DNA of 64,000 bases from Nesterenkonia pannonica (GTDB lineage: Bacteria > Actinomycetota > Actinomycetes > Actinomycetales > Micrococcaceae): NCBI RefSeq assembly GCF_019575955.1, contig NZ_CP080575.1, positions 2,418,001 through 2,482,000 of the forward strand, read 5' to 3'. Of the stretch, positions 1-64,000 are shown in pieces (positions within the stretch are counted from its first letter, which is position 1; every line of letters begins with the position of its first letter). Under the pieces are notes generated by a model. That model was not told the origin of the DNA, made no database searches, and saw nothing but the letters and a program-made list of their open reading frames with translations. Position numbers and translations under genes: made by a program.

Positions 1-695
1 CTCAGTCAGCTCCGGCAGGGATCCGAGGGCAGATTCGGTGCCGCGCACCAGGTAAGCCACGACCAGTGCGAGGAGCCCAGCGGTGAAGTTGATGAGCGTC
101 ACCGGCGCAGGACTGACGTAGGCCGCCGACTGCCGGGCGTTGATCACCTGCTGGTAGGCGTTGAGCATGCCCGCCAGAAGAGCAAGCCCGGCGCTGAGGA
201 TCCACGCTGCGCCGAAGCCGTCGCCGGAGATTCCCGGGACCAGGATGAGCATAATGGCAACCACTGTCAGGGCCGCCGCAGTGCCGCGCATGAGCGTCAG
301 CGGCTTGCGCCCGGCGGGGCTCAGGCCCACAGCGTCAAGAGTGATGTTCCCAGGAGCTGCCCCACGATGAGAGCCACGATGAAGACGGCTGCGCCCACCA
401 GCCCGATCGTCAGCGCCTGCGTGAAGACGACCAGTCCTCCGACGGCGCCCGCTCCGAGGTGCCACCAGCGCACCTGCCCCGACCGCAGGGCTGCCGGCAC
501 CCGCGCGGTCGCCCTGCGGCTTCCGGGGTGCAGCGCGCAGATGAGAATCATAAGGAGCAGTCCTCCGGCGAAGGAGGCCGCAGCGGCCAGAATCGGGTCG
601 CCTGCTTCCGCGCTCAGTGCGGCATTGATGCGCCCCTGGACCGGAAAGACCACTCCCGCCAGCAGCGCCAGGAGGACGAGGAGCAGCTTCTTCAC
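1..695 (-). CDS. DMT-family transporter, YdcZ/DUF606 type (3' end outside window)
   Basis: Integral membrane protein of the YdcZ (DUF606) branch of the drug/metabolite transporter superfamily. It starts MKKLLLVLLALLAG and shows the family pattern: a first helix followed by PVQGRINAALS, then about ten hydrophobic segments. The internal repeat is visible because the second half has LNAYQQVINARQSAAY, matching the first-half QGRINAALSAE block. One frame break lies near 330; joining the two frames gives an uninterrupted product to the window edge, so the C-terminus is missing only because the window ends. It lies downstream of the RpiR regulator gene, and a second copy is at 1637-2581, so the pair may form a two-component (EmrE-like) transporter. 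Substrate unknown; export or import of a purine-related metabolite is a guess from context. Confidence 0.75.
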
Positions 696-723
696 GCCGA
701 TCAGCCTGCCACAGGGGCGGCGA

Positions 724-1587
724 TCAGAGATCCTCGAGCTCGCCCATCTCCTCGTACGCCGCGGAGATGTGCGAGATGCGCCGGTGGCCGCTGGTGCGGC
801 GGGCGTCGAGGACGCCGCTGGAGAGGATGCTGATCAGCGACATTGCCGCCGCATAGGAGTCGAAGGCGCCGTCAGCATGGTGTGAGCACTCGATCCACGC
901 ATCCGCTCGGTAAGCATAGGGACGCGCCGTGGAATCCCCGATGAGGAGCAGCCCAGCCTCGGCCGCATCGACTCTCTCCACCACGCGCCCGAAGAGAGCC
1001 ACCTGCGGCGGAACCCCAGAACGATCACGAGATCCTCAGCCCCAGAGCGGCCAGCTCCTCCCCAGGGACTGTCCGGGCAGAGGCGCCAGCGTCACATCGC
1101 CGCGGATCTGGGTGAGCTGCTGGCGCAGATGAAGCGCGAGCGGGAACCCGTTGCGCAGCCCCACCACCACCACGCGCCGCGCGTCCGAGATCAGCTGCAC
1201 GGCCTGCTGCAGGCGTCCGCCCTCCAAGGCGGCCATGACCCTGCTGAGGTTCTCCCGCTCCTGCGCCTCGTGCCGCTCCAGGACGGTGAGCCCCTCGGTG
1301 TCCTCGGAGCTGGCCGGAGCAGTCGTGGGGATGCCCCGGTGCCGCAGCTCCCGCACGTGGTCGCGGACCTCGCTGAACGATTCGAACCCCAGCTTGCGGA
1401 AGATGCGGGAGACGGTCGCCTTCGACACGCCCGCTTCGCGGCTGATGTCGGCGGCGGAGAAGATGGCGAGGTCCCCGAGATGCTCCAGCAGGAAGTCCGC
1501 CACCCGTCGCTCCTGGGGCGGAAGCTCCCCGTATGCGGCGTCGATGCGTGCGTCGATCCGCCTGCTGGCGGGAGTGCTGACCTCCAT
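724..1587 (-). CDS. RpiR/MurR-family transcriptional regulator
   Basis: DNA-binding repressor/activator with an N-terminal RpiR helix-turn-helix (about residues 10-75; ELPPQERRVADFLLEHL, then the recognition part AGVSKATVSRIFRKLGF) and a C-terminal sugar-isomerase (SIS) domain (from about residue 125, ARRVVVVGLRNGF). Two frame breaks lie near 1060 and 1010; the three pieces join into a protein of about 285 residues, normal for the family. The start ATG at 1587 is 13 bases from a near-perfect TGAAAC-N4-GTTTCA palindrome (1601-1616), which suggests autoregulation. The same palindrome precedes several purine-catabolism genes in the window, so this is the best candidate for the regulator of that regulon. 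The SIS-domain ligand is unknown; a purine breakdown intermediate is an inference. Confidence 0.82.
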
Positions 1588-1600
1588 GGCGTCAGGATAC

Positions 1601-1616
1601 CGAAACGAATGTTTCA
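1601..1616. promoter_or_regulatory. Palindromic operator, copy 1 (upstream of RpiR gene)
   Basis: CGAAACGAATGTTTCA: 11 of 12 positions match the TGAAAC-N4-GTTTCA palindrome. It sits directly in front of the RpiR start codon. Confidence 0.65.
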
Positions 1617-1636
1617 GCAGATGAGCTGGGTGCGTC

Positions 1637-2581
1637 TCAGCGGGGACGAGAGCGACGGATGTCCGGCAGCGACGCCACCAGCACAGCGACGAGGGTCAGC
1701 ACCGTTCCGGCCACCGTGGCGAAGGCGATCACGGATCCGGGCGCAGGGAAGATGATGTCCAGCACCAGGAGCCCACCAGCTGCCCGGCGATCATCCCCAT
1801 GGCGGTGACCAGCACCCCCACTTGGGTGATGAGGTAGGCGCCCAGCCCCACAAAGATCAGCCCGAGGGCGCCGCCCAGATAGTTCCACCACACCGTCGGC
1901 AGCGCCTCCCCGTCCCGGCGATGAGCACCTTGCCCCCGTACACCGCAGCCATGAGCAGCGCTCCGGTGAGGAAGTTGAAGAGAGTGGCCGGAAGCAGGGT
2001 CCCGTAGGCAGCCGTCTGCCGACCATTGATGGCCTGCTGGGCCGACTGCACGAACCCTCCGGTGAAGGGAAGCACCACCATCAGGGCCCAAGCGAGCCCG
2101 CCGTTGGAGCCCAGCTGCGGGAGACGGCCCAGAGCACCGAGACGATGGTCAGCGCCGCACCGATCAGCCGAAAGCCGTTGAGCTGCTTGGGCCCTCCGGA
2201 GCCCAGCCCGATCTTGTCCCACAGCAGGCCTCCGATCGTCTGTCCGGTCACCACCGCCACGGAGAACACCGCGACCCCGACGACGGCCATGGCCACGCCT
2301 TGGGTAAAGATGAAGTAGGTGCCCAGACAGCCTGCGAGAAGATGCCACCACGACACCTCGCCGCTGCGCAGCGCCGGTCCGACCGCAGCGAGCCCCCACC
2401 TGCCGCGGCGGGTGAGGAGCGTGACCGGGGCGATGATTGCCAGCCCCACGAGATAGGTGAAGAGCGTGGAGATGAGAGGGTCATTCGCCGCCGCAGCGAG
2501 CTCCGCATTCACACGGCCCTGGGCCGGGATGGCCGCCCCTGCCGCGAGCATCACTCCGAGGAGCCACAGCCACTTCACCAT
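1637..2581 (-). CDS. DMT-family transporter, YdcZ/DUF606 type (second copy)
   Basis: Paralogue of the protein at 1-695. The N-terminus (MVKWLWLLGVMLAAGAA, then PAQGRVNAELAAA) and the mid-protein repeat (QSAQQAINGRQTAAYG) match the first copy, including the WWHL motif in the middle of the first half. Frame breaks near 2120, 1918 and 1765; after joining, the product is about 313 residues with ten hydrophobic segments, the expected size. It ends IRRSRPR shortly before the RpiR operator and is encoded on the same strand as RpiR. The two copies flank the regulator gene, suggesting that both belong to the same response. Substrate not predictable. Confidence 0.75.
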
Positions 2582-2681
2582 GCGGCCGTGCGCGCTCCTC
2601 GGGGTCCTCGCTCATCGGCTCACTCTAACCACACGTACGTGCCGGACGCGGCAGCCCGGACGCGCTGACATACTCGTAGGC

Positions 2682-2927
2682 ATGAGTGATGTGGAGCAGG
2701 TGCCGATCCGCGATGAGTCGATCCGTCTGGGACAGCTGCTGAAGCTTGCTTACGTGGTGGAGAACGGGGCGGTCGCCCGGGAGCTGATCGCTGAGGGCGC
2801 GGTCACCGTCGACGGTGCGGCGGAGGACCGCCGGGGAGCGCAGATCCGGGCGGGCCAGACGGTGCACTTCCGCGGTGAGGACTTCGGTCTGCCCACGGTG
2901 ACGCTGACTCCCGTGCGCGAGGACTAG
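2682..2927 (+). CDS. S4-domain RNA-binding protein (YaaA/RlbA-like)
   Basis: Small 81-residue protein made almost wholly of one S4 RNA-binding fold: IRLGQLLKLA at the start of the domain, then ENGAVARELIAEGAVTVDG and a basic/glycine turn. It is intact in one frame. Start ATG at 2682 was chosen because upstream in-frame codons are not S4-like. The Tyr after KLA is encoded within GCTTAC; the family usually has Gly there (LAG), which fits the GCCGGC mis-reading described in findings. It stands alone on the plus strand between minus-strand genes and converges on the SGNH hydrolase gene, whose stop lies 5 bases away. Proteins of this type bind structured rRNA/tRNA; the exact role is unknown. Confidence 0.8.
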   Translation: MSDVEQVPIRDESIRLGQLLKLAYVVENGAVARELIAEGAVTVDGAAEDRRGAQIRAGQTVHFRGEDFGLPTVTLTPVRED

Positions 2928-2931
2928 CCCG

Positions 2932-3893
2932 TCAGGCGTCGGAGGCGGCGCCGGTTCCTGGGGCATCGACCCGCCGAACAGGGGCTCGATGTTGGGGCGC
3001 TTGGCGGTGATGTTGTCTCCGGATGACTGGCCGCGAAGCGGCGGATCACCCACGGGAAGAGATGATGGCGCGCCCACACGGCGTCGTCGACCCGGGCCTC
3101 CCTCCAGGTGCGCTCCCCACCGGACGGGCCTCCGCTGGGCTGAGGTCATGCGGCACGTTGAGGGTGTCGAGCACCCGGCGAGCAATGATGTGGTGGCCCA
3201 GGGGCGAGAAGTGCAGACGGTCCTCATCCCAGGTCTCCTTGGCCGTCAGCTCCCGCAGGCTCCACATGTCCGCGACGACGGCGTCGTGGCGGAAGGCCAC
3301 AGTGCGGATGTTCTCGTTGTAGATGGCCACCCTGCCTCGGATGGAGCCCACGACGGGAGTCTCGCGAAGGTCCGGCCCGGTGAAGAGCACGATGGTGGCG
3401 CCCGTGGTCGCAAGGATCTGCACCATGGTGTCGAGGATGCGGGCCGTTTCGTCCGGATCGGAGCCCGGCCGAATGACGTCATTGCCGCGGCGCACAGCGT
3501 GATCAGGTCAGGTTTGAGCTCCAGGGCGGGTGCGAGCTGGTCGTCCCGGATCTGTTCGATGAGCTTCCCGCGCACCGCGAGGTTCGCATACGAGAAGCGG
3601 GCTGTTCCCCGGGCGAGCTCCTCGGCGACCCGATCAGCCCATCCCCGGTGGTAGCCGGGCCGTGACTCGTCGGGGTCGCCGATGCCCTCAGTGAACGAAT
3701 CTCCGAGGGCCACAAATCGCTGCCACGGGTGCTTGGCACGCGCAGCAGAAGGGCCGCCCTCCGATACCTTCAGATCGCCCCCGGCCGCTTCCACGGCCTC
3801 AGGCGCAGCTGACCGGCCCTCCTGGGCACCGGGGACAGGTTCCGGGCCGATGCTCTCCTCGCGGCTGTTCGATGCTGGCTCTGATCCGCTCAC
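2932..3893 (-). CDS. SGNH/GDSL-family hydrolase
   Basis: Secreted-type or cytosolic esterase-like enzyme. The first catalytic block is clear: FVALGDSFTEG at about residue 60 carries the nucleophile Ser of the GDS motif. The Gly-containing block II is in NLAVRGKLIEQIR, and the terminal block V Asp/His pair is DRLHFSPLGHHIIARR. The first 55 residues are low complexity (Pro/Glu/Ala-rich). Frame breaks near 3500 and between about 3110 and 3020; the tail (SSGDNITAKRPNI) matches actinobacterial SGNH proteins, and the end at 2932 assumes one more frame change. Substrate (lipid, acylated sugar, peptidoglycan) cannot be told. Confidence 0.75.
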
Positions 3894-3947
3894 CCCTCTG
3901 TTCTATCGCAGCCGCACAGGAAGATCCATCCTCCCCAGGGCTGATGC

Positions 3948-4608
3948 TCAGCGGGGCTTCAGCACCGCATGGGTCAGGAACTCGCCCACATGCGCCAGCT
4001 CCTGAGGCACGATGCCGTGGTAAGCGCCCGCGTAGAGCACCTTCGTCAGCTTCACCGTGGAGGTGGCCCACCGATGGGTGTACTCCACATGGTCAGCCGG
4101 AATGATCGGGTCCTCCTGGTCGCGCCCCAGAAGAGCGGAACGCCGCTGGAGGCGACCTCGTCGTCCTTGAAGTACCCCTCCGGGATGCCCTCGCCGCGTT
4201 CGGGGTCGACGGCGAACCCGGAGAGGCCGACCACGGCGGCGAACTCATCCGGCCTGGAGCGCAGCAGCGACGTCGCCATCGCCATACCCATCGAGAAGCC
4301 CAGCAGGGTCACCGAGGAGTGGTTCGGCTTCACCGAGGCCACCCAGCTCCAGAGGTCCTCCACCGCATCGTGGGCAGCCATCGACGAGTAGGCCAGTCGC
4401 TGCACGTCGAGCTCGAACCAGGTGTACGCCCCGCCTCCCAAGCTCACGGGTGCCTGCACAGAGGCATAGGTGAAGTCTGCGGGGAGGTGCGGAACGAGCC
4501 CGGCAAGGTCCTGCGCGTTGGCGCCGTAGCCGTGCAGCAGCACCACCAGCGGCGTGCCCTGCCGCTCGGACTCGTCACGCGACCACAGGACGTCATAGGG
4601 GAAGGCAT
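3948..4608 (-). CDS. Alpha/beta-hydrolase, phospholipase/carboxylesterase family
   Basis: About 220-residue cytosolic serine hydrolase. Visible landmarks: oxyanion/glycine region VVLLHGYGANAQD near the N-terminus; nucleophile elbow GFSMGMAMA (Ser in G-x-S-x-G) at about residue 115; catalytic His in the last 25 residues (YAGAYHGIVPQE, where Tyr before His stands in GCTTAC, so probably Gly-His as in the family). Frame breaks near 4598 and 4125. The start at 4608 assumes one base missing in a CCCC run, giving MPSPYDVLWS. It sits downstream of the ureidoglycine aminohydrolase gene on the same strand, 30 bases apart. The physiological ester is unknown. Confidence 0.75.
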
Positions 4609-4637
4609 GGCCCCCACCCTAGCGGCCTGAGCACCCC

Positions 4638-5451
4638 TCAGAGCATCACCTGACGGTTGACGTCCTTGTAGAGCAGGTAGCGGAACGGCTCGTCTCCGCC
4701 GGCGTAGCAGGCCTGGGGGCAGAACGCCCGCAGAGACATATAGTCGCCCGCCTCGACCTCCACCCAGTCCTGGTTCAGGCGGTACACGCCCTTGCCCTGG
4801 AGCACGTAGAGGCCGTGCTCCATCTCGTGGGTCTCCATGAAGGGGATAGAGGCTCCAGGCTGGAAGGTCACGATGTTGACGTGCATGTCGAAGGCCAGGT
4901 CGGAGGGGTCGAGAAGGCGGGTGGTCGCCCACCGGCCGTCCGTGTCGGGCATCGGGCTGGGCTCCACGTCCTGCTCGCGGCCGACGACGATGCGCGGAGT
5001 CAGCCCGGGCACGTCCTGGTAGCGCTTGCGGAACCAGTGAAGCCGCGATGGGCCCGCTCCCTGTCCTGTCAGGGACCATTCGGTGCCGGGCGGCAGGAAT
5101 GCGTATCCCCGGGCGTCAGCGTGTGGGTCTGGCCAGCAGCAGTGAGGCTGACCTCGCCCTCCATGACGAAGAGGAAGCCTTCGACCTCGGCCTGGGGCTC
5201 GGGCGCCTCGGACCCCCGCCGGGCGAGACTTCGAGGATGGTCTGGGAAAACGTCACCGCTCCTCCGGCGACCGGCCTGCTGAGAACCCAGCTGCGGGTCC
5301 CCTGCCATTCCGGGAGCACCGTGGTGACGATGTCCCGCAGGACGCCCCTGGGGATCACCGTGTACGCCTCGGTGACCACAGCGCGGCTGGTCATGAGCTC
5401 CTTCTGCCCGGGCATGCCGCCGTGGGGAGCGAAGTAGGTGGGGGTGATCAT
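4638..5451 (-). CDS. allE: (S)-ureidoglycine aminohydrolase
   Basis: Bicupin enzyme that hydrolyses (S)-ureidoglycine, the product of allantoate amidohydrolase, to (S)-ureidoglycolate and ammonia. The joined product (about 270 residues, normal length) starts MITPTYFAPHGGMPGQ and contains the family stretches SRAVVTEAYTVIPRGV, the first cupin with GYAFLPPGTEW, and the second cupin PFMETHEMEHGLYVLQGKG, whose His/Glu residues are the Mn-binding set. The C-terminus FRYLLYKDVNRQ is characteristic. Frame breaks near 5222 and 5110. The start ATG overlaps the stop of the upstream DUF6986 gene (ATGA), so the two are translationally coupled. Confidence 0.88.
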
Positions 5452-6744
5452 GGGGTTCCTTCCTCATCGGCGGGCATGAGCCCCGTACGTGTCAGGCTCG
5501 AAATCTGCGCGGCTGTGAGCCCGGTGGCTTCGGTGACGTCCTGGCGGCTGAGCGCGCCGCAGGCGACGCCGCGCTGCAGGTAGTAAACGAGCGCCTTGGC
5601 GGTGGTAAGCTCGTCGAGGACTGTGCCGCTGGTTCCGTGCGCATAGGTGCGCAGACGCGCCGCGCAGGGGGCGAACTCCTGCCGGTAGAAGCGGAATGTG
5701 GCGGCGTACCGGGTGATGAGCTGGTGGGGATGGAGGTCCCAGCCCTGGTATATGCCGTTGCCGAGGTGCCGGGCGACGAGCCGTGCGTGCAGGCGCCAGC
5801 CGCGGAGGGCCTCGTCGTCGGTGCCGAGGGGCAGGATGTTGGTGGACCCCTCTGAGATCTGCACGCCGGTCTGTGCGGCGGCGGCCTGCATGTGGGCTTT
5901 GGCGAATTCGGCCACCGGGTGCTCCATGGACTGGAAGTGGCGGCGACGCCGAGGGCTGCGGAGTAGTCGTAGGTGCCGTAGTGGAGGCCGGTCATTCGAC
6001 CCTCCGCAGCGTGGATCGCCTCCGCGACGGGGATGCGGCCGTCCGGCCCGAGGATGATCTGGGGCGTTTCGACCTGCACTTCGAACTGCAGCTGCCCCTC
6101 CGGCAGAGAGTGCGCGCGCTCCAGCTGTGCGGCCACATCGACCATCACCCTCACCTGATCCACGGTGGTGACTTTGGGCAGGGTCAGCCGCAGCCCCTCG
6201 GGCAGCTGCCCGGCCTCGTCAGGATCGTCGCGAGGAAGAGGTCCAGAGTGCGCAGGCCGCGCCGACGCACGGGGCTTCCATGCTCTTGAAACGAAGTCCG
6301 ATGAACGGAGGCAGCGTCCCGCCGCTCATCCCTTCGGCGACGTGATGAGCCGCCATGGTCGCCCAGTGGTCCTCCTCGGCGTCACCCCGGATTCCGAAGC
6401 CGTCCTCGAAATCGATCCGCAGATCCTCCAGCGGCTCCGCGGTGAGCTTGTGCCGGACGGCGGAGACCAGCGCCTCGCACTCAGCCTCCTCGTCGTTCAG
6501 CTCCGGAAGAGCGTGACGCAGGAGCGCGCCGAGGCCCCGGCAGCCTCTGCGGCGTCCAGCGCCTGACGTCCCCACTGGTCAGCCAGACCGGGAAGGAACT
6601 GGTCTGCGGGCACGTAGGCGGTGTGCACCGGCTGACGTCCTGCCGCCTCCCCGGGTAGCTGCGGGCCAGCAGCTGATCAGTGGCGCTGAGACGCCGGTCG
6701 GCGGCCGAGAGCGTCTCCTCACCGAGTACCGGCGATCCCACCAT
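5448..6744 (-). CDS. DUF6986 family protein (HpcH/HpaI aldolase or malate-synthase-like fold)
   Basis: About 430-residue protein of the DUF6986 family, found in actinobacterial purine/allantoin gene sets and distantly like the HpcH/HpaI aldolase and citrate-lyase-beta fold. Visible features: LRIDFEDGFGIRGDAEEDHW (acidic metal-binding type motif), VQVETPQIILGPDGRIPV (the Glu-Thr-Pro of the aldolase-like barrel), GLHYGTYDYSAALG, and a C-terminal helical part. Frame breaks near 6690, 6600, 6240 and 5935. A plausible job is handling glyoxylate or another C2-C4 keto acid released from ureidoglycolate, but that is inference; the enzymatic activity of this family is not known to me. The start lies 23 bases from an operator copy at 6768-6783. 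Confidence 0.7.
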
Positions 6745-6767
6745 GCGGCTCCTCCTTCATCGACCTG

Positions 6768-6783
6768 TGGAACATAGGTTTCT
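6768..6783. promoter_or_regulatory. Palindromic operator, copy 2 (upstream of DUF6986-allE)
   Basis: TGGAACATAGGTTTCT matches TGAAAC-N4-GTTTCA at 10 of 12 positions with the exact 4-base spacing. It lies just upstream of the two-gene DUF6986-allE unit. Confidence 0.5.
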
Positions 6784-6861
6784 CTGCGTGCAGCTGAGTG
6801 CAACCTACGTTGCTCTGCTGGACCATACATGTGCGCCTGCGGAGGTCGTCGCTCGGCGGCC

Positions 6862-7658
6862 TCAGGCGGCGTTGAGCCCGATGCCGGTCCTGCGGGCGAC
6901 GAGCCGCTCCACGACGCCGACGAACGAGTAGATCAGCAGGCTCGCCAGCGTCACCACCACCACTGACGCCCAGAGACGGTCGTAGTCGGTGTGCGCGATC
7001 GCCTGGAAGACTCCGTATCCGACGCCGTCTCCGGTGGCCAGCCACTCCGCGAGCAGCGCCCCGGTCAGCGCACCGGGGATGGAGACCCGCGTGGCGGTGA
7101 AGAAGCTGGGCAGGGAGGCCGGTATGGCGACCTTCCTCAGGATGGTGGCGTTGGAGCCCCCAAACACCTGGACGACCTCAGTCATCGCCCCGGAGGACGA
7201 TCGCAGGCCCTCGACGATGGTGACCAGCGCCGGGAAGATCACCACGATGGTGCCCATAGCCGCCACGGAGACCCAGTCGCGGCCGAAGATCAGCACGATG
7301 ATGGGGGCCATCGCCACCAGCGGCACCGAGCGGCAGATCATCGCCAGCGGCATGACCGCCGCCTCGAAGCCTTTGAACAGCTGGAACATCATCGCGGTGG
7401 TCGCGGCCACCACCAGCCCGGCGGTGAATCCGATGAAGGTGTCCGCCATCGTCACCCGGAAGTCGCCGAAGACCACATCACGGTTCGCGGCAGAGCCCTC
7501 CTCGGCGAAGAGATACTCATAGACGTCCAGGGTCCTTTGCCGATGATCCCCGAGACGTCGAAGATCTCCAGCAGGGCCACCCACACCACGGTGATCACCG
7601 TCAGGGAGAGGGCCAGGTTCAGAATCGGGCGCATCGCTGCGCGCAGCACGTTGCTCAT
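6862..7658 (-). CDS. ABC transporter permease (NMT1/SsuC type), subunit 1
   Basis: Inner-membrane permease of the nitrate/sulfonate/thiamine-precursor type (BPD_transp_1 fold). It begins MSNVLRAAMRPILN, with six hydrophobic segments. The EAA loop that contacts the ATPase is AMTEVVQVFGGSNATILRKVAIPASLP. One frame break near 7540 joins the N-terminal piece to the main body, about 265 residues in all, normal length. It is the last gene of the unit amidohydrolase - binding protein - ATPase - permease - permease, all on the minus strand with overlaps or very short gaps. The substrate is inferred from context to be a purine, ureide or pyrimidine-like molecule. Confidence 0.82.
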
Positions 7659-7691
7659 GGCCTCACACCTTCCTGGCCCAGGGGCGGCGAA

Positions 7692-8505
7692 TCAGGACAC
7701 CAGCGCGATCACCGCGTACGCCGCACCCGCCACCAGAACTCCGACCAGGGCCAGCGCCCACAGCCGCTCCACATTCAGCGTCTCCTGGGCCGACACCATC
7801 GCCGGACCCAGACCCGTGGTGACGCCGCCGACGTACTCGCCGAGGATCGCTCCCAGCACCGCGGCCGGGGCAGCGATCTTCAGGGCGGTGAAGATGTACG
7901 GGATGGCCGTGATGAGCTGCACTTTGAGCAGCTGGTGCACTCGGTTTCCATAAGCCACACGGACGACGTCCAGGCCCGCCTTGTCCGCAGCCTTCAGCCC
8001 TTGGATGGTCGTGACCACCGTGACGAAATAGACCGACAGGTAAGCCAGCACGTTGGCCGTCATCGACGGATCGCCCGGCGAGGGCGGCCCGGCCACCGCG
8101 AAGACCACAGGGCCGATCGCCACCAGCGGCAGGCAGTAGGTGATCACTGCGAGCTGCGTGGCGATCCGCTCCATCCACGGCGCGATCAGCACCAGCGCCG
8201 CGGTCATGACCGCCAGCAGGTTGCCGACGCCGAATCCGATCGCGGCCTCGGTGAGCGTCACTGAGGAGTTCCTCCAGTAGAAGGCGAAGCCGTCCTCGGC
8301 CAGCTGGCCGATCACCTCAGGCGGGGAGGGGATCGCCGAGCGGTCGCGGTAAGCGCCGACGGCGCCGCTTGCGCCGAGGGTCCACCACAGCGCCAGCACG
8401 ACGCCGAGACCGATCAGACCGGGAGCCCAGCGCGGCAGGCTCACGGTCCGGCGAGCGCCGCCCTTGCTAAACCGCCTTATCGTCTGCAGAGACCAGTGTG
8501 CTCAT
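7692..8505 (-). CDS. ABC transporter permease (NMT1/SsuC type), subunit 2
   Basis: Second permease of the importer. The body (MSLPRWAPGLIGLGVVLALWW onward) has six membrane segments and an EAA loop around AAYGNRVHQLLKVQLITAIPYI-like residues. The true start is probably ATG at 8505 (MSTLVSADDKA), ten bases from the ATPase stop; a break near 8480 reads GTTTAGC where GCCGGC would restore the frame and give DKAAGKGGARRT. The stop used here is at 7692; a further frame change could extend the protein to RRPWARKV at 7663, next to the following permease start. Coupled transcription with the ATPase and binding protein is clear from spacing. Confidence 0.78.
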
Positions 8506-8514
8506 CAGCGCCCC

Positions 8515-9325
8515 TCAGTGCTCGCCGTCCGCGGAGTCGCCGAAGAGCAGGTCCGACGCGTGGTCGACCAGAGCGTGGAACTCGGGGTGCGCTGCATCTC
8601 CGGGGTGCGGGGTCGCGGCAGGTTCACTTCGAAGACCTCTTTGATCTCACCGGGCCGGGCACTCATCACGGCGACCACGTCTGAGAGGAATATCGCCTCG
8701 GAGATTCCGTGGGTGACCATCAGCGTGGTGGTAAGCTTCTCCGTCCAGATGCGCAGCAGCTCCAGGTTGAGCGCTGACGCGTCATGTCGTCCAACGCGCC
8801 GAACGGCTCGTCGAGCAGCAGCACCGATGGTTTGACGACCAGCGCCCGGGCGATGGAGACGCGCTGACGCATGCCGCCGGAGAGCTCCGCGGGGCGGGAC
8901 TTCTCGAACCCTTTGAGCCCCACCAGCTCAATGAGGTCCTCGATCAGCCCCGGCTCGGGCCTGATCCCGGCCACCTCCAGGGGCAGCCGGATGTTGGAGT
9001 GCACCGACCGCCAGGGCAGCAGGGCCGAGTCCTGGAACGCGATCCCCAGGTGATTGGAGGAGCGCAGCTCCTCCGGGGTGTGGCCGTCCACCAGGAGCTC
9101 ACCGCTGGTGGGCTCCTCCAGTCCTGCGAGCATCCGCAGGATGGTGGACTTGCCGCACCCGGAGGGCCCCAGGAGGGAGAGGAACGTGCCTCGTCCGGTG
9201 GCAAGGTCCACGTCCTTCAGCGCCTGGACCTGCTTCTTTCCGGAGCCGAAGATCTTGTTCAGCCCCTTGAGGCTGACGCCGTCCCCGGTCAGATGCGGGC
9301 TTGTCTCAGCGGTCGCTGCGATCAC
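8515..9325 (-). CDS. ABC transporter ATP-binding protein (NMT1/SsuB type)
   Basis: ATPase that energises the importer. Walker [10 protein letters not shown] (about residue 53), Q-loop FQDSALLPW, signature [15 protein letters not shown], Walker [12 protein letters not shown] and H-loop VTHG are all present. One frame break near 8775, just after the D-loop. The following [10 protein letters not shown] probably reads [10 protein letters not shown], since the Leu-Thr comes from GCTTAC. The GTG start at 9325 overlaps the stop of the binding-protein gene (GTGA), showing translational coupling. Length about 270 residues, typical. Confidence 0.88.
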
Positions 9326-10402
9326 GGCTGCCCCACCAGGTCAGGGTTCTCCTCGTAGACCTCCTCCAGCAGGGAGAGGTCGAAGAGGTCGTCGGGGACC
9401 TCGTAGCCGACCATCTCGATGGCGGTGTGGGTGTCCTCGATGAGCTCGTCGGACATCGTCAGCAGGCCATTCTCCTCGGTCCACTCGTCGGCGATGAGGG
9501 ACGACTGGCGCTCGGCGGTCAGGAGCTGGTGCTCGTAGTCGAGGCCCTGGTCCTCGCCCCACTCCTCCACCGTGGTCTCGGCAGCGGCATCGTCGTCGGC
9601 GAGCGCGTCCTGCCACCCGCGGATGGTTCCGGCGAGCAGGGCCTTCAGCGCCTCCCGCTCCTCTTCGATCATCTCTTCGCTGGCGATGATCGATCCGGCG
9701 GCGAACGGCAGGTTGTGCTCGTGGAACCACAGGTAGTCGACCTCGTAGTCCTCCAGCTCGACGGAGAGCGCCTGGTTGGTGGCGTAGCCGATGTAGGCGT
9801 CGACCTCGCCGTTGATGAGCGGCTGGGCGTCCCCGCCGGTCGAGACCACATCGACGTCGTCGTGGTCGATGTCGTTGGCGTCGAGGAACGCGTAGAAGAC
9901 GCCCTCGTTGTTGGGCGCCACACCCACGCTCATCTCGGTGAGGTCCTCAGGGTCCTCCATGGGGTTCTCGTCGGCGAGGCTGAAGATGGCGAAGGCGTTC
10001 TGCTGGAACACGCTGCCGATGATCTTCAGCGGCGCGTCCTCGCCCTCCTGGTCGATGAAGCTGCCGGTGTCGATGGGGTTGGAGAGCCCGGCGAGTCCGG
10101 TGCCGGTCGCGATCTGGGTGGCTGACGGTGTGGCGGAGGGGCCTCCGGTGACCAGGGTGACCTCTTCGAAGCCCTCCTCCTGGTAGTAGCCCTCATCCAC
10201 GGCGAAGTACATGTGGCGAACTCAGCGGTCATGATCCAGGACAGCGGCACCTCTGCGGAGCCGAAGTCCTGCTCGCCGCCGTCTCCGTTCTCCTCGGCTG
10301 CGGCGTCGTCTCCGCCGTCGCCGCAGGCGGTCAGGGCGAGCAGGTAGGCGAGTGCGGCGGCGCTCAGCTGGGTCTTCAGGGTCAGGCGAGGGTGCTCATC
10401 AT
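9322..10402 (-). CDS. Lipoprotein substrate-binding protein, NMT1/THI5-like
   Basis: Extracellular binding lipoprotein of the importer. The N-terminus has a signal segment ending in the lipobox LTAC (Cys about residue 26), followed by a Gly/Asp/Glu linker and an NMT1-type periplasmic-binding fold ([41 protein letters not shown]). The mature protein is extremely acidic (many Asp/Glu, few Lys), a halophile-like trait. Frame breaks near 10215 and 10390; start ATG at 10402 or 10399. Such proteins bind pyrimidines, riboflavin, sulfonates or nitrate-like ligands. Placement between a purine-deaminase gene and its ABC partners suggests a purine- or ureide-type ligand, by inference. Confidence 0.82.
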
Positions 10403-10442
10403 GTGCTCCTTCAATGCGGGTGAATGGGGTGGGGTGACGGTC

Positions 10443-11857
10443 TCAGGAGAGGCCCTGCATGGCTCGAGCTGCGCGGGTGTGGCCGACGATGTTCTCCTCC
10501 AGCGCTGCCAGCTGCAGCTCTCCGGAGTCGAGGACGTGCCGCCCGCCGATGAACGTGTGCCAGGCTCTGGCGGGGCCTGAGCGCAGCCAGCCTTCGACGG
10601 GATCGGTGAAGGAGCCCAGCTGTGTGAGCGGCGCGGACTCCCACACGACCAGGTCGGCGCAGTCGCCGGGCCGCAGCTAAGCCCAGCTCGTCGTCCCAGC
10701 CGAGGTTGGCAGCGCTGCCGCGGGTCGCCATGTTCAACGCATCCCGTGCTGAGAAGAGCGCCGGGCCGTGCTTGAGCCGCCCAGCAGCATCGCGCCGCGG
10801 GTCTCCTGCCACAGGTCTGCGGAGTCGGCCGAGGCGGACCCGTCGCAGCCGATGCCGATGCTCATGCCCATGCTGCGCAGCGTCTTGGCATCCGCGGCGT
10901 CGCCGCACAGGATCATGTTCGAGCTGGGGCACTGGGTCGCGCTCACGCCTGCGGCGGCCAGACGGCGCGACTCCTCCTGGGAGCCGTACACGTAGTGGGC
11001 CACCCAGGTGCGGTCGGTGGCCCATCCGACGTCCTCCAGGTACTCCACGGGGCGGCGGCCGTAGACCTCGAGGGCGTAGGTGTCCTCATCCCGGTCCTCG
11101 GCCAGGTGGGTGTGCAGCCTCACGTCGTGCTTCTCGGCCAGCAGGGCGGTCTCGCGCATGATGTCCTCTGTCACGGAGAACATCGAGCAGGGCGCCAGCG
11201 CCACCCGCGTCATCGCTCCCGGGGAGGGTCGTGCCACGCCGCAATCAGCCGCTCCGAGTCCTCGAGGATGGTCTCCTCGTCCTGGACCACAGAGGCCGGG
11301 GGCAGGCCGCCGTCCTCCACGGAGCGGGTCATGGAGCCCCGGTTGGCCATGAACCGGAATCCGATCTCTTCGACGGCCCTGATCTGCGCGTCGATGAGCC
11401 GCGGCTGCGGGTGCACATACATGTGGTCGGAGCTGGTGGTGCATCCGCCCCGGATCAGCTCAGCGGCAGCGATGTAGGTGGAGAAGTACACCGATTCCTG
11501 GTCCAGAGCAGCCCATTTGGGGTACAGCGTGGTGAGCCACTGGAAAAGGCTGCCGTTGACCGCAGGCGCATAGGCCCGGGTGAGGTTCTGGTACATGTGG
11601 TGATGGGTGTTGATCAGGCCTGGGTGATCAGCCTGCCCTGCGCATCGACTGTGCGCTGCGCCTGCGGCTGCGGGTCCGCAGCGGCACCGACGCTGTGCAC
11701 GCGTCCTGGTCGAGCGCGATCCACCGCCGTCGATCTCACGGCCAGCATCGTGGGCAGCCTGGACCTGCGTCATCTCGAGGCCTGCGTCTGGGGGCACCTC
11801 GCTCGATGCTTCAAGCACCAGGTAGGCGTTGGTGATCAGTGTTTCAACGGCGAACAT
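10443..11857 (-). CDS. Amidohydrolase, 8-oxoguanine/guanine deaminase (TrzN/AtzB-like)
   Basis: Metal-dependent deaminase of the amidohydrolase superfamily. Zn-ligand motif NTHHHMYQNLTRAYA (about residue 75), then the second His site LHTHLAED, the His in ATDRTWVAHYVY and the catalytic Asp region GIGCDGSASAD. These, with the LTTLYPKWA stretch, match 8-oxoguanine deaminases and related guanine-type deaminases (about 450 residues). Several frame breaks (near 11710, 11600, 11220, 10780). At 10678 TTAGC stands where GCCGGC would give GRLRPGDCADL, the expected motif. The gene begins the ABC-importer unit, 13 bases from a perfect operator. Guanine, 8-oxoguanine or another aminopurine may be the substrate; sequence alone does not decide. 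Confidence 0.8.
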
Positions 11858-11870
11858 GACGGCCACGCTA

Positions 11871-11886
11871 TGAAACGCTTGTTTCA
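11871..11886. promoter_or_regulatory. Palindromic operator, copy 3 (perfect; amidohydrolase-ABC unit)
   Basis: TGAAACGCTTGTTTCA, a perfect TGAAAC-N4-GTTTCA palindrome immediately upstream of the minus-strand amidohydrolase start codon (11857). Confidence 0.75.
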
Positions 11887-11994
11887 GAACACTCTCCTCG
11901 CTGTTACATCCGCGTTAAGCCTGAGATTCCGCCCCCGCCGCAGTAAGCGCGTGTAACCGCGCCGTAACGGCAGGCCCCTATGCTGAATCCGCAA

Positions 11995-12010
11995 CGATAC
12001 GAACGTTTCA
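11995..12010. promoter_or_regulatory. Palindromic operator, copy 4 (upstream of xanthine dehydrogenase)
   Basis: CGATACGAACGTTTCA: the right half-site is perfect and the left has two mismatches, with the same 4-base spacer. It lies 38 bases before the GTG start of the plus-strand xanthine dehydrogenase, in the divergent intergenic region shared with copy 3. Confidence 0.5.
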
Positions 12011-12047
12011 TTCGCCCCTGCTCCCCCGTCCTGAGGAGGCCGCCGCT

Positions 12048-15000
12048 GTGGATATGACCAGTGTGAGAGAGCTGCTGCGCACCTCAGAGCCGGACCTCTT
12101 CGCCCCGGAGACGCATGGCTGGTAAGCGGCACGAACCTCTACTCGTACGGATACGACGGGAGGACCGGCCCCAATACGCCCACGGCCCCAGCGCCTTCTG
12201 GATCTGCACGGGTGCGGGTGGGACGCGCTGCGGTGGCATGCCGGAGACGACGAGCACGCATTCCGCGGCCTCGAGATCAGGGCGACCTGCACTGTCGCCG
12301 AGTTCTTCTCCGGCCGCGACGCGGCGGCCCGTCAGGGGCGCACGTCGACTCTCTGCCCGGTCTGGACCTCATGCGTCCCGCAGCGGAGGCCTTCGTGGCC
12401 TCCTGGAAGGTGTGGACGCTCTCGACCGTCGGCGGCAACGTCGCCTCCGCCCTGCCCGCAGGGCCGCATGACCTCCTGGTTGGCCGGTATGGATGCCGAC
12501 GCGCTGATCCTCTCCCCGGGGCGCACAGCGGACCGTGAAGGTCGCGGATCTCGTCACCGGGGACGGCCGAACGGATCTTGCCGACGCCGACCTGATCCGG
12601 GCGTTCTTCATCCACGAGCATGCACTCGCCCGGCCCAGTGCGATGGCCCGGGAGTCCCTGACCCGCTACGGACGCTCCGCGGCTCTGCTGATCGCCTCCC
12701 GGACCGCGCAGGGCGTGCGGCTGACGATCACCGCGTCCACTCTCCGACCGGTGATTCTGATGCTCTCCGATCCCGCGAGCGTCTCCAGCGCGATCGAGGC
12801 CGCCGTCCCAGACCGCATGTGGCTCGACGACGTGCACGGGGATCCCCGGTGGCGCCGTCAGACCACCCACCGGCTGGCAGCGGACCTCGTCGCGGATGTG
12901 CTCGCCACGCGCGAGCCCGCTGACGAGCCGCACCCGGGAGCGCTGCCCGCCCCATCGCGTGCGGCTGCTGCCGCGGCACCCTCCGACAGCATCACCGTGG
13001 ATGGGCACGAGCACAGCTTCGACCCCTCCGCAAGCCAGTGCCTGCGCACCTGGCTGCGCGATGTCGGCGCCCACGCGGTGAAGCGCGGCTGCGACGCGGC
13101 GACTGCGGAGCATGCACCGTGCACCTGGACGGCAGGGCGGTTCACTCCTGCATCACGCCGCCCAGCGCGCAGCCTACCGCACCGTGACCACCCTGCGCGG
13201 CCTCGCCCCGAGGCCTCCCATCATGCCGCCGCCCACCACGGAACGGCGGAGTTCGCGGCGCTGCGCGAAAAGCTGCACCCCACCCAGCGCGATTTTCTGG
13301 AATCGCACGGCTTCCAGTGCGGCTACTGCACAGCAGGGTTCGTGATGACCGCCGCCGCCGAGGACTCCCCTACGGAGATGACAGCCAGGAGCAGCAGGAC
13401 CGCAGGTTCAAAGGCAACCTGTGCCGGTGCACCGGCTACTGCTCCATCAAGGACGCCCTCGCGGGCAGGCCTCGCGCCACCGAGGACCAGAGCCCCGGTC
13501 AGAGCCCCATCCCACCGGCCGGACCTCGGGTGGTGACAGGGACCCAGGACTATTCGATGGACGCACCAGCGTCGGACGACGGTGCCGAAGACTTCCCCAC
13601 GGAGCCGCCGCTCCACGCGGTTCTGGTCCGGTCGCCCCACGCCCATGCTCGAATCCGCGGGATCGACGCTGAGCAGGCACTCGCCCAGCCCGGGGTCGTC
13701 GCTGTGCTGACCCATGAGGACGCCCCGGACTCCTTCTACTCATCCGCGCAGCACGAGCTGGTCTCGGACGACCCGGCGGACACACGAGTGCTGGATCGGA
13801 CGGTTCGTCATATCGGCCAGCGAGTGGCCGCCGTGGTGGCGGAATCGCGCGCCGAGGCGGAGCGAGCCGCACGGCTGATCGACGTGGACTATGAGCCGCT
13901 TCCAGCAGTGTTCGACCCGGCCGACGCGCTCACGCCGGACGCGCCGACGCTTCATCCTGATCCGGGCTCGGAGCGCACCGATGCCGTCGGCAGCGGCTAT
14001 TTCCCCATCAATTACCCTGATCGCAATCTCATCGCCGAGATGGAGGCTGCGGAGGGCAACGCCGAGGGTGCGCTGGCATCCGCGGCGCATGCGGTCAGCT
14101 TGGACTTTCGCACCCACCGCACCAGCCACGTGGCCCTCGAGACGCACGGAACCCTGGGGTGGATCGACGAGGACGGCCGACTCCTGCTTCGCTCATCGAC
14201 GCAGGTGCCCTTCCTGGCACGTCGTTCCCTCTGCCGGATCTTCGGGCTGCAGCCGGACCAGCTGAGGGTCTTCGCGCCGCGCGTGGGAGGCGGGTTCGGC
14301 TCCAAGCAGGAGGTGCTCACCGAAGACATCGTCGTGCTCATCCTCCAGCGGCTGGCCGCGCGAGGCATCCGCAAGCCGGTGTCGCTCGAGCTCACTCGCA
14401 CGGAGGCGCTGACGGCCACCACCACCCGCCACCCCTACCGGATGACCTCAGCCGCAGCCGCAGACTCCTCAGGTAGGCTGACCGCCCAGACGCTGCAGGT
14501 GCTCTCCGACACCGGCGCATACGGCAACCACGGGCCGGGAGTCATGTTCCACTCCGTGCACGAGTCGATGCAGATCTACTCGACCGCGAACAAGCACGTC
14601 AGCGCGCAGGTCGTCTACACCAACAACCCGCCCTCCGGCGCATTCCGCGGGTACGGGCTGAGCCAGACGCTGTTCGCGGTGGACTGCACCATGGATGAGC
14701 TGGCCCGCCGGGCCGGGATCGACCCGCTGAGCTTCAAGGCCGCCAACATCATTCAGCACGGGAGAAGCTCTTCGGCTCGGGAGAGGGAGAGCTCGAGGAC
14801 GACGTGGAGGTCGACGCCCGCGGCCTGCACCAGTGCGTGGAGATCCTCTCCGACCGCCTGCGCACAGGGACGCTGACCGAGGCGGAGATCGCACAGTGCG
14901 AACAGTGCCTCACCGAGGAGAGGCACGCCTTGACCGTCGGCGAACCGTGGGGCGACTGGGCCCTGGGAACCGGCACAGCGGTGTCGATGATCGACACCGC

Positions 15001-15783
15001 GCCCCCAACAGGCACCACTCCTCCGCCCAGGTGCGCGCGACCGGCCCTGACGCCTACGAGCTGCACGTCGGGACCGCGGAGTTTGGGAACGGCACCTCGA
15101 CCGTGCACCGGCAGGTGGTGGCCCAGGCCCTGGGCACCTCCGCTGATCGTGTGCGGCTGCGACAGTCGGACACCGACCTGCTCGGCCATGACACCGGCGC
15201 CTTCGCCTCGACCGGCATCACCGTCGGGGTCAAAGCGGCCCACGCCGCAGCCCTGGATCTGCGCGCGAAGCTCGACTCCGGCGAGGACCCGTCCTCAGCC
15301 GTCGGAACGGGGTCCTGGGACGGGACGCCCCGGACCGCAGCGTTCAATGTGCACGGCTTCCGCGTGGCCGTCGACCGGCGCTCCGGGACCCTGGTCATCC
15401 TGCAGTCGGTGCAGGCCGCTGACGCCGGCGTGGTCCTCAACGAAGCTCAGGCGCGCGGCCAGGTCGAAGGAGGCGCGGCGCAGGCCATCAGGGCAGCCCT
15501 CTTCGAGGAGGTCCGTGTGGACAGCACCGGCCGCATCGAGACGGACATCCTGCGCAGCTACCACGTGCCCCAGATGGCGGACCTGCCGGCCACCGAGGTG
15601 CACTTCGCCGTCTCCGAGGATGCGGTGGGGCCCCTGGGCGCGAAGTCCATGTCGGAGTCTCCCTTCAACCCCGTGGCCCCGGCGCTGGGCAACGCAATCC
15701 GCGACGCGGTCGGCATCCGGCTGACCGAGACGCCGTTCTCGAAGGACCGGATCGCCCTGGCGCTGAGCGACGGGACTCGCTGA
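12048..15783 (+). CDS. xdh: Xanthine dehydrogenase, FAD + 2Fe-2S + molybdopterin domains in one reading unit
   Basis: Oxidises hypoxanthine/xanthine to urate. In order: a CO-dehydrogenase-flavoprotein-type FAD domain (about 12050-12940; the AGGTNL motif is restored if GTAAGC at 12122 is GCCGGC; later STVGGNVASALPAG and a WRR C-terminal motif); a 2Fe-2S ferredoxin and helical domain (about 12990-13480; QCGYCTAGF and NLCRCTGY cluster cysteines); then the large Moco domain (from about 13550; HTRVGGGFGSKQ-like region RVGGGFGSKQEV, GAFRGYG, and the terminal AVGPLGAKSMSES with the catalytic-Glu neighbourhood). Breaks near 12126, 12340, 12500, 13110, 13390, 14760 and 15010. GTG start has GAGGAGG eight bases upstream. 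No convincing stop/start separates the FAD and FeS parts, so they look fused; a hidden gene boundary near 12900 cannot be excluded. Confidence 0.85.
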
Positions 15784-15832
15784 CTCTCACCGGCGGTGCT
15801 CAAGGCAGCATCGCCGGTGGCGCCCGCTGCTG

Positions 15833-15861
15833 TTGCCGACCTCTCAACGGAGGTCTACGCT
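15833..15861 (+). promoter_or_regulatory. Candidate sigma-70-type promoter for a leaderless trkH transcript
   Basis: TTGCCG, 17-base spacer, TACGCT (TANNNT). The -10 box ends 7 bases before GTG 15869, so the transcript would begin at or next to the start codon, as in leaderless actinobacterial genes. Confidence 0.45.
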
Positions 15862-15868
15862 CTAGGAC

Positions 15869-17230
15869 GTGCCAACACACGCCCCCTCGCGCGGGGTGCC
15901 ACCAAGGAGCTGGAAGCTGCGGTAGCTCACACCATCCTTCTGGGATTCCTTGCCGTCATCGGCGGCGGAGCTGGCCTGCTCATGCTCCCCGCAGCCACCG
16001 CGGGCGGACCGAGTGCGGGCTTCGTCACCGCTCTGTTCACCTCCGCTTCAGCAGTCTGCGTCACCGGACTCATTGTTGAGGACACACCGACGTACTGGTC
16101 CGGCTTCGGCCAGGCAGTGATCCTCGTGCTGATCCAACTGGGCGGACTCGAGTAATGACGTTCGCAACCCTCGTGGGGCTGGCGGTGCTGAGGAAGCTGT
16201 CGCTGCGGACGAAGCTCGTCGCAGCCGCCGAGTCCAAAAGTCCCGGCCTTGAAGACATCCGCTCAGTGGTGACGGGCATTGTGAAGGTCTCGCTGACGAT
16301 CGAAGCAGTCCTGGCGATCATTCTCACCCTGCGCTTCTGGCTCACGTATGAGGAAGCCTTCGGCGAAGCCCTCTGGCTCGGTGTGTTCCACGCTGTGTCA
16401 GCTTTCAACAATGCAGGGTTCGCGCTCTTCAGCGACTCCATGATGGGCTTCGTCTCGGATCCCGCAATCTGCCTCCCTATGGCGGCAGCGATCATACTCG
16501 GGGCCTCGGCTTTCCGGTCCTCGTGCAGCTGCGCAAGCACTTCCGCACTCCGCGCCTCTGGACCATGCACACGCGCCTCGTTGTCGTGGGAACCGCGGTG
16601 CTGCTCGTTCTGGGCACAGCCCTCATCACCGTGCTGGAGTGGTCCAACCCTCAGACTTTGGGACCTCTCAGCTGGCCCGACAGGCTGCTTGCCGGATTCT
16701 TCCAATCTGTGCAGACCAGGACAGCTGGATTCAACAGCGTCGATATCGGCGAGATGGGAAGCACGACCTGGCTCGGCATCGACCTTCTGATGTTCATCGG
16801 CGGCGGACCCGCGGGCACAGCAGGAGGGATCAAGATCACCACCATCGGGGTCCTCATCTTCATCATCATCTCCGAAGTCCGCGGAGATGCGGCGGTGAAC
16901 GTCTTCGGCAAACGCCTCTCCCGAGCGGTGCATCGCCAAGCAATCACCGTCGTCATGCTCGCCCTGATGCTGATCACGGGGTGCACGGGGATCATCATGC
17001 ACGCATCTCAGCTGCCCCTGGACCAGGTGCTCTTTGAGGTGTTCTCCGCCTTCTCGACGGTTGGACTGTCCACCGGCATCACTGCGGATCTTCCCGCTCT
17101 GGGCCAGATCCTCCTGGTCCTGCTGATGCTGGTAAGCAGAATCGGCCCCATCACGTTCGCTTCCATACTGGCCCTCCGAGAGCGTCACCTGAACTACGAA
17201 CTTCCTAAGGAAAGGCCCATCATTGGCTAG
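15869..17230 (+). CDS. TrkH/KtrB-family potassium uptake channel subunit
   Basis: Membrane ion-conducting subunit of a Trk/Ktr potassium system. The four K-channel-like pore repeats are visible: TSASAVCVTGL, HAVSAFNNAGFAL, QTRTAGFNSVD and SAFSTVGLSTG; also IGGGPAGTAGGIKITT, and the motif near the C-terminus that reads LVSRIGP (Val-Ser from GTAAGC; the family has G-R-x-G-P). Frame breaks near 16150 (GGLG/VMTF) and 16505. The start is uncertain: GTG 15869 needs one indel to join the frame; an in-frame GTG exists at 15796. Potassium uptake suits an osmotically stressed organism. The last 8 bases overlap the trkA gene. Confidence 0.83.
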
Positions 17231-17956
17231 CTTCAAACTCTTCGGCGGCACCAACCCGGCCGATGTTGCCGCTCCCGATGCGGTGGCCGTGATCGGCCTG
17301 GGGCGTTTCGGCCGAGCCCTATCCCTAGAACTGATGGAGCACGGCACGCAGGTGCTCGGCATCGACAATCGTGAAGAGATCGTCCAGTCGCTCAATGGCC
17401 GACTCACCCACGTGGTGACCGCAGACGGAACGCAGGAGGCTGTCCTGCGTCAGCTCTCAGTCCATGAATTCGACCACGCAGTGGTAGCGGTGTCCGGACG
17501 CCTCGAAGCGAGCATCCTCATCACCTCACTGCTGCTGCGGTTCGGCGTGCGCGAAGTCTGGGCCAAAGCCACAAGCGACGCCCACCGAGACATCCTCAAG
17601 CAGCTGCACGTCCGACACATCGTATTTCCGGAGCAGGACATGGGGCGGCGAGTGGCGCACATGGTCAGGGAAGCCTCGAGGACTACGTGCTGGTCGACGA
17701 CGACTTTGCCCTGGCCAAGACTCACCCTCCTGCTGCCCTGGTGGGCAGACCGCTGGAGACGCTGAACACCAGTGCGAAGCATGGGGTGACCATCACCGCG
17801 GTTCGAAAATCTGGAGCGTGGTCCACCGCAACAGGCAGCACAGTCCTGGAGCCCGATGATGTTGTGCTGGTCGTGCTCCGCCAAGAAGACGGAGGGTTTC
17901 AGCCGACTGACATGACGCGGAGCCCTTCGCGTGACATCAGTGTGATCTCCTTCTAG
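17223..17956 (+). CDS. TrkA/KtrA regulatory subunit (RCK) of potassium uptake
   Basis: Cytosolic gating ring protein. N-terminal Rossmann RCK_N domain with VIGLGRFGRAL (NAD/ATP-binding GxGxxG) at about residue 20, followed by a conserved acidic residue after the second strand (LGIDNREE), and an RCK_C domain in the last 80 residues (LVGRPLETLN..GVTITAVRK). About 240 residues; one frame break near 17680. Starts with TTG 17223 overlapping the trkH stop, so it is co-translated with the channel. Its 3' end overlaps the end of the opposite-strand IclR-type gene by two bases. Confidence 0.83.
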
Positions 17957-18220
17957 CGGCCCCTGCGCCGGGCCGCCGCCTCTCCGAGCGGCACCAGCTT
18001 CTCACCCAGGCCGTAGCTTCGGTTGCGCAGCTGGACCGCATAGCCCTTCGCCGTCATCGTCTTCAGCAGCCGATGCGTCGTGGCGGCTAAACAGCGAGGT
18101 TCTGCTCGCCAGCTCCGAGAGCGTCGCCGAGCCGCCCTGCGACGCGATGACCTCCAGGATCTGCAGGGCCCTGTCCACGGACTGCACCGAGGAGCGGCGC
18201 GGCACGGGCTCGGCGCTCAC
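17953..18220 (-). CDS. Truncated IclR-type protein: helix-turn-helix domain only
   Basis: About 89 residues carrying the winged helix-turn-helix of the IclR family (SVDRALQILEVIASQGGSATLSELASRTSL at the N-terminus, in short pieces: VDRALQILE, then TTHRLLKTM, then YGLGEKLVPLGEAA). It stops RRRGR* right where the effector-binding domain should begin. The stop is not caused by an indel that could be repaired, because beyond it lies the opposite-strand trkA gene. A frame break near 18088 reads GTTTAGC where GCCGGC gives TSLPAATTHRLL, the family motif. The GTG start overlaps the allantoinase stop (GTGA). Full-length relatives regulate allantoin genes; this one could be a remnant or a ligand-independent DNA binder. 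Confidence 0.7.
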
Positions 18221-19689
18221 GAGACCTCCGCCGCTCGCACGCTGAGCGCCGCCGCGCCGATCCCATCGGCTGCCCCTGCGCTGAGGAGGAACTGGCCCGC
18301 ACGAGCCAGGGCCGTGGAGGTGTTCTGGGGGCTGAGGACTTCCCGGCCGCGGAGGATGGTGCCCACCACGGCTCCTCGGATCTCTCGGCCGGCGTACGCG
18401 GTGATCGGGTTCTTGTGCGCCAGCTCGGACGCTGCGACCACGTGGGTCTGCTCGGGGTCATAGATCAGGAAGTCAGCATCCTTGCCCACCGCGATGCTGC
18501 CCTTGCGGTCCAGACCCACCAGCTCTGCGGTGCTGGAGGACATCCACCGGCTGACCTGCTCGATCCCGATGCCGCGACGACGCGCCTCATCGGCCACCGC
18601 CGCGAAGCCGACCTGCAGGCCCGAGATCCCTCCCCAGGCCTGTGTGAGGTCAGGGGCTCCGCGATACTTCTCCTCACGGGTGGCGGGCGAGTGGTCGGAG
18701 ACGACCATGTCGATCAGGCCCTCCTGCAGCCCCTGCCACAGGGCGTCCCGGTTGCCCGCATCGCGGATCGGCGGGCAGCACTTGAATTCAGCAGCACCGT
18801 CAGGAATCGCCTCGGCCTCGAAGCAGAGGTAGTGGGGCACGTCTCCACCGTCAGGGGCAGACCTTCGTCCCGGGCGGCCTTGATCACATCGAGCCGCTGC
18901 CGAGGCCAGGTGGAGGATGTGCGTGCGGCAGCCGGTCTCGCGGACCGCATCGATCAGCCCCTCGACGGCGGTGGTCTCTGCCTCGTGGGGGCGGGTGCTG
19001 GCCCAGTCGGCGTACCCGGTCATCCTGCGGACCGGCGAAGGACGCTAACTCATGACGGCTTCGGTCGCGGTCTTGATCGTCCTGGCATCCTCCGCGTGGA
19101 CGATCACCAGCCCGCCGAACGAGCGGACCTCCGTCATCGCCTCGCGCAGCTGCCCCGGAGATACAGGAGGGAACTCTTCGACGCCGGAATCCAGCAGGAA
19201 GCACTTGAACCCGAAGGCCCCGCCTCATGCAGCGGCTTCAGCTCGGCAGTGTTTCCGGGGACGATGCCGCCCCAGAACCCGGTGTCCACGTAGATCTGCG
19301 AGGCCGCCGCCTCCTGCTTGATCCTCAGGGATTCGACGTCGACCGTGGGCGGGATCGCGTTGAGCGGCATGTCCACGAGTGCTGTGACTCCGCCCAGAGC
19401 GGCTGCCATGGTTCCTGTGGCGAAGCCTTCCCAGTGGGTGCGTCCGGGCTCGTTGATGTGGACGTGGGTGTCCACGTTGCCGGGGAGCACCTGCACCCGC
19501 TCCCTGAGGCTGATCAGCCCCGGCAGCCTCAGGGCCGCCTTCGCGAACGCGCGCCGCGCGTGAGGCGGCGTCGCCGGGCTGCAGACGGGTGATCCGGGCA
19601 GCGGTGCCGTCGGGTGCGATCTCAATGTGGGCCGGGACCAGCTCTCCGTCGAGGAGGACCTGTTCGGCGACCAGGTGGCGGACAGTCAT
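18217..19689 (-). CDS. allB: Allantoinase
   Basis: Hydrolyses allantoin to allantoate. Dihydroorotase-like amidohydrolase with the Zn motif [18 protein letters not shown] (about residue 58), the segment VHAEDA with metal-binding His, ILHLASA, and the last metal site [10 protein letters not shown]. Length about 470 residues, typical of bacterial AllB. Frame breaks near 19590, 19225 and 18880. An in-frame TAG at 19044-19046 sits inside GTTAGC, where GCCGGC would read through as MSRRPS. The stop overlaps the start of the IclR-type gene. The upstream gap (19690-19821) holds a degenerate half-conserved copy of the regulon palindrome around 19703-19716. Confidence 0.9.
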
Positions 19690-19821
19690 GAGCGGAGCCT
19701 AATGAGAATAGGTTTCGGACATGTTGACGGCGTGTTCACGTCCCATGTCAGCAGAACCCGCCGATCCACTCCCAGGCCGCGGGCCGGTGAGGCGCTGAGG
19801 CCCGCGTCACCGAGGCGTTCA

Positions 19822-20668
19822 TCAGCCCGTAGGGAGAACACCGGCCTCGAACACCTCATTGGGATTCTCGAGGCCGAAAGGTTCGAGGTTCACGGCGTAG
19901 TGGTGGTTGTTGGGCATCTCGAACCGAATGTCCTCGATCTCCGGAACTGCCTCGAGCACCGCCTTCCCGCCGCGTAGAGCGTCTGCTGAAGAGACAGGGA
20001 GTGAACCAGGGCGAACTGCTCGAGCACCTGCTGCTTGGCCCTCTCATATGCGTCGTCGAAGTCGAAGCTGCTGAGGCTGATGTCGGATGCGTAGAGCCAC
20101 CGGGCGGTGATGTCGGTGGCCATGATCCGATCGGTGACCTCCGGCAGGGTGGTGTACTCGTCGCGGGGAACCCGTGGAACTCACTGCCTGTGGACTTCAG
20201 CACGGTGAGGTCCTTGAACCCGGTCAGAATGTGGGCGTCGCCGTCCTGGATGGTGACGGCCGCGGTGCGCACCTCCTGCTTGGAGCGTACGAAGCTGTGC
20301 GGATGGGGCTCGCCCCGAACGCTGATCCGCTCCCACGGGTAGGAGTCCGCCGTCCAGCGGCCCCCTTCCACCTGCGGTGCGTCCACGAAGTGCTGGCCCA
20401 GAGTGTGGAGGAACTGCTCCGGCGTGACGATGCCGTACTTCTTTGCGAAGGCGTACACCGTGTTCTTCTGCGTATCGGTGGCGATGACGCTGGTGTTGTC
20501 GCCCTCGGTGTAGCAGCGCTGGTAGTCGCCGCGGAGGAAGCTGGTGACGTTGAGGTCCTGGAGGGTGTGGGTGTCGGCCTCTCGGCTGACCCGGACCACC
20601 CGCACCTCGGCTTTGCCGTACTGGTTGGGGCCCAGCACTATGTCGCTGCGGCTGACGAAATCTGACAT
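19822..20668 (-). CDS. uaZ: Uricase (urate oxidase, cofactor-free)
   Basis: Oxidises urate to 5-hydroxyisourate. Two tandem T-fold domains: the N-terminal GPNQYGKAEVRVVRV motif, the YTEGDNTSVIATDTQKNT segment with the catalytic Lys-Thr dyad partners, FVRSKQEVRTAAV, and the C-terminal MPNNHHYAVNLEPFGLENPNEVF with the urate-binding His/Asn. About 282 residues, slightly short of the usual 290-300. Frame breaks near 20165 and 19985. The start ATG 20668 follows the HIU-hydrolase gene by 40 bases on the same strand, so the two are probably cotranscribed from the operator at 21045. Confidence 0.92.
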
Positions 20669-20708
20669 CGAGGCTCCTGGTGGCTGGGAGGGAGGTGGAC
20701 GGGCGGGG

Positions 20709-21032
20709 TCAGCTGCCGCGATACGTCGAATAGGCGAAGGGGCTCAGCAGCAGGGGCACGTGATAGTGCGCGGCATCGCTGACTTCGAAGGCGATGAGAA
20801 CTTCGGGAAAGAAGGTCTCCTGATTCCGGGACGCGAAGTACTCCCCTGTGATGAAGCGCAGCCGGTACGTGCCTGGGTCGAGTGCCTCCGGCCCCAGCTG
20901 GCTGACGCGTCCGTCGGCGTCGGTGACGCCCGCGCCGAGCTGTTCGCCTGTCGCATCCGTCAGGGACACGGCGATTCCGCGGGCCGGGGATCCGGTGGAG
21001 CTGTCCAATACGTGAGTCGTGATGAGGCTCAT
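20709..21032 (-). CDS. uraH: 5-hydroxyisourate hydrolase (transthyretin-like)
   Basis: Converts 5-hydroxyisourate to OHCU. Intact 107-residue protein with the family signatures: N-terminal THVLDSSTGSPA with the catalytic His, and the C-terminal diagnostic tetrapeptide YRGS preceded by HVPLLLSPFAYSTY. No frame break. The start ATG at 21032 is 13 bases from a perfect regulon palindrome. It leads the pair uraH-uricase and lies downstream of the decarboxylase gene uraD on the same strand. Confidence 0.95.
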   Translation of the reverse strand: MSLITTHVLDSSTGSPARGIAVSLTDATGEQLGAGVTDADGRVSQLGPEALDPGTYRLRFITGEYFASRNQETFFPEVLIAFEVSDAAHYHVPLLLSPFAYSTYRGS

Positions 21033-21044
21033 GGGCTCACTCTA

Positions 21045-21060
21045 TGAAACGTGTGTTTCA
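21045..21060. promoter_or_regulatory. Palindromic operator, copy 5 (perfect; uraH-uricase unit)
   Basis: TGAAACGTGTGTTTCA, a perfect TGAAAC-N4-GTTTCA palindrome directly upstream of the uraH start codon, at the same distance as copies 1 and 3 from their genes. Confidence 0.75.
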
Positions 21061-21121
21061 GCTATGCAACGCAGGCGCTCAGCGTGCCGCTGGGCGGCAC
21101 GTGCGCTGCCGGGTGGGCTCT

Positions 21122-21614
21122 CTAGCTGCGGAGCGACTCTTCGAGCCGCAGCAGCGCGATCTCGGCGAGCTGCTGACGCCTGACCTCGTTCTCCGTCTCG
21201 GCGTCGTGCGAGAGCCGACGCTGCAGATGTTCGAGCATCTCCTCTGAGCTGCGGCCCTTGGCGCGGATCAGGAAGATGCGGTCGAACCGTGCTTCGTACT
21301 GCCGGTTGGCTTCGATCCAGTCGATGCGGGCCTGCTCATCCGCCGTGAGCTCGCCCTGCTCCCGACGTGAGGCGGCAGCCTCGGCGTCATCTCCTGAGAC
21401 CTTCTCGCCGATGCGGGGTGGTGCGCCAGGGCGGCGTCCACCTCCTGGTCCGTCCAATCTTCTGCCAGGTCGGCGGCGGTGCGGCTCAGCTCGTCGAACG
21501 ATGCGTAGAGTAGGCGGGCCAGCAGGCCCGCTCTCCACGATGCGACAGGCGCGCACGTGCTCAGCACCTCGCCGCCTGATCGGCCGACGCGTCGTTGAAT
21601 TCGCTGAGCCTCAC
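21122..21614 (-). CDS. uraD: 2-oxo-4-hydroxy-4-carboxy-5-ureidoimidazoline (OHCU) decarboxylase
   Basis: Third step of urate breakdown, giving S-allantoin. All-helical protein of about 163 residues: ASWRAGLLARLLYASFDEL at the N-terminus, the catalytic AHHPRIGEK motif (His and Glu), and the C-terminal FLIRAKGRSSEEML block with LSHDAETE. Frame breaks near 21565 and 21425. The GTG start at 21614 gives MRLSEFNDASA, as in relatives. It is upstream of uraH on the same strand but separated from it by the operator, so uraH can be expressed from its own promoter. Confidence 0.9.
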
Positions 21615-21641
21615 GCCACCTCCTGCGGCCGCAAGGCCGGT

Positions 21642-21786
21642 TCAGTCCTGCTTGTCGTCAGCGGAATCGGGTGTGCGGCGCTGCTCTTCTTTCGGGGCAC
21701 CACCGGAATCGCGCCGGTTGCCATGCCGCCCATCGCGACGGGGCTGATGCCTTGCCGCGCTCGGGCTTCGAGCTCTTGTCAGTCAT
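21642..21786 (-). CDS. Small hypothetical protein
   Basis: Short polar peptide of roughly 48 residues, starting MTDKSSKPERGK and, after one or two frame changes, ending EEQRRTPDSADDKQD. It has no hydrophobic segment and no recognisable domain; it is rich in Lys, Arg, Asp and Pro. It lies between metX and uraD on the same strand. The reading frame is not secure, so this is a candidate gene only. Confidence 0.35.
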
Positions 21787-21846
21787 GTGGGCCACCTTAC
21801 TTCACAGGGACGAGGGTCTCAGACCGTGCTCCGGATGGTCTCCGGG

Positions 21847-23018
21847 TCAGAGGGCGAGAGCCTCACGCAGCTCTGCGCCCAGCTGCTCGGGGCTGGTGAG
21901 GAAGCCGTCGTGGCCGATGGGCGATGAGATGACGTGGGCCCCGTCTGCGCCGGGCAGCATATCGGCCAGCTCGTGGGACTCGCTGGGGTAGTAGAGCCGG
22001 TCAGAGTCGACGGCGACGACGAAGGCGCGGGCCCGGACGCCCGCCAGTGCGGCTCTGGCGCCTCCTGCCACGGCCCACGTCGTGGCTGATGAGCGCCTCG
22101 GCCAGCGTCAGGTAGGCGTTGGGGTCGAAGCGGTCGGAGAGCTTCCGACCGTGATAGTCCATATAGGACTCCACCTGGTAGCGGCCCGCCCGCGAGAGGC
22201 TCCGCGGGGAGCCGAACGGGTCCTCCGCGCCCTGGCGGGTGCGCCCGAAGCGTTCATGCAGGTCAGGGCCGGTGCGGTAGGTGATGTGCGCGATGCGGCG
22301 TGCCAGCTGCAGCCCTGCCTCCGGACGGGGCCCGGCGTAGTAGTCGCCTCCGTGGAAGTGCCGGTCGTTGCGGATGGCAAGGACCTGCGTCTGCCCGAAG
22401 GCGATCTGCTCCGCCGTCGAGGCTGCGCCGCACGCGAAGACCCCCACCCCGTCGACCAGGTCGGGGCAGGTCGCAGCCCATTCGAGCGCCCGGGCGCCTC
22501 CCATTGAGCCCCCGATGACCGCATGCAGCCGCGACACTCCGAGCTGCTCCAGCAGGCGGCGCTCGAGATGCACAGAGTCGCGGATCGTCACAAAGGGAAA
22601 TCTGGAGCCCCACGGCACCCCGGTGCTGTCCGGTGAGCCGGGGCCGGTCGAGCCGTAGCACCCGCCGACCATCGCCGGGGCGACCACGAACCATGTGCGC
22701 GTATCGATCGGCCGACCGGGTCCCACGAGCGACTGCCACCAGCCTGCTTCCGGGTCCTGGCGCGTCGACGCCACGTGGGAGTCCCCGTGAGGGCGTGAGC
22801 GACGAGCACAGCATTGTCGCCTGCCGCGTTGAGGGTCCCCAGGTCTCGTAGGCCAGGGTCACCTCGGGCAGGTGCCCGCCGGTCTCGAAGTCGTAGGCGC
22901 CGACCTCGGCGGCGCTCAGCGCGCCGGGCCGGTGGTGGCCGTAGTCGTTGGCCAGAGGGGCAGCCGGCGATCCTGCGCCGCGGCCGGGCGCAGCGCCGGC
23001 AGAGTTCTGGGTCAGCAC
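21847..23018 (-). CDS. metX: Homoserine O-acetyltransferase
   Basis: Transfers acetyl from acetyl-CoA to homoserine for methionine synthesis. Alpha/beta-hydrolase fold; nucleophile elbow GGSMGG, catalytic Asp region VVAVDSDRLYYP and His region ISSPIGHDGFL are all present, and the N-terminal LAYETWG/LVAHALTG blocks are typical. About 390 residues. Frame breaks near 22830, 22760 and 22065. It follows, on the same strand and nine bases away, a MetY-like gene headed by a SAM-IV riboswitch, so it is presumably repressed when S-adenosylmethionine is plentiful. Confidence 0.9.
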
Positions 23019-23027
23019 ATCAACACC

Positions 23028-24154
23028 TTAGGCCAGGGCTCCCGACGCGGCGTACGCGTCATCGGCGACTGCACACGCTTCCAGCGATGCGTCGAGGTCC
23101 GCGATCAGGTCATCAGCATGCTCCAGGCCCACGAACAGCCGCACCATGCCCGGCCGAATCCCAGCGGCATCCCGCTCATGGTCGGCGAGGCGAGCGTGGG
23201 TGGAGCCTGCAGGATGGTCGGCCAGGGCACGGATGCCGCCGGTGCTCCCGCGCCGGGAGAACACCCGCAGCGCTCGCACAAGCTCTTGAGCGGCCTCGTG
23301 CTGCGCCTGCGCGCTTCGGCCTGCCCTGACCTCGAAGGCCAGCGCCGCGCCGACGCCGGCAGGCAGGTAGTCCCGGCGCGCTCCGCGCAGGGGCTGGTCT
23401 CCAGTCCGGCGTAGTAGGCACGGTGCACCCGGACGGCCCTGAAGGTGCTCGGCGATCCGCTGGGCGGTCTCATTCTGCTGGCGGACGCGCGCTGCCAGGG
23501 ATTCGAGCCCTCGGATCACCTGCTCGGCGACCACGTCGGGCAGCCGCACCTGCTGCGGGTAGCCTACCGGTGCGCGTGTGAGCTGCTCCGCGCAGCGGGC
23601 TCCACTGTGCTTAAGCGTCGACGATCACGCCTCCGGCCTGGCCGCCGCGTCCGGCGAGCAGATCGAGGCTGGTGTGCACCACAAGATCCGCGCCCTGCTC
23701 CACCGGTCTGGCCAGGAAGGGGGGGTGGCGAGGGTGTTGTCGATGATCAGTGCCGCGTCGGCCTGACGGGCGAGCTCCGAGATCTCGGCGAAGGCGAAAA
23801 CGTCGCCCCGCGGGTCGGCGATGGTCTCTCCAAGCAGCGCAGCTGTGCTGGGACTCAGGTGGGCGGCCCAGGAGGCGGCGTCGTCGGGATCTTCGACCAC
23901 CTCGGCGTCGACGCCGTAGCGGGGCAGGAGCTCGACGAAGGTCTCCGGTTCCCGGCGAACATCGATGGGGTCACCAGGACGCTGGTGCCGGGCTCGGCGA
24001 CGTGCAGCACGGCAAGTGCCAGGGCGTCGGGCCCGTGCGCGACGGCGCGCGCCTGGTGGCCGGATTCCAGCGCGGCGAGCGTCTGCTCGAGTGCGGGAGT
24101 GGGGGCGTCGGTGTCAGCGGCAGCCTGCAGCAGCCGTGTTTCGAATTCGGTCAT
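23028..24154 (-). CDS. MetY-like Cys/Met-metabolism PLP-fold protein lacking the catalytic lysine
   Basis: Homologous to O-acetylhomoserine sulfhydrylase over most of its length: ALEQTLAALESG, GTSVLVTPSMFAGN, VEDPDDAASW, GETIADPRGDVF, IIDNTLATPP and the C-terminal HPAGSTHARL with substrate-binding residues. Two core elements are missing. The N-terminal 40-50 residues with the Tyr-x-Arg phosphate-binding motif are absent (start ATG follows the riboswitch leader with a good GAGGAA site), and the PLP-lysine motif His-Ser-x-Thr-Lys reads VVHTSLDLLAGRGG, with Asp where Lys should be. Frame breaks near 23945, 23725, 23612 and 23430, none within that motif. It is either a pseudoenzyme or a decaying metY copy. 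Confidence 0.72.
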
Positions 24155-24224
24155 GAAGGTTCCTCGTGTGTCCTTTAGACCTGCTCCTGCGCAGTCTGCC
24201 GATCGAGGCAGAGCGCGCTGGAAA

Positions 24225-24345
24225 GGTCCGCGCTTGCTTACCCCGGCCTAGGGGTCGGCCAGGTCATCACCCGGGGCACCCCACCGCGAACTGGAGGGTT
24301 GCTTACCAGCAAACCGGGGTTTGACGCTGGCACTCTTGACCTTGT
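24225..24345 (-). promoter_or_regulatory. SAM-IV riboswitch
   Basis: Read on the minus strand, the leader contains the SAM-IV core in order: GGTCAAGAGTGCCAGCG, an AAACCCCGGTTT hairpin, GCTGG..GCAACCCTCC, then GCGGTGGGGTGCCCCGG and the closing GATGACC that pairs with the opening GGTC. The consensus has GCCGGC where this sequence shows GTAAGC. S-adenosylmethionine binding should shut off the downstream MetY-like and metX genes. Edges are approximate; the start codon of the first gene is about 70-100 bases further on. Confidence 0.88.
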
Positions 24346-24375
24346 CCCAAGTGTGCCGGAACCAGGCGGCGACAT

Positions 24376-26144
24376 TCAAGTGCGGTGCGCGAGGTCCATC
24401 ACGTGAGCAGCCGCAGCCTCTGCGTCGGCCAGAGTGCTCGCCGTGGTGCGCGGGTCGCCTCCGGCCTCGGCAGCGATGGCCGTGCCCCACTGGGCGGAGG
24501 ACAGCTGCAGGCCGAGGACGTGGATCGGCTGGACCTCGCCACGGTGCTCAGAAGGCGATGGGGGCTGGGGCTGACGTCGAAGCCCTTGTGCTCGGCACCT
24601 GCCAGCACGGCGGGCCGCGCTTCTCCGCTGCGCAGCAGCGTCCGGATCAAGGGCTCATCCGCCTGTCCCACACGGTTGGGCGGCATCATCGCTTCGATCA
24701 GGTGCGAGGCGGTGTGCTGCACGTCGGGCACCTGCGGGGATCGGGCTGCGAACAGCCCGGCGGAGGAGTCCACGGCGAAGATCGGGCTGGGACCGAGCAC
24801 CTCGATGAGGCCTGCCCGTACCAGGGCCGCCATCTCCTCGGTCCGCTGGACGGGGGCGCCGGACGCGAGGCCTTCGGAGAGGGGCTCGAACCACGGCTCG
24901 ATCTGCGCGGTCCGGCTGGCTTCGTCGACGAGGCCCTCCGTGAGCACCGCCTTGAGCGCGAACCGCGCAGCGTGGAGCGTCTTCACAGCAAGCTTCTCGG
25001 GGATCCCTCGGCGGCCGCCGAGGAGGCGGCGTCCTGCTCCAGCCAGTCGAGCACGGCGGCGCGGTGCTCGTCCCGGTCGGAGAATCGACGACCGTGGAAG
25101 GGGCTGCGTAGGCCCTGGGGTCGAAGGTGCCCGCCCCGCCGAAGGAGCTGTAGGTGGCCTGGACGTCGGCCATGATCAGCGGAAGCAGGTGCTCTTCGAA
25201 GTCGAGTGGTCCGTGCTGCTGGGCCAGTCCGCGCACGGCCTCTGGGCTGAAATGGGTCAGCGCCGTGCCCTCAGGCAGAAATCCCGGGGCCGTGGTCTTG
25301 GACCGGTATGGGGTTCCTCGCCGCGCACCGGCGATGAGGCGCGGCTCCTCCCGGAGGCGATGTACTCCAGCTGCTGGCCCGGAGCGGCGCCCGGGCGGGT
25401 GCGGAACCGGCCTCCCCGCCCGACGGTGACGGCGATCATGAGGTCGAAGAAGTTCAGCCCCATGCCTCGCACCAGAATGGGGGCGGCGGCTGGGAGCGCG
25501 TCCAGATCCACGTCGGTGGGGATCGCTTAACGGCTGATAGTGGAGCCCATGGCCGGACGCGGCATCGGCGAGCGCGGCCCGCATCGGGTCTGCGCTGAGG
25601 TCGGCGGGCACGTGGCCGAGGCTGAGAACGGCTGCGTCCACCGTGTCGAGGCGGTCCTGCAGCTGGAGGGTGACGGCGCGTGCTGGGGCTTCGCAGGCGA
25701 GGCTGAGGATGCGCTGGTGCACGCGGTCGACGGTGACGCTTAAGCTCCTTCGAGAGCTTCGACGACGCGGTGGTGCAGCCACGTCAGGTACTGCCCGTAT
25801 TCGCTGCGGGAGGAAACCATGTGCCGCTGCGTCTCTGACGTCGTGGTCTGCCCCGTGCTGGGTCCACCACTGCAGAAAGCTGGCCGAGCATGAGGAGGCG
25901 GCCAGCCTCTCCTGGGTTCCTGCGACGGGCGCCGCGGTGGGAAAGGCTGCCGGGGTGTTCATGAGGTAGAGGGGGACTGAGCGGGATCCCACACTCTGCC
26001 TGCCCCGTGGGGCGCAGGATCCGCCACGACGACGCGCAGGCCGCGGGCGGGCAGCCCCGTGCTCTCGACGCGGGCGAGGAGACGCTCCAGGAAGGAGGTC
26101 CCGCGGGGTCCTGCCCCGACGACGGCGATCGCGTACTCAGTCAC
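24376..26144 (-). CDS. FAD/NAD(P)-binding protein (FAD_NAD_bind_2 type)
   Basis: About 590-residue flavoprotein-like protein. The N-terminal Rossmann motif IAVVGAGPRGTSFLERLLA binds FAD; NTPAAFP and SRSEYGQYLTWLHH follow as in this family, and the middle carries PILVRGMGLNFFDLM. Frame breaks near 25970, 25740, 25528, 25320 and 24560. Two of these (GCTTAAGC at 25737, GTTAAGC at 25528) are repaired by GCCGGC, giving EGAGVTVDR and YQPAIPTDVDL. The relatives are hypothetical; a role in N-hydroxylation or other oxidation is unproven. Its stop is 31 bases from the SAM-IV element, which serves the next genes. Confidence 0.7.
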
Positions 26145-26246
26145 AGGGCACCACCTTAGTGCGGGAAGGGGCGTGCTTTGCTCCATGGGGTCACGACCGC
26201 TACCCTGGATAGGCACGGATGCCGGGAGACCGGCGCCTGATGCGAA

Positions 26247-26333
26247 GGAGGCGTGCCGGAGCGGCCGAACGGACTTCACTGCTAATGAAGGATCCCTTAA
26301 CCGGGGATCGGGGGTTCAAATCCCCCGCCTCCG
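26247..26333 (+). tRNA. tRNA-Ser (anticodon GCU)
   Basis: Class II tRNA: acceptor GGAGGCG pairs with CGCCTCC, anticodon arm CTTCA-CTGCTAA-TGAAG shows anticodon GCU, the long variable arm GATCCC/GGGGATC is typical of serine tRNAs, and the T arm is GGGGG-TTCAAAT-CCCCC. CCA is not encoded. Confidence 0.95.
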
Positions 26334-26340
26334 CTCTTCA

Positions 26341-26381
26341 CCCCGTCTGTCTGCGGCAAGCGCCCAGCCAGGCGGGGTTTT
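26341..26381 (+). terminator. Rho-independent terminator after tRNA-Ser
   Basis: CCCCGTCTG pairs with CAGGCGGGG (one mismatch) and is followed by TTTTC, eight bases after the tRNA end. Confidence 0.7.
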
Positions 26382-26385
26382 CATC

Positions 26386-27448
26386 ATGGACCGTCTCCAG
26401 TGATGGTCCTCCCGAGAACCCCACCCCGATCACCTCGTACGACTGGAGCCCTGTGCCCCTCTGAAGACTCAGGAAGACCTCGACCAGGTCAAAGGCTTTC
26501 TGCGCGCAGAAGGGATCAAGCCGGGAACGGGCAACGCGCTCATCGTCCATGAGGCCCTGAGCAGGGGGCTGAGGGTGACGGGATCACCACGGGGCAGAGC
26601 TGTCATCTCGGAGGGTGCGGGCGCCTCATTCCACTGGCGCAACGGCGTCTCGAACATCAACCATCGGCTGGCCCGGCAGATCGTTCCGCAGAAGGAGGTG
26701 GTCAGCCGCATTCTGCGCGCATCCGGCGTCAACGCTTAGCGAGAACGCAGTGTTCAGCCCCTCGGATGCGGAGCGCGCGTGGGCGTGGGCCCGCTTCGCC
26801 TCCCCTTGGTCGTCAAGCCCTTCAACGCCTCCCAGGGACGCGGTGTCCACATAGGGATAGAGACGCGGGAGAGGTTCATCGAGGCGTTCACCTCGGTCGG
26901 CGAGCAGTACGGCGAGGTTCTCGTGGAGAACTTCCTGCCCGGCACCGAGCATCGCGCCCTGGTGGTCGACAATTCGCTGGTGGCCGTGACACGCCGCGTG
27001 CCCGCCCACGTGGTCGGAGACGGCGCATCCACCGTCGAGGAGCTGATCGCTGCGAAGAACCGCCGCCGAGGCCTCATCCACAAGCCCCTCAGGACGGATG
27101 ACTCCGCCCGCGCGAATCTTCAGCAGGATGGTCTCAGTCCGGCATCAGTCCCTCCGAGGGCCAGACTGCTCATCTTCGCAGGACGAGCAACCTTCACACG
27201 GGCGGAGACGCGATCGACGCCACCGATGAGCTCCACGACGGCGAGCGCGAGTTCATCGAGAAAGCAGCACGAGCCATACCGGGTCTGCGGGTGGTAAGCT
27301 TCGACGTGCTCCTTCCCGAGGCGAGGACGACGGGGAGTAAGCGATCCTCGAGGTGAACCCGTTTCCCATGATTTCGATGCACCACTTTCCCGCCGAGGGG
27401 CAGTCGCGGGACGCCGCCGGGTCGATCGTCCGGGCGATGTTCCCGTGA
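26386..27448 (+). CDS. ATP-grasp protein related to the cyanophycin synthetase/GshAB ATP-grasp module
   Basis: About 340 residues after joining frames. The N-terminal 130 residues include GKAVISEGAGASFHWRNGVSN-like residues and a helical lid; the ATP-grasp core has PLVVKPFNASQGRGVHIG, VLVENFLPGTEHRALVV, RRVPAHVVGDGASTVEELI, NLHTGGDAIDATDEL and the metal-binding end AILEVNPFPMISMHH. These match the ATP-grasp half of cyanophycin synthetase and bifunctional GshAB, but no Mur-ligase domain follows. The product is likely a peptide-like ligation; substrates are unknown. In-frame stops at 26737 and 27331 fall in GCTTAGC and GTAAGC. The start is uncertain; ATG 26386 directly follows the tRNA terminator. 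Confidence 0.65.
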
Positions 27449-27482
27449 GGCGCTCCTTCCAGGTCGCGCTAAGCTTGGCCTG

Positions 27483-28570
27483 ATGCGAGAGGGAGCTTCC
27501 GCCGCGACGGCGCGCGCAGGCACGGACGCGCCGTAAGCCCCGGATGGACTGGATGGATGCGCTGCGCGGCGTCGCAGTGCTGCTCGTCGTTGTTCTCCAT
27601 GCCGCGGGGATTCCGCGGGCCAACGGTGCAGGCATCGAGGCCTGGACCGAGCTCAACATGTACCTCGAGCCGTTCCGGATGCCTCTGCTGATGTTCCTCT
27701 CCGGCATGCTGCTGCCCCGCTCGCTGTCGAAACCCGTATCCCACTACCTGTGGGGCAAATTCGCGGCCATCGTGTGGCCCCTGGCGCTGTGGCTGGTCAG
27801 CTTCGGCGTGCTGATCTACCACGGGGCCCCGGCGATCTCAGCTACTGGCTGAACGGCGACTACCTCTGGTTCCTGATGGCCCTGATGCTCTGCTACGCAG
27901 CCGCGCTGGCGCTGAGACCAGGCACCACGGCATCCGCCGCATGGATGCTGCCTGCCTGCGCGGCCCTCCTCGGGGCCTCATGCTCGTCGTGCGGCATGCT
28001 GAGCTGACCGATCTCCTCCTGCTCAACCGCACGCTGTACTACGGGGCGTTCTTCTTCCTCGGCGCGGCGGCCGCGCGCCTGGTGCAGCGATGGGTGGGGG
28101 CTCCCGTCGCCGTCGTGATGGTGCTGGCGGCCTACGCGGGAATCATGTCGCACCTGGCCGTCGACGACCGCACCCTCAGACTCGGCTCCCTCTACGCTGC
28201 CCCCACCGCCCTGGCCGGGATCGCCGTTGCCCTGTGGGCCGCCCCGCGCATCTGCCGCCTTCGGATGATGCCTGACGCGATCCTTGACTTCCTCACGTGG
28301 TGCGGACGGAATTCGATCGTCATCTACGTGGCCCACTTTCCCGTCATCATTCTGATCCACCGGCTCATGCGCGAGCTGGGCGCCTCCCCTCTCGCCTACG
28401 TGACCGCATGCACCGTCGGCGGACTCATCATCACTCTGCTCATCGCCGCCGCCAGGCCGTGGACCCCGTGGCTCTACGTCTTCCCCGCGCCGCGGTCGTC
28501 AGCGCACGGCTCTCCGCACGCTCCGCGGCGCGGGCCTCCGAGACCCCGCGCCCACGCTCCCCACTCGATG
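27483..28570 (+). CDS. Acyltransferase-3 family membrane protein, copy 1
   Basis: Multi-pass membrane O-acyltransferase (Acyltransf_3, about 340 residues, about ten hydrophobic segments). Diagnostic opening RMDWMDALRGVAVLLVVVLHA carries the conserved Arg and catalytic-type His; PFRMPLLMFLSGML and the Arg-Asn-Ser stretch CGRNSIVIYVAHFP near the end are typical. Frame breaks near 27535, 27840 and 27975. The C-terminus is not secure: the most natural end is a TGA overlapping the ATG of copy 2 at 28568. It probably acylates a sugar, lipid or peptide made by neighbouring genes; the donor and acceptor cannot be deduced. Confidence 0.72.
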
Positions 28571-29566
28571 ACGCGTCCGGCAGCCGACGCGCAGGCCGCT
28601 CAGGGCACCGACACCCGGATGCGCTGGATGGACATGCTGCGCGGGCTCGCCGTCCTTCTGGTGGTCGTCCTGCACGCCGCAGACATTCCGATGTCCAACG
28701 ACAGCGGGAGCCGGGAATGGTCGCACATCAACCGGTACTTCGAACCGTTCCGCATGCCGCTGCTGATGCTGCTCTCCGGCATGCTGCTTCCCGGGCGCTG
28801 TCCAAGCCCGTCTCCCACTACGCGACGGGGAAGCTCGCGGCAGTCGTGTGGCCCTGGGCCCTGTGGATGGTCGGGTACGGGGTCCTGGTGCACCACGCGG
28901 GGCCCGGCAATCCCGACTACTGGCTCACCGGGGCAGCTACCTGTGGTTCTTGGGCGTGCTGACCATGTGCTACGCCGTGGGCCTCCTCTTCAAGCGGGGC
29001 GTCTCCCACCCTCACGTGCTGCTCATCGGCGCGCCGATGCTGGGGGTGACGATGCTGACGCTGCGTCACGTCACTGACTGGGACATCACCCTCATCAACC
29101 GATTCCTCTACTACGGAGCCTTCTTCTTCCTGGGCGCGGCCCTGACTCATCTCGTCATCAGATGGGCTCGGGCGCCGTGGCCTGTGATCCTCCTGCTCGC
29201 CGCACCGGCGGCCGCACTCTCCCATCTGGGGGTCTCCGAGGTGCAGCTGAGGTTCGGCACGTTGTACTCGGCCGCCACGGCCGTCCTGGGCCTGGCCGTG
29301 CTGCTCTGGGCCGCACCCCGGCTCTACCGCTATCGCCTCCTCCCCAGCCGCTGCTGAGGCTGCTGGAGTGGTCGGGGCGGAACTCCATCGTCATCTACGT
29401 GGTGCACATGCCTGCGGTGGTCCTCACCCACCGCCTGCTGAGCGCCTCTGATCTGGAGCCCTTCGCCCACGTCGGGCTGGTCACGGCGGCAGGCTTGGGA
29501 ATCTCTCTGCTGGCAGCGCGGCTGCGCCCGTGGACGGGATGGCTCTATATGTTCCCGCGCAGGTAA
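28568..29566 (+). CDS. Acyltransferase-3 family membrane protein, copy 2 (tandem paralogue)
   Basis: Closely similar to the preceding protein throughout: RMRWMDMLRGLAVLLVVVLHA, PFRMPLLMLLSGML, LSKPVSHYATGKLAAVVWPWALW and WSGRNSIVIYVVHMP match copy 1 block by block. About 330 residues, ten predicted membrane segments. Start ATG 28568 gives MTRPAADAQAAQG before the conserved domain. Frame breaks near 28795, 28935 and 29350. It ends FPRR ten bases before dnaX. The tandem arrangement with conserved spacing points to local duplication followed by moderate divergence. Confidence 0.75.
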
Positions 29567-29576
29567 GGTCTTCGTC

Positions 29577-32020
29577 GTGACCACTGCCCTGTACCGCCGC
29601 TACCGGCCCGACACCTTCGCCGACGTCATCGGGCAGGAGCACGTCACCGCTCCGCTGGTCACCGCATTGGACAAAGACTCCGTCTCTCACGCCTACCTCT
29701 TCTCAGGGCCGCGCGGCTGCGAAAGACCACCTCGGCCCGCATCCTGGCACGGTGCCTGAACTGCGCCCAGGGCCCCACCGGGACACCGTGCGGCGAATGC
29801 GACTCGTGCCGCGAGCTGGCCACCGGCGGTGCAGGGGCCCTCGACGTCATCGAGATCGACGCGGCCTCGCACGGCGGCGTCGACGACGCCCGGGACCTGC
29901 GCGAGCGGGCCACCTTCGCCCCGGTGCGCGACCGCTACAAGATCTTCATCATCGACGAGGCGCACATGGTCACCGCAGCAGGGTTCAACGCGCTGCTGAA
30001 GATCGTCGAAGAGCCTCCCGAGCACATCAAGTTCATCTTCGCGACCACCGAGCCTGACAAGGTCATCGGCACGATCCGTTCGCGCACCCACCACTACCCT
30101 TTCCGCCTCGTCCCGCCGGAGCCGCTGCTGACCTACCTGGAGCGCCTGTGCTCCTCGGAGGGCGTCGCCGCAGCGCCGGGTGTGCTGCAGCTGGTGCTGC
30201 GCGCTGGAGGCGGCTCAGTGCGGGACACCCTGTCCGTCCTGGACCAGCTCATCGTAACTCCGGCCCAGAGGGCATCGCCTACGACCGGGCCGCCGCACTG
30301 CTGGGCTTCACCCATGCTGCGCTGCTGGACCAGGTGATCGACTCCGTGGCCGATCTCAACGGCGCCCGCGCCTTCGAGGTCGTGGACCAGGTGGTGCAGT
30401 CCGGGCAGGACCCTCGACGGTTCGTCGAAGACCTCCTGGAGCGCATCCGCGATCTCATCGTGGTGAAGTCCATGCCGGAGAGCCCCGGGGCGATCCTTCG
30501 GGGCACACCGGAGGATCAGATTCGTGTGATGGTGGCACAGGCGGCGAAGGTCGGACCCGGTGAGCTCTCACGGGCCGCCGACACCACTGCCGCGGCCCTG
30601 ACGGAGATGGTGGGCGCCACGTCTCCGCGCCTGCACCTGGAGCTGCTGATGGCTCGGCTGCTCCTTCCTCACGCCGAGTCCGGCCATGCCTCCCTGGCAG
30701 CACGGCTGGAGCGCCTGGAGCGCCGCATGGACTTCACCTCGGGGGCAGGCTCCACGCCGCTTACCGAAGCGCCGCCCGCAGACGCCGAGGCGTCGCTTAC
30801 TGCGGCCGTCGAATCGCAGACTCCCCGAGTAGGCGCCGTCCGCCCCGCAGAGTGGCACCCGCACCGACCCCGCGCGCAGACGACGGCTGGGCCGCGCCCG
30901 GCGTCACGTGGGGCGCTCCTCCGAACCGGAGCCCGCCTCAGCGCAGCCTGAGCCCGCCCCTGAGAAGCCCGAGCGAGCACAGTCCGGGCCAGCGCAGCCC
31001 GGTCCGCTTGCGTCGGCACCCTCACCGGAGCCTGCGGCACCTGCGCCCCCGACACCCGCTCCGGCCTCCGCCCCGGAGCAGACCCCGTCCCGCCCCGAGA
31101 GCCAGTCGGGGACGAATTCCAGCCAGATGATGCAGCGCGCCTGGCCGGACATCGTCGAGGCCATGAAGTCGAGATCCCGGATGCTGTGGATGCTGGTCAA
31201 GGGCAATGTGACCGTCGGCGGATTCGACGGCCAGACCCTCACGCTCAGCTTCGCCAACGACGGAGCCCGCAATACGTTCGCCAACCGAGGCGGCAAGGAC
31301 ACACTCACCGAGGCCATCCATCAGGTCCTGGGCATGCAGGTCACGCTGGATCTCGCCACAGGCGGTGGGACGCCCCAAAAGCTGAGGGCGCGCCCTCAGC
31401 AGCCTACCGATCCCGCACCGCAGGCCAGCGACGACGATCACGCTCCCGCTTCCAGCGCGACGCATCCGCCCAGCCCTGCACCCTCTGATGAGTCCCCGCA
31501 GTGGGCTCCGCCCCAGGAGCCGGCGCCTGATGAGGAACCGCCCCATGATGCCTGGCAGCCGGGGCCCGAGGACCAGAGCTGGCAGACGCAGCCTGAGCAC
31601 GCGCCGCAGGAGGCCGCACGACCCCGCGTTCCGGAGAAGCCCGTGATACCGGCCTTCGCCCGGCGATCCCAGGCCGCACCGGCCTCCCAGCCGCGGACGG
31701 ACGGACTGGAGGACGTCGACGATACGCCGCCCCGGAGCCGCTTACCCTGCCCCCATCCGGAGGAGCCTGAGGATCCCGCCGCACCCCGCCGGACTGGGCA
31801 GAGGCCGCACCCTCCCCTCGAGCCGGTCGCACAGACCTCCCGGCCTGTGTCGCCGCAGCACGCGTCACGGTGGGCCGGTCCTGAGGACCCTGAGGAGGAC
31901 GTCCCCAGCGAGGATGATGAAGAGATCATGCATTCGGGCGTCTTCGGCCGGCGTGCCATCGAGCGGCTCCTCGGCGGCACGCTCATCGAGGAGCGGCGCC
32001 TCGGCGCCGAGGGGCACTAA
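29577..32020 (+). CDS. dnaX: DNA polymerase III subunits gamma and tau
   Basis: Clamp-loader ATPase. Walker A GPRGCGKTTSARILARCLNC, followed by the four-Cys zinc module with CGECDSC, Walker B IIDEAHMVT, LLKIVEEPPEH and sensor-1 FIFATTEPDKV; domain III follows and then a long Pro/Glu/Ala-rich tau tail with a folded segment AWPDIVEAMKSRSRMLWMLV. About 815 residues. Frame breaks near 29720, 30247 and 30905. The break at 30247 reads GTAACTCC where GCCGGC restores LDQLIAGSGPEGIAYDR. GTG start. No programmed frameshift signal is needed to explain the long form. recR follows 11 bases downstream. Confidence 0.92.
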
Positions 32021-32031
32021 GGTGACTAGCT

Positions 32032-32629
32032 GTGTATGAAGGCGCGGTCCAGGACCTGATCGATGAGCTCGGTAAGCTGCCCGGCATCGGCCCCAAGTCC
32101 GCCCAGCGGGTGGCATTCCACATTCTCGAGGCCGACGCCGAGGACATGAAGCGCCTGGCGGCCGCGATCAGCACCGTCAAGGACAAGGTCAAGTTCTGCG
32201 AGGTTCTGCTTCAACGTCTCCGAGGAGACGAGATGCCGAATCTGCCAGGACGAACGGCGCGACGGCTCCGTGCTCTGCGTGGTCGAGGAGTCCAAAGACG
32301 TCATGGCGATCGAGCGCACCCGCAGCTTCCGAGGGCTCTATCACGTGCTCGGCGGCTCGATTAACCCGATCGCCGGCGTAGGCCCTGATCAGCTGCATAT
32401 CCGCGAGCTTCTCACTCGACTGTCGGACGAGAGGGTCCAGGAAGTCATCATCGCCACAGACCCCAACCTTGAGGGTGAGGCCACCGCCACCTATGTGGTG
32501 CGCATGCTGGGGGCAGTGGGCATCAGGATCACCCGTCTGGCCTCCGGGCTGCCGGTCGGCGGGGATCTCGAATATGCCGACGACGTCACCCTGGGACGGG
32601 CTTTCGAAGGCCGCCGAAGCGTCACCTGA
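32032..32629 (+). CDS. recR: Recombination mediator RecR
   Basis: Assists RecA loading at gaps. N-terminal helix-hairpin-helix reads [17 protein letters not shown]; the Lys is encoded within GTAAGC and family members have Arg, fitting an underlying GCCGGC. A Cys4 zinc motif (CEVC..CRIC) and a Toprim domain ([27 protein letters not shown]) follow. About 199 residues, normal. Frame break near 32215. GTG start at 32032. Ordered directly after dnaX, as in most bacteria. Confidence 0.92.
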
Positions 32630-32961
32630 GCGGCCGTCCCAGCGTCCGTTCGTCACCCGCACGGGGCCGTTCAGAAGAATTAATTCAAATGTAATTGTCA
32701 TATTCGGCCTGAAAAAGCTTCTTCATTTTCTTCTGCGGCGGATCGCGCTTCTGACTAAGGCAGCGGAGATCAGCGTCGATATTCTCCCTCTTTTTCCAAG
32801 AGGTTACGGCGAACACAAACTGAGGCTCTCACCAGGCCATCACAGTTTTTTCGCGCATTCTTTGGACGTAGTGTGATCTGCATCCCAAGCCGAGCCGCGG
32901 ATGCCGCGCTCGGCACGGACACTTGCACCGGCACCAACAGAAGAGAACTGAGGTACTACCG
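32630..32961. other. Gene-free stretch between recR and ehuB
   Basis: About 330 bases with a visibly lower GC content than the genes around it (for example around 32680-32730 and 32780-32860), containing several T and A runs. I see no coding frame, no tRNA and no strong hairpin terminator. A weak -10-like TAGTGT lies at 32869-32874. It probably holds the promoter and control region of the ehu operon. Confidence 0.5.
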
Positions 32962-33900
32962 ATGGACTCCAATACACCCCTGCTGCGCGTCACCGCCTTC
33001 AGCGCTGCGGCGCTCCTCGTCCTGACCGCATGCGGCGACAACGGTGACGATGACACAGACGTCGACGAGGGCAACGGCGCCGACGTTGAGACAGACGAGA
33101 CAGAGGACGATGCCGAGGCCGGTGGTGACGGCGAGGCGATGACGATCGCCATCGCTTACGAGGAGCCGTATTCCTGGCTCGATGAGGGCGGCGAGCCCAC
33201 CGGCGCCACTGTGGCCATTGCCGAAGAGATCCTCGGCGAACGTATGGGCTACGAGGTTGAGGCGGAGTACACCGACTGGGACAGCCTGATCCCAGGCCTG
33301 ACCGCCGGAAACTGGGATGTTGTGTCTGCGGGGATGTCCATCACCCCGGAACGCTGCGAAGAGGCCGCGTTCTCGGAGCCTGAGATTATGTACACCACCG
33401 CCTTCCTCGTCGAAGAGGGCAACCCCATGACGTGGAAAGCTTCGAGGACCTCGCCGAAGCCCAGGCGGACGGCGACCTTGACGTCGTCGCCCTCTCTGCC
33501 GGGATCGAATCCGGCTGGCTCGAAGAGGAGGGCGTCGAGTTCGAGGGCGTCGGCTCAGCTGAGGACGGTGTGGACTTCGTCGACGGCGGGGCCTCAGACG
33601 TCATGGTGCTCACCGCAGCTTCCTGAATGCGATGAGCGAAGACATGGAGGGCGTCGAGGTCACAGAAGAGTTCGCCTACGAAGTCTCGGCCGGTGCCCAC
33701 ACCTTCCGCCCCGACGACACCGAGCTGCTCGAGGAGTACAACGAGCACCTGGAGGAGCTCATGGACTCCGGAGAGTTCCTGGAGATCATCGAAGAATACG
33801 GGTTCACCGAGCAGGAGCTCCCGATCCGGAGATGACCACAGAAGAGTTCTGCGAAGGCGACACTGACGCCATCGAGGAGCAGTACGGCGACGACAGCTGA
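32962..33900 (+). CDS. ehuB: Ectoine/hydroxyectoine ABC importer, substrate-binding lipoprotein
   Basis: Signal peptide with lipobox LTAC (Cys about 24), a 35-residue acidic linker, then an SBP_bac_3 fold: IAIAYEEPYSWLDEGGEPTG, DSLIPGLTAGNWDVVSAGMSITPERC and the C-terminal SGEFLEIIEEYGFTEQELP..MTTEEFC, which closely resembles EhuB rather than generic glutamate binders. About 310 residues; frame breaks near 33435, 33625 and 33830. ATG 32962 with GAGG eight bases upstream. It captures the compatible solutes ectoine/hydroxyectoine outside the cell for the permeases EhuC and EhuD. Substrate is assigned from family resemblance and operon order, so another polar amino acid remains possible. Confidence 0.78.
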   Translation: MDSNTPLLRVTAFSAAALLVLTACGDNGDDDTDVDEGNGADVETDETEDDAEAGGDGEAMTIAIAYEEPYSWLDEGGEPTGATVAIAEEILGERMGYEVEAEYTDWDSLIPGLTAGNWDVVSAGMSITPERCEEAAFSEPEIMYTTAFLVEEGNPMTWKASRTSPKPRRTATLTSSPSLPGSNPAGSKRRASSSRASAQLRTVWTSSTAGPQTSWCSPQLPECDERRHGGRRGHRRVRLRSLGRCPHLPPRRHRAARGVQRAPGGAHGLRRVPGDHRRIRVHRAGAPDPEMTTEEFCEGDTDAIEEQYGDDS

Positions 33901-33997
33901 TCAGCTCACCAGCTGAACCTGGTTCTGCGGTAAGCCCCTCTGCTCGAGGCCTAGGCCGCAGAACCCGTCAACAGACTCCTGAGCCGAGAGGGCACTA

Positions 33998-34804
33998 GTG
34001 GACTTCTTCGAGGACTGGCCTCAGTACTTCCAAGTCGTAGGCAACTGGTCCGAGCGCCTCCTTGAGGGAATCTGGACTACGGTCCAATTGACGCTGCTCG
34101 GCGGCGCGGCGGCCTTGGTGGTGTCGCTGGTTCTGGGCCTGGCCGCTGGGAGCCTGAGCATCTGGCTGCGTCTGCCAGCCCGAGTGCTCATCGAATTCTT
34201 CCGAGGCATCTCGCTGCTGGTCCTTCTCTTCTGGCTGATGTTCGTCCTGCCCCTGTTCTGGATGCACTACGACGTCCCTCTGCCCGCGCCGCAGGAGCAT
34301 ACCTTCGCCCTGGGCGTGGCGGCGCTGGGAATCAATTACGGCGCCTACGCCGCCGAGGCAGTGCGCGCATCTCTGACCACAGTGCCCAAGGCCCAGTGGG
34401 AGGCCACCACGGCACTGTCGATGTCCTGGCCCCACAAGATGCGCCGCATCATCTTCCCGCAGGCGTGGGCACTGATGCTGCCGTCCCTGACCAACTTATG
34501 GGTCCATCTGCTGAAGGGCAGTGCGATCGTGTACCTGGTGCCAGGCGTCAATGATTTCACCGCTGAGCTCAACAATCTCCGTCGCCCCACCGATATTTGG
34601 TTCTCCCACGCGTTCATCGGCCTGGTGGTCTACTTCATCCTGGCCCTCGTCCTCACCCTTTTCATGCAGATGCTGGAGGCCCGCGCGAAGCACAGGCTGG
34701 GGCGCGGACCGTCACTGCGTGAGATTCTCTCGCCGAAGCCCAAGACGGCACCGTACGAAGCGTCGGCTTCGCCGAAGCAGCCTGCCGCGGGAGGAGCATC
34801 ATGA
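33998..34804 (+). CDS. ehuC: Ectoine/hydroxyectoine ABC importer, permease EhuC
   Basis: Intact 268-residue HisM-type permease, GTG start. Several membrane segments (TVQLTLLGGAAALVVSLVL, LVLLFWLMFVLPLFW, and others) and the ATPase-contact loop VPKAQWEATTALSMSWPHKMRRIIFPQA. The stop overlaps the ATG of ehuD (ATGA), so translation is coupled. A stretch of about 40 polar residues at the C-terminus is longer than usual. Confidence 0.8.
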   Translation: MDFFEDWPQYFQVVGNWSERLLEGIWTTVQLTLLGGAAALVVSLVLGLAAGSLSIWLRLPARVLIEFFRGISLLVLLFWLMFVLPLFWMHYDVPLPAPQEHTFALGVAALGINYGAYAAEAVRASLTTVPKAQWEATTALSMSWPHKMRRIIFPQAWALMLPSLTNLWVHLLKGSAIVYLVPGVNDFTAELNNLRRPTDIWFSHAFIGLVVYFILALVLTLFMQMLEARAKHRLGRGPSLREILSPKPKTAPYEASASPKQPAAGGAS

Positions 34805-35517
34805 ACCCCCATCAAACAAGCCTGCAGGCAGAAGAAGTCAGCGACCCTCCTCATCGACGAATCAGGCCCGATCTTCGACCCTGAGTTCGCCTGGGAGGTT
34901 CTGCCAGACATGCTCATGGCTTTCCTCCAGGTGACGCTCGTCGTGACGGTGGTCAGCACGGTCATCGCAGCGGTGCTCGGCCTCATCATCGCGATCCTGC
35001 TCATGGTCCTTCCGCGGCCCCTGGCCTGGATCGTGCGATGGGTCGCCAATTTCATCCGCATGACCCCGATCGTCGTACAGCTGATCTTCGTCTTCTGGAG
35101 CACCTTCCAGTGGCTCGAGCCTATGACGATGGGAATCATCGTCTTCGGCGTCCACTACGCGACCTATATGTCCGAGGTGTACCGCGCCGGGATCGAATCC
35201 GTTCCCAAGGGTCAGTGGGAAGCCACGACGGCCCTGTCGATGTCGGCAGCGCGGACCTGGCGCAGGGTGGTCATCCTGCAGGCGCTGCGCTCCACTGTTC
35301 CTCCTTGGGCAACTATGCGATCTCGATGTTCAAGGACACACCGTTCCTCTTCGCCATCCAGGTCATGGAAATGGTGCGGGTGGCACAGACGATCGGCGCC
35401 CAGACTTTCCGCTACACCGAAGTGATCACCATTGCCGGGATCATCTTCCTGGCCGCCAGCTATCCGACCGCCGTCCTGGTCAACCGATTGGAGAAGCGTC
35501 TTGCCTACGCCCACTGA
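34801..35517 (+). CDS. ehuD: Ectoine/hydroxyectoine ABC importer, permease EhuD
   Basis: Second permease. After a broken N-terminus (frame breaks near 34835 and 34855) the body reads FDPEFAWEVLPDML, FIRMTPIVVQLIFVFW, HYATYMSEVYRAGIESVPKGQWEATTALSMS (EAA loop) and ends [24 protein letters not shown]; the start block and end block are characteristic of EhuD. One further break near 35303 just before LGNYAISMFKDT. About 238 residues. Its 3' end overlaps the proposed TTG start of ehuA. Confidence 0.78.
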
Positions 35518-36320
35518 GACCCCATCCCCACTCCGGGAGCCTCAGCACGAATCCGGTGATCGAGTTCGTAGACGTCGAGAAGCGATTCGGCGACAACATC
35601 GTCCTCAAGGACCTGAACTTCTCGGTGGCCCGCGGGGAGCGGGTGACCCTCATCGGTCCCTCCGGCTCCGGCAAGACCACCATTCTGCGTCTGGTGATGA
35701 CGCTGGAGGAGCTCACCGGCGGCTACATCTACATCGACGGCGATCCGCTCACCCACGAGAGCCGCGGCGGCAAGCGGGTGCCGGTGACGAAGAAGCAGCA
35801 GAAGAGGCTCCGCACCCGCATCGGCATGGTGTTCCAGCAGTTCAACCTGTTCCCGAACATGACGGTGATGGAGAACATCATTGAGGCGCCGGTCCACGTC
35901 CTCGGCCGCTCCAAGAAGGAAGCCACGGAGAAGGCCCACAGCCTGCTCGAGCAGGTCGGACTGCCCGACAAGGCCGACGCCCACCCCACCTCGCTCTCCG
36001 GAGGGCAGCAGCAGCGCGTGGCCATTGCACGGGCCCTGGCAATGGACCCGGAGATCCTCCTGCTGGACGAGGTCACCTCCGCCCTGGACCCCGAAGTGGT
36101 CGGCGATGTGCTCAACATCCTTCGCGGCGTCGCCGACGCCACGGACGTGACCATGCTGATCGTCACCCACGAGATGAGCTTCGCCCGCGACGTCTCCCAC
36201 AAAGTGATGATGTTCGACGGAGGGCGCGTCGTGGAGGAGGGGCACCCGGAGAAGATCTTCACCAGCCCGGAGCACGAGCGCACTCAGCGGTTCCTCTCCG
36301 CAGTGCTCGGGGACAGATGA
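35501..36320 (+). CDS. ehuA: Ectoine/hydroxyectoine ABC importer, ATPase EhuA
   Basis: ATP-binding subunit. Walker [11 protein letters not shown]-loop [10 protein letters not shown], signature [16 protein letters not shown], Walker [14 protein letters not shown] and H-loop [11 protein letters not shown]; the insertion [19 protein letters not shown] before the Q-loop is seen in EhuA proteins. The start is taken as TTG 35501 (preceded by GGAG, inside the ehuD end), needing one frame change near 35550; the first codon in the main frame is GTG 35556. About 270 residues. Last gene of ehuBCDA. Confidence 0.83.
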
Positions 36321-36399
36321 GCACGCCCATTATCACGTTCGGCGTCACGACGCACAGCTCCCAGTCAGCTTTCCCGCAGAGTCAGTACACTGCGGTTCC

Positions 36400-37680
36400 A
36401 TGAGTCTTATCGTTCAGAAGTACGGCGGCTCCTCAGTCCAGGACGCCGAGTCCATCAAGCGGGTGGCCCGGCGGATCGTAGACACCAAGAACGCGGGCAA
36501 CCGCGTCGTGGTGGTGGTGTCAGCCATGGGCGACACCACCGACGACCTGCTCGACCTGGCCGCAGACATCTCCGAACAGCCTCCGCTGCGTGAGATGGAC
36601 ATCCTCCTCTCCTCGGGCGAGCGCATGTCTATGGCGCTGCTCGCCATGGCCATCCACGAGCTCGGCGAGCGGCGCAGTCCTTCACCGGCTCGCAGGCCGG
36701 AATGATCACCGAGCCCCACCATGGCAAGGCGAGGATCATCGAGGTCTCCCCGCCCGCGTCAAGGAGTCTGTGGACTCCGGCCACGTCAGCATCGTGGCGG
36801 GCTTTCAGGGATGTCCCGCGAGTCCAAGGACATCACCACCATGGGACGCGGCGGCTCCGACACCACAGCGGTGGCTCTTGCGGCAGCCCTGGACGCCGAC
36901 GTGTGCGAGATCTACTCGGACGTCGACGGCGTCTTCACCGCCGACCCGCGAGTGGTGAAGTCCGCCCGCAAGCTCGATGTGGTCACCAGCGAGGACATGC
37001 TCGAAATGGCCGCGGCCGGGACCAAGGTGCTTCACCTGCGCAGCGTCGAGTACGCACGCCGCTTCGGCGTGAAGCTGCACGTCCGCTCCTCCTTCTCCGA
37101 CAAGGAGGGCACCTGGGTCATCCCGGATGAGAAAGACAAAGTCACCCTCAAGGAAGGCGATCCCTTGGAACAGCCCATCATCACCGGCGTCTCCCACGAC
37201 GCAACCGAAGGCAAGCTCACCATCACCGGCGTCCCGGACGTGCCCGGAAAGGCTGCCGAGATCTTCAACCACATCGCCGGTGCGGGCATCAACATCGACA
37301 TGATCGTCCAGGACGTCTCGGTGGAGCAGCAGACCACCAACATCTCCTTCACCCTCCCGGGCTCCGACGGCGACAAGGCTCAGCGGATCCTTCTGGAGCA
37401 CAAGGACGTCATCGGCTTCAAGGAGCTGAGCTTCGTGCCGCAGGTCGGCAAGGTGTCCCTGGTGGGCGGCGGCATGCGCAACCACCCCGGCGTCTCGGCG
37501 CGGTTCTTCACCGCGCTGCGCGATGCCGGCATCAACATCGGCCTGATCTCTACCTCAGAGATCCGCGTCTCAGTGATCACCGACATTGAGCTGCTCGACA
37601 AGGCGGTCGCCGCGATCCACACCGCCTTCGGGCTCGACTCCGATGAGGAAGCGACCGTCTACGCCGGCACCGGGCGCTGA
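36400..37680 (+). CDS. lysC: Aspartate kinase
   Basis: First step of lysine/threonine/methionine synthesis. Catalytic domain starts [15 protein letters not shown] (ATP-binding KYGGSS), continues with [28 protein letters not shown] and [14 protein letters not shown]; two ACT domains follow from about residue 265 (ISHDATEGK-like block, [13 protein letters not shown], then [19 protein letters not shown] and ISTSEIRVS), the sites of lysine plus threonine feedback. Frame breaks near 36677, 36752 and 36812. About 427 residues. Stands alone, followed by a strong hairpin terminator; no asd gene follows directly. Confidence 0.93.
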
Positions 37681-37699
37681 GACCCTCAGCTCACGACGA

Positions 37700-37733
37700 C
37701 GAAGGGCCGGGAGGATGTCCTCCCGGCCCTTCG
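37700..37733 (+). terminator. Hairpin terminator after lysC
   Basis: Fifteen-base perfect stem CGAAGGGCCGGGAGG / CCTCCCGGCCCTTCG with loop ATGT, 20 bases after the lysC stop. There is no U tract, as is common in actinobacteria. Confidence 0.75.
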
Positions 37734-37902
37734 TGCTCAGCGCGATGCGATTCAGCTCCATCTTAGCTGCCGCTCAGCCTCCTGTCAGCCGCCGCCTCCG
37801 CCCTGAGCAGTGCCTGAATCCTCCTCGACGCGTATTCTTCTGCCCATCGACCGCTTGCGGGAACAGGATGCGTCGCCTCCGCGTTGTGCTGCGACAGACC
37901 AT

Positions 37903-37915
37903 TTCAAATTTTGAA
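37903..37915. promoter_or_regulatory. Palindrome upstream of F420-reductase-like gene
   Basis: TTCAAA-T-TTTGAA lies 22 bases before the ATG at 37938. A -35-like TTGTGC is at 37884. The palindrome could be an operator overlapping the -10 region; no regulator is obvious nearby. Confidence 0.35.
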
Positions 37916-37937
37916 TAATCACCGTCGAGGGGATCAC

Positions 37938-38605
37938 ATGGGAGAAGGACTGAGCATCGGCATCCTGGGCGCAGGGCGCGTCGGCACCGCGGTGGCGCGG
38001 CAGGCCATTCGAGGCGGCCACAGCGTGAGGATCGCAACATCCAAGCCTGCGGACGAGATCCGGCTGCTGACCGAGGTCATCGTCCCCGGCGCCCAGGCCG
38101 TCGACAGAGAGGCGCTGCGCGGGTCCGACATCATCGTTGCCGCCGTGCCGCTGCACAAGTACCGCAGCATCGCCGCCGACGTGCTCCAGGGCCACATCGT
38201 CATCGACACCATGAACTACTGGGCGCCGGTGGACGGGGTGATGGACGAGTTCGAGGAGAGACATCGACCTCTGAGGTCATCGCCGAGTTCCTCGGGGACG
38301 TTCGCCTGGTCAAGACGCTCAATCACATCGGATACGGGGACCTCGAAGTCGACTCCCACGCCGCAGGGGACCCGAACCGCAGGGCCCTGGCCCTCGCGGG
38401 CGACGACCACCAGGCCAAGAGCCTGGTCACCGAGTTCATCGACTCGCTCGGCTACGACGCCATCGACGCTGGACCGCTGGCAGCCGGCAGAGCCTTCGAG
38501 AACGGCACCGAGATCTTCAACGGCAGGCACACTCAGGACCAGATGGCGGCGCTGCTGGACCGTCGGGTCTCCGCGACTCCCGAAGCGAGCCTGGATCACC
38601 GCTAG
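37938..38605 (+). CDS. NADPH-dependent F420 reductase-like NAD(P)-binding protein
   Basis: About 223-residue Rossmann protein. LSIGILGAGRVGTAVARQA is the dinucleotide-binding GxGxxG motif, SVRIATSK follows with residues that suit NADP phosphate, then DIIVAAVPLHKY and VIDTMNYWAPVDG; the second half VKTLNHIGYGDLEVDS and FIDSLGYDAIDAGPLAAGRAFE is typical of the F420-dependent NADP reductase/oxidoreductase group. One frame break near 38262. SD GAGGGGATC before the ATG. Whether it really uses F420 cannot be decided from sequence. Confidence 0.75.
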
Positions 38606-38644
38606 ACTTGTGCGGTAATCCTTGAGCTACCGCAGGAGACACCA

Positions 38645-38902
38645 GTGCCGAGAATCGTCGTCGAGGTCATGCCCAAGCCTGAGATCCTGGATCCGCAGGG
38701 CAAAGCCATCGTCAGCGCCATGCCCCACCTGGGCTTCACCAGCTTCAGCTCGGTGCGCCAGGGAAAGCGGTTCGAACTGACGGTGGAGGGCGAGGTGACC
38801 GAAGAGATCCTCGAGTCAGCCCGAAGCGCCGCAGCAGACATGCTGTCGAACCCGGTCATCGAAGACGTCGTCTCCGTGCAGGTCGAGGAGGATGCCTCTT
38901 GA
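38645..38902 (+). CDS. purS: Phosphoribosylformylglycinamidine synthase, PurS subunit
   Basis: Small structural subunit of the FGAM synthase complex that mediates contact between PurQ and PurL. Intact 85 residues: [20 protein letters not shown] at the N-terminus and the conserved [12 protein letters not shown] start at 38645; stop overlaps the TTG start of purQ (TTGA). First gene of purSQL. Confidence 0.93.
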
Positions 38903-39682
38903 GCTCGGCCGCCCCGCTGATCGGCAGCGTCAGCGCCCAGCCTGCGGAGGCGCTGGACGGAGCCCGCATCGGGGTCGTCACGTTCCCCGGCACCCTGGAC
39001 GACGGAGATGCCGCTCGCGCCGTCCGCCTGGGAGGCGGCAGTGCGGTCCCGCTGTGGCACGCGGACCAGTCCCTGCACGGCGTGGACGCGGTCGTCCTGC
39101 CCGGAGGGTTCTCCTACGGCGACTACCTGCGCGCCGGAGCCATCGCCCGCTTCGCACCCGTCATGGAGACCCTGGTGAAGGAGGCGGGCGCTGCCTCGAC
39201 GTCCTCTGCCCCCTCCCGGTGCTCGGCATCTGCAACGGGTTCCAGATCCTCACCGAGGCGCACCTGCTGCCGGGATCCATGATCAAGAACGACCACCTGA
39301 AGTTCATCTGCTCCGAGCAGGCCCTGCGCGTGGAGAGCACCCGGACGGCGTGGACCAGCCAGTTCACCCAGGATGAGATCATCGCGATCCCGCTGAAGAA
39401 CCAGGACGGCCAGTACGTCGCCTCATCCGAGGAGCTCGAGCGGCTCGAGGGCGAGGGGCTCGTCACCTTCCGCTACGTGGGCGGAAACCCCAACGGCTCG
39501 CGCAACGACATCGCGGGCATCAGCAACGCAGCCGGAAATGTGGTGGGGCTGATGCCCCACCCCGAGCACGCCATTGAGGCTTAGGCTACGGCCCCGACGA
39601 CGCCACAGGGATGCGCAGCGGAACGGACGGGCTGACCCTGTTCACCTCCGTGCTCTCGTCCCTTGCAGGAGGATCCCAGTGA
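38899..39682 (+). CDS. purQ: Phosphoribosylformylglycinamidine synthase, glutaminase subunit PurQ
   Basis: Class I glutamine amidotransferase supplying ammonia to PurL. Motifs: [29 protein letters not shown], nucleophile Cys in [10 protein letters not shown] and His/Glu in [10 protein letters not shown]. Frame break near 39190. An apparent stop at 39583 lies in GCTTAGGC; with GCCGGC it reads through as [12 protein letters not shown] and continues to TGA 39682, restoring the usual C-terminus and an overlap with purL (GTGA). About 260 residues after repair. Confidence 0.92.
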
Positions 39683-42042
39683 CTGAGCAGAGCGTGAGCG
39701 AGCAGACCTTCAACATCGACACGGTCGACCACGCCGCATCCACCCCGGACGACGAGCTCCCGTGGGCCGATCTGGGCCTGAAGGACAACGAGTACACACG
39801 CATCGTCGACATCCTCGGCTTACGCCCCACCGCGGCAGAGCTGGCCATGTACTCCGTCATGTGGTCGGAGCACTGCAGCTACAAGTCGTCCAAGGTGCAC
39901 CTGCGCCAGTTCGGCGAGAAGGTCACCGAGGAGATGAAGCGCGACCTGATGGTCGGCATCGGCGAGAACGCCGGCTGTCACCGACCTCGGCGACGGCTGG
40001 GCCGTGACCTTCAAGATCGAGTCGCACAACCACCCCAGCTACGTGGAGCCCTACCAGGGCGCCGCGACCGGCATCGGCGGCATCGTCCGCGACATCATCT
40101 CCATGGGCGCCAGACCCGTAGGAGTCATGGACCCTCCGGTTCGGAGCGATCGATCACCCCGACACCCAGCGGGTGCTGCCCGGCGTGGTCTCCGGGATCG
40201 GCGGCTACGGCAACTCGCTGGGCCTGCCCAACATCGGCGGCGAGGTCGTCTTCGACGAGATCTACCAGCAGAACCCGCTGGTGAACGCTTTGGCCGTGGG
40301 CGTCATGCGGCACGAGGACCTGCGTCTGGCGAATGCTTCCGGCGTCGGCAACCGCGTCGTGCTCTTCGGCGCGCGCACCGGCGGCGACGGCATCGGCGGC
40401 GCCTCCGTGCTCGCCTCCGAGTCCTTCGACGACTCCAAGCCCTCCAAGCGCCCGGCTGTGCAGGTGGGCGACCCTTCGCTGAGAAGGTCCTCATCGAATG
40501 CTGCTTGAGCTCTTCAAGGGCGAGCTCGTGGAAGGCATCCAGGATCTGGGCGCGGCAGGCATCTCCTGCGCCACCAGCGAGCTGGCCTCCAACGGCGACG
40601 GCGGCATGCACGTGGAGCTCACCAACGTGCTCCTGCGGGACCCCACGCTCACGCCCGGGAGATCCTCATGTCGGAGTCCCAGGAGCGGATGATGGCCGTC
40701 GTCACTCCCGAGAACGCCGAAGCGTTCGAGTCGGTCCTGGGCACCTGGGGCGTGGAGTACTCGTGGCTGGGCGAAGTCACGGACACCGGTCGGCTCGTCA
40801 TCGACTGGAACGGGGAGACCATCGTTGACGTGGACCCCCGCACGGTGGCTCACGACGGACCCGTCTACGAGCGGCCATACCACCGTCCCGTGCGGCAGGA
40901 CGAGCTGCAGGCCGACACCTTCCGGTCCTCCGAGGCCTCCGCCGACCTGCCCGCCTCCGCGGAGCAGCTGGGCGAGACGGTGGTGGAGCTGATGTCCCAG
41001 CCGAACATGGCTGACGTCTCGTGGATCACCGACCAGTTCGACCGCTTCGTGCGCGGAAACACCGCACTCGCAGCCCGACGACGCCGGTGTCATCCGCGTC
41101 GATGATGAGACGGGGCTGGGCGTCGCCCTGGCCACCGACTGCAACGGCCGCTACGCCTACCTGGACCCCTACGAGGGTGCGCGCGCCGCCTTGGCCGAGG
41201 CCTACCGGAACGTGGCCACATCGGGGCCGTGCCGATGGCCGTCTCGGACTGCCTGAACTTCGGCTCCCGGAGGACCCGGCGATCATGTGGCAGTTCGCCG
41301 AAGCTGTCCGCGGCCTGGCGGACGGCTGCATGGAGCTGGGCATCCCTGTCACCGGAGGAAACGTCAGCCTGTACAACCAGACCGCAGGGCGTGCCATTCA
41401 CCCGACTCCCGTGGTGGGCGTGATGGGCAGGTTCGACGACGTCAGCCGTCGCACCCCTCAGGGCACCAACGCTGGGCCGACGGCCAGGCCGTCTACCTGC
41501 TGGGCGTGACCCGGGACGAGCTCGACGGCTCAGAGTTCGCACGGATGCGCGGACACCTGGGCGGCACTCCCCGCGGGTGGACCTCGCAGCGGAGAAGACC
41601 CTGGGCGAGCTCCTCATCAACGCGTCCCGCGACGGCATGGTCGACGCGGCCCACGACCTCTCCGAAGGAGGCTTGGCGGCCGCGCTTGCGGAGATGAGCC
41701 TGCGCTTCGGCGTCGGCGCCCGAGTGGCCATCGACGACCTCTGCGAACGCGACGGCGTAGACGCCTTCACGGCGCTGTTCAGCGAATCGCAGGGCCGTGC
41801 GCTCGTCGCCCTGCCGCGCTCGGAGGAGCTGCGCTTCACCGATATGACCAGCGCCCGCGGGTTCCCGCGCTGCGCATGGGAGTGGTCGATGCGGAGTCAG
41901 GCGGCCTGGAGATCTCCGGGCCCTTCGAAGGCGGCAGCTTCGGCATCGCCCTCGACGAGCTGAAGGACGCGTGGAGCAGCGTGCTCCCCAGCACTTCGAC
42001 ACTCTTCAGCAGGCCACGGAGGCCGTGCGCCAGGAGCCCTGA
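39679..42042 (+). CDS. purL: Phosphoribosylformylglycinamidine synthase, PurL subunit
   Basis: Synthetase subunit that makes FGAM from FGAR, ATP and ammonia. N-terminal [16 protein letters not shown] (catalytic His), [38 protein letters not shown]-type central repeat, and C-terminal [16 protein letters not shown]. About 785 residues. Frame breaks near 39972, 40135, 40475, 40660, 41072, 41222, 41265, 41475, 41575 and 41870, more than in any other gene here, yet each joins to the expected sequence. [10 protein letters not shown] at 39822 uses a TTA codon inside GCTTAC; family proteins have Gly-Arg-Arg-Pro there. Confidence 0.92.
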
Positions 42043-42048
42043 GCCGTC

Positions 42049-43000
42049 TCAGACGCCCAGGGACGCCTGCACTGACTTCAGCGCCGCAGCGGAGGCCTGC
42101 AGCTGCTCCGCCTCCTCCGAGGAGAACGGGGTGCTGCGGACCGGCTCTGCGCCCCGGCGGACACCACGGAGGGTATCGACAGGGCTGTGCCTTCAATGCC
42201 CAGGAACCCGTCGAGCACGCTGCTGACCGGCAGGATCGCATGCTGGTCCTGGAGGATGGCCTCCACGATCCGCACGGCGGAGAGCCCGATCGCGTAGTTC
42301 GTCGCGCCCTTGTTTACGATCACCTGGTAGGCGGCGCTGCGCACCTGGTCGGTGAGCCCATCGAGCTCGTCGCGGCTGAACACGGGCGCACCGTCACGCT
42401 CCCAGTCCAGCAGCGGGGTGGCCCCGATGCTCGCCGCTGACCAGAGGGGAAACTCCGTGTCCCCATGCTCGCCGACGATGTGCGCGTGCACGCTGGACTG
42501 CGCGACTCCTGCCCTCTGCGCCAGCTTCCATCGCAGACGTGCCGTATCGAGGACCGTTCCGGAGGAGAAGACCCTCTGGGAGGCAGTCCGGACAGAGACT
42601 GAGCTGCCACGGTGAGCACATCACAGGGATTGGTCACGAGCAGGTAGATCGCATCCGGGGCCCGCTCCAGCAGCTGCGGCATCATCTGCCGCAGAATCTC
42701 CACATTCGTGCCCGCCAGGTCCAGCCGGGTCTGGCTTAGGCGTGCTGCTTCGCGCCTGCGGTCACGACTACGATGTCGGCTCCTCGATGTGGGCCAGGTC
42801 AGCCCCTCCGGCGATGTCGGTGGCGCCGGTGAACTGGCTGCCGTGAGCCAGGTCCAGCACCTCAGCCTCCACCTTGGCCGCGTCGATGTCGTAGAGCCGC
42901 ACATGACGGGCGGCACCTCGGATCATGGCGGCATAGGCCGTGGCGGTCCTGACGCTGCTTACCCGACGATCGCCAGGGTCGAGTTCTCAATCGCACTCAT
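42049..43000 (-). CDS. ldh: L-lactate dehydrogenase (NAD-dependent)
   Basis: Interconverts pyruvate and lactate. N-terminal dinucleotide motif STLAIVG.. (disrupted by GTAAGC at 42958; with GCCGGC it becomes [13 protein letters not shown]), [21 protein letters not shown], the catalytic His motif [13 protein letters not shown] and [11 protein letters not shown]. The Arg/His/Asp catalytic set and the overall length of about 316 residues fit LDH; malate dehydrogenases of the same fold share part of this, but the Cys-Asp in NPCD and the GATNYAIG block favour lactate. Frame breaks near 42960, 42790, 42545 and 42155. Convergent with purL, six bases apart. Confidence 0.83.
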
Positions 43001-43079
43001 AGGCTCAGCTTGGCACACGCTCTGCCCGCTGAGGAAGACCTCAGGCTCCGCGCTGCTACGCCCCCATGCGGCGGCACGC

Positions 43080-43100
43080 AAAGGGGCGGCGAGCCCCTTT
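43080..43100 (-). terminator. Hairpin downstream of the symporter gene
   Basis: AAAGGGGC / GCCCCTTT with loop GGCGA, about 60 bases past the symporter stop on the minus strand. Candidate terminator without a U tract. Confidence 0.5.
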
Positions 43101-43162
43101 CGTCTCCTCGCAGAGAGGAAGACGTGGGGAGCTCACCGCCCCTTGTGCGGCAGTGCTGAGGA

Positions 43163-44785
43163 TCAGACGCGCGTGCTGTCCTCCAGCGGAGCCGGGTCCT
43201 CGAGCAGGCGGCCTGCCTTGCGGTCGGCCACGTACTGCTTGACCTCTGCCTTGACCTTCGGCGCCAGCACCACCAGGCCGACGACGTTGATGAAGATGCA
43301 GAGGAACAGTGCCGCGTCGGCGAACTCCAGGATGGAGCCGAAGCTGGTCAAACAGCCGAGCACCACGAACACCAGGACGAGCGCCCGGAAGATGTTGTCC
43401 TTCACCGGCGACTTGCCGAACACGTGGCGCCACGCCTGCGCCGTAGTAGGCCCAGGTCACGATGGAGGAGAACGCGAACAGTGCCACACACAGCAGAAGC
43501 ACGATCGGGAACCAGCCCATCACAGTGGCGAACGCAGCCGAGGTGTCAGCCACAGAGCCGACCTGCTCGCCCTCTGCGTGCATCTCGTTGAAGGCGGGGT
43601 TCTGCATGCCGATGATGATGACCAGGGCGGTCATGGTGCAGACCACCACAGTGTCGATGAACGGCTCCAGCGACGCGACGAAGCCCTCTGAAGCGGGCCG
43701 ACGCGTCTTGGCCGCAGAGTGGGCGATCGGCGCCGAGCCGATGCTTACCTCGTTGGAGAACGCAGCGCGCTGCGCACCCATGATGATGACGCCGAGGATG
43801 CCGCCTGCGATGCCCTCAGGGTTGAACGCTCCGGTGATGATGATGCCGATAGCGTTCGGCACTTCGGTGATGTTCACCAGAATGACGATGAGGGCGCCGA
43901 CGACGTAGATGATGGCCATGGCGGGGACCAGCCGGGAGGTGACCTTGCCGATGGACCTGATGCCGCCGATGATGACCAGGCCGACCAGGAAGGCGAAGAT
44001 GATGCCGAAGATCAGTGCGCCTGCGGTGGAGGTGAAGAAGTCCTCCAGGGCGGTGCCGCTGAAGTACTGGGTCGAGACCGCCTGAGCCTGCGTCATGGTC
44101 TGGTTGGTCTGGTACATGCCGCCGCCGCCGATGCCGAAGGCGATGATGGCGAAGGCGAAGATGCCCGTGATGACCGCGACCACCGGCTGCGGCAGCTTGC
44201 CGAATGCGACCTTCAGATACTGGAAGGGACCGCCGTGGACGATTCCGTCCTCATCGATGTAGCGGTACTTCACACCCAGCGTGGCTTCGACGAATTTGGT
44301 GGCCATGCCGCACAGGCCGATCAGAATCATCCAGAAGGTGGCGCCGGGGCCGCCCAATGAGATGGCTGCGGCCACACCGGCGATGTTTCCGAGTCCGACC
44401 GTGGCCGAGAGGGCGGAGGTCAGGGCCTGGAAGTGGGGACCTCGCCGGGGTCGTCAGCACGCGAGTACTTGCCGCGGACCACTTCAAGCGCGGTCTTGAA
44501 CCCGGTGAACTGGACACCCTTGAAGTAGATGGTGAATCCGATGGCCGCCAGGACGGACCATACGACCACCAGCAGAATGCCCTGGCCGTCGTACTCAGGT
44601 CCCCAGAAGATGATGCTGCCGAACCAGTCGGCGACGACGCCGAAGTTGCTGTCAATCTGACATGCGACGTCATCGAGGAAAGTTTCTCTGACGGCCGGGT
44701 CGCAGGACGCCGGGTCAGTCTCGGGGTCGAAGCCTGCGCCGGTGTCGGCGTCGGCTCCTTCAGCCAGGAGAGTCCCTGTGCTCAT
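43163..44785 (-). CDS. Alanine/glycine:cation symporter (AGCS family)
   Basis: Sodium-coupled amino-acid carrier with about ten membrane segments, about 540 residues. Signature blocks: TVGLGNIAGVAAAISLGGPGATFWM, KFVEATLGVKYR, the family fingerprint FSNEVSIGSAPIAHSAAKT (Val-Ser from GTAAGC; the fingerprint normally has Ala-Gly) and DTVVVCTMTALVI. The N-terminal extension is acidic, with a short stretch of Asp/Glu. Frame breaks near 44435 and 43440. Start ATG 44785 after GAGGGGATGAG. Sodium-driven uptake suits a salt-adapted cell. Confidence 0.87.
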
Positions 44786-44899
44786 ATCGTTCTCATCCCC
44801 TCGGATGTGGTGGTCGAGTGATGCAGCTGAGAGGGTTTTCACAGCATTGCGCCAAAGAGTACCGAATGAGCTGTTTCAAATGCGTTACTAAATGAAAGA

Positions 44900-44933
44900 G
44901 ATCCAGGTCACACCCTACAGGCGGTCCTGGATC
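44900..44933 (-). terminator. Rho-independent terminator of the gatCAB transcript
   Basis: On the minus strand GATCCAGG / CCTGGATC forms the stem and is followed by a T-rich TCTCTTTCATTT. It lies 27 bases after the gatB stop. Confidence 0.65.
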
Positions 44934-44959
44934 CTCCGAGCGGCAGTGCCGAGCACCGT

Positions 44960-46496
44960 TCAGCCTTCTATGCCGAGCCTCTCCAGCACGATGGCACGCA
45001 CCTTCCCCGCGTCGGCCTGGCCCTTCGTCTCCTTCATGACGGGGCCGATGAGCGCGCCGACGGCCTTGAGCTTCCCGCCCCTGACCTTCTCCACGACGTC
45101 AGGATTCTCGTCCATGGCCTTCTCCACAGCGGCTGTCAGGGCGCCATCGTCTGAGACCACCTCCAAACCACGGTCCGAGACGATCTCTGCCGGAGTGCCC
45201 TCACCGTCCACGTGATGCTCGAGCACCTGCCGGGCAAGCTTGTCGTTGATCCGCCCTCGTCGATGAGCTGGTGAAGCTCCACGATCGTGGCAGGCGTGAC
45301 GCCCAGCTCGACGGGCTCCACGCCTCGAGCGTTCGCCAGGCGGGAGATCTCGCCCATCCACCACTTGCGGGCCGTGGCCGGGCTCGCCCCGTGGGCCACC
45401 GTCTCCTCAATCTCGTCGAGGAGGTCGGCGGCGACGACGTCGCGGAACTCCTTGTCGGCATAGCCCCATGCCTCGCGCAGCGCCTCCGGCGGGCTGCGGG
45501 CGGCTCAGGAGCTGCGCGCGAAGCTCCTCGACCCATGCTGAGGTGGTCACGATCGGAACCAGGTCAGGCTCCGGGAAGTACCGGTAGTCATCCGCATCAG
45601 ACTTGGGCCGCCCGGACGACGTGGTCCGGGACGTCTCCAGCCAGTGGCGCGTCTCCTGGACGATGCTGCCGCTTACCAAGGATCAGGCATGTGGCGCCGG
45701 ATCTCATAGTGGACCGTGTGCTCGACGGCGCGCATGGAATTCACGTTCTTGGTCTCAGAACGTGTGCCGAACGTCTCCGCCCCCGGGGCATCAGGAGACG
45801 TTGGCGTCGCAGCGCACGTTTCCGTGCTCCATCTTGGCGTCGGAGATATTCAGCGACCTGACGATGTCGCGGACGGCGGCCACGTAGGCGCGTGCGATCT
45901 CGGGGCCCTCCTGTTTACTCCGGCGATCGGCTTGGTGACGATCTCGATCAGGGGAACGCCGGTGCGGTTGTAGTCGACGAGCGAGTAGTCGGCCCCCTGG
46001 ATGCGGCCCGAGGTGCCCGCGTGGGTCAGCTTGCCGGCGTCCTCCTCCATGTGCGCACGCTCGATCTCCACGCGGAAGATCTCACCGTCGTCGAGCTCGA
46101 CGTCGAGCCATCCCTCGTAGGCGATGGGCCTCGTCGTACTGGGAGGTCTGCCAGTTCTTGGGCAGGTCCGGGTAGAAGTACTGCTTCCGTGCGAAGCGGC
46201 AGTATTCGGCGATGGAGCAGTTCAGGGCGAGCCCCAGCCGGATGGCCGACTCGACGGCCTTGCCGTTGACCACCGGCAGGGTGCCGGGGAGGCCGAGGTC
46301 GACCTCATTGACGTTGGTGTTGGCCTCGTCGCCGAATGCGTTCGGAGCCGAGGAGAACATCTTGGACTTGGTGTTCAGCTCGACGTGCACTTCGAAGCCG
46401 AGCACCGGCTCGTACTTCTCGAGCGCCTCATCGAAGCTCAGGAGCGGCGTCGACGCGCGCTGCGGCGTCGGCCTGCGCCGTGGGTGTCTCGGTCAT
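44960..46496 (-). CDS. gatB: Asp-tRNA(Asn)/Glu-tRNA(Gln) amidotransferase subunit B
   Basis: tRNA-binding kinase subunit of the amidotransferase. Conserved blocks in order: [102 protein letters not shown] and the C-terminal YqeY-like tail [15 protein letters not shown]. About 510 residues. Frame breaks near 46450, 46120, 45915, 45800, 45690, 45505 and 45260. The ATG overlaps the gatA stop (TGATG). Confidence 0.92.
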
Positions 46497-48019
46497 CACT
46501 TGACCTCCTCGAGGTCGGGGATCTGCTGCCAGATGGCTTCGCCCTTCTCGCCCAGCAGGTGCTCCAGGGCGCCCGCTGCGTGATAGGCACGAATGTCCTG
46601 GCGCGCGGGGGCGAGGAACTGGATTCCGACGGGCAGACCCTCGGCCAGTCCGGCGGGAATGGAGATGCCGGGGATGCCGGCGAGGTTCGCTGGGATCGTC
46701 GCGACGTCGTTGAGGTACATCGCCAGCGGGTCGTCCATCTTCTCGCCCAGCTTGAACGGCACCGTGGGCGCCGTGGGGCAGATCAGCACGTCGGCCTCCT
46801 CGAAGGAACGGTCGAAGTCCCTCTGGATGAGCGTCCTGATCTTCTGAGCCGAACCGTAGTAGGCGTCGTAGTAGCCCGCCGAGAGGGCATAGGTTCCGAG
46901 CACGATCCGGCGCTTGACCTCTTCGCCGAAGCTTACCGCACGGCTGGCAGCCATCACGCGCTCGATGGTGATCGGCCCTCCTCGGGCAGCGCACGGCTGC
47001 CGTACCGGACGCCGTCGTACCGGGCCAGGTTGGAGGATGCCTCCGACGGCATGATCAGGTAGTACGCGCCCAGGGCGTAGTCGAAGCTCGGGCAGTCCAC
47101 CTCGACGATCTCCGCTCCGGCTTCGCGCAGCGAGTCCAAGGACGACTGGAACGCGTCGAGCACGCCCTGCTCGTAGCCCTCGCCGTGGGACAGCTGCTTG
47201 ATGACCCCGATGCGCATTCCGGTGATGTCGTGGGTGCTTGCGGCCTTCGCGAACTCCGGGACGTCATCCGGCAGTGAGGTGGAGTCCTTCGGGTCGTGTC
47301 CCCGATCAGTTCGTGGAGCAGAGCGGCGTCCTGCACGGTGCGTGCGCACGGACCGATCTGGTCCAGCGAGGAGGCCATGGCGATGGCCCCGTACCGCGAC
47401 ACGCCACCGTATGTGGGCTTGGTCCCCACGGTTCCGGTGAACGCGGCTTACTCCCTGATGGAGCCGCCGGTGTCGGTGCCCAGCGCCAGAGGAGCCTCGA
47501 AGGCGGCGACCGCTGCGGCCGAACCGCCTCCCGAGCCTCCGGGATTCGGCTGACGTCCCACGGGTTGCGCGTGATTCCGTAGGCCGAGTGCTCGGTGGAG
47601 GATCCCATGGCGAACTCGTCAAGGTTGGTCTTTCCCAGGATGGGAAGCTTCGCCTCACGGATCTTCTCGATGACGGTGGCGTCGTAGGGGCTCATCCATC
47701 CTTCGAGCATCTTGGACGCCGCGGTGGTGGGCTGGCCCTTGGTCACGATGAGGTCCTTCACCGCGATCGGCACGCTTACCAGCGGGTGCAGCGCCTCGGC
47801 CTCCGGGCCTCCGGCCTCACGGATGCGGTCCACCTCTGCCGCGACCTCGAGGGCCTCCTCGGAGTTGACGTGCAGGAACGCATTCACAGTGGGCTCCACC
47901 TCTGCGATGCGGTCCAGGTGGGACTGCGTGAGCTCCACCGACGTGATCTCGCGGGAGAGGAGCTTCGAAGCCATCTCGACGGCGGTGAGCCTGACGAGCG
48001 GGTGTGCTTGAACGGTCAT
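46496..48019 (-). CDS. gatA: Asp-tRNA(Asn)/Glu-tRNA(Gln) amidotransferase subunit A
   Basis: Amidase subunit that releases ammonia from glutamine. Ser-Ser-Lys triad regions: VPIAVKD (Lys), the Gly/Ser-rich loop, and DTGGSIR (nucleophile Ser). Three GTAAGC sites fall in conserved motifs: [11 protein letters not shown] at 47773 (family LAGVP), an in-frame stop after GGSIRE at 47448 (family REPAAFTG) and [14 protein letters not shown] at 46931 (family [12 protein letters not shown]). All are restored by GCCGGC. Other breaks near 47545, 47300 and 46975. About 505 residues, ATG 48019. Confidence 0.93.
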
Positions 48020-48029
48020 GTGTAGAGGA

Positions 48030-48328
48030 TCACTCCTGATCGAGAATGGCAGGAACCTTGAAGCGGCCGTCTTCGGCGTCGGGGGCGTTGGCCAGAGACT
48101 GCTCCGGGGTGAACGTGTGCCCGATGACGTCGTCGCGGAAGACGTTGGTGAGCGGAATGGGGTGGCTGGTGGCGGGATGTCCTCACCAGCGGCCTCCTGG
48201 ACCGTCTTCACCGCATCCACAATCTCAGCCAGCTCAGCGACCGTGCGGTCAAGCTCACCCTCAGTCATCGCGATGTGGGCAAGCTTGGCAAGATGCTCGA
48301 CGTCGGCGCGCGAGATCTCCTCTGACAT
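48030..48328 (-). CDS. gatC: Asp-tRNA(Asn)/Glu-tRNA(Gln) amidotransferase subunit C
   Basis: Small subunit that stabilises GatA-GatB. About 99 residues: [30 protein letters not shown], then after a frame break near 48175 [35 protein letters not shown], in pieces exactly as in the family. The ATG follows the PP2C stop with no gap (TGAATG), and gatA starts 10 bases downstream. Confidence 0.92.
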
Positions 48329-49094
48329 TCAGTTCCCTTCTTTGACGTCTACGAGTACGACCGTGACATTATCCCTGCCGCCCGAGCGCAGGGATCGGTG
48401 TATGAGCCAGTCCACGGTCTCCTGGGCGCTGTGATCGGCGTTGAGGATCGCTGCGATCTGCTGATCCGTCAGCTCGCCGGTGAGCCCGTCGGAGCAGATC
48501 AGGAGCCGCTGGCCCGGAGTCACGGTGGCGGTGGAGAAGTCGGCGCCCCAGACGTCGCCGCCCCAGGGCACGAGTGATGACGTTGCGCTGCGGGTGGCTG
48601 TGCATCTCCTCCGCGGTGATCATCCCGGAGTCTACGAGGTCCTGGACCTGCGAGTGGTCCCTGGTCAGGCGGATGAGCGCCCCGTCGTTGAGCAGGTAGG
48701 TGCGGGAGTCCCCGATGTTGAAGACCAGCCACTGCCACTGGGAGGAGCTTCCTCCGGTGGGGCCTCCACCACGGCAGCCCCGGAGAGGGTGGTGCCTGCC
48801 TTGGAGTCGGTCGCCTGCCGGATCCGGCGGTCTGCCTCGTCGAGGAACTCCTGGATCTCCGACTCGCTCACCTCGCCGCGCGCACGCTCCCAGCCTTCGG
48901 CCAGCGCCTGACGGCGAGGAGGAGGCGACTTCGCCTACCTCATGGCCGCCCATGCCGTCGGCGACGGCGAAGAGGCCGTCGGTCACCACGTACGAGTCTT
49001 CGTTGAGCTCACGGCGCAGCCCTACGTGCGAGCCGTAACCGTAGTCGACGTACGGCCCCTGGAGGGCTTCGGTGCTGTCGTCGCTCAGAGTCAC
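48329..49094 (-). CDS. PP2C-family protein serine/threonine phosphatase
   Basis: Metal-dependent phosphatase. The N-terminal GLRRELNEDSYV has the metal-binding Glu-Asp, LFAVADGMGGHEVGEVAS is motif with Asp-Gly-Met-Gly-Gly, then WLVFNIGDSRTYLL, ITRDHS-like LTRDHSQVQDLV, ICSDGLTGELTD and GGRDNVTVVLVDV, all classic PP2C motifs. About 255 residues, soluble (no membrane anchor). Frame breaks near 48925, 48750 and 48570. It is transcribed together with an adenylate cyclase gene upstream and abuts gatC downstream. The partner kinase is not in the window. Confidence 0.85.
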
Positions 49095-49147
49095 TCTCCC
49101 ATCTTGTCACGGATCGTTGCCGGTCTGTGATGCTCCGGCACCTCCTG

Positions 49148-50526
49148 TTACCAGGCTGTGATGTCCGCCTCGTCGAGCATGATTCCGCCGCCTTCGGAGC
49201 GGAGCAGCATCGATGGCACGACCTCTCCGAAGCCGCGCACCACTCGTGGGTGCTGCGGCACCAGCAGGTATGAATCATTCTCCTCCAGGGCATCGGCAGT
49301 GGCGGTGTCCACCAGCACCGTGCCTGGATCGGCGAGCGCGGTGAGCCGTGCCGCCAGGTTCACGGCCTACCATAGATATCGCCCATGCGGGAGAGCACCC
49401 GGCCCCACACCACCGAGACCCGGGCCTGGGGCAGAACGTCGTCGGCTGCGATCGCCTCCGCCAGGGCCAGGGCAATCTCCGCCCCCGCCTCGGGAGTCTC
49501 GGCGTTGTAGAAGACCTCGTCCCCACGGTCTTGACCAGCCGTCCGCCGCCGATGCTGATGATCTCGGCGCACTTGGACTCGAACCGCTGGACCATCTGGG
49601 CCAACGTGCGCTCGCTCATCTGCCGCGACAGCGAGGTGTAGGAGACCAGGTCGGCGAAGCCCACGGCGCGGGCCAGAGGGAGGGATGCGTCGGTGGCCTG
49701 CTGCGCCCCCGACCCCGCTGAACGGCTGCCAGCCCGGACTCCACGCGGACCGTCAGACGCTGGAGGCCTGCTGAGAGCTGGCGGCGCCAGGCGTAGGACA
49801 TCAGCCGCTGCAGCGGCTCGATCAGCTCGGGCAGCGTCTCGACCACGTGCGTGCGCGCTTCGGCGTCGTCGTAGTCCTCGTTGGCGATCTTGTCCTCGAC
49901 CAGCGCTTCGATCTGCCAGACCACCATGCGGTCAGTGGTCTGCCCCACCGATCGGGTGAGGCTGATGGCCGTCTCCTCGTTGAGCAGCCCCCGTCGGACG
50001 AGATCGACCATGGTGGTCAGCGCCTCTGCGTCCGCCGCGGTGAAGGCTCGCACCTCGTCCTCGAGGTTGGGAATCCCAGGGCCCGCCACAGCTTGCGTGC
50101 CGACCGGGTGGAGACACCCATGTGCTCCGCCATCTCGCGGTACGTCAGGGTGCGCTCGGCGCCGAGGAGGCGGGTCTCGAGATCCCGGATGCGCCGATGC
50201 CATGTCCGACTCACGGTGTCGGCCTCGACCTGCATAGGAGTGGGCACCGGGATGGCGGCGGTCTCCGGATGGCGCGCGTAGTCATCCTCGGGCTCGTCAG
50301 CGAGTCCTGCGCCGGAGAAGGCTCCAGCCTCCGACGTCTGGGACAGCCCCGGATTCGCGGAGGCTGCTGCGGCCGCAATCTCGGCCGTCCCCTCTGCTTG
50401 GGGGCGGAAAGTCCGACCAGTCGGCCCGAGCCGCCTCGAGCTCCTTGTCGGTGAAGGAGCGCTTACCACTGCATCCATGACACCGGTCTCCCCGGCCATG
50501 TAGTCCGGGCCGGGCTCAGTAGCCAT
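49148..50526 (-). CDS. Class III adenylate/guanylate cyclase with N-terminal HTH-like region
   Basis: Cytosolic cyclase of about 455 residues. The C-terminal catalytic domain (from about residue 285) has VGFADLVSYTSLSRQM with the metal Asp, FESKCAEIISIGGGRLVKTVGDEVFY and GDIYG..VNLAARLTALADPG; the N-terminal half holds a coiled segment and a MerR/HTH-like stretch LTYREMAEHMGVSTRSARKLW, as in related actinobacterial cyclases. Frame breaks near 50450, 50400, 50080, 49725, 49530 and 49370. ATG 50526 overlaps the end of the PH-domain gene. The second catalytic Asp sits in VWGRVLSRMGDIYG; nucleotide specificity is not resolved. Confidence 0.82.
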
Positions 50527-51157
50527 GACCGGCCGCGTAGGGGTGCGCCCGCATCTGAGCAGGCGAGAGCTGTTCGGGCTGGGGCGGCCCGGCGGAGGGC
50601 CCCGTAGCCGCCGAACGGCTGGTGGGCACCCATGTGCTGGCGGGCCGCCTGGCGGCGGTAGTCCTGAAGCTGCTGAGCCACCAGCCCGTGGAGGCGGGCG
50701 GCGTCGGGCATGTCCTTCAGCTTGGTGCGCTGGTACTGGTCGTACGCACCGTGAGTGAGGACGATGTCGCCCGCGTCGAACATCTCCTGGGCCTTCGACT
50801 GCCGCCAGTCAGCGCCGGTCACCAGCCCCAGGGGAACCACGACGGCGTTGGCCCCGCCGACGATGTTCTTCTGCACCACCCGATGGGTGGTCAGGTATGT
50901 GAAGCGATTGAGCCAGCTGAGCACCGGCTTGATCGCGCCGAAGAGAAGAAGGAGTCCCCCACCGCCCACACGATGAAGATCCCGATGTGGCTGTAGTGCT
51001 GCACGAAGGCAGGCTGCGACGGCCGCCCCAAGTAGCCGATGAGGAACATCATGACCGCGATGGTCGCCAGCATGCTCACCAGCGGCGGGATCAGGGCCCG
51101 GAAGTGGGCGCGCGCGCGGACCACCACCTGCTCGTCATCAACAAGCTTCAGCAGCAC
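50516..51157 (-). CDS. Membrane protein with bacterial PH domain
   Basis: About 210-residue protein: short polar N-terminus, two membrane helices (LIPPLVSMLATIAVMMFLIGYL and a second near LLLLFGAIKPVLSWL), then a bPH_2 domain with the typical LTTHRVV and GADWRQSKAQEMFDAGDIVLTH pattern. The tail, after a frame change near 50610, is Pro/Gln-rich and ends HPYAAGHGY. GTG 51157 was preferred because AAGGAGGTG lies six bases upstream. Frame break near 50950. Function unknown; it leads the cyclase-PP2C-gatCAB run. Confidence 0.7.
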
Positions 51158-51198
51158 CGAAGGCACCTCCTTCACGGGTCTTTGGGTCTGAGAGCAGT

Positions 51199-52054
51199 CT
51201 ACGTGTCGCGTCTGAGATGCACGACGTCTCCGGCGTAGAAGCTCCGGGGCCCCTGCGCCGTCTCCACGGTCAGGGCCCCGTCCTCCTCCACGCGCGCGGC
51301 TGTGCCCATCACCCGCTCCTCGCCGGGGAGATGGACTCTCACCTGCTGGCCGATCGTGCTGACCCTCTCCACGATCATCGGCCGTACCGGCGCGATGTCA
51401 CCGGCGCGCTCCGACAGAGCGCTGAGGCGCTGGAAACGGCTAAGCCACGCAATGAGGAGGTCGGTCCTCACGTCGTCGGACAGAGGAGCCCGACTCTCGA
51501 GCAGCAGGGATGCGGCGGTCTCGGTGGGCAGGTCCTCCTCGCCCAGCAGGACGTTGATGCCGCAGCCGACGATGACAGCGTCCCGCGCACCGGGGAGCAA
51601 CCGCCGCACTCCCCGCGATCTTGCGGCCCGGCTCATCGCGTGCCGCCCCTATCAGCACATCATTGGGCCATTTGAGCGACGCATCGAGACCGTAGTCCTC
51701 CTCGAGGGTCTGCACGAGCGCGAGTCCCGAGACCAGGCTCAGCCAATGCCGCTGCGACGCAGGAAGAGAGGGCCGAAGCACCACAGAGGTGGAGAGGCTT
51801 GAGCCCCGCGGGGATGCCCAGGCCCGTCCTGTGCGGCCGGTTCCCGCCGTCTGCTCCTCCGAGGTCAGCACCGACGCGTGAGGCCACTGCTGGGCGAAGT
51901 CCTCCCGACGAGCCGCCTCAACAAGGTCCGCGGTGGTGGAGCCCGTCGAGTCCACCCGCACCACGCGGCTGCAGACCCCGGAGCCGACCAGCTCTCGCTG
52001 CAGCCGCCCCTCATCAAGCGGCGCCCACGCCCGCACCGACTCCCTGCTCTCCAT
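51199..52054 (-). CDS. birA: Biotin--[acetyl-CoA-carboxylase] ligase
   Basis: Attaches biotin to the carboxylase carrier lysine. No N-terminal HTH, so it is not a repressor. Catalytic landmarks: VDSTGSTTADLVEAA, SEEQTAGTGRTGRAW (biotinyl-AMP loop), LKWPNDVLIG and VIVGCGINVLL; C-terminal SH3-like domain with GTAARVEEDGAL. About 285 residues; frame break near 51610. Start ATG 52054. The gene lies back to back with the carboxylase genes it serves (accD-like start at 52168). Confidence 0.9.
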
Positions 52055-52167
52055 GACGATCACATTAGACGGTCCGCAAGATTTGTAGGGGTCCACAACG
52101 GAGCACTGTGATGCGGTGCATAGACTGACGTCAGTTTTGTGGATTTCCGACGAAAGCGCGTGCTGAT

Positions 52168-53766
52168 ATGACCCCTGAGCCCGACTTGAAGACGACCGTA
52201 AGCAAGCTGGCCGAGTTCCGCCGTCGTCGCGACGAGTCCCTGGCCCCCGCGGGTCAGGCCGCCGTGGAGAAGCAGCACAACCGCGGCAAGCACACCGCCC
52301 GGGAACGGGTGGAGATGCTCCTCGACGAGGGCAGCTTCGTGGAGTTCGATGCGCTCGCTGTGCACCGCTCAACATCGTTCGGCATGGACGCCAAGCACCC
52401 CATCGGCGACGGCCTGGTCTCCGGGTACGGAACCGTCGACGGAGCCTGACGGCGGTCTACTCGCAGGACTTCACCGTCTTCGGCGGATCTCTCTCGAAGG
52501 TCAACGGCGAGAAGATCGTCAAGGTTCAGGAGTTCGCAGCCCGCAACGGCTGCCCCGTCATCGGCATCAACGACGGCGGCGGAGCGCGCATTCAGGAGGG
52601 CGTGGCCTCCTGGCGATGTTCGCCGACATCTTCCGCAACAACGTGCACTCCTCCGGCGTCGTCCCGCAGATCACCCTGATCATGGGACCCTCGGCCGGGG
52701 GTGCGGCCTACTCGCTTACGCTGAACGACTTCATCATCATGGTCGACAAGACCAGCCACATGTTCATCACCGGCCCAGACGTGATCAAGTCCGTCACCGG
52801 TGAGGACGTCGACATGGAGTCCTCGGCGGTGCCCGCTCGCACAGCACCACCACCGGCACGGCCAGCTACATGGCCCAGGACGAAGAGGACGCCATCGAGT
52901 TCGCCAAGGAGCTCCTCGAGTTCCTTCCGCTGAACAACCTGGCAGAGGCCCCCGTGGACCAGGAGGCTCTGGACGCCTATGAGACCCGCCCCAAGGTGGA
53001 GCCTGAGGATGAGGCCCTCAACGAACTCGTCCCCGACTCAGCGTCTGCCCCTATGACATGACGGAGCTGGTCGAGCAGATACTCGACGACGGCCACTTCC
53101 TGCAGCTGCAGCCGATGTACGCGCCCAATGTGATGATCGGGTTCGGCCGCGTCGAAGGACGCAGCGTCGGCGTGGTCGCCAATCAGCCGTCCCAGTTCGC
53201 CGGCACCCTGGACATCTCCGCCTCGGAGAAGGCTGCCCGCTTCGTCCGCTTCTGCGACGCCTTCAACATCCCCGTGCTGACCTCGTGGACGTCCCCGGCT
53301 TCCTGCCCGGCACCGACCAGGAGTGGAACGGGATCATCCGTCGCGGCGCGAAGCTGCTCTACGCCTACGCTGAGGCGACCGTTCCCAAGATCACCGTCAT
53401 CACGCGCAAGGCATTCGGCGGCGCATACATCGTCATGGGCTCCAAGAAGCTGGGCGCCGACGTGAACCTGGCGTGGCCCACCGCCCAGATCGGCGTGATG
53501 GGAGCCCAGGAGCGGTCAACATTCTCCACCGCCGCGACCTGGCGCAGACCGAGAAGAGCGGCGGCGACGTCGAGGCGCGGCGCACCGAGCTGATCGACGA
53601 CTACGAGGCCGAGCTGCTCAACCCCTACCAGGCCGCCGAGCTGGGCTACATCGATGCGGTCATCGAACCTGCGGAGACCCGCTGGCAGGTGGCCAAGGCG
53701 CTGCGAGCCACCTTCCACAAGCGTGAGACCCTCCCCGCCAAGAAGCACGGGAACATTCCGCTGTGA
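52168..53766 (+). CDS. Acyl-CoA carboxylase, beta (carboxyltransferase) subunit
   Basis: Carboxyltransferase of the propionyl/acetyl-CoA type, about 533 residues. Landmarks: [35 protein letters not shown] (first oxyanion site), the [31 protein letters not shown] block, [18 protein letters not shown] (CoA site), [13 protein letters not shown] and [12 protein letters not shown]. Two GTAAGC-type sites (52204, 52716) sit where homologues have Ala-Gly and Pro-Ala. Frame breaks near 52448, 52610, 52830, 53056, 53283 and 53512. The stop overlaps the epsilon subunit start. Chain-length preference (acetyl versus propionyl) is undecided. Confidence 0.9.
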
Positions 53767-54088
53767 GCGCCCTGGATTCCGGAAGCGGGCTTGCCGCAGA
53801 GACTCTCACCGGCGAGGCAGCGGCTGACGCTACCCGAGGAGGTAAGCGCGGGTCCCGACGAGCCCCAGCTGAGCATCACCGGGGCGCAGCTGTCGTACGA
53901 GGAGACGGCCGCCGTCGTCAGCGTGATCGCCTCACTCGCCGGGGCGGACAGCGACGAGAACGGAGATGCTTACCAGACCGGACCCCGGGACCGCCGTCTG
54001 CAGCGTCGTCGCAGCCTGACCTTCAGCCGCATCGGACTGTGGGGCGCCCGGGCCCAGAGTCCTGGAGAAGCGCAGGGGTCCCCGATGA
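53763..54088 (+). CDS. Acyl-CoA carboxylase epsilon-like small subunit
   Basis: Short protein (about 108 residues) between the beta subunit and maf. It has the AccE pattern: [27 protein letters not shown], then an Arg-rich end. Frame breaks near 53830 and 54035; the likely end is TGA 54088, overlapping the maf start (ATGA). GTG start overlaps the beta-subunit stop. Such subunits stimulate actinobacterial carboxylases. GTAAGC at 53841 gives Val-Ser in EEVSAG. Confidence 0.72.
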
Positions 54089-54814
54089 GCGCCCGAGCGA
54101 ACCGCCCGCGGCTCATCCTCGCCTCCGCGTCCCCAGCCGACGGCAGATCCTGTCCGATGCTGGCATCGACTTCGACGTGGTGGTCTCAGACATCGACGAA
54201 CGCATCCTGGTCGAGCAGGCGGTGGAGGCGGGCGGCCCGGTCTCGCTTACCGAAGAGGCCCTGATGCTCGCCCAGGCCAAGGCCGAGGACGTCGCCTCCC
54301 GGCCCGAGGCTCGCGGAGCCTTCGTCCTGGGCTGCGACTCGGTCTTCGAGCTGGAGGGCGTCGCCTACGGCAAGCCCTACGACGTGGAGACCGCAGTGGC
54401 TCGCTGGCACAGGATGCGCGGAACCACCGGCACCCTGCACACCGGCCACTGGCTGGTGGAGGCGACGCCCCACAGCTCCAAGGCCCGCCACTGGGCCGGG
54501 GCCGGGATGGAGGTCCTGCTGGGATCGACCCCGGGCGACACCGGCCAGCTCGAGGCGGCGGCGGAGACCGTCTCCTCAGACATCACCTTCGGCCGCCCCA
54601 GCGACGAGCAGGTCCGCGCCTACTGCTCCTCCGGAGAGCCGCTGCACTGCGCAGGAGCCTTCACCCTCGAAGGCGGAGCGGCCGCATTCATCGACCACGT
54701 CGACGGCGATCGGGACGCCGTCATCGGGGTCTCCCCGCGGCTCTGGCACGACTGCTGGAACGGATGGGCCGCACCGTTCAAGACTTCCGCAACGACACGA
54801 CGAAGGACGCCTGA
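54085..54814 (+). CDS. maf: Maf-family nucleotide pyrophosphatase
   Basis: Hydrolyses modified or non-canonical nucleoside triphosphates. [16 protein letters not shown] at the N-terminus is the family motif; the catalytic Asp is in [11 protein letters not shown], followed by [24 protein letters not shown] and [19 protein letters not shown]. About 243 residues, with a frame break near 54135 and one near 54755; the end KDA matches relatives. [14 protein letters not shown] has Leu-Thr from GCTTAC. Placement inside a carboxylase operon is common in actinobacteria. Confidence 0.88.
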
Positions 54815-54815
54815 G

Positions 54816-56595
54816 ATGACCGAGTTCTCCAAAGTACTGATCGCCAACCGCGGGGAGATCGCGGTGCGCATCATCCGCGCCGCCCACGACGAAGGCCTCC
54901 TGGCCGCGGCGGTCTACGCAGAGCCCGACCGCGACGCGGTGCACGTGCACCTGGCCGACGAGGCCTACGCACTCGGCGGAGAGTCTGCTGCGGAGTCATA
55001 CCTCAGCATCGAGAAGATCATCGACGCCGCCCGTGCCACCGGCGCCGACGCCGTGCACCCCGGCTACGGATTCCTCTCCGAGAACGCCGACTTCGCCCAG
55101 GCCGTCATCGACGCCGGGCTGGTGTGGATCGGGCCCTCCCTGCGGCGATCAGCAAGCTCGGCGACAAGGTCACCGCCCGCCAGATCGCCGAGAAGGTCGG
55201 CGCCCCTCGCGCCCGGCACCAAGCAGCCTGTCAAGGACGTCCAAGAAGTGCTGAAGTTCGCCGACAAGCAGGGCCTGCCGATCGCCATCAAGGCAGCCCA
55301 CGGCGGCGGCGGCCGGGGCATCAAGGTGGTCCGGGAGCGCGACGAGATCGTGGAGCTCTACGAGTCCGCGGTCCGCGAGGCCACCGCCGCCTTCGGCCGG
55401 GGCGACTGCTTCATCGAGAAGTTCCTCGACCGGCCCCGCCACGTGGAGACCCAGTGCCTGGCCGACGCCCACGGAGATGTCGTGGTCGTCTCCACCCGCG
55501 ACTGCTCGCTGCAGCGGCGCAACCAGAAGCTGGTCGAGGAGGCGCCTGCTCCGTACCTGTCGCGGCAGCAGACCAGGCAGCTCTACCGAGCCTCGAAATC
55601 CATCCTCAAGGAGGCTGGATACACCGGCGCCGGGACCTGCGAGTTCCTCATCGGCCAGGACGGCACTCTGAGCTTCCTCGAGGTGAACACCCGGCTGCAG
55701 GTGGAGCACCCCGTGACCGAAGAGGTCACCGGAATCGACCTGGTCCGCGAGCAGTTCCGCATCGCACGCGGAGAGAGGCTCGGCTACGACGACCCCGCGG
55801 CACGGGGCCACAGCATCGAGTTCCGCATCAACGGCGAGGATGCTGGACGAAACTTCATGCCCGCCCCGGAAGCCTGGACCGCTTCGACGTCCCGTCCGAC
55901 CTGGCGTGCGCGTGGACTCGGGGGTGCGGGCCGGAGAGACGATCTCCGGGAGCTTCGACTCCATGGTGGCCAAGCTGATCGTCACCGGCCTGACCGCAGG
56001 CAGGCCCTGCAGAGGGCGTCGCGCGCGCTGCAGGAGATGCAGGTGGAAGGCATGCCCACGGTGCTTCCTTCCATCGCCTGGTAGTCAGGGACGAAGCCTT
56101 CGCTCCTGAGCTGAGCGAGGAGTCCCCTGCCTCCTTCAGTGTGCACACCCGCTGGATCGAGACTGAGTTCGACGGTGAGATCACGCCGTTCAACGCCCTG
56201 GCCGCCCACGCCGGAGGGTCGGAGTCCGAGTCCCGCGAGGACGTGGTCGTCGAGGTCAACGGCAAACGAGTCAGCGTCTCAGTCCCCAGCAGCCTCGCCA
56301 ACGGCAGACTCGGGGCGGCGCGTCCGTGAGCTCCAAGAAGGCGCGCCGCAAGCGCACAGCCGCGACGACGGCGGCAAGCGGAGACGCCCTCACCTCGCCC
56401 ATGCAGGGCACTGTGGTGAAAGTGGCCGCATCAGACGGCGACATGGTCGCCGAGGGCGACCTCGTCGTGGTGCTCGAGGCCATGAAGATGGAGCAGCCGA
56501 TCTGCGCCCACAAGTCCGGAAAGCTCAAAGGCCTCAAGATCAAGCCGGGAACTGGCGTCAAGGGCGGCGACACCATCGCCACCATCGAGGACTGA
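54816..56595 (+). CDS. Acyl-CoA carboxylase alpha subunit: biotin carboxylase + biotin carrier
   Basis: About 593 residues. Biotin carboxylase domain: [34 protein letters not shown], the ATP-grasp glycine loop [28 protein letters not shown], and [18 protein letters not shown] with catalytic residues. The carrier domain at the C-terminus has the biotinylation site EAMKMEQ (Lys). Frame breaks near 55140, 55207, 55870, 55910, 56000, 56085 and 56325. ATG follows the maf stop by one base. It works with the beta and epsilon subunits upstream and birA on the opposite strand. Confidence 0.92.
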
Positions 56596-56607
56596 GGCCA
56601 GCCGGGG

Positions 56608-56914
56608 CTATTCGCCCAGCTTCTGCTCCACACGCCTCGACCTTGTCCCTGAGCTGGTTGGTGTAGCCGGGACGGATGTCTGCCTTCACGACCAGGCTCA
56701 CCCTGGGCGAGACAGCCACTACGGCGTCGGTGGCCTGCCTGATCACGGAGAACACCTCGTCCCACTCGCCCTCGATCGTGGTGAACATGGACGTCAGCTC
56801 GTAGGGCAGGCCTGACTGCTTCACCACCTTCACTGCTGCCGAGACGGCGTCGCTGACTGAGCCGTCGTCGGAGGCCGAGGCGGAATCTGGGGCAACGGAG
56901 AATGCAGCTAACAT
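56608..56914 (-). CDS. Thiamine-binding protein, MTH1187/YkoF type
   Basis: Ferredoxin-like fold protein of about 100 residues: MLAAFSVAPDS, then AVSAAVKVVKQSGLPYELTSMFTTIEGEWDEVFSVI and PRVSLVVKADIRPG, in short pieces, which is the MTH1187 pattern. One frame break near 56635; ends RVEQKLGE. Members bind thiamine or a related pyrimidine. It is convergent with the carboxylase alpha gene, 12 bases apart, and monocistronic. Confidence 0.8.
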
Positions 56915-56942
56915 GCCTGCCAGGCTACTCGGGAGTTCAGGC

Positions 56943-56984
56943 ATGAGGAAGGCCCCGCCCCGCTGGGGTGGAGGCCTTCCTCAT
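56943..56984 (-). terminator. Hairpin terminator of the MFS gene
   Basis: Twelve-base perfect stem ATGAGGAAGGCC / GGCCTTCCTCAT around an 18-base GC-rich loop, 22 bases beyond the MFS stop on the minus strand. Confidence 0.65.
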
Positions 56985-57005
56985 CGCAGGAGCGCCGCTC
57001 GCCGA

Positions 57006-58450
57006 TCAGGCCGAGAGCTTCTCCTCGGTGTAGAGCGAACGGTGGTTCGTCTCCGGCGAGAAGAGCAGGCTGATCATCGTCAGGCCTCGCCAGGAACACC
57101 AGATAGAAGCCCACAGCGTGCACCCTGTAGCTCTGGACCAGGTAGCTGGCCACCGGCGGGTCGCCGCTGCACCGAGGATGGACGACAGGTTGTAGGCCAC
57201 CCCGAGCCGGTGTACCGGGTGTTCGTCGGGAACAGCTCCGGAAGATATGCCGACATCGGCCCGAAGGTGAGCCCCATGAGCGCCATGCCGACGCTGAGGA
57301 AGGCGAACATCTGCCAGACGTTCATGTCCGCGCCGGTGCCCAGGACCTCCGGTCCGATGAACAGGCCGAAGCTGAGGCCGAAGACGATGATTCCGGACGT
57401 GGTCGTGATCAGCATCCGGCGTCGGCCGAAGCGGTCCGCGAGCTTACTTACGATGGGGATGAAGATCGCGAAGAGCACGATGGAGACGATCTGCAGCCCC
57501 AGGAACGACTGGTAGTCGTACCCCAGAGAGCCCACGGTCTCAGGCTGGACCGCGTAGGTCACGATCCATGTGGTCATGATGTAGAAGAGCCCATAGGTGG
57601 CCAGCATGATGAAGGTGCCGAGGATGATCTCCCGCCAGTTCTGCTGAACACTTCGCCGATGGGCGCTTTGACCTTCTCGTTGTTCTTCAGCGCCTTGGCG
57701 AAGACGGGGTCTCCTCGATCCGCAGCCGGATGTAGAGCCCCACGGCGACCATGATCAGGGAGAGGATGAACGGCACACGCCATCCCCACACCAGGAACGG
57801 GTCATCCAGGGCACTGGTGCCTGCCGCGGCAGCATCGGCCAGATTGAAGTCGAAGCCGACGGCCAGGCCAGGAACAGTCCGTTGGCGAGGATGAAGCCGA
57901 AGGGCGCGCCGAGCTGGGGCCACATGGCAGCCTGGGCACGCTTCCCCGGGCGGGCGGTCTCCGAGGCCAGAAGTGCCGCGCCGGACCATTCGCCGCCCAG
58001 GCCGAGGCCCTGGCAGAAGCGCAGCACCGTCAGCATCGCCGGAGCCCACAGCCCCACCTGGTGGACGGTGGGCAGCAGGCCGATCAGGAAGGTCGCGATG
58101 CCCATGATCAGCAGGGCACCGACCAGGGTGACCTTGCGGCCGATCTTGTCGCCGTAGTGGCCGAAGATCACTGCGCCCAGCGGACGCGCCAGGAAGGCCA
58201 CGCCGAAGGTGGTCAGCGACAGCAGCACAGCAGTGCCCTCGTCCTCGCCGTAGAAGAACAGCAGCGGGAAGATCGATGCTGCGGCGGTCGCGAAGATGTA
58301 GAAGTCGTAGAACTCAATCGTCGTGCCGATGAGAGAGGCGGCGATGATGCGTCGCCGAGGCGTCCTCAGGTTCTCGTCGGCGATCAGGTCGTGCTGGTTG
58401 GGGTTCGCCTCAGATTCTGCGCTGAGGGCGGTTTCGGCAGTGTTGGGCAT
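57006..58450 (-). CDS. MFS transporter, metabolite:H+ symporter (MHS) family
   Basis: Twelve-helix permease of about 480 residues. ASLIGTTIEFYDFYIFATAA opens the MHS pattern; GHYGDKIGRKVTLV is the loop 2-3 signature; RFCQGLGLGGEWSGAALLA and the loop 8-9 repeat LADRFGRRRML are also typical. At 57444 the sequence reads GTAAGTAAGC, where GCCGGCCGGC would give PIAGRLADRFGRR. Frame breaks near 57860, 57705, 57645, 57215 and 57085. Relatives move proline/betaine, alpha-ketoglutarate, shikimate or citrate with protons; substrate unknown. Confidence 0.82.
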
Positions 58451-58586
58451 AGCTGTGGTGACTCGTTCGTTTCGGGAATGGGAAAACTGACCGATCGTAG
58501 CTCTCGTCGCACGCGTGCGACAGGGCTCTGCTCAGAAGTCCGACTGCTGGACTTCCTGACTCGTGACACTCGGTAGGCTGGAACGT

Positions 58587-59814
58587 ATGGCAGGGAAGCT
58601 GATGAAGGCAGGCGCGGCGGGAGCGGCGACGCTCGCGGGAGCTCAGGCTGCCGCTGTCGGGGCCTTCTGCTCTGGGACAGGCACCGGCAGAAGGAGCGCG
58701 GATCGCGCCGCCCGCCGCAGCCCGGGCTCTTCGGAACCGAGGTCGAAGAGTCTCAGATGACGATCTACACCGCAGGCGGTTTACTGTTCGACGACATGGT
58801 CGCTGCGATCGACAGCGCCCAGACGTCGGTGATGCTGCAGACCTACATCTGGGAGAGCGACTCCGTCGGCCAACGGATCATGGATGCGCTGAATGCCGCC
58901 GCCGCACGCGGTGTGCAGGTGTACGTCATCTACGACCTCTACGGGAATCACACGGTGCCCTGCTCCTTCTTCGGGCAGCTCGATCCTCGGATCTCTTCCC
59001 ACCGGATGCCGCCGCTGCAGTCCCAGATCTGGCGCGGCCCGATCCGCTACACGGGCCTCAGCCACTCAAAGATCCTCGTAGTGGACGACGAGACCGGCTT
59101 CGTCGGCGGGTTCAACATCGGCGACGAATTCGCCCGCGAATGGCGAGACACCCACGTTCGGGAGGTCGGCCCGGCTGTCTGGGACCTTCGGCAGGCTTTC
59201 GCGAATGTCTGGAACGAGGGCCGAAGCGGAAGCACGCGCATCGGTTGGATTCCTCCCCAGTCCTGGAACCCCAGGGTTCGCGTCGCATCGAACCTGCCGG
59301 TGCAGCTGGTCTATCCGATCCGCCATATGTACCTGAAGGCCATCGAGCGTGCAGAGGACAGGATCTGGCTCACGACGCCTTACTTCGTCCCAGACCAGCA
59401 GGTGCTCAAACCGCTCATGCGAGCGGCCCGTCGCGGGGTCGATGTCCGGATCATGCTCCCGAAGGAGTCCAACCACGTGGTCGTCGACTGGGTCACGCGC
59501 GGCTTCTACACAGACATGCTGGAGGCGGGGGTGAAGGTGCTCCTCTACACGCTTACCATGATCCACTCCAAGACCGCGACCATCGACGGCGTCTGGTCCA
59601 CCATCGGCACCGCGAACATTGACCGGCTCTCACTGGGCCTGAACTACGAGACCAACCTCGAGGTCATCGATGAGGGCTTCGCGGCCGAGGTGGAGAAGGT
59701 GTTCGAGGCCGACGCCGAGCACTGCGAACTCCTGACAGCTGAGGAGTGGCAGCAGCGCCCGCAGGCGGTGCGCGCCGTGGAGCTCGCCTCCTCCAGCTGC
59801 GCGGCATCCTTTGA
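58587..59814 (+). CDS. Phospholipase D-type cardiolipin synthase
   Basis: About 405 residues. Hydrophobic N-terminal segment (GAAGAATLAGAQAAAVGAF), then two HKD motifs: HSKILVVDDETGFVGGFNIGDEF and HSKTATIDGVWSTIGTANIDRLS, with conserved TTPYFVPD between them. At 59550 YTLTMIHSK comes from GCTTAC; family members have Pro before the HKD histidine, as GCCGGC would give. Frame breaks near 58700, 58755 and 59795. A -10-like TAGGCT (58574-58579) ends 7 bases before the ATG, suggesting a leaderless message. Transfers phosphatidyl groups between anionic lipids. Confidence 0.85.
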
Positions 59815-59821
59815 GCCCGGC

Positions 59822-60569
59822 TCAGTAGTAGACCGCCAGCGGACCATGGGGGCCTTCGATGACGCTCACCTCCGTGTTGAAGATGTCCGAGAGCACCTCA
59901 TCCTGCATGATCTCGGCGGGAGTCCCGTGCCGGACCACCTGGCCGTCCTTCATGGCGAGGATCCTGTCCGAGTAGTGCGCGGCGAAGTTGATGTCGTGCA
60001 GCACGATGACGATGGTCCTGCCGAGCTCGTCGGCAGCCCGGCGCAGCTGCTTCATCATCGCGGCCGCGTGCTGCATGTCGAGGTTGTTCAGGGCTCGTCC
60101 AGAAGCACGTAGTCGGTGTTCTGCGCCAGAACCATCGCTACGTAGGCCCTCTGGCGCTGGCCGCCTGAGAGCTGATCCAAGTACCGGTTCTCCAGCTCCG
60201 TGAGGTCGAGGAAGTCGATCGCTTCGAGATGTAACGCTCATCGCCGAGCGTGAGCCCCGGGAGTGCGGGAATCGGCCGAACCCGACAAGCTGGCGCACGG
60301 TCAGGCGGGTGACGAAGTGGTTCTCCTGCCGCAGGACGGAGAGGATCGTGGCGATCGTCTTGACGGGGTGCTCGCCACGTCCTGCCCGCCGACCGTGATC
60401 CGGCCAGCGTCGATGTCCAGGAGCCACTGATCATCGTGAGGATCGTGGACTTGCCTGCACCGTTCGGGCCCACCAGGGCGGTCACTCCCGGCTTCGATCT
60501 CCGCGGAGACCGGGCCGATCCTCACGGTGTCGGAGTAGCTCTTGGCGACGTCGGTCAGGTGATGCTCAC
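59822..60569 (-). CDS. Siderophore ABC importer, ATP-binding protein (FepC/YclP type)
   Basis: About 250 residues. Walker A VGPNGAGKST, Q-loop LRQENHFVTRLTVRQL, signature QLSGGQRQRAYVAMVLAQNT, Walker B LLDEPLNNLD and H-loop VLHDINFAAHYSD, a set matching catecholate/petrobactin-type systems. Frame breaks near 60560, 60490, 60425, 60370, 60265, 60225 and 60090. GTG start overlaps the upstream permease stop. Last gene of the four-gene iron importer. Confidence 0.88.
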
Positions 60570-61624
60570 AGGCGCCCCTTTCTCATGAGGACGACGAGGA
60601 AGACCGCGCCGCCGATCAGCTCAACAATGATGGTGACGGCTCCGCGGCTGTCCCAGATGTGACGTAGGACGAAGTAGCTCCCCGCCAGAATCGTGTACGC
60701 GAAGAGCACCGCCATCGGGAACAGCATGCGGTGCGAATAGGTGTCCCTGAACTGATAGGCGAGGATCGCTCCGAGGAATCCAAGGAACATCATGGGCCCG
60801 GTGAGGGCTGTGGCCGTGGCCACCAGCAGGGAGACCAGCGCCATGATGACGATCAGCTCCCGCTTGTAGCTGATGCCGAGATTCAGCGCACTGGTCCTGC
60901 CCAGGGCCATGACGTTGAGCGTGTTGGCTCGGATCCACAGCAGAGCCGCCACGGCGAGGACGATGGGGATGGCGTACGGCAGGTAGTCCGATCGCGCGTT
61001 GGAGATGTTGCCGAAGAGGCGTGCCTGAAGAACGTCGAACTCGCTCGGGGTGAGCATCCGCTGCATGAAGCCGGACAACGAGCCGAGGACGCCTCCCAGG
61101 ACGACTCCGACGAGCAGCATGATGTGGACGTTCGAGAACTTCCCGCCCAGCAGCCAGGTGTAGAGGACCGTGGCGAGCAGCACCATGGCGGCCATCTGAA
61201 GAAGAAACGGCACGACACCCACCAGCGCACTCGCCCCGCTGACGCCGAGCAGGAAGACGGCCGAGGTCTGAATCACCGTGTACAGGGAGCCGAATCCCAT
61301 GATGCCCGGCGTCAGGATCCGGTTGTTCACAGCCGTTTGAAGGCGACCGTCGCCACGGAATGGCAGATGGCCACCACGGCGATGGTGATCAGGAGTCCCG
61401 CCTCATGTCCACGATGAGCCACCACGGCCGTGAGCCACTTCAGCAGGGTTGTTCCAGGTCATGATGCCGAATGTGAGGCCGACGGCGAGCACCACCAGCG
61501 CAGTCATCGTCACCCCATAGCGGCGCATGTGCCGCCGATCGGCGACCGGACCCGAACGCCGCTGCGGACCTGCGGCTCCGGTTCTCGCCTCGGCGCGCGC
61601 TCGGATGTCGGCTGTCTTGAGCAT
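60566..61624 (-). CDS. Siderophore ABC importer, permease (YclO/CeuC type)
   Basis: FecCD-family permease of about 350 residues. MTALVVLAVGLTFG is the first helix; VNNRILTPGIMGFGSLYTV, FSNVHIMLLVGVVLGGVLGS, LGRTSALNLGISYKREL (coupling helix) and TGPMMFLGFLGAILAY follow, ending VVLMRKGRL. Frame breaks near 61400, 61385 and 61340. ATG 61624 overlaps the stop of the other permease (TGATG). Pairs with it in the membrane for ferric-siderophore import. Confidence 0.85.
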
Positions 61625-62666
61625 CACGCGGCCAGACTGCCCTTTCGCCGCTGGCGCAGCAGCAGTCCGAGGAACACGGCTCCGCCCACCAGCCCGAGCA
61701 CCATGCCGGCAGGGATCTCGAAGGGGCGATGATGACTCGACCGATGAGATCGCAGACGGTGACGGTGCAGATTCCCACCAGCACGACCCACGGCAGGTTG
61801 GTGCGGAGGTCATCGCCGCGGAAGAGGGCCACCATGTTGGGCACCACCAGGCCGAGGAACGGCAGCACGCCGACCACGGTCGCGGTCACACCCGTTGCGA
61901 CCGCGACCATGGACGTGCCCATGAAGAGGACCATTCCGTAGTTCAGCCCGACGTTGGTCGCCATGTCCCTCCCCAGTCCGGCAACGGTGAACTGATCAGC
62001 GACGATGAAGACCAGGACCGTGACGCCGAGGACGATCCACAGCAGCTCGTACCGGCCTTGATCACCCCGGTGAAGGATCCTTGGAACCAGATGGCCAGTG
62101 TCTGCAGCCGGTCGGTCATCAGGGCGAGGTAGGTCGTCGCCGAGGAGACGACTGCTCCGGAGCATGATGCCGATGATGGGCACGATGAGACTGGACTTCA
62201 GGGAGACTCGACGCAGGAACGCGAAGAACACCATCGTCCCGATGAAGGACATGACGACGGCGCCGATCATCCGCTCGAAGAGGGTCGCACTGGGCACCAG
62301 CCACATCATCAGCACCAAGCCCAGGCCTGCCCACTCGGTGATGCCCATCGTGGACGGCTCGACGAAGCGGTTCTGCGTCAGCAGCTGCATGATGACCCCG
62401 CACATCGCCATGGCCGCACCGGCGAGCACCAGCGCGGCCGTGCGGGGCACGCGCGTGATGCCGAACATCCAGAGGTTCTCCCACTCGTCTCCGCCGAAGA
62501 CGTCGAACTGCCCGGTCAGGAGGGAGAGAACGAGCAGTGCGACGGTCACCAGGATCGCCGCCAAGAACGTCGGGGTCCACAGCCGCTTGTGCCGCCGGGT
62601 CCGCACATCCTCCACCAGGATCTCCCGGCTGGTCTGCGAGACGTCTTGGCGCAGAGTGGTGGTCAT
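61624..62666 (-). CDS. Siderophore ABC importer, permease (YclN/CeuB type)
   Basis: FecCD-family permease, about 347 residues: VPRTAALVLAGAAMAMCGVIMQLLTQNRFVEPSTMGITEWAGLG, in short pieces, contains the diagnostic RxPR and Gly-rich helices; LPFLGLVVPNMVALFRGDDLRTNLP and the C-terminal IPAGMVLGLVGGAVFLGLL are typical. Frame breaks near 62145, 62060 and 61730. ATG 62666 follows the binding-protein gene by 17 bases. Confidence 0.85.
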
Positions 62667-62683
62667 CAGAGAGCTTCCGACCG

Positions 62684-63798
62684 CTAATGGGCGCCCTCGA
62701 GGGCGTCAGCGAAGTCGTTGAGGAAGTCGGTGTATGCCTGGACGTCCTCGGTGAGGTACATGCCCTGCGGCATGTAGACGATCTGGTCCTGCTCGATCGC
62801 AGAGGTCTCCTGCAGGGCAGGCGAGTCCGCGATGAGGTCCTCGGCCGGGGTGTACTCCGGGTCCTCGGGGTTCATGCCGTCGCGATCCAGCACGATGATC
62901 CAGTCCGGATCCGCGTCGGCAATGGCCTCCACCGAGATGTCATCCCCTCGTGGTCGCTGGATTCGTCCTCCACCTCAAGGGCGGGCTCCAGGTCGAGCTC
63001 CTGGAAGATCTCGGCAACGGCGCGGCCTTCGTTGGGGCCTGCATAGTTGATGTCGCCGCCGGAGGTCAGCAGACCCATCACGGTGTCCTCACCGTTGTAC
63101 GCCTCGGATGCACGCTCGATGGCGGCGTCGAGGTCGTCGATCAGCGCCTGAGCCTCATCCTCGGCGGCGAAGATCGTCCCGATGCTCTGTGCCTGCTCGC
63201 GCAGACCGTCGAAGAGGGTCTCGGGGTCTTCGAGCGCCTCGCTCCATTCCAGGATGACGCCGCCCTCGGGCATCAGGGCGGCCATGTCGTCGTAGTACTG
63301 GGAATACCGCTGACCGGTGATGACCAGGTCCGGCTCCGCAGCGGCGAAGACTTCGAAGTCGGGCTCCTGGTGGTTTCCGGTGTCGAGGATGTCCTCGTCG
63401 TCGGCATAGACCTCGTGGATGTGGGGCTGCATGAGCCCTCGGGCGGCGACGTCCAGCTCCACGCCCAGATCCTCCAGGAGGCGGAAGGTGCGGTTGTCGA
63501 ACGCCCGACGGAGTCGATCTCATCGAGACTGATGTCGTGGGTTCCGTGATCGTCCTCGATCTCGACGGTGCCGCCGCCCTCCTGGGCACCATCCTCCCCT
63601 CGGCCTCCTCCGCACCGTCGGAGTCGCCTGCGTCCTCTGCCGCGGTGTCCGCGCTTACTCAGCCTCTTCGGCTTCCTGCTCACCATTGTCGCCGCAGGCG
63701 GTGAGCGCCAGGAGAGCCACCGCCCCTGCGGAGAGCAGTTTGGCCAGTGTCGTCGTCTCGCCGGAAATCGCAGCGGGTGGAGTGATCATCGAAGGCAT
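62684..63798 (-). CDS. Siderophore-binding lipoprotein (Peripla_BP_2, YclQ/CeuA type)
   Basis: N-terminus has a hydrophobic segment ending LTAC (lipobox, Cys about 39), then a long Glu/Asp/Gly linker and the ferric-siderophore fold: FAAAEPDLVITGQRYSQYYDDM, MGLLTSGGDINYAGPNEGRAVAEIF and DWIIVLDRDGMNPED. About 370 residues, strongly acidic. Frame breaks near 63655, 63600, 63500 and 62950; GTAAGC at 63652 creates a false stop inside the linker. Directly downstream of an iron box. Confidence 0.85.
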
Positions 63799-63816
63799 AC
63801 CGTCCTCATCGTCGAA

Positions 63817-63835
63817 TTTACTTAGCCTGTCCTAA
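63817..63835 (-). promoter_or_regulatory. DtxR/IdeR-type iron box
   Basis: On the minus strand TTAGGACAGGCTAAGTAAA matches the DtxR/IdeR consensus TTAGGTTAGGCTAACCTAA at 14 of 19 positions. It lies 19 bases before the start of the siderophore-binding lipoprotein gene, so iron-dependent repression is expected. Confidence 0.65.
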
Positions 63836-63951
63836 GCTCAAAAGAGCATAAACTTAGGTGGCACCTTCGGCAACAAGGCGACCATTACGTTACACAAATG
63901 TTGCGAAATGGCTCAGGGTGCTTCGGCGCCGACCTCCTATAGCGTGGCCCC

Positions 63952-64000
63952 GTGTCCGACACCGAACTCAAGCCGGTCCTCAGCCCCGAGGGGTGGGAGC
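63952..64000 (+). CDS. 5' end of a plus-strand gene of unknown function
   Basis: GTG at 63952 opens an uninterrupted frame VSDTELKPVLSPEGWE to the window edge. A TATAGC -10-like box at 63939-63944 ends about 7 bases before the GTG, consistent with a leaderless start. It is transcribed away from the iron-box operon. Too short to identify. Confidence 0.4.
   Translation, partial: MSDTELKPVLSPEGWE

What the first reader, a model, noticed from the sequence alone, without database searches (positions are those of the whole stretch)
1..64000. GCCGGC palindrome is systematically replaced by GTAAGC/GCTTAC: likely footprint of a modified base
GTAAGC or GCTTAC, or 5-8 base variants (GTAAC, GTAAAC, GTTTAGC, GCTTAGC, GCTTAAGC), occur again and again exactly where a conserved motif needs GCCGGC. 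Examples: recR LG[R]LPGIG (32072), the SAM-IV core (24302), gatA LAGVP, REPAAFTG and [11 protein letters not shown] (47773, 47448, 46931), purL GRRPT (39822), accD-like TAGKLAEF and YSPALNDF (52204, 52716), symporter NEAGIGSAPIA (43744), cls YTPAMIHSK (59550), XDH AGGTNL (12122), IclR LPAATTHRLL (18086), PurQ EAGYGPDD (39583), dnaX LIAGSGPEG (30245), MetY-like VDAG (23612), ldh VGAGSV (42958). Sense-preserving, stop-making and frame-shifting cases are all repaired by one substitution. By eye I find about 19 intact GCCGGC but about 45 altered ones, while ACCGGC, TCCGGC and CCCGGC are abundant and unaltered. A palindromic, motif-specific error of this kind is what a modified recognition site (for example a GCCGGC methyltransferase of NaeI/NgoMIV type) would give in single-molecule sequencing. 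The modification itself is inference.
Basis: partly seen in the sequence, partly recalled or inferred. Interest (0 to 1): 0.85.

Follow-up and report, generated by a model that had tools for sequence, protein, structure and literature searches.

The report
Methylated GCCGGC misread in genome assembly
In this bacterial genome the DNA letters GCCGGC are wrongly written as GTAAGC and similar strings, most likely because the living cell marks that site with a NaeI-type restriction-modification system and the long-read sequencer misread the mark; the organism is ordinary, but the held sequence carries a readable imprint of its DNA methylation along with false gene breaks.

Summary
In the window GCCGGC occurs 19 times against 61 expected. 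In the whole genome it occurs 686 times against 2715 for the reversed control; in 18 of 18 relatives GCCGGC exceeds that control. At GTAAGC/GCTTAC, relatives mostly encode Ala-Gly, x-Pro-Ala or x-Arg-x, the three readings of GCCGGC; protein identity is 23% at the site and 74% beside it. Both GCCGGC stretches of a SAM-IV riboswitch are altered. Decisive: three rRNA sites with GCCGGC in every same-genus row that covers them are altered in both rRNA operons (6 of 6), and at 2 of 3 the two operons disagree. The two 23S copies otherwise differ only in homopolymer length. That is consensus error of nanopore type, not biology. Outside the window the genome carries a broken NaeI homologue beside a C5 cytosine methyltransferase and a Vsr gene; NaeI recognises GCCGGC. 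Modification-induced nanopore errors are known; this motif, cassette and strand mosaic are a new instance. The mark (5mC) and the platform are inferred, not measured.

The parts
24225..24341 (-). SAM-IV riboswitch (RF00634); both consensus GCCGGC stretches read GTAAGC (plus-strand GCTTAC at 24236 and 24301), with non-standard pairs marked there
   Evidence: cmscan 92.1 bits, E 2.3e-15, alignment shown; relative G004 has GCCGGC at 24301
8731..8736 (+). altered site GTAAGC; window residues KLT, relative KPA
   Evidence: one relative, G013, has GCCGGC
23609..23616 (+). altered site GCTTAAGC (two bases longer)
   Evidence: the one aligned relative, G004, has GCCGGC
30254..30258 (+). altered site GTAAC (one base shorter) near the dnaX domain III ORF
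   Evidence: GCCGGC in 4 of 7 aligned relatives; PF12169 in the ORF 30148-30951
39579..39586 (+). altered site GCTTAGGC
   Evidence: GCCGGC in 4 of 8 aligned relatives
39818..39823 (+). altered site GCTTAC, GLR for GRR in 8 of 8 relatives (purL)
   Evidence: PF18072 in the ORF
42957..42962 (+). altered site GCTTAC
   Evidence: the one aligned relative, G004, has TCCGGC
43743..43748 (-). altered site, Val-Ser for Ala-Gly (7 of 8 relatives) in a sodium:alanine symporter
   Evidence: PF01235
45671..45676 (-). altered site, Val-Ser for Ala-Gly (5 of 10), Ala-Ala (4) or Thr-Gly (1)
   Evidence: amidase PF01425 in neighbouring ORFs
47446..47451 (-). altered site making an in-frame stop where relatives have Pro (gatA)
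   Evidence: 10 relatives; 9 of 9
47774..47779 (-). altered site, Val-Ser for Ala-Gly in 10 of 10 relatives (gatA)
52198..52203 (+). altered site GTAAGC, Val-Ser for Ala-Gly in 6 of 6 relatives
52714..52719 (+). altered site, SLT for SPA in 8 of 8 relatives
54245..54250 (+). altered site, SLT for SPA in 3 of 5 relatives
37663..37668 (+). surviving GCCGGC (7 of 7 relatives agree)
46033..46038 (.). surviving GCCGGC (6 of 10 relatives agree)

Best explanation
The cell's DNA has GCCGGC at these places, with a modified base, most likely 5-methylcytosine set by the C5 methyltransferase of a NaeI-type restriction-modification cassette at 174.7-177.1 kb of the same contig. Native DNA was read by a single-molecule (nanopore) instrument whose basecaller did not know the modified site. 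Reads of one strand gave mainly GTAAGC and reads of the other strand its complement GCTTAC, plus forms of 5 to 8 bases. The consensus kept whichever strand was locally in the majority and was not corrected with short reads. Shown: the motif, the error, its presence in rRNA, its disagreement between two copies of one rRNA, the homopolymer loss and the NaeI/C5-MTase/Vsr genes. Inferred: platform, strand mechanism, that this cassette (not another enzyme) makes the mark, and that the mark is 5mC.
For: Two rRNA operons: three sites where GCCGGC stands in 8 of 8 covering relative rows (16S) and in 7 of 11 and 7 of 11 rows (23S, the seven being all same-genus rows) read GCCTAC/GCCTAC, GCTTAC/GCCTAGC and GTTAC/GTAAGC in the two copies (only sites shared by at least 3 relative rows were listed). 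No GCCGGC is left in either 6089-base rRNA locus, against 5 to 8 in three relatives' loci. The two 23S copies differ in 12 blocks: 10 homopolymer lengths and 2 of these sites; 5 of 6 relatives compared in two copies show 0 differences, G013 has 2 blocks. SAM-IV, both sites. Proteins: site identity 59 of 259 (23%) vs flank 1522 of 2070 (74%) over 23 sites, gaps counted as mismatch; 14 control motif sets have site identity within 0.12 of flank identity. 0 of 103 aligned relative cells at 22 GTAAGC/GCTTAC sites carry either string; some relative has GCCGGC at 10 of 22 sites, against 0 for most control 6-mers and 1 of 20, 1 of 11, 3 of 8 and 1 of 15 for GCTGAC, GCAAGC, GCTTGC and GCCTAC. C/G runs of 6 or more: 1 in 464 kb, 3.2 to 36.8 per 100 kb in seven relatives. 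Neighbouring altered sites agree in orientation in 137 of 195 pairs (5000 permutations: mean 100, maximum 129; relatives 11 of 19); pairwise agreement is 0.66-0.79 up to 12 kb, 0.61 at 12-20 kb, 0.39 at 20-40 kb (window only), 0.52 expected. Survival depends on flanks: 0.40 and 0.32 of relatives' density in CGCCGGCA and CGCCGGCG, 0 to 0.06 where G precedes or C follows. Cassette: PF09126 7.3e-21 and 2e-27, PF00145 1.1e-53, PDB NaeI 1ev7/1iaw 1.7e-19 and 3.8e-12, Vsr 5.7e-15. The MTase is up to 66% identical to MTases beside NaeI genes of other genomes. NaeI is given as GCCGGC in PMC7653180 (passage). GCCGGC holds no A on either strand, so 6mA is excluded.
Against: GTAAGC/GCTTAC, GCTTAAGC and GCTAAGC/GCTTAGC in excess plus survivors make about 356 sites in 464 kb against 726 scaled from relatives (my sum), or 385 by Markov. 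Part of the shortfall may be other altered forms (4 of 6 rRNA readings are neither GTAAGC nor GCTTAC) or true avoidance of GCCGGC, which some NaeI carriers show. Where relatives share GCCGGC, only 10 of 51 sites were intact or altered and 41 had diverged otherwise. The NaeI and MTase genes are themselves broken in the assembly, so activity cannot be read from them. A second C5-MTase fragment (1761 kb) was not excluded as the source. 5mC at GCCGGC need not spoil nanopore reads: a gonococcal preprint (PMC12871193, passages) called 32 of 33 such sites methylated in pilE/pilS and mentions no read errors in the passages seen, so an older or other basecaller, or another mark, must be assumed here. 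A GTAAGC count about equal to its reversed control is not unique by itself (G015 653 vs 623; G391 557 vs 594), though there GCCGGC is not depleted.
Confidence: 0.91

Rival explanations
1. Real evolutionary avoidance of GCCGGC: a NaeI restriction enzyme selects against its own site, so the genome has replaced it by other sequences.
For: Some NaeI carriers are truly poor in GCCGGC: G179 2835 vs control 16663, G376 3493 vs 15691, G345 5851 vs 20381 (21 of the 25 other carriers were given, four with weaker matches, G109, G160, G252 and G308, were left out). It may explain part of the shortfall here.
Against: Those three show no excess of GTAAGC+GCTTAC over the reversed control (297 vs 635, 916 vs 5369, 239 vs 936; G000 1238 vs 1037). 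Avoidance cannot change conserved rRNA, two copies differently, nor put a stop in gatA. Carrier G017, whose MTase is 66% identical, has normal GCCGGC (7479 vs 5267).
Confidence: 0.04
2. The error is motif-specific but not due to modification: a basecaller weakness for unmodified GCCGGC in GC-rich DNA.
For: Survival depends on neighbouring bases; homopolymer loss shows an uncorrected long-read consensus.
Against: None of 18 relatives shows it, although their platforms are unknown. No other GC-only palindrome is among the eight most depleted 6-mers. The coincidence with a NaeI homologue would be unexplained (26 of 394 genomes of the class, this one included, have PF09126).
Confidence: 0.04
3. 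The mark is not 5mC from this cassette but another cytosine or backbone modification at GCCGGC (N4-methylcytosine, phosphorothioate, or a hypermodified C).
For: The error is heavy (three bases and indels), while 5mC at GCCGGC was handled by nanopore tools in a gonococcal preprint (PMC12871193, passages). The chemistry was not measured here.
Against: No PF01555 N6/N4-MTase was found in G000 (a broken gene could be missed). The NaeI neighbour is a C5-MTase, with Vsr beside it. m5C at position 3 of GCCGGC is listed for Aeromonas hydrophila NEB724 (PMC8565308, passage), and M.NgoMIV is listed as m5C (PMC12114051, passage). Dnd/Ssp genes were not searched.
Confidence: 0.07

Closest known systems
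Modification-mediated nanopore consensus errors (Listeria GCAGC and GCTGG, PMC10687267; Dcm CCWGG in Klebsiella, PMC6591954; passages read)
   Same: Errors confined to a modification motif, surviving consensus, lowering assembly quality; in PMC10687267 tied to strain-specific modification systems.
   Different: Motif GCCGGC with a NaeI-type gene set; heavy three-base substitutions and length changes in a held single-contig genome of 62% estimated completeness; inferred from the assembly alone, without reads.
NaeI restriction-modification system (type IIE, GCCGGC)
   Same: PF09126 endonuclease homologue beside a C5-MTase, a pairing seen in other genomes of the class; motif agrees.
   Different: Genes are broken in this assembly; cleavage and methylation not tested.
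Measured 5mC at GCCGGC: Aeromonas hydrophila NEB724 (PMC8565308) and Neisseria gonorrhoeae (preprint PMC12871193); passages
   Same: Same motif, 5mC.
   Different: Different organisms and enzymes; measured there, inferred here; no misreading was mentioned in the passages seen.

Membership tests
Modification-induced nanopore consensus error | Errors confined to one short recognition motif | tested here: met
   GCCGGC is the lowest 6-mer, next z -5.9; homopolymer errors exist besides
Modification-induced nanopore consensus error | True sequence differs from assembly at conserved places | tested here: met
   rRNA, SAM-IV, proteins
Modification-induced nanopore consensus error | Homopolymer shortening typical of the platform | tested here: met
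Modification-induced nanopore consensus error | Disappears on amplified DNA or short reads | not testable with these tools
   no reads held
NaeI type IIE R-M system | Endonuclease matching PF09126 / NaeI structures | tested here: met
   four pieces lie between profile positions 2 and 267 of 288; frames broken
NaeI type IIE R-M system | Neighbouring cognate C5-MTase | tested here: met
   18 of 25 other NaeI loci hold a homologue of this MTase at E 2.2e-33 or better, 3 a weaker one, 4 none within the fetched flank; that it is cognate is inferred
NaeI type IIE R-M system | Cuts or protects GCCGGC | not testable with these tools
   only indirect: the error motif itself, and GCCGGC depletion in some carriers
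Vsr-linked 5mC system | Vsr endonuclease gene beside the MTase | tested here: met
   PF03852 5.7e-15 at G000:C1:176646-177083

The most novel reading that the evidence does not exclude
Uncorrected long-read assemblies in public databases hold a decodable methylome: the consensus errors alone name the recognition motif, separate modified from surviving sites by context, and record in their orientation which strand's reads won in each 10-20 kb patch, so that specificities of uncharacterised restriction-modification systems can be assigned from deposited assemblies without any raw data.
Probability: 0.55. Interest if true: 0.55.

Novelty: new member of a known kind. Interest (0 to 1): 0.42.

Why it matters
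By the tool's description the held genome stands for a species, yet its estimated completeness is 62% and some of its genes are broken on paper only. Anyone reading pseudogenes, absent pathways or the 16S sequence from it will be misled; even 16S carries the error in both copies. Conversely, the errors give a methylation motif and its likely enzymes for an actinobacterium from sequence alone, and the same scan (a depleted GC palindrome plus an enriched odd replacement, clustered by orientation) could flag other deposited assemblies.

Tried and rejected
Relative-centred DNA test: low power, because relatives average 70.5-77.7% identity. GCCGGC was kept at 8 of 227 sites where any relative has it (3.5%, the lowest of 29 motifs; the other 28 lie between 5.5% and 39%). 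With the stricter criterion 4 of 51 were intact and 6 altered; GC-only palindrome controls kept 15-40%, but GCGGGC only 1 of 22. The site-centred protein test and rRNA were used instead. The first rRNA alignment was wrong because minus-strand loci were not turned.

Internal-stop scan: 96 distinct stops, which I take to be mostly antisense shadow frames of relatives' ORFs; only 3 lay in GTAAGC/GCTTAC, so the scan is not used as statistics.

In one search some sites have poorly conserved flanks (identity 0.25-0.5: 8349, 27533, 30795, 33930, 53842, 53968, 63653), and at 30759, 30795 and 33154 relatives' residues fit GCCGGC only in part; all are in the totals.

Gene strand as the cause of orientation clustering: unlikely, since the 8 consecutive sites 39818 to 50461 are all GCTTAC and those placed in a frame lie in genes on both strands. 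Not tested over the whole genome. The relatives' control for neighbour agreement is small (11 of 19).

5mC deamination as real mutation would give GCTGGC/GCCAGC, not GTAAGC; neither is among the 45 most enriched strings listed. RNA editing or another genetic code: does not explain rRNA copies that disagree.

Whether G001-G012 carry NaeI was not directly searched (sampled the class; same-genus G367 is a visible negative). Of the same-genus PF00145 hits the closest to this MTase is 37% identical (there only ORFs of 200 aa or more were compared for that set).

Organism: hits of one window protein are Actinomycetota; no closer named relative was found (best 64-68% identity). The 16S identity of the first rRNA site rests on the universal sequence just downstream, recognised from memory.

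Papers: PMC10687267, PMC6591954, PMC11649196, PMC4081073, PMC8565308, PMC10082018, PMC7653180, PMC548270, PMC12871193, PMC9820200 and PMC12114051 by passages only; all others only as search listings. PMC4081073 prints the NaeI site as GCC|CCG, apparently a misprint. As far as searched, no paper was seen to report nanopore errors at GCCGGC; GCCGGC with basecalling gave 0 papers. Three of the 8 papers were not opened.


Full report
OBSERVATION. The window is G000:C1:2418001-2482000, part of a single 2,699,453-base contig with estimated completeness 62.49%. GCCGGC is the most depleted 6-mer in the window and in 464 kb of the genome (112 vs 385 expected, z -13.9); in seven same-genus relatives it is not (z -1.5 to +0.75). 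Genome-wide there are 686 GCCGGC against 2715 CGGCCG; in 18 of 18 relatives searched GCCGGC exceeds CGGCCG. GTAAGC+GCTTAC number 1238, more than in any of the 18.

WHAT STANDS AT THE SITES. In 23 window sites with protein alignments to relatives, the two or three residues touched by GTAAGC/GCTTAC agree with relatives in 59 of 259 cells, the flanking residues in 1522 of 2070. At the well-conserved sites relatives have Ala-Gly, x-Pro-Ala or x-Arg-x, the three readings of GCCGGC; at 30759, 30795 and 33154 they fit only in part. Fourteen control motif sets, among them ACCGGC, CCCGGC, CGGCCG and surviving GCCGGC, show site identity within 0.12 of flank identity. Of 103 aligned relative cells at 22 sites, none carries GTAAGC or GCTTAC. 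Seven of the 23 sites have poorly conserved flanks (identity 0.25-0.5) and carry little weight; they are in the totals.

RNA EVIDENCE. A SAM-IV riboswitch at 24341-24225 has two GCCGGC stretches in its consensus; both read GTAAGC. The genome has two rRNA operons. One site in 16S has GCCGGC in 8 of 8 covering relative rows; two sites in 23S have it in 7 of 11 rows each, the seven being all same-genus rows. In this genome the six readings are GCCTAC and GCCTAC, GCTTAC and GCCTAGC, GTTAC and GTAAGC. Neither 6089-base locus retains any GCCGGC, against 5, 5 and 8 in the loci of G002, G004 and G013. The two 23S copies differ in 12 blocks, 10 of them run lengths and 2 of them these sites. Of six relatives compared in two copies, five have identical copies and G013 has 2 difference blocks. 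Two copies of a conserved rRNA that disagree only at homopolymers and at GCCGGC cannot reasonably be biology.

SIGNS OF THE MACHINE. Runs of six or more C or G are almost absent (1 in 464 kb; seven relatives 3.2-36.8 per 100 kb), as expected of an unpolished nanopore consensus, where long runs are under-called (PMC11649196 passage). GTAAGC and GCTTAC are unequal on the contig (506 vs 732) and clustered: by 20-kb stretch 10:2, 1:12, 9:1, 0:6 and so on, heterogeneity p 1.7e-8, neighbours agreeing in 137 of 195 pairs against a permutation maximum of 129, agreement falling to 0.61 at 12-20 kb and 0.39 beyond 20 kb (the last from the window alone). Inference: the two strands of a modified palindrome are misread in complementary ways, and the strand with more reads wins locally. 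Survivors sit mostly in CGCCGGC[A/G] (72 of 112), as expected if the basecaller's view of neighbouring bases decides.

THE ENZYMES. At 174.7-177.1 kb of the same contig lie a C5 cytosine methyltransferase (PF00145, frameshifted), a convergent, frame-broken NaeI homologue (PF09126; PDB 1ev7/1iaw) and a Vsr gene. NaeI recognises GCCGGC (PMC7653180 passage). 26 of 394 genomes sampled from the class, this one included, have PF09126. In 18 of the 25 other NaeI loci a homologue of this methyltransferase lies in the fetched flank (E 2.2e-33 or better), up to 66% identical, and 10 of 25 have a homologue of this Vsr protein. No PF01555 (N4/N6) methyltransferase was found in G000. The motif has no A, so adenine methylation is excluded. 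A 5mC mark made by this cassette is therefore the best inference. A second, partial C5-MTase at 1761 kb beside an SSB gene is not excluded. In the gonococcus 5mC at GCCGGC was called from nanopore data without mention of errors in the passages seen (preprint PMC12871193), so the misreading must also depend on the basecaller or flowcell used here, which is unknown.

AVOIDANCE VERSUS ERROR. Some NaeI carriers truly lack GCCGGC (21 of 25 other carriers searched), but the three most depleted do not have GTAAGC in excess. Here the two may coexist: the counted altered forms and survivors (about 356 in 464 kb) fall short of 726 scaled from relatives, though they come near the Markov expectation of 385. 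As 4 of 6 rRNA readings are forms other than GTAAGC/GCTTAC, uncounted forms may fill the gap. This is open.

KNOWN OR NEW. Nanopore consensus errors at methylation motifs are well described (Dcm, PMC6591954; Listeria GCAGC/GCTGG, PMC10687267; passages). 5mC in GCCGGC is known (PMC8565308; PMC12871193). New is the instance: motif, error form, NaeI-type gene set, and the strand mosaic preserved in a held genome. No paper was seen to report it. I file it as a new member of a known kind. It is useful as a warning and as a way to read methylation from assemblies, and not a new biological system.

Noticed in passing
G000:C1:1761148-1761705 (L119, L261): Second C5-methyltransferase fragment with an in-frame TAA, beside an SSB gene, perhaps in a phage-like region; no second palindrome depleted like GCCGGC was seen in the 464-kb sample.
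   Followed up: partly
G179, G376, G345: NaeI-bearing genomes with strong real depletion of GCCGGC (ratios 0.17, 0.22, 0.29 to the reversed palindrome), while other carriers (G017, G391) show none.
   Followed up: partly
whole contig G000:C1: GCTTAC outnumbers GTAAGC 732 to 506 on the contig's plus strand, while relatives are roughly balanced; the reason for the overall bias is unknown.
   Followed up: partly
G000 sample, 464 kb: CTAG is strongly depleted (122 vs 425 expected), which from memory is common in bacteria.
   Followed up: no
G006 contigs C9 and C10: The same region matches two contigs of one relative with identical scores, suggesting redundant contigs in that assembly.
   Followed up: no
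G000:C1:168001-182000 (L260): Around the NaeI cassette lie a 570-aa ORF with, by eye, a P-loop ATPase motif and other ORFs that were not searched; possibly a defence island.
   Followed up: no
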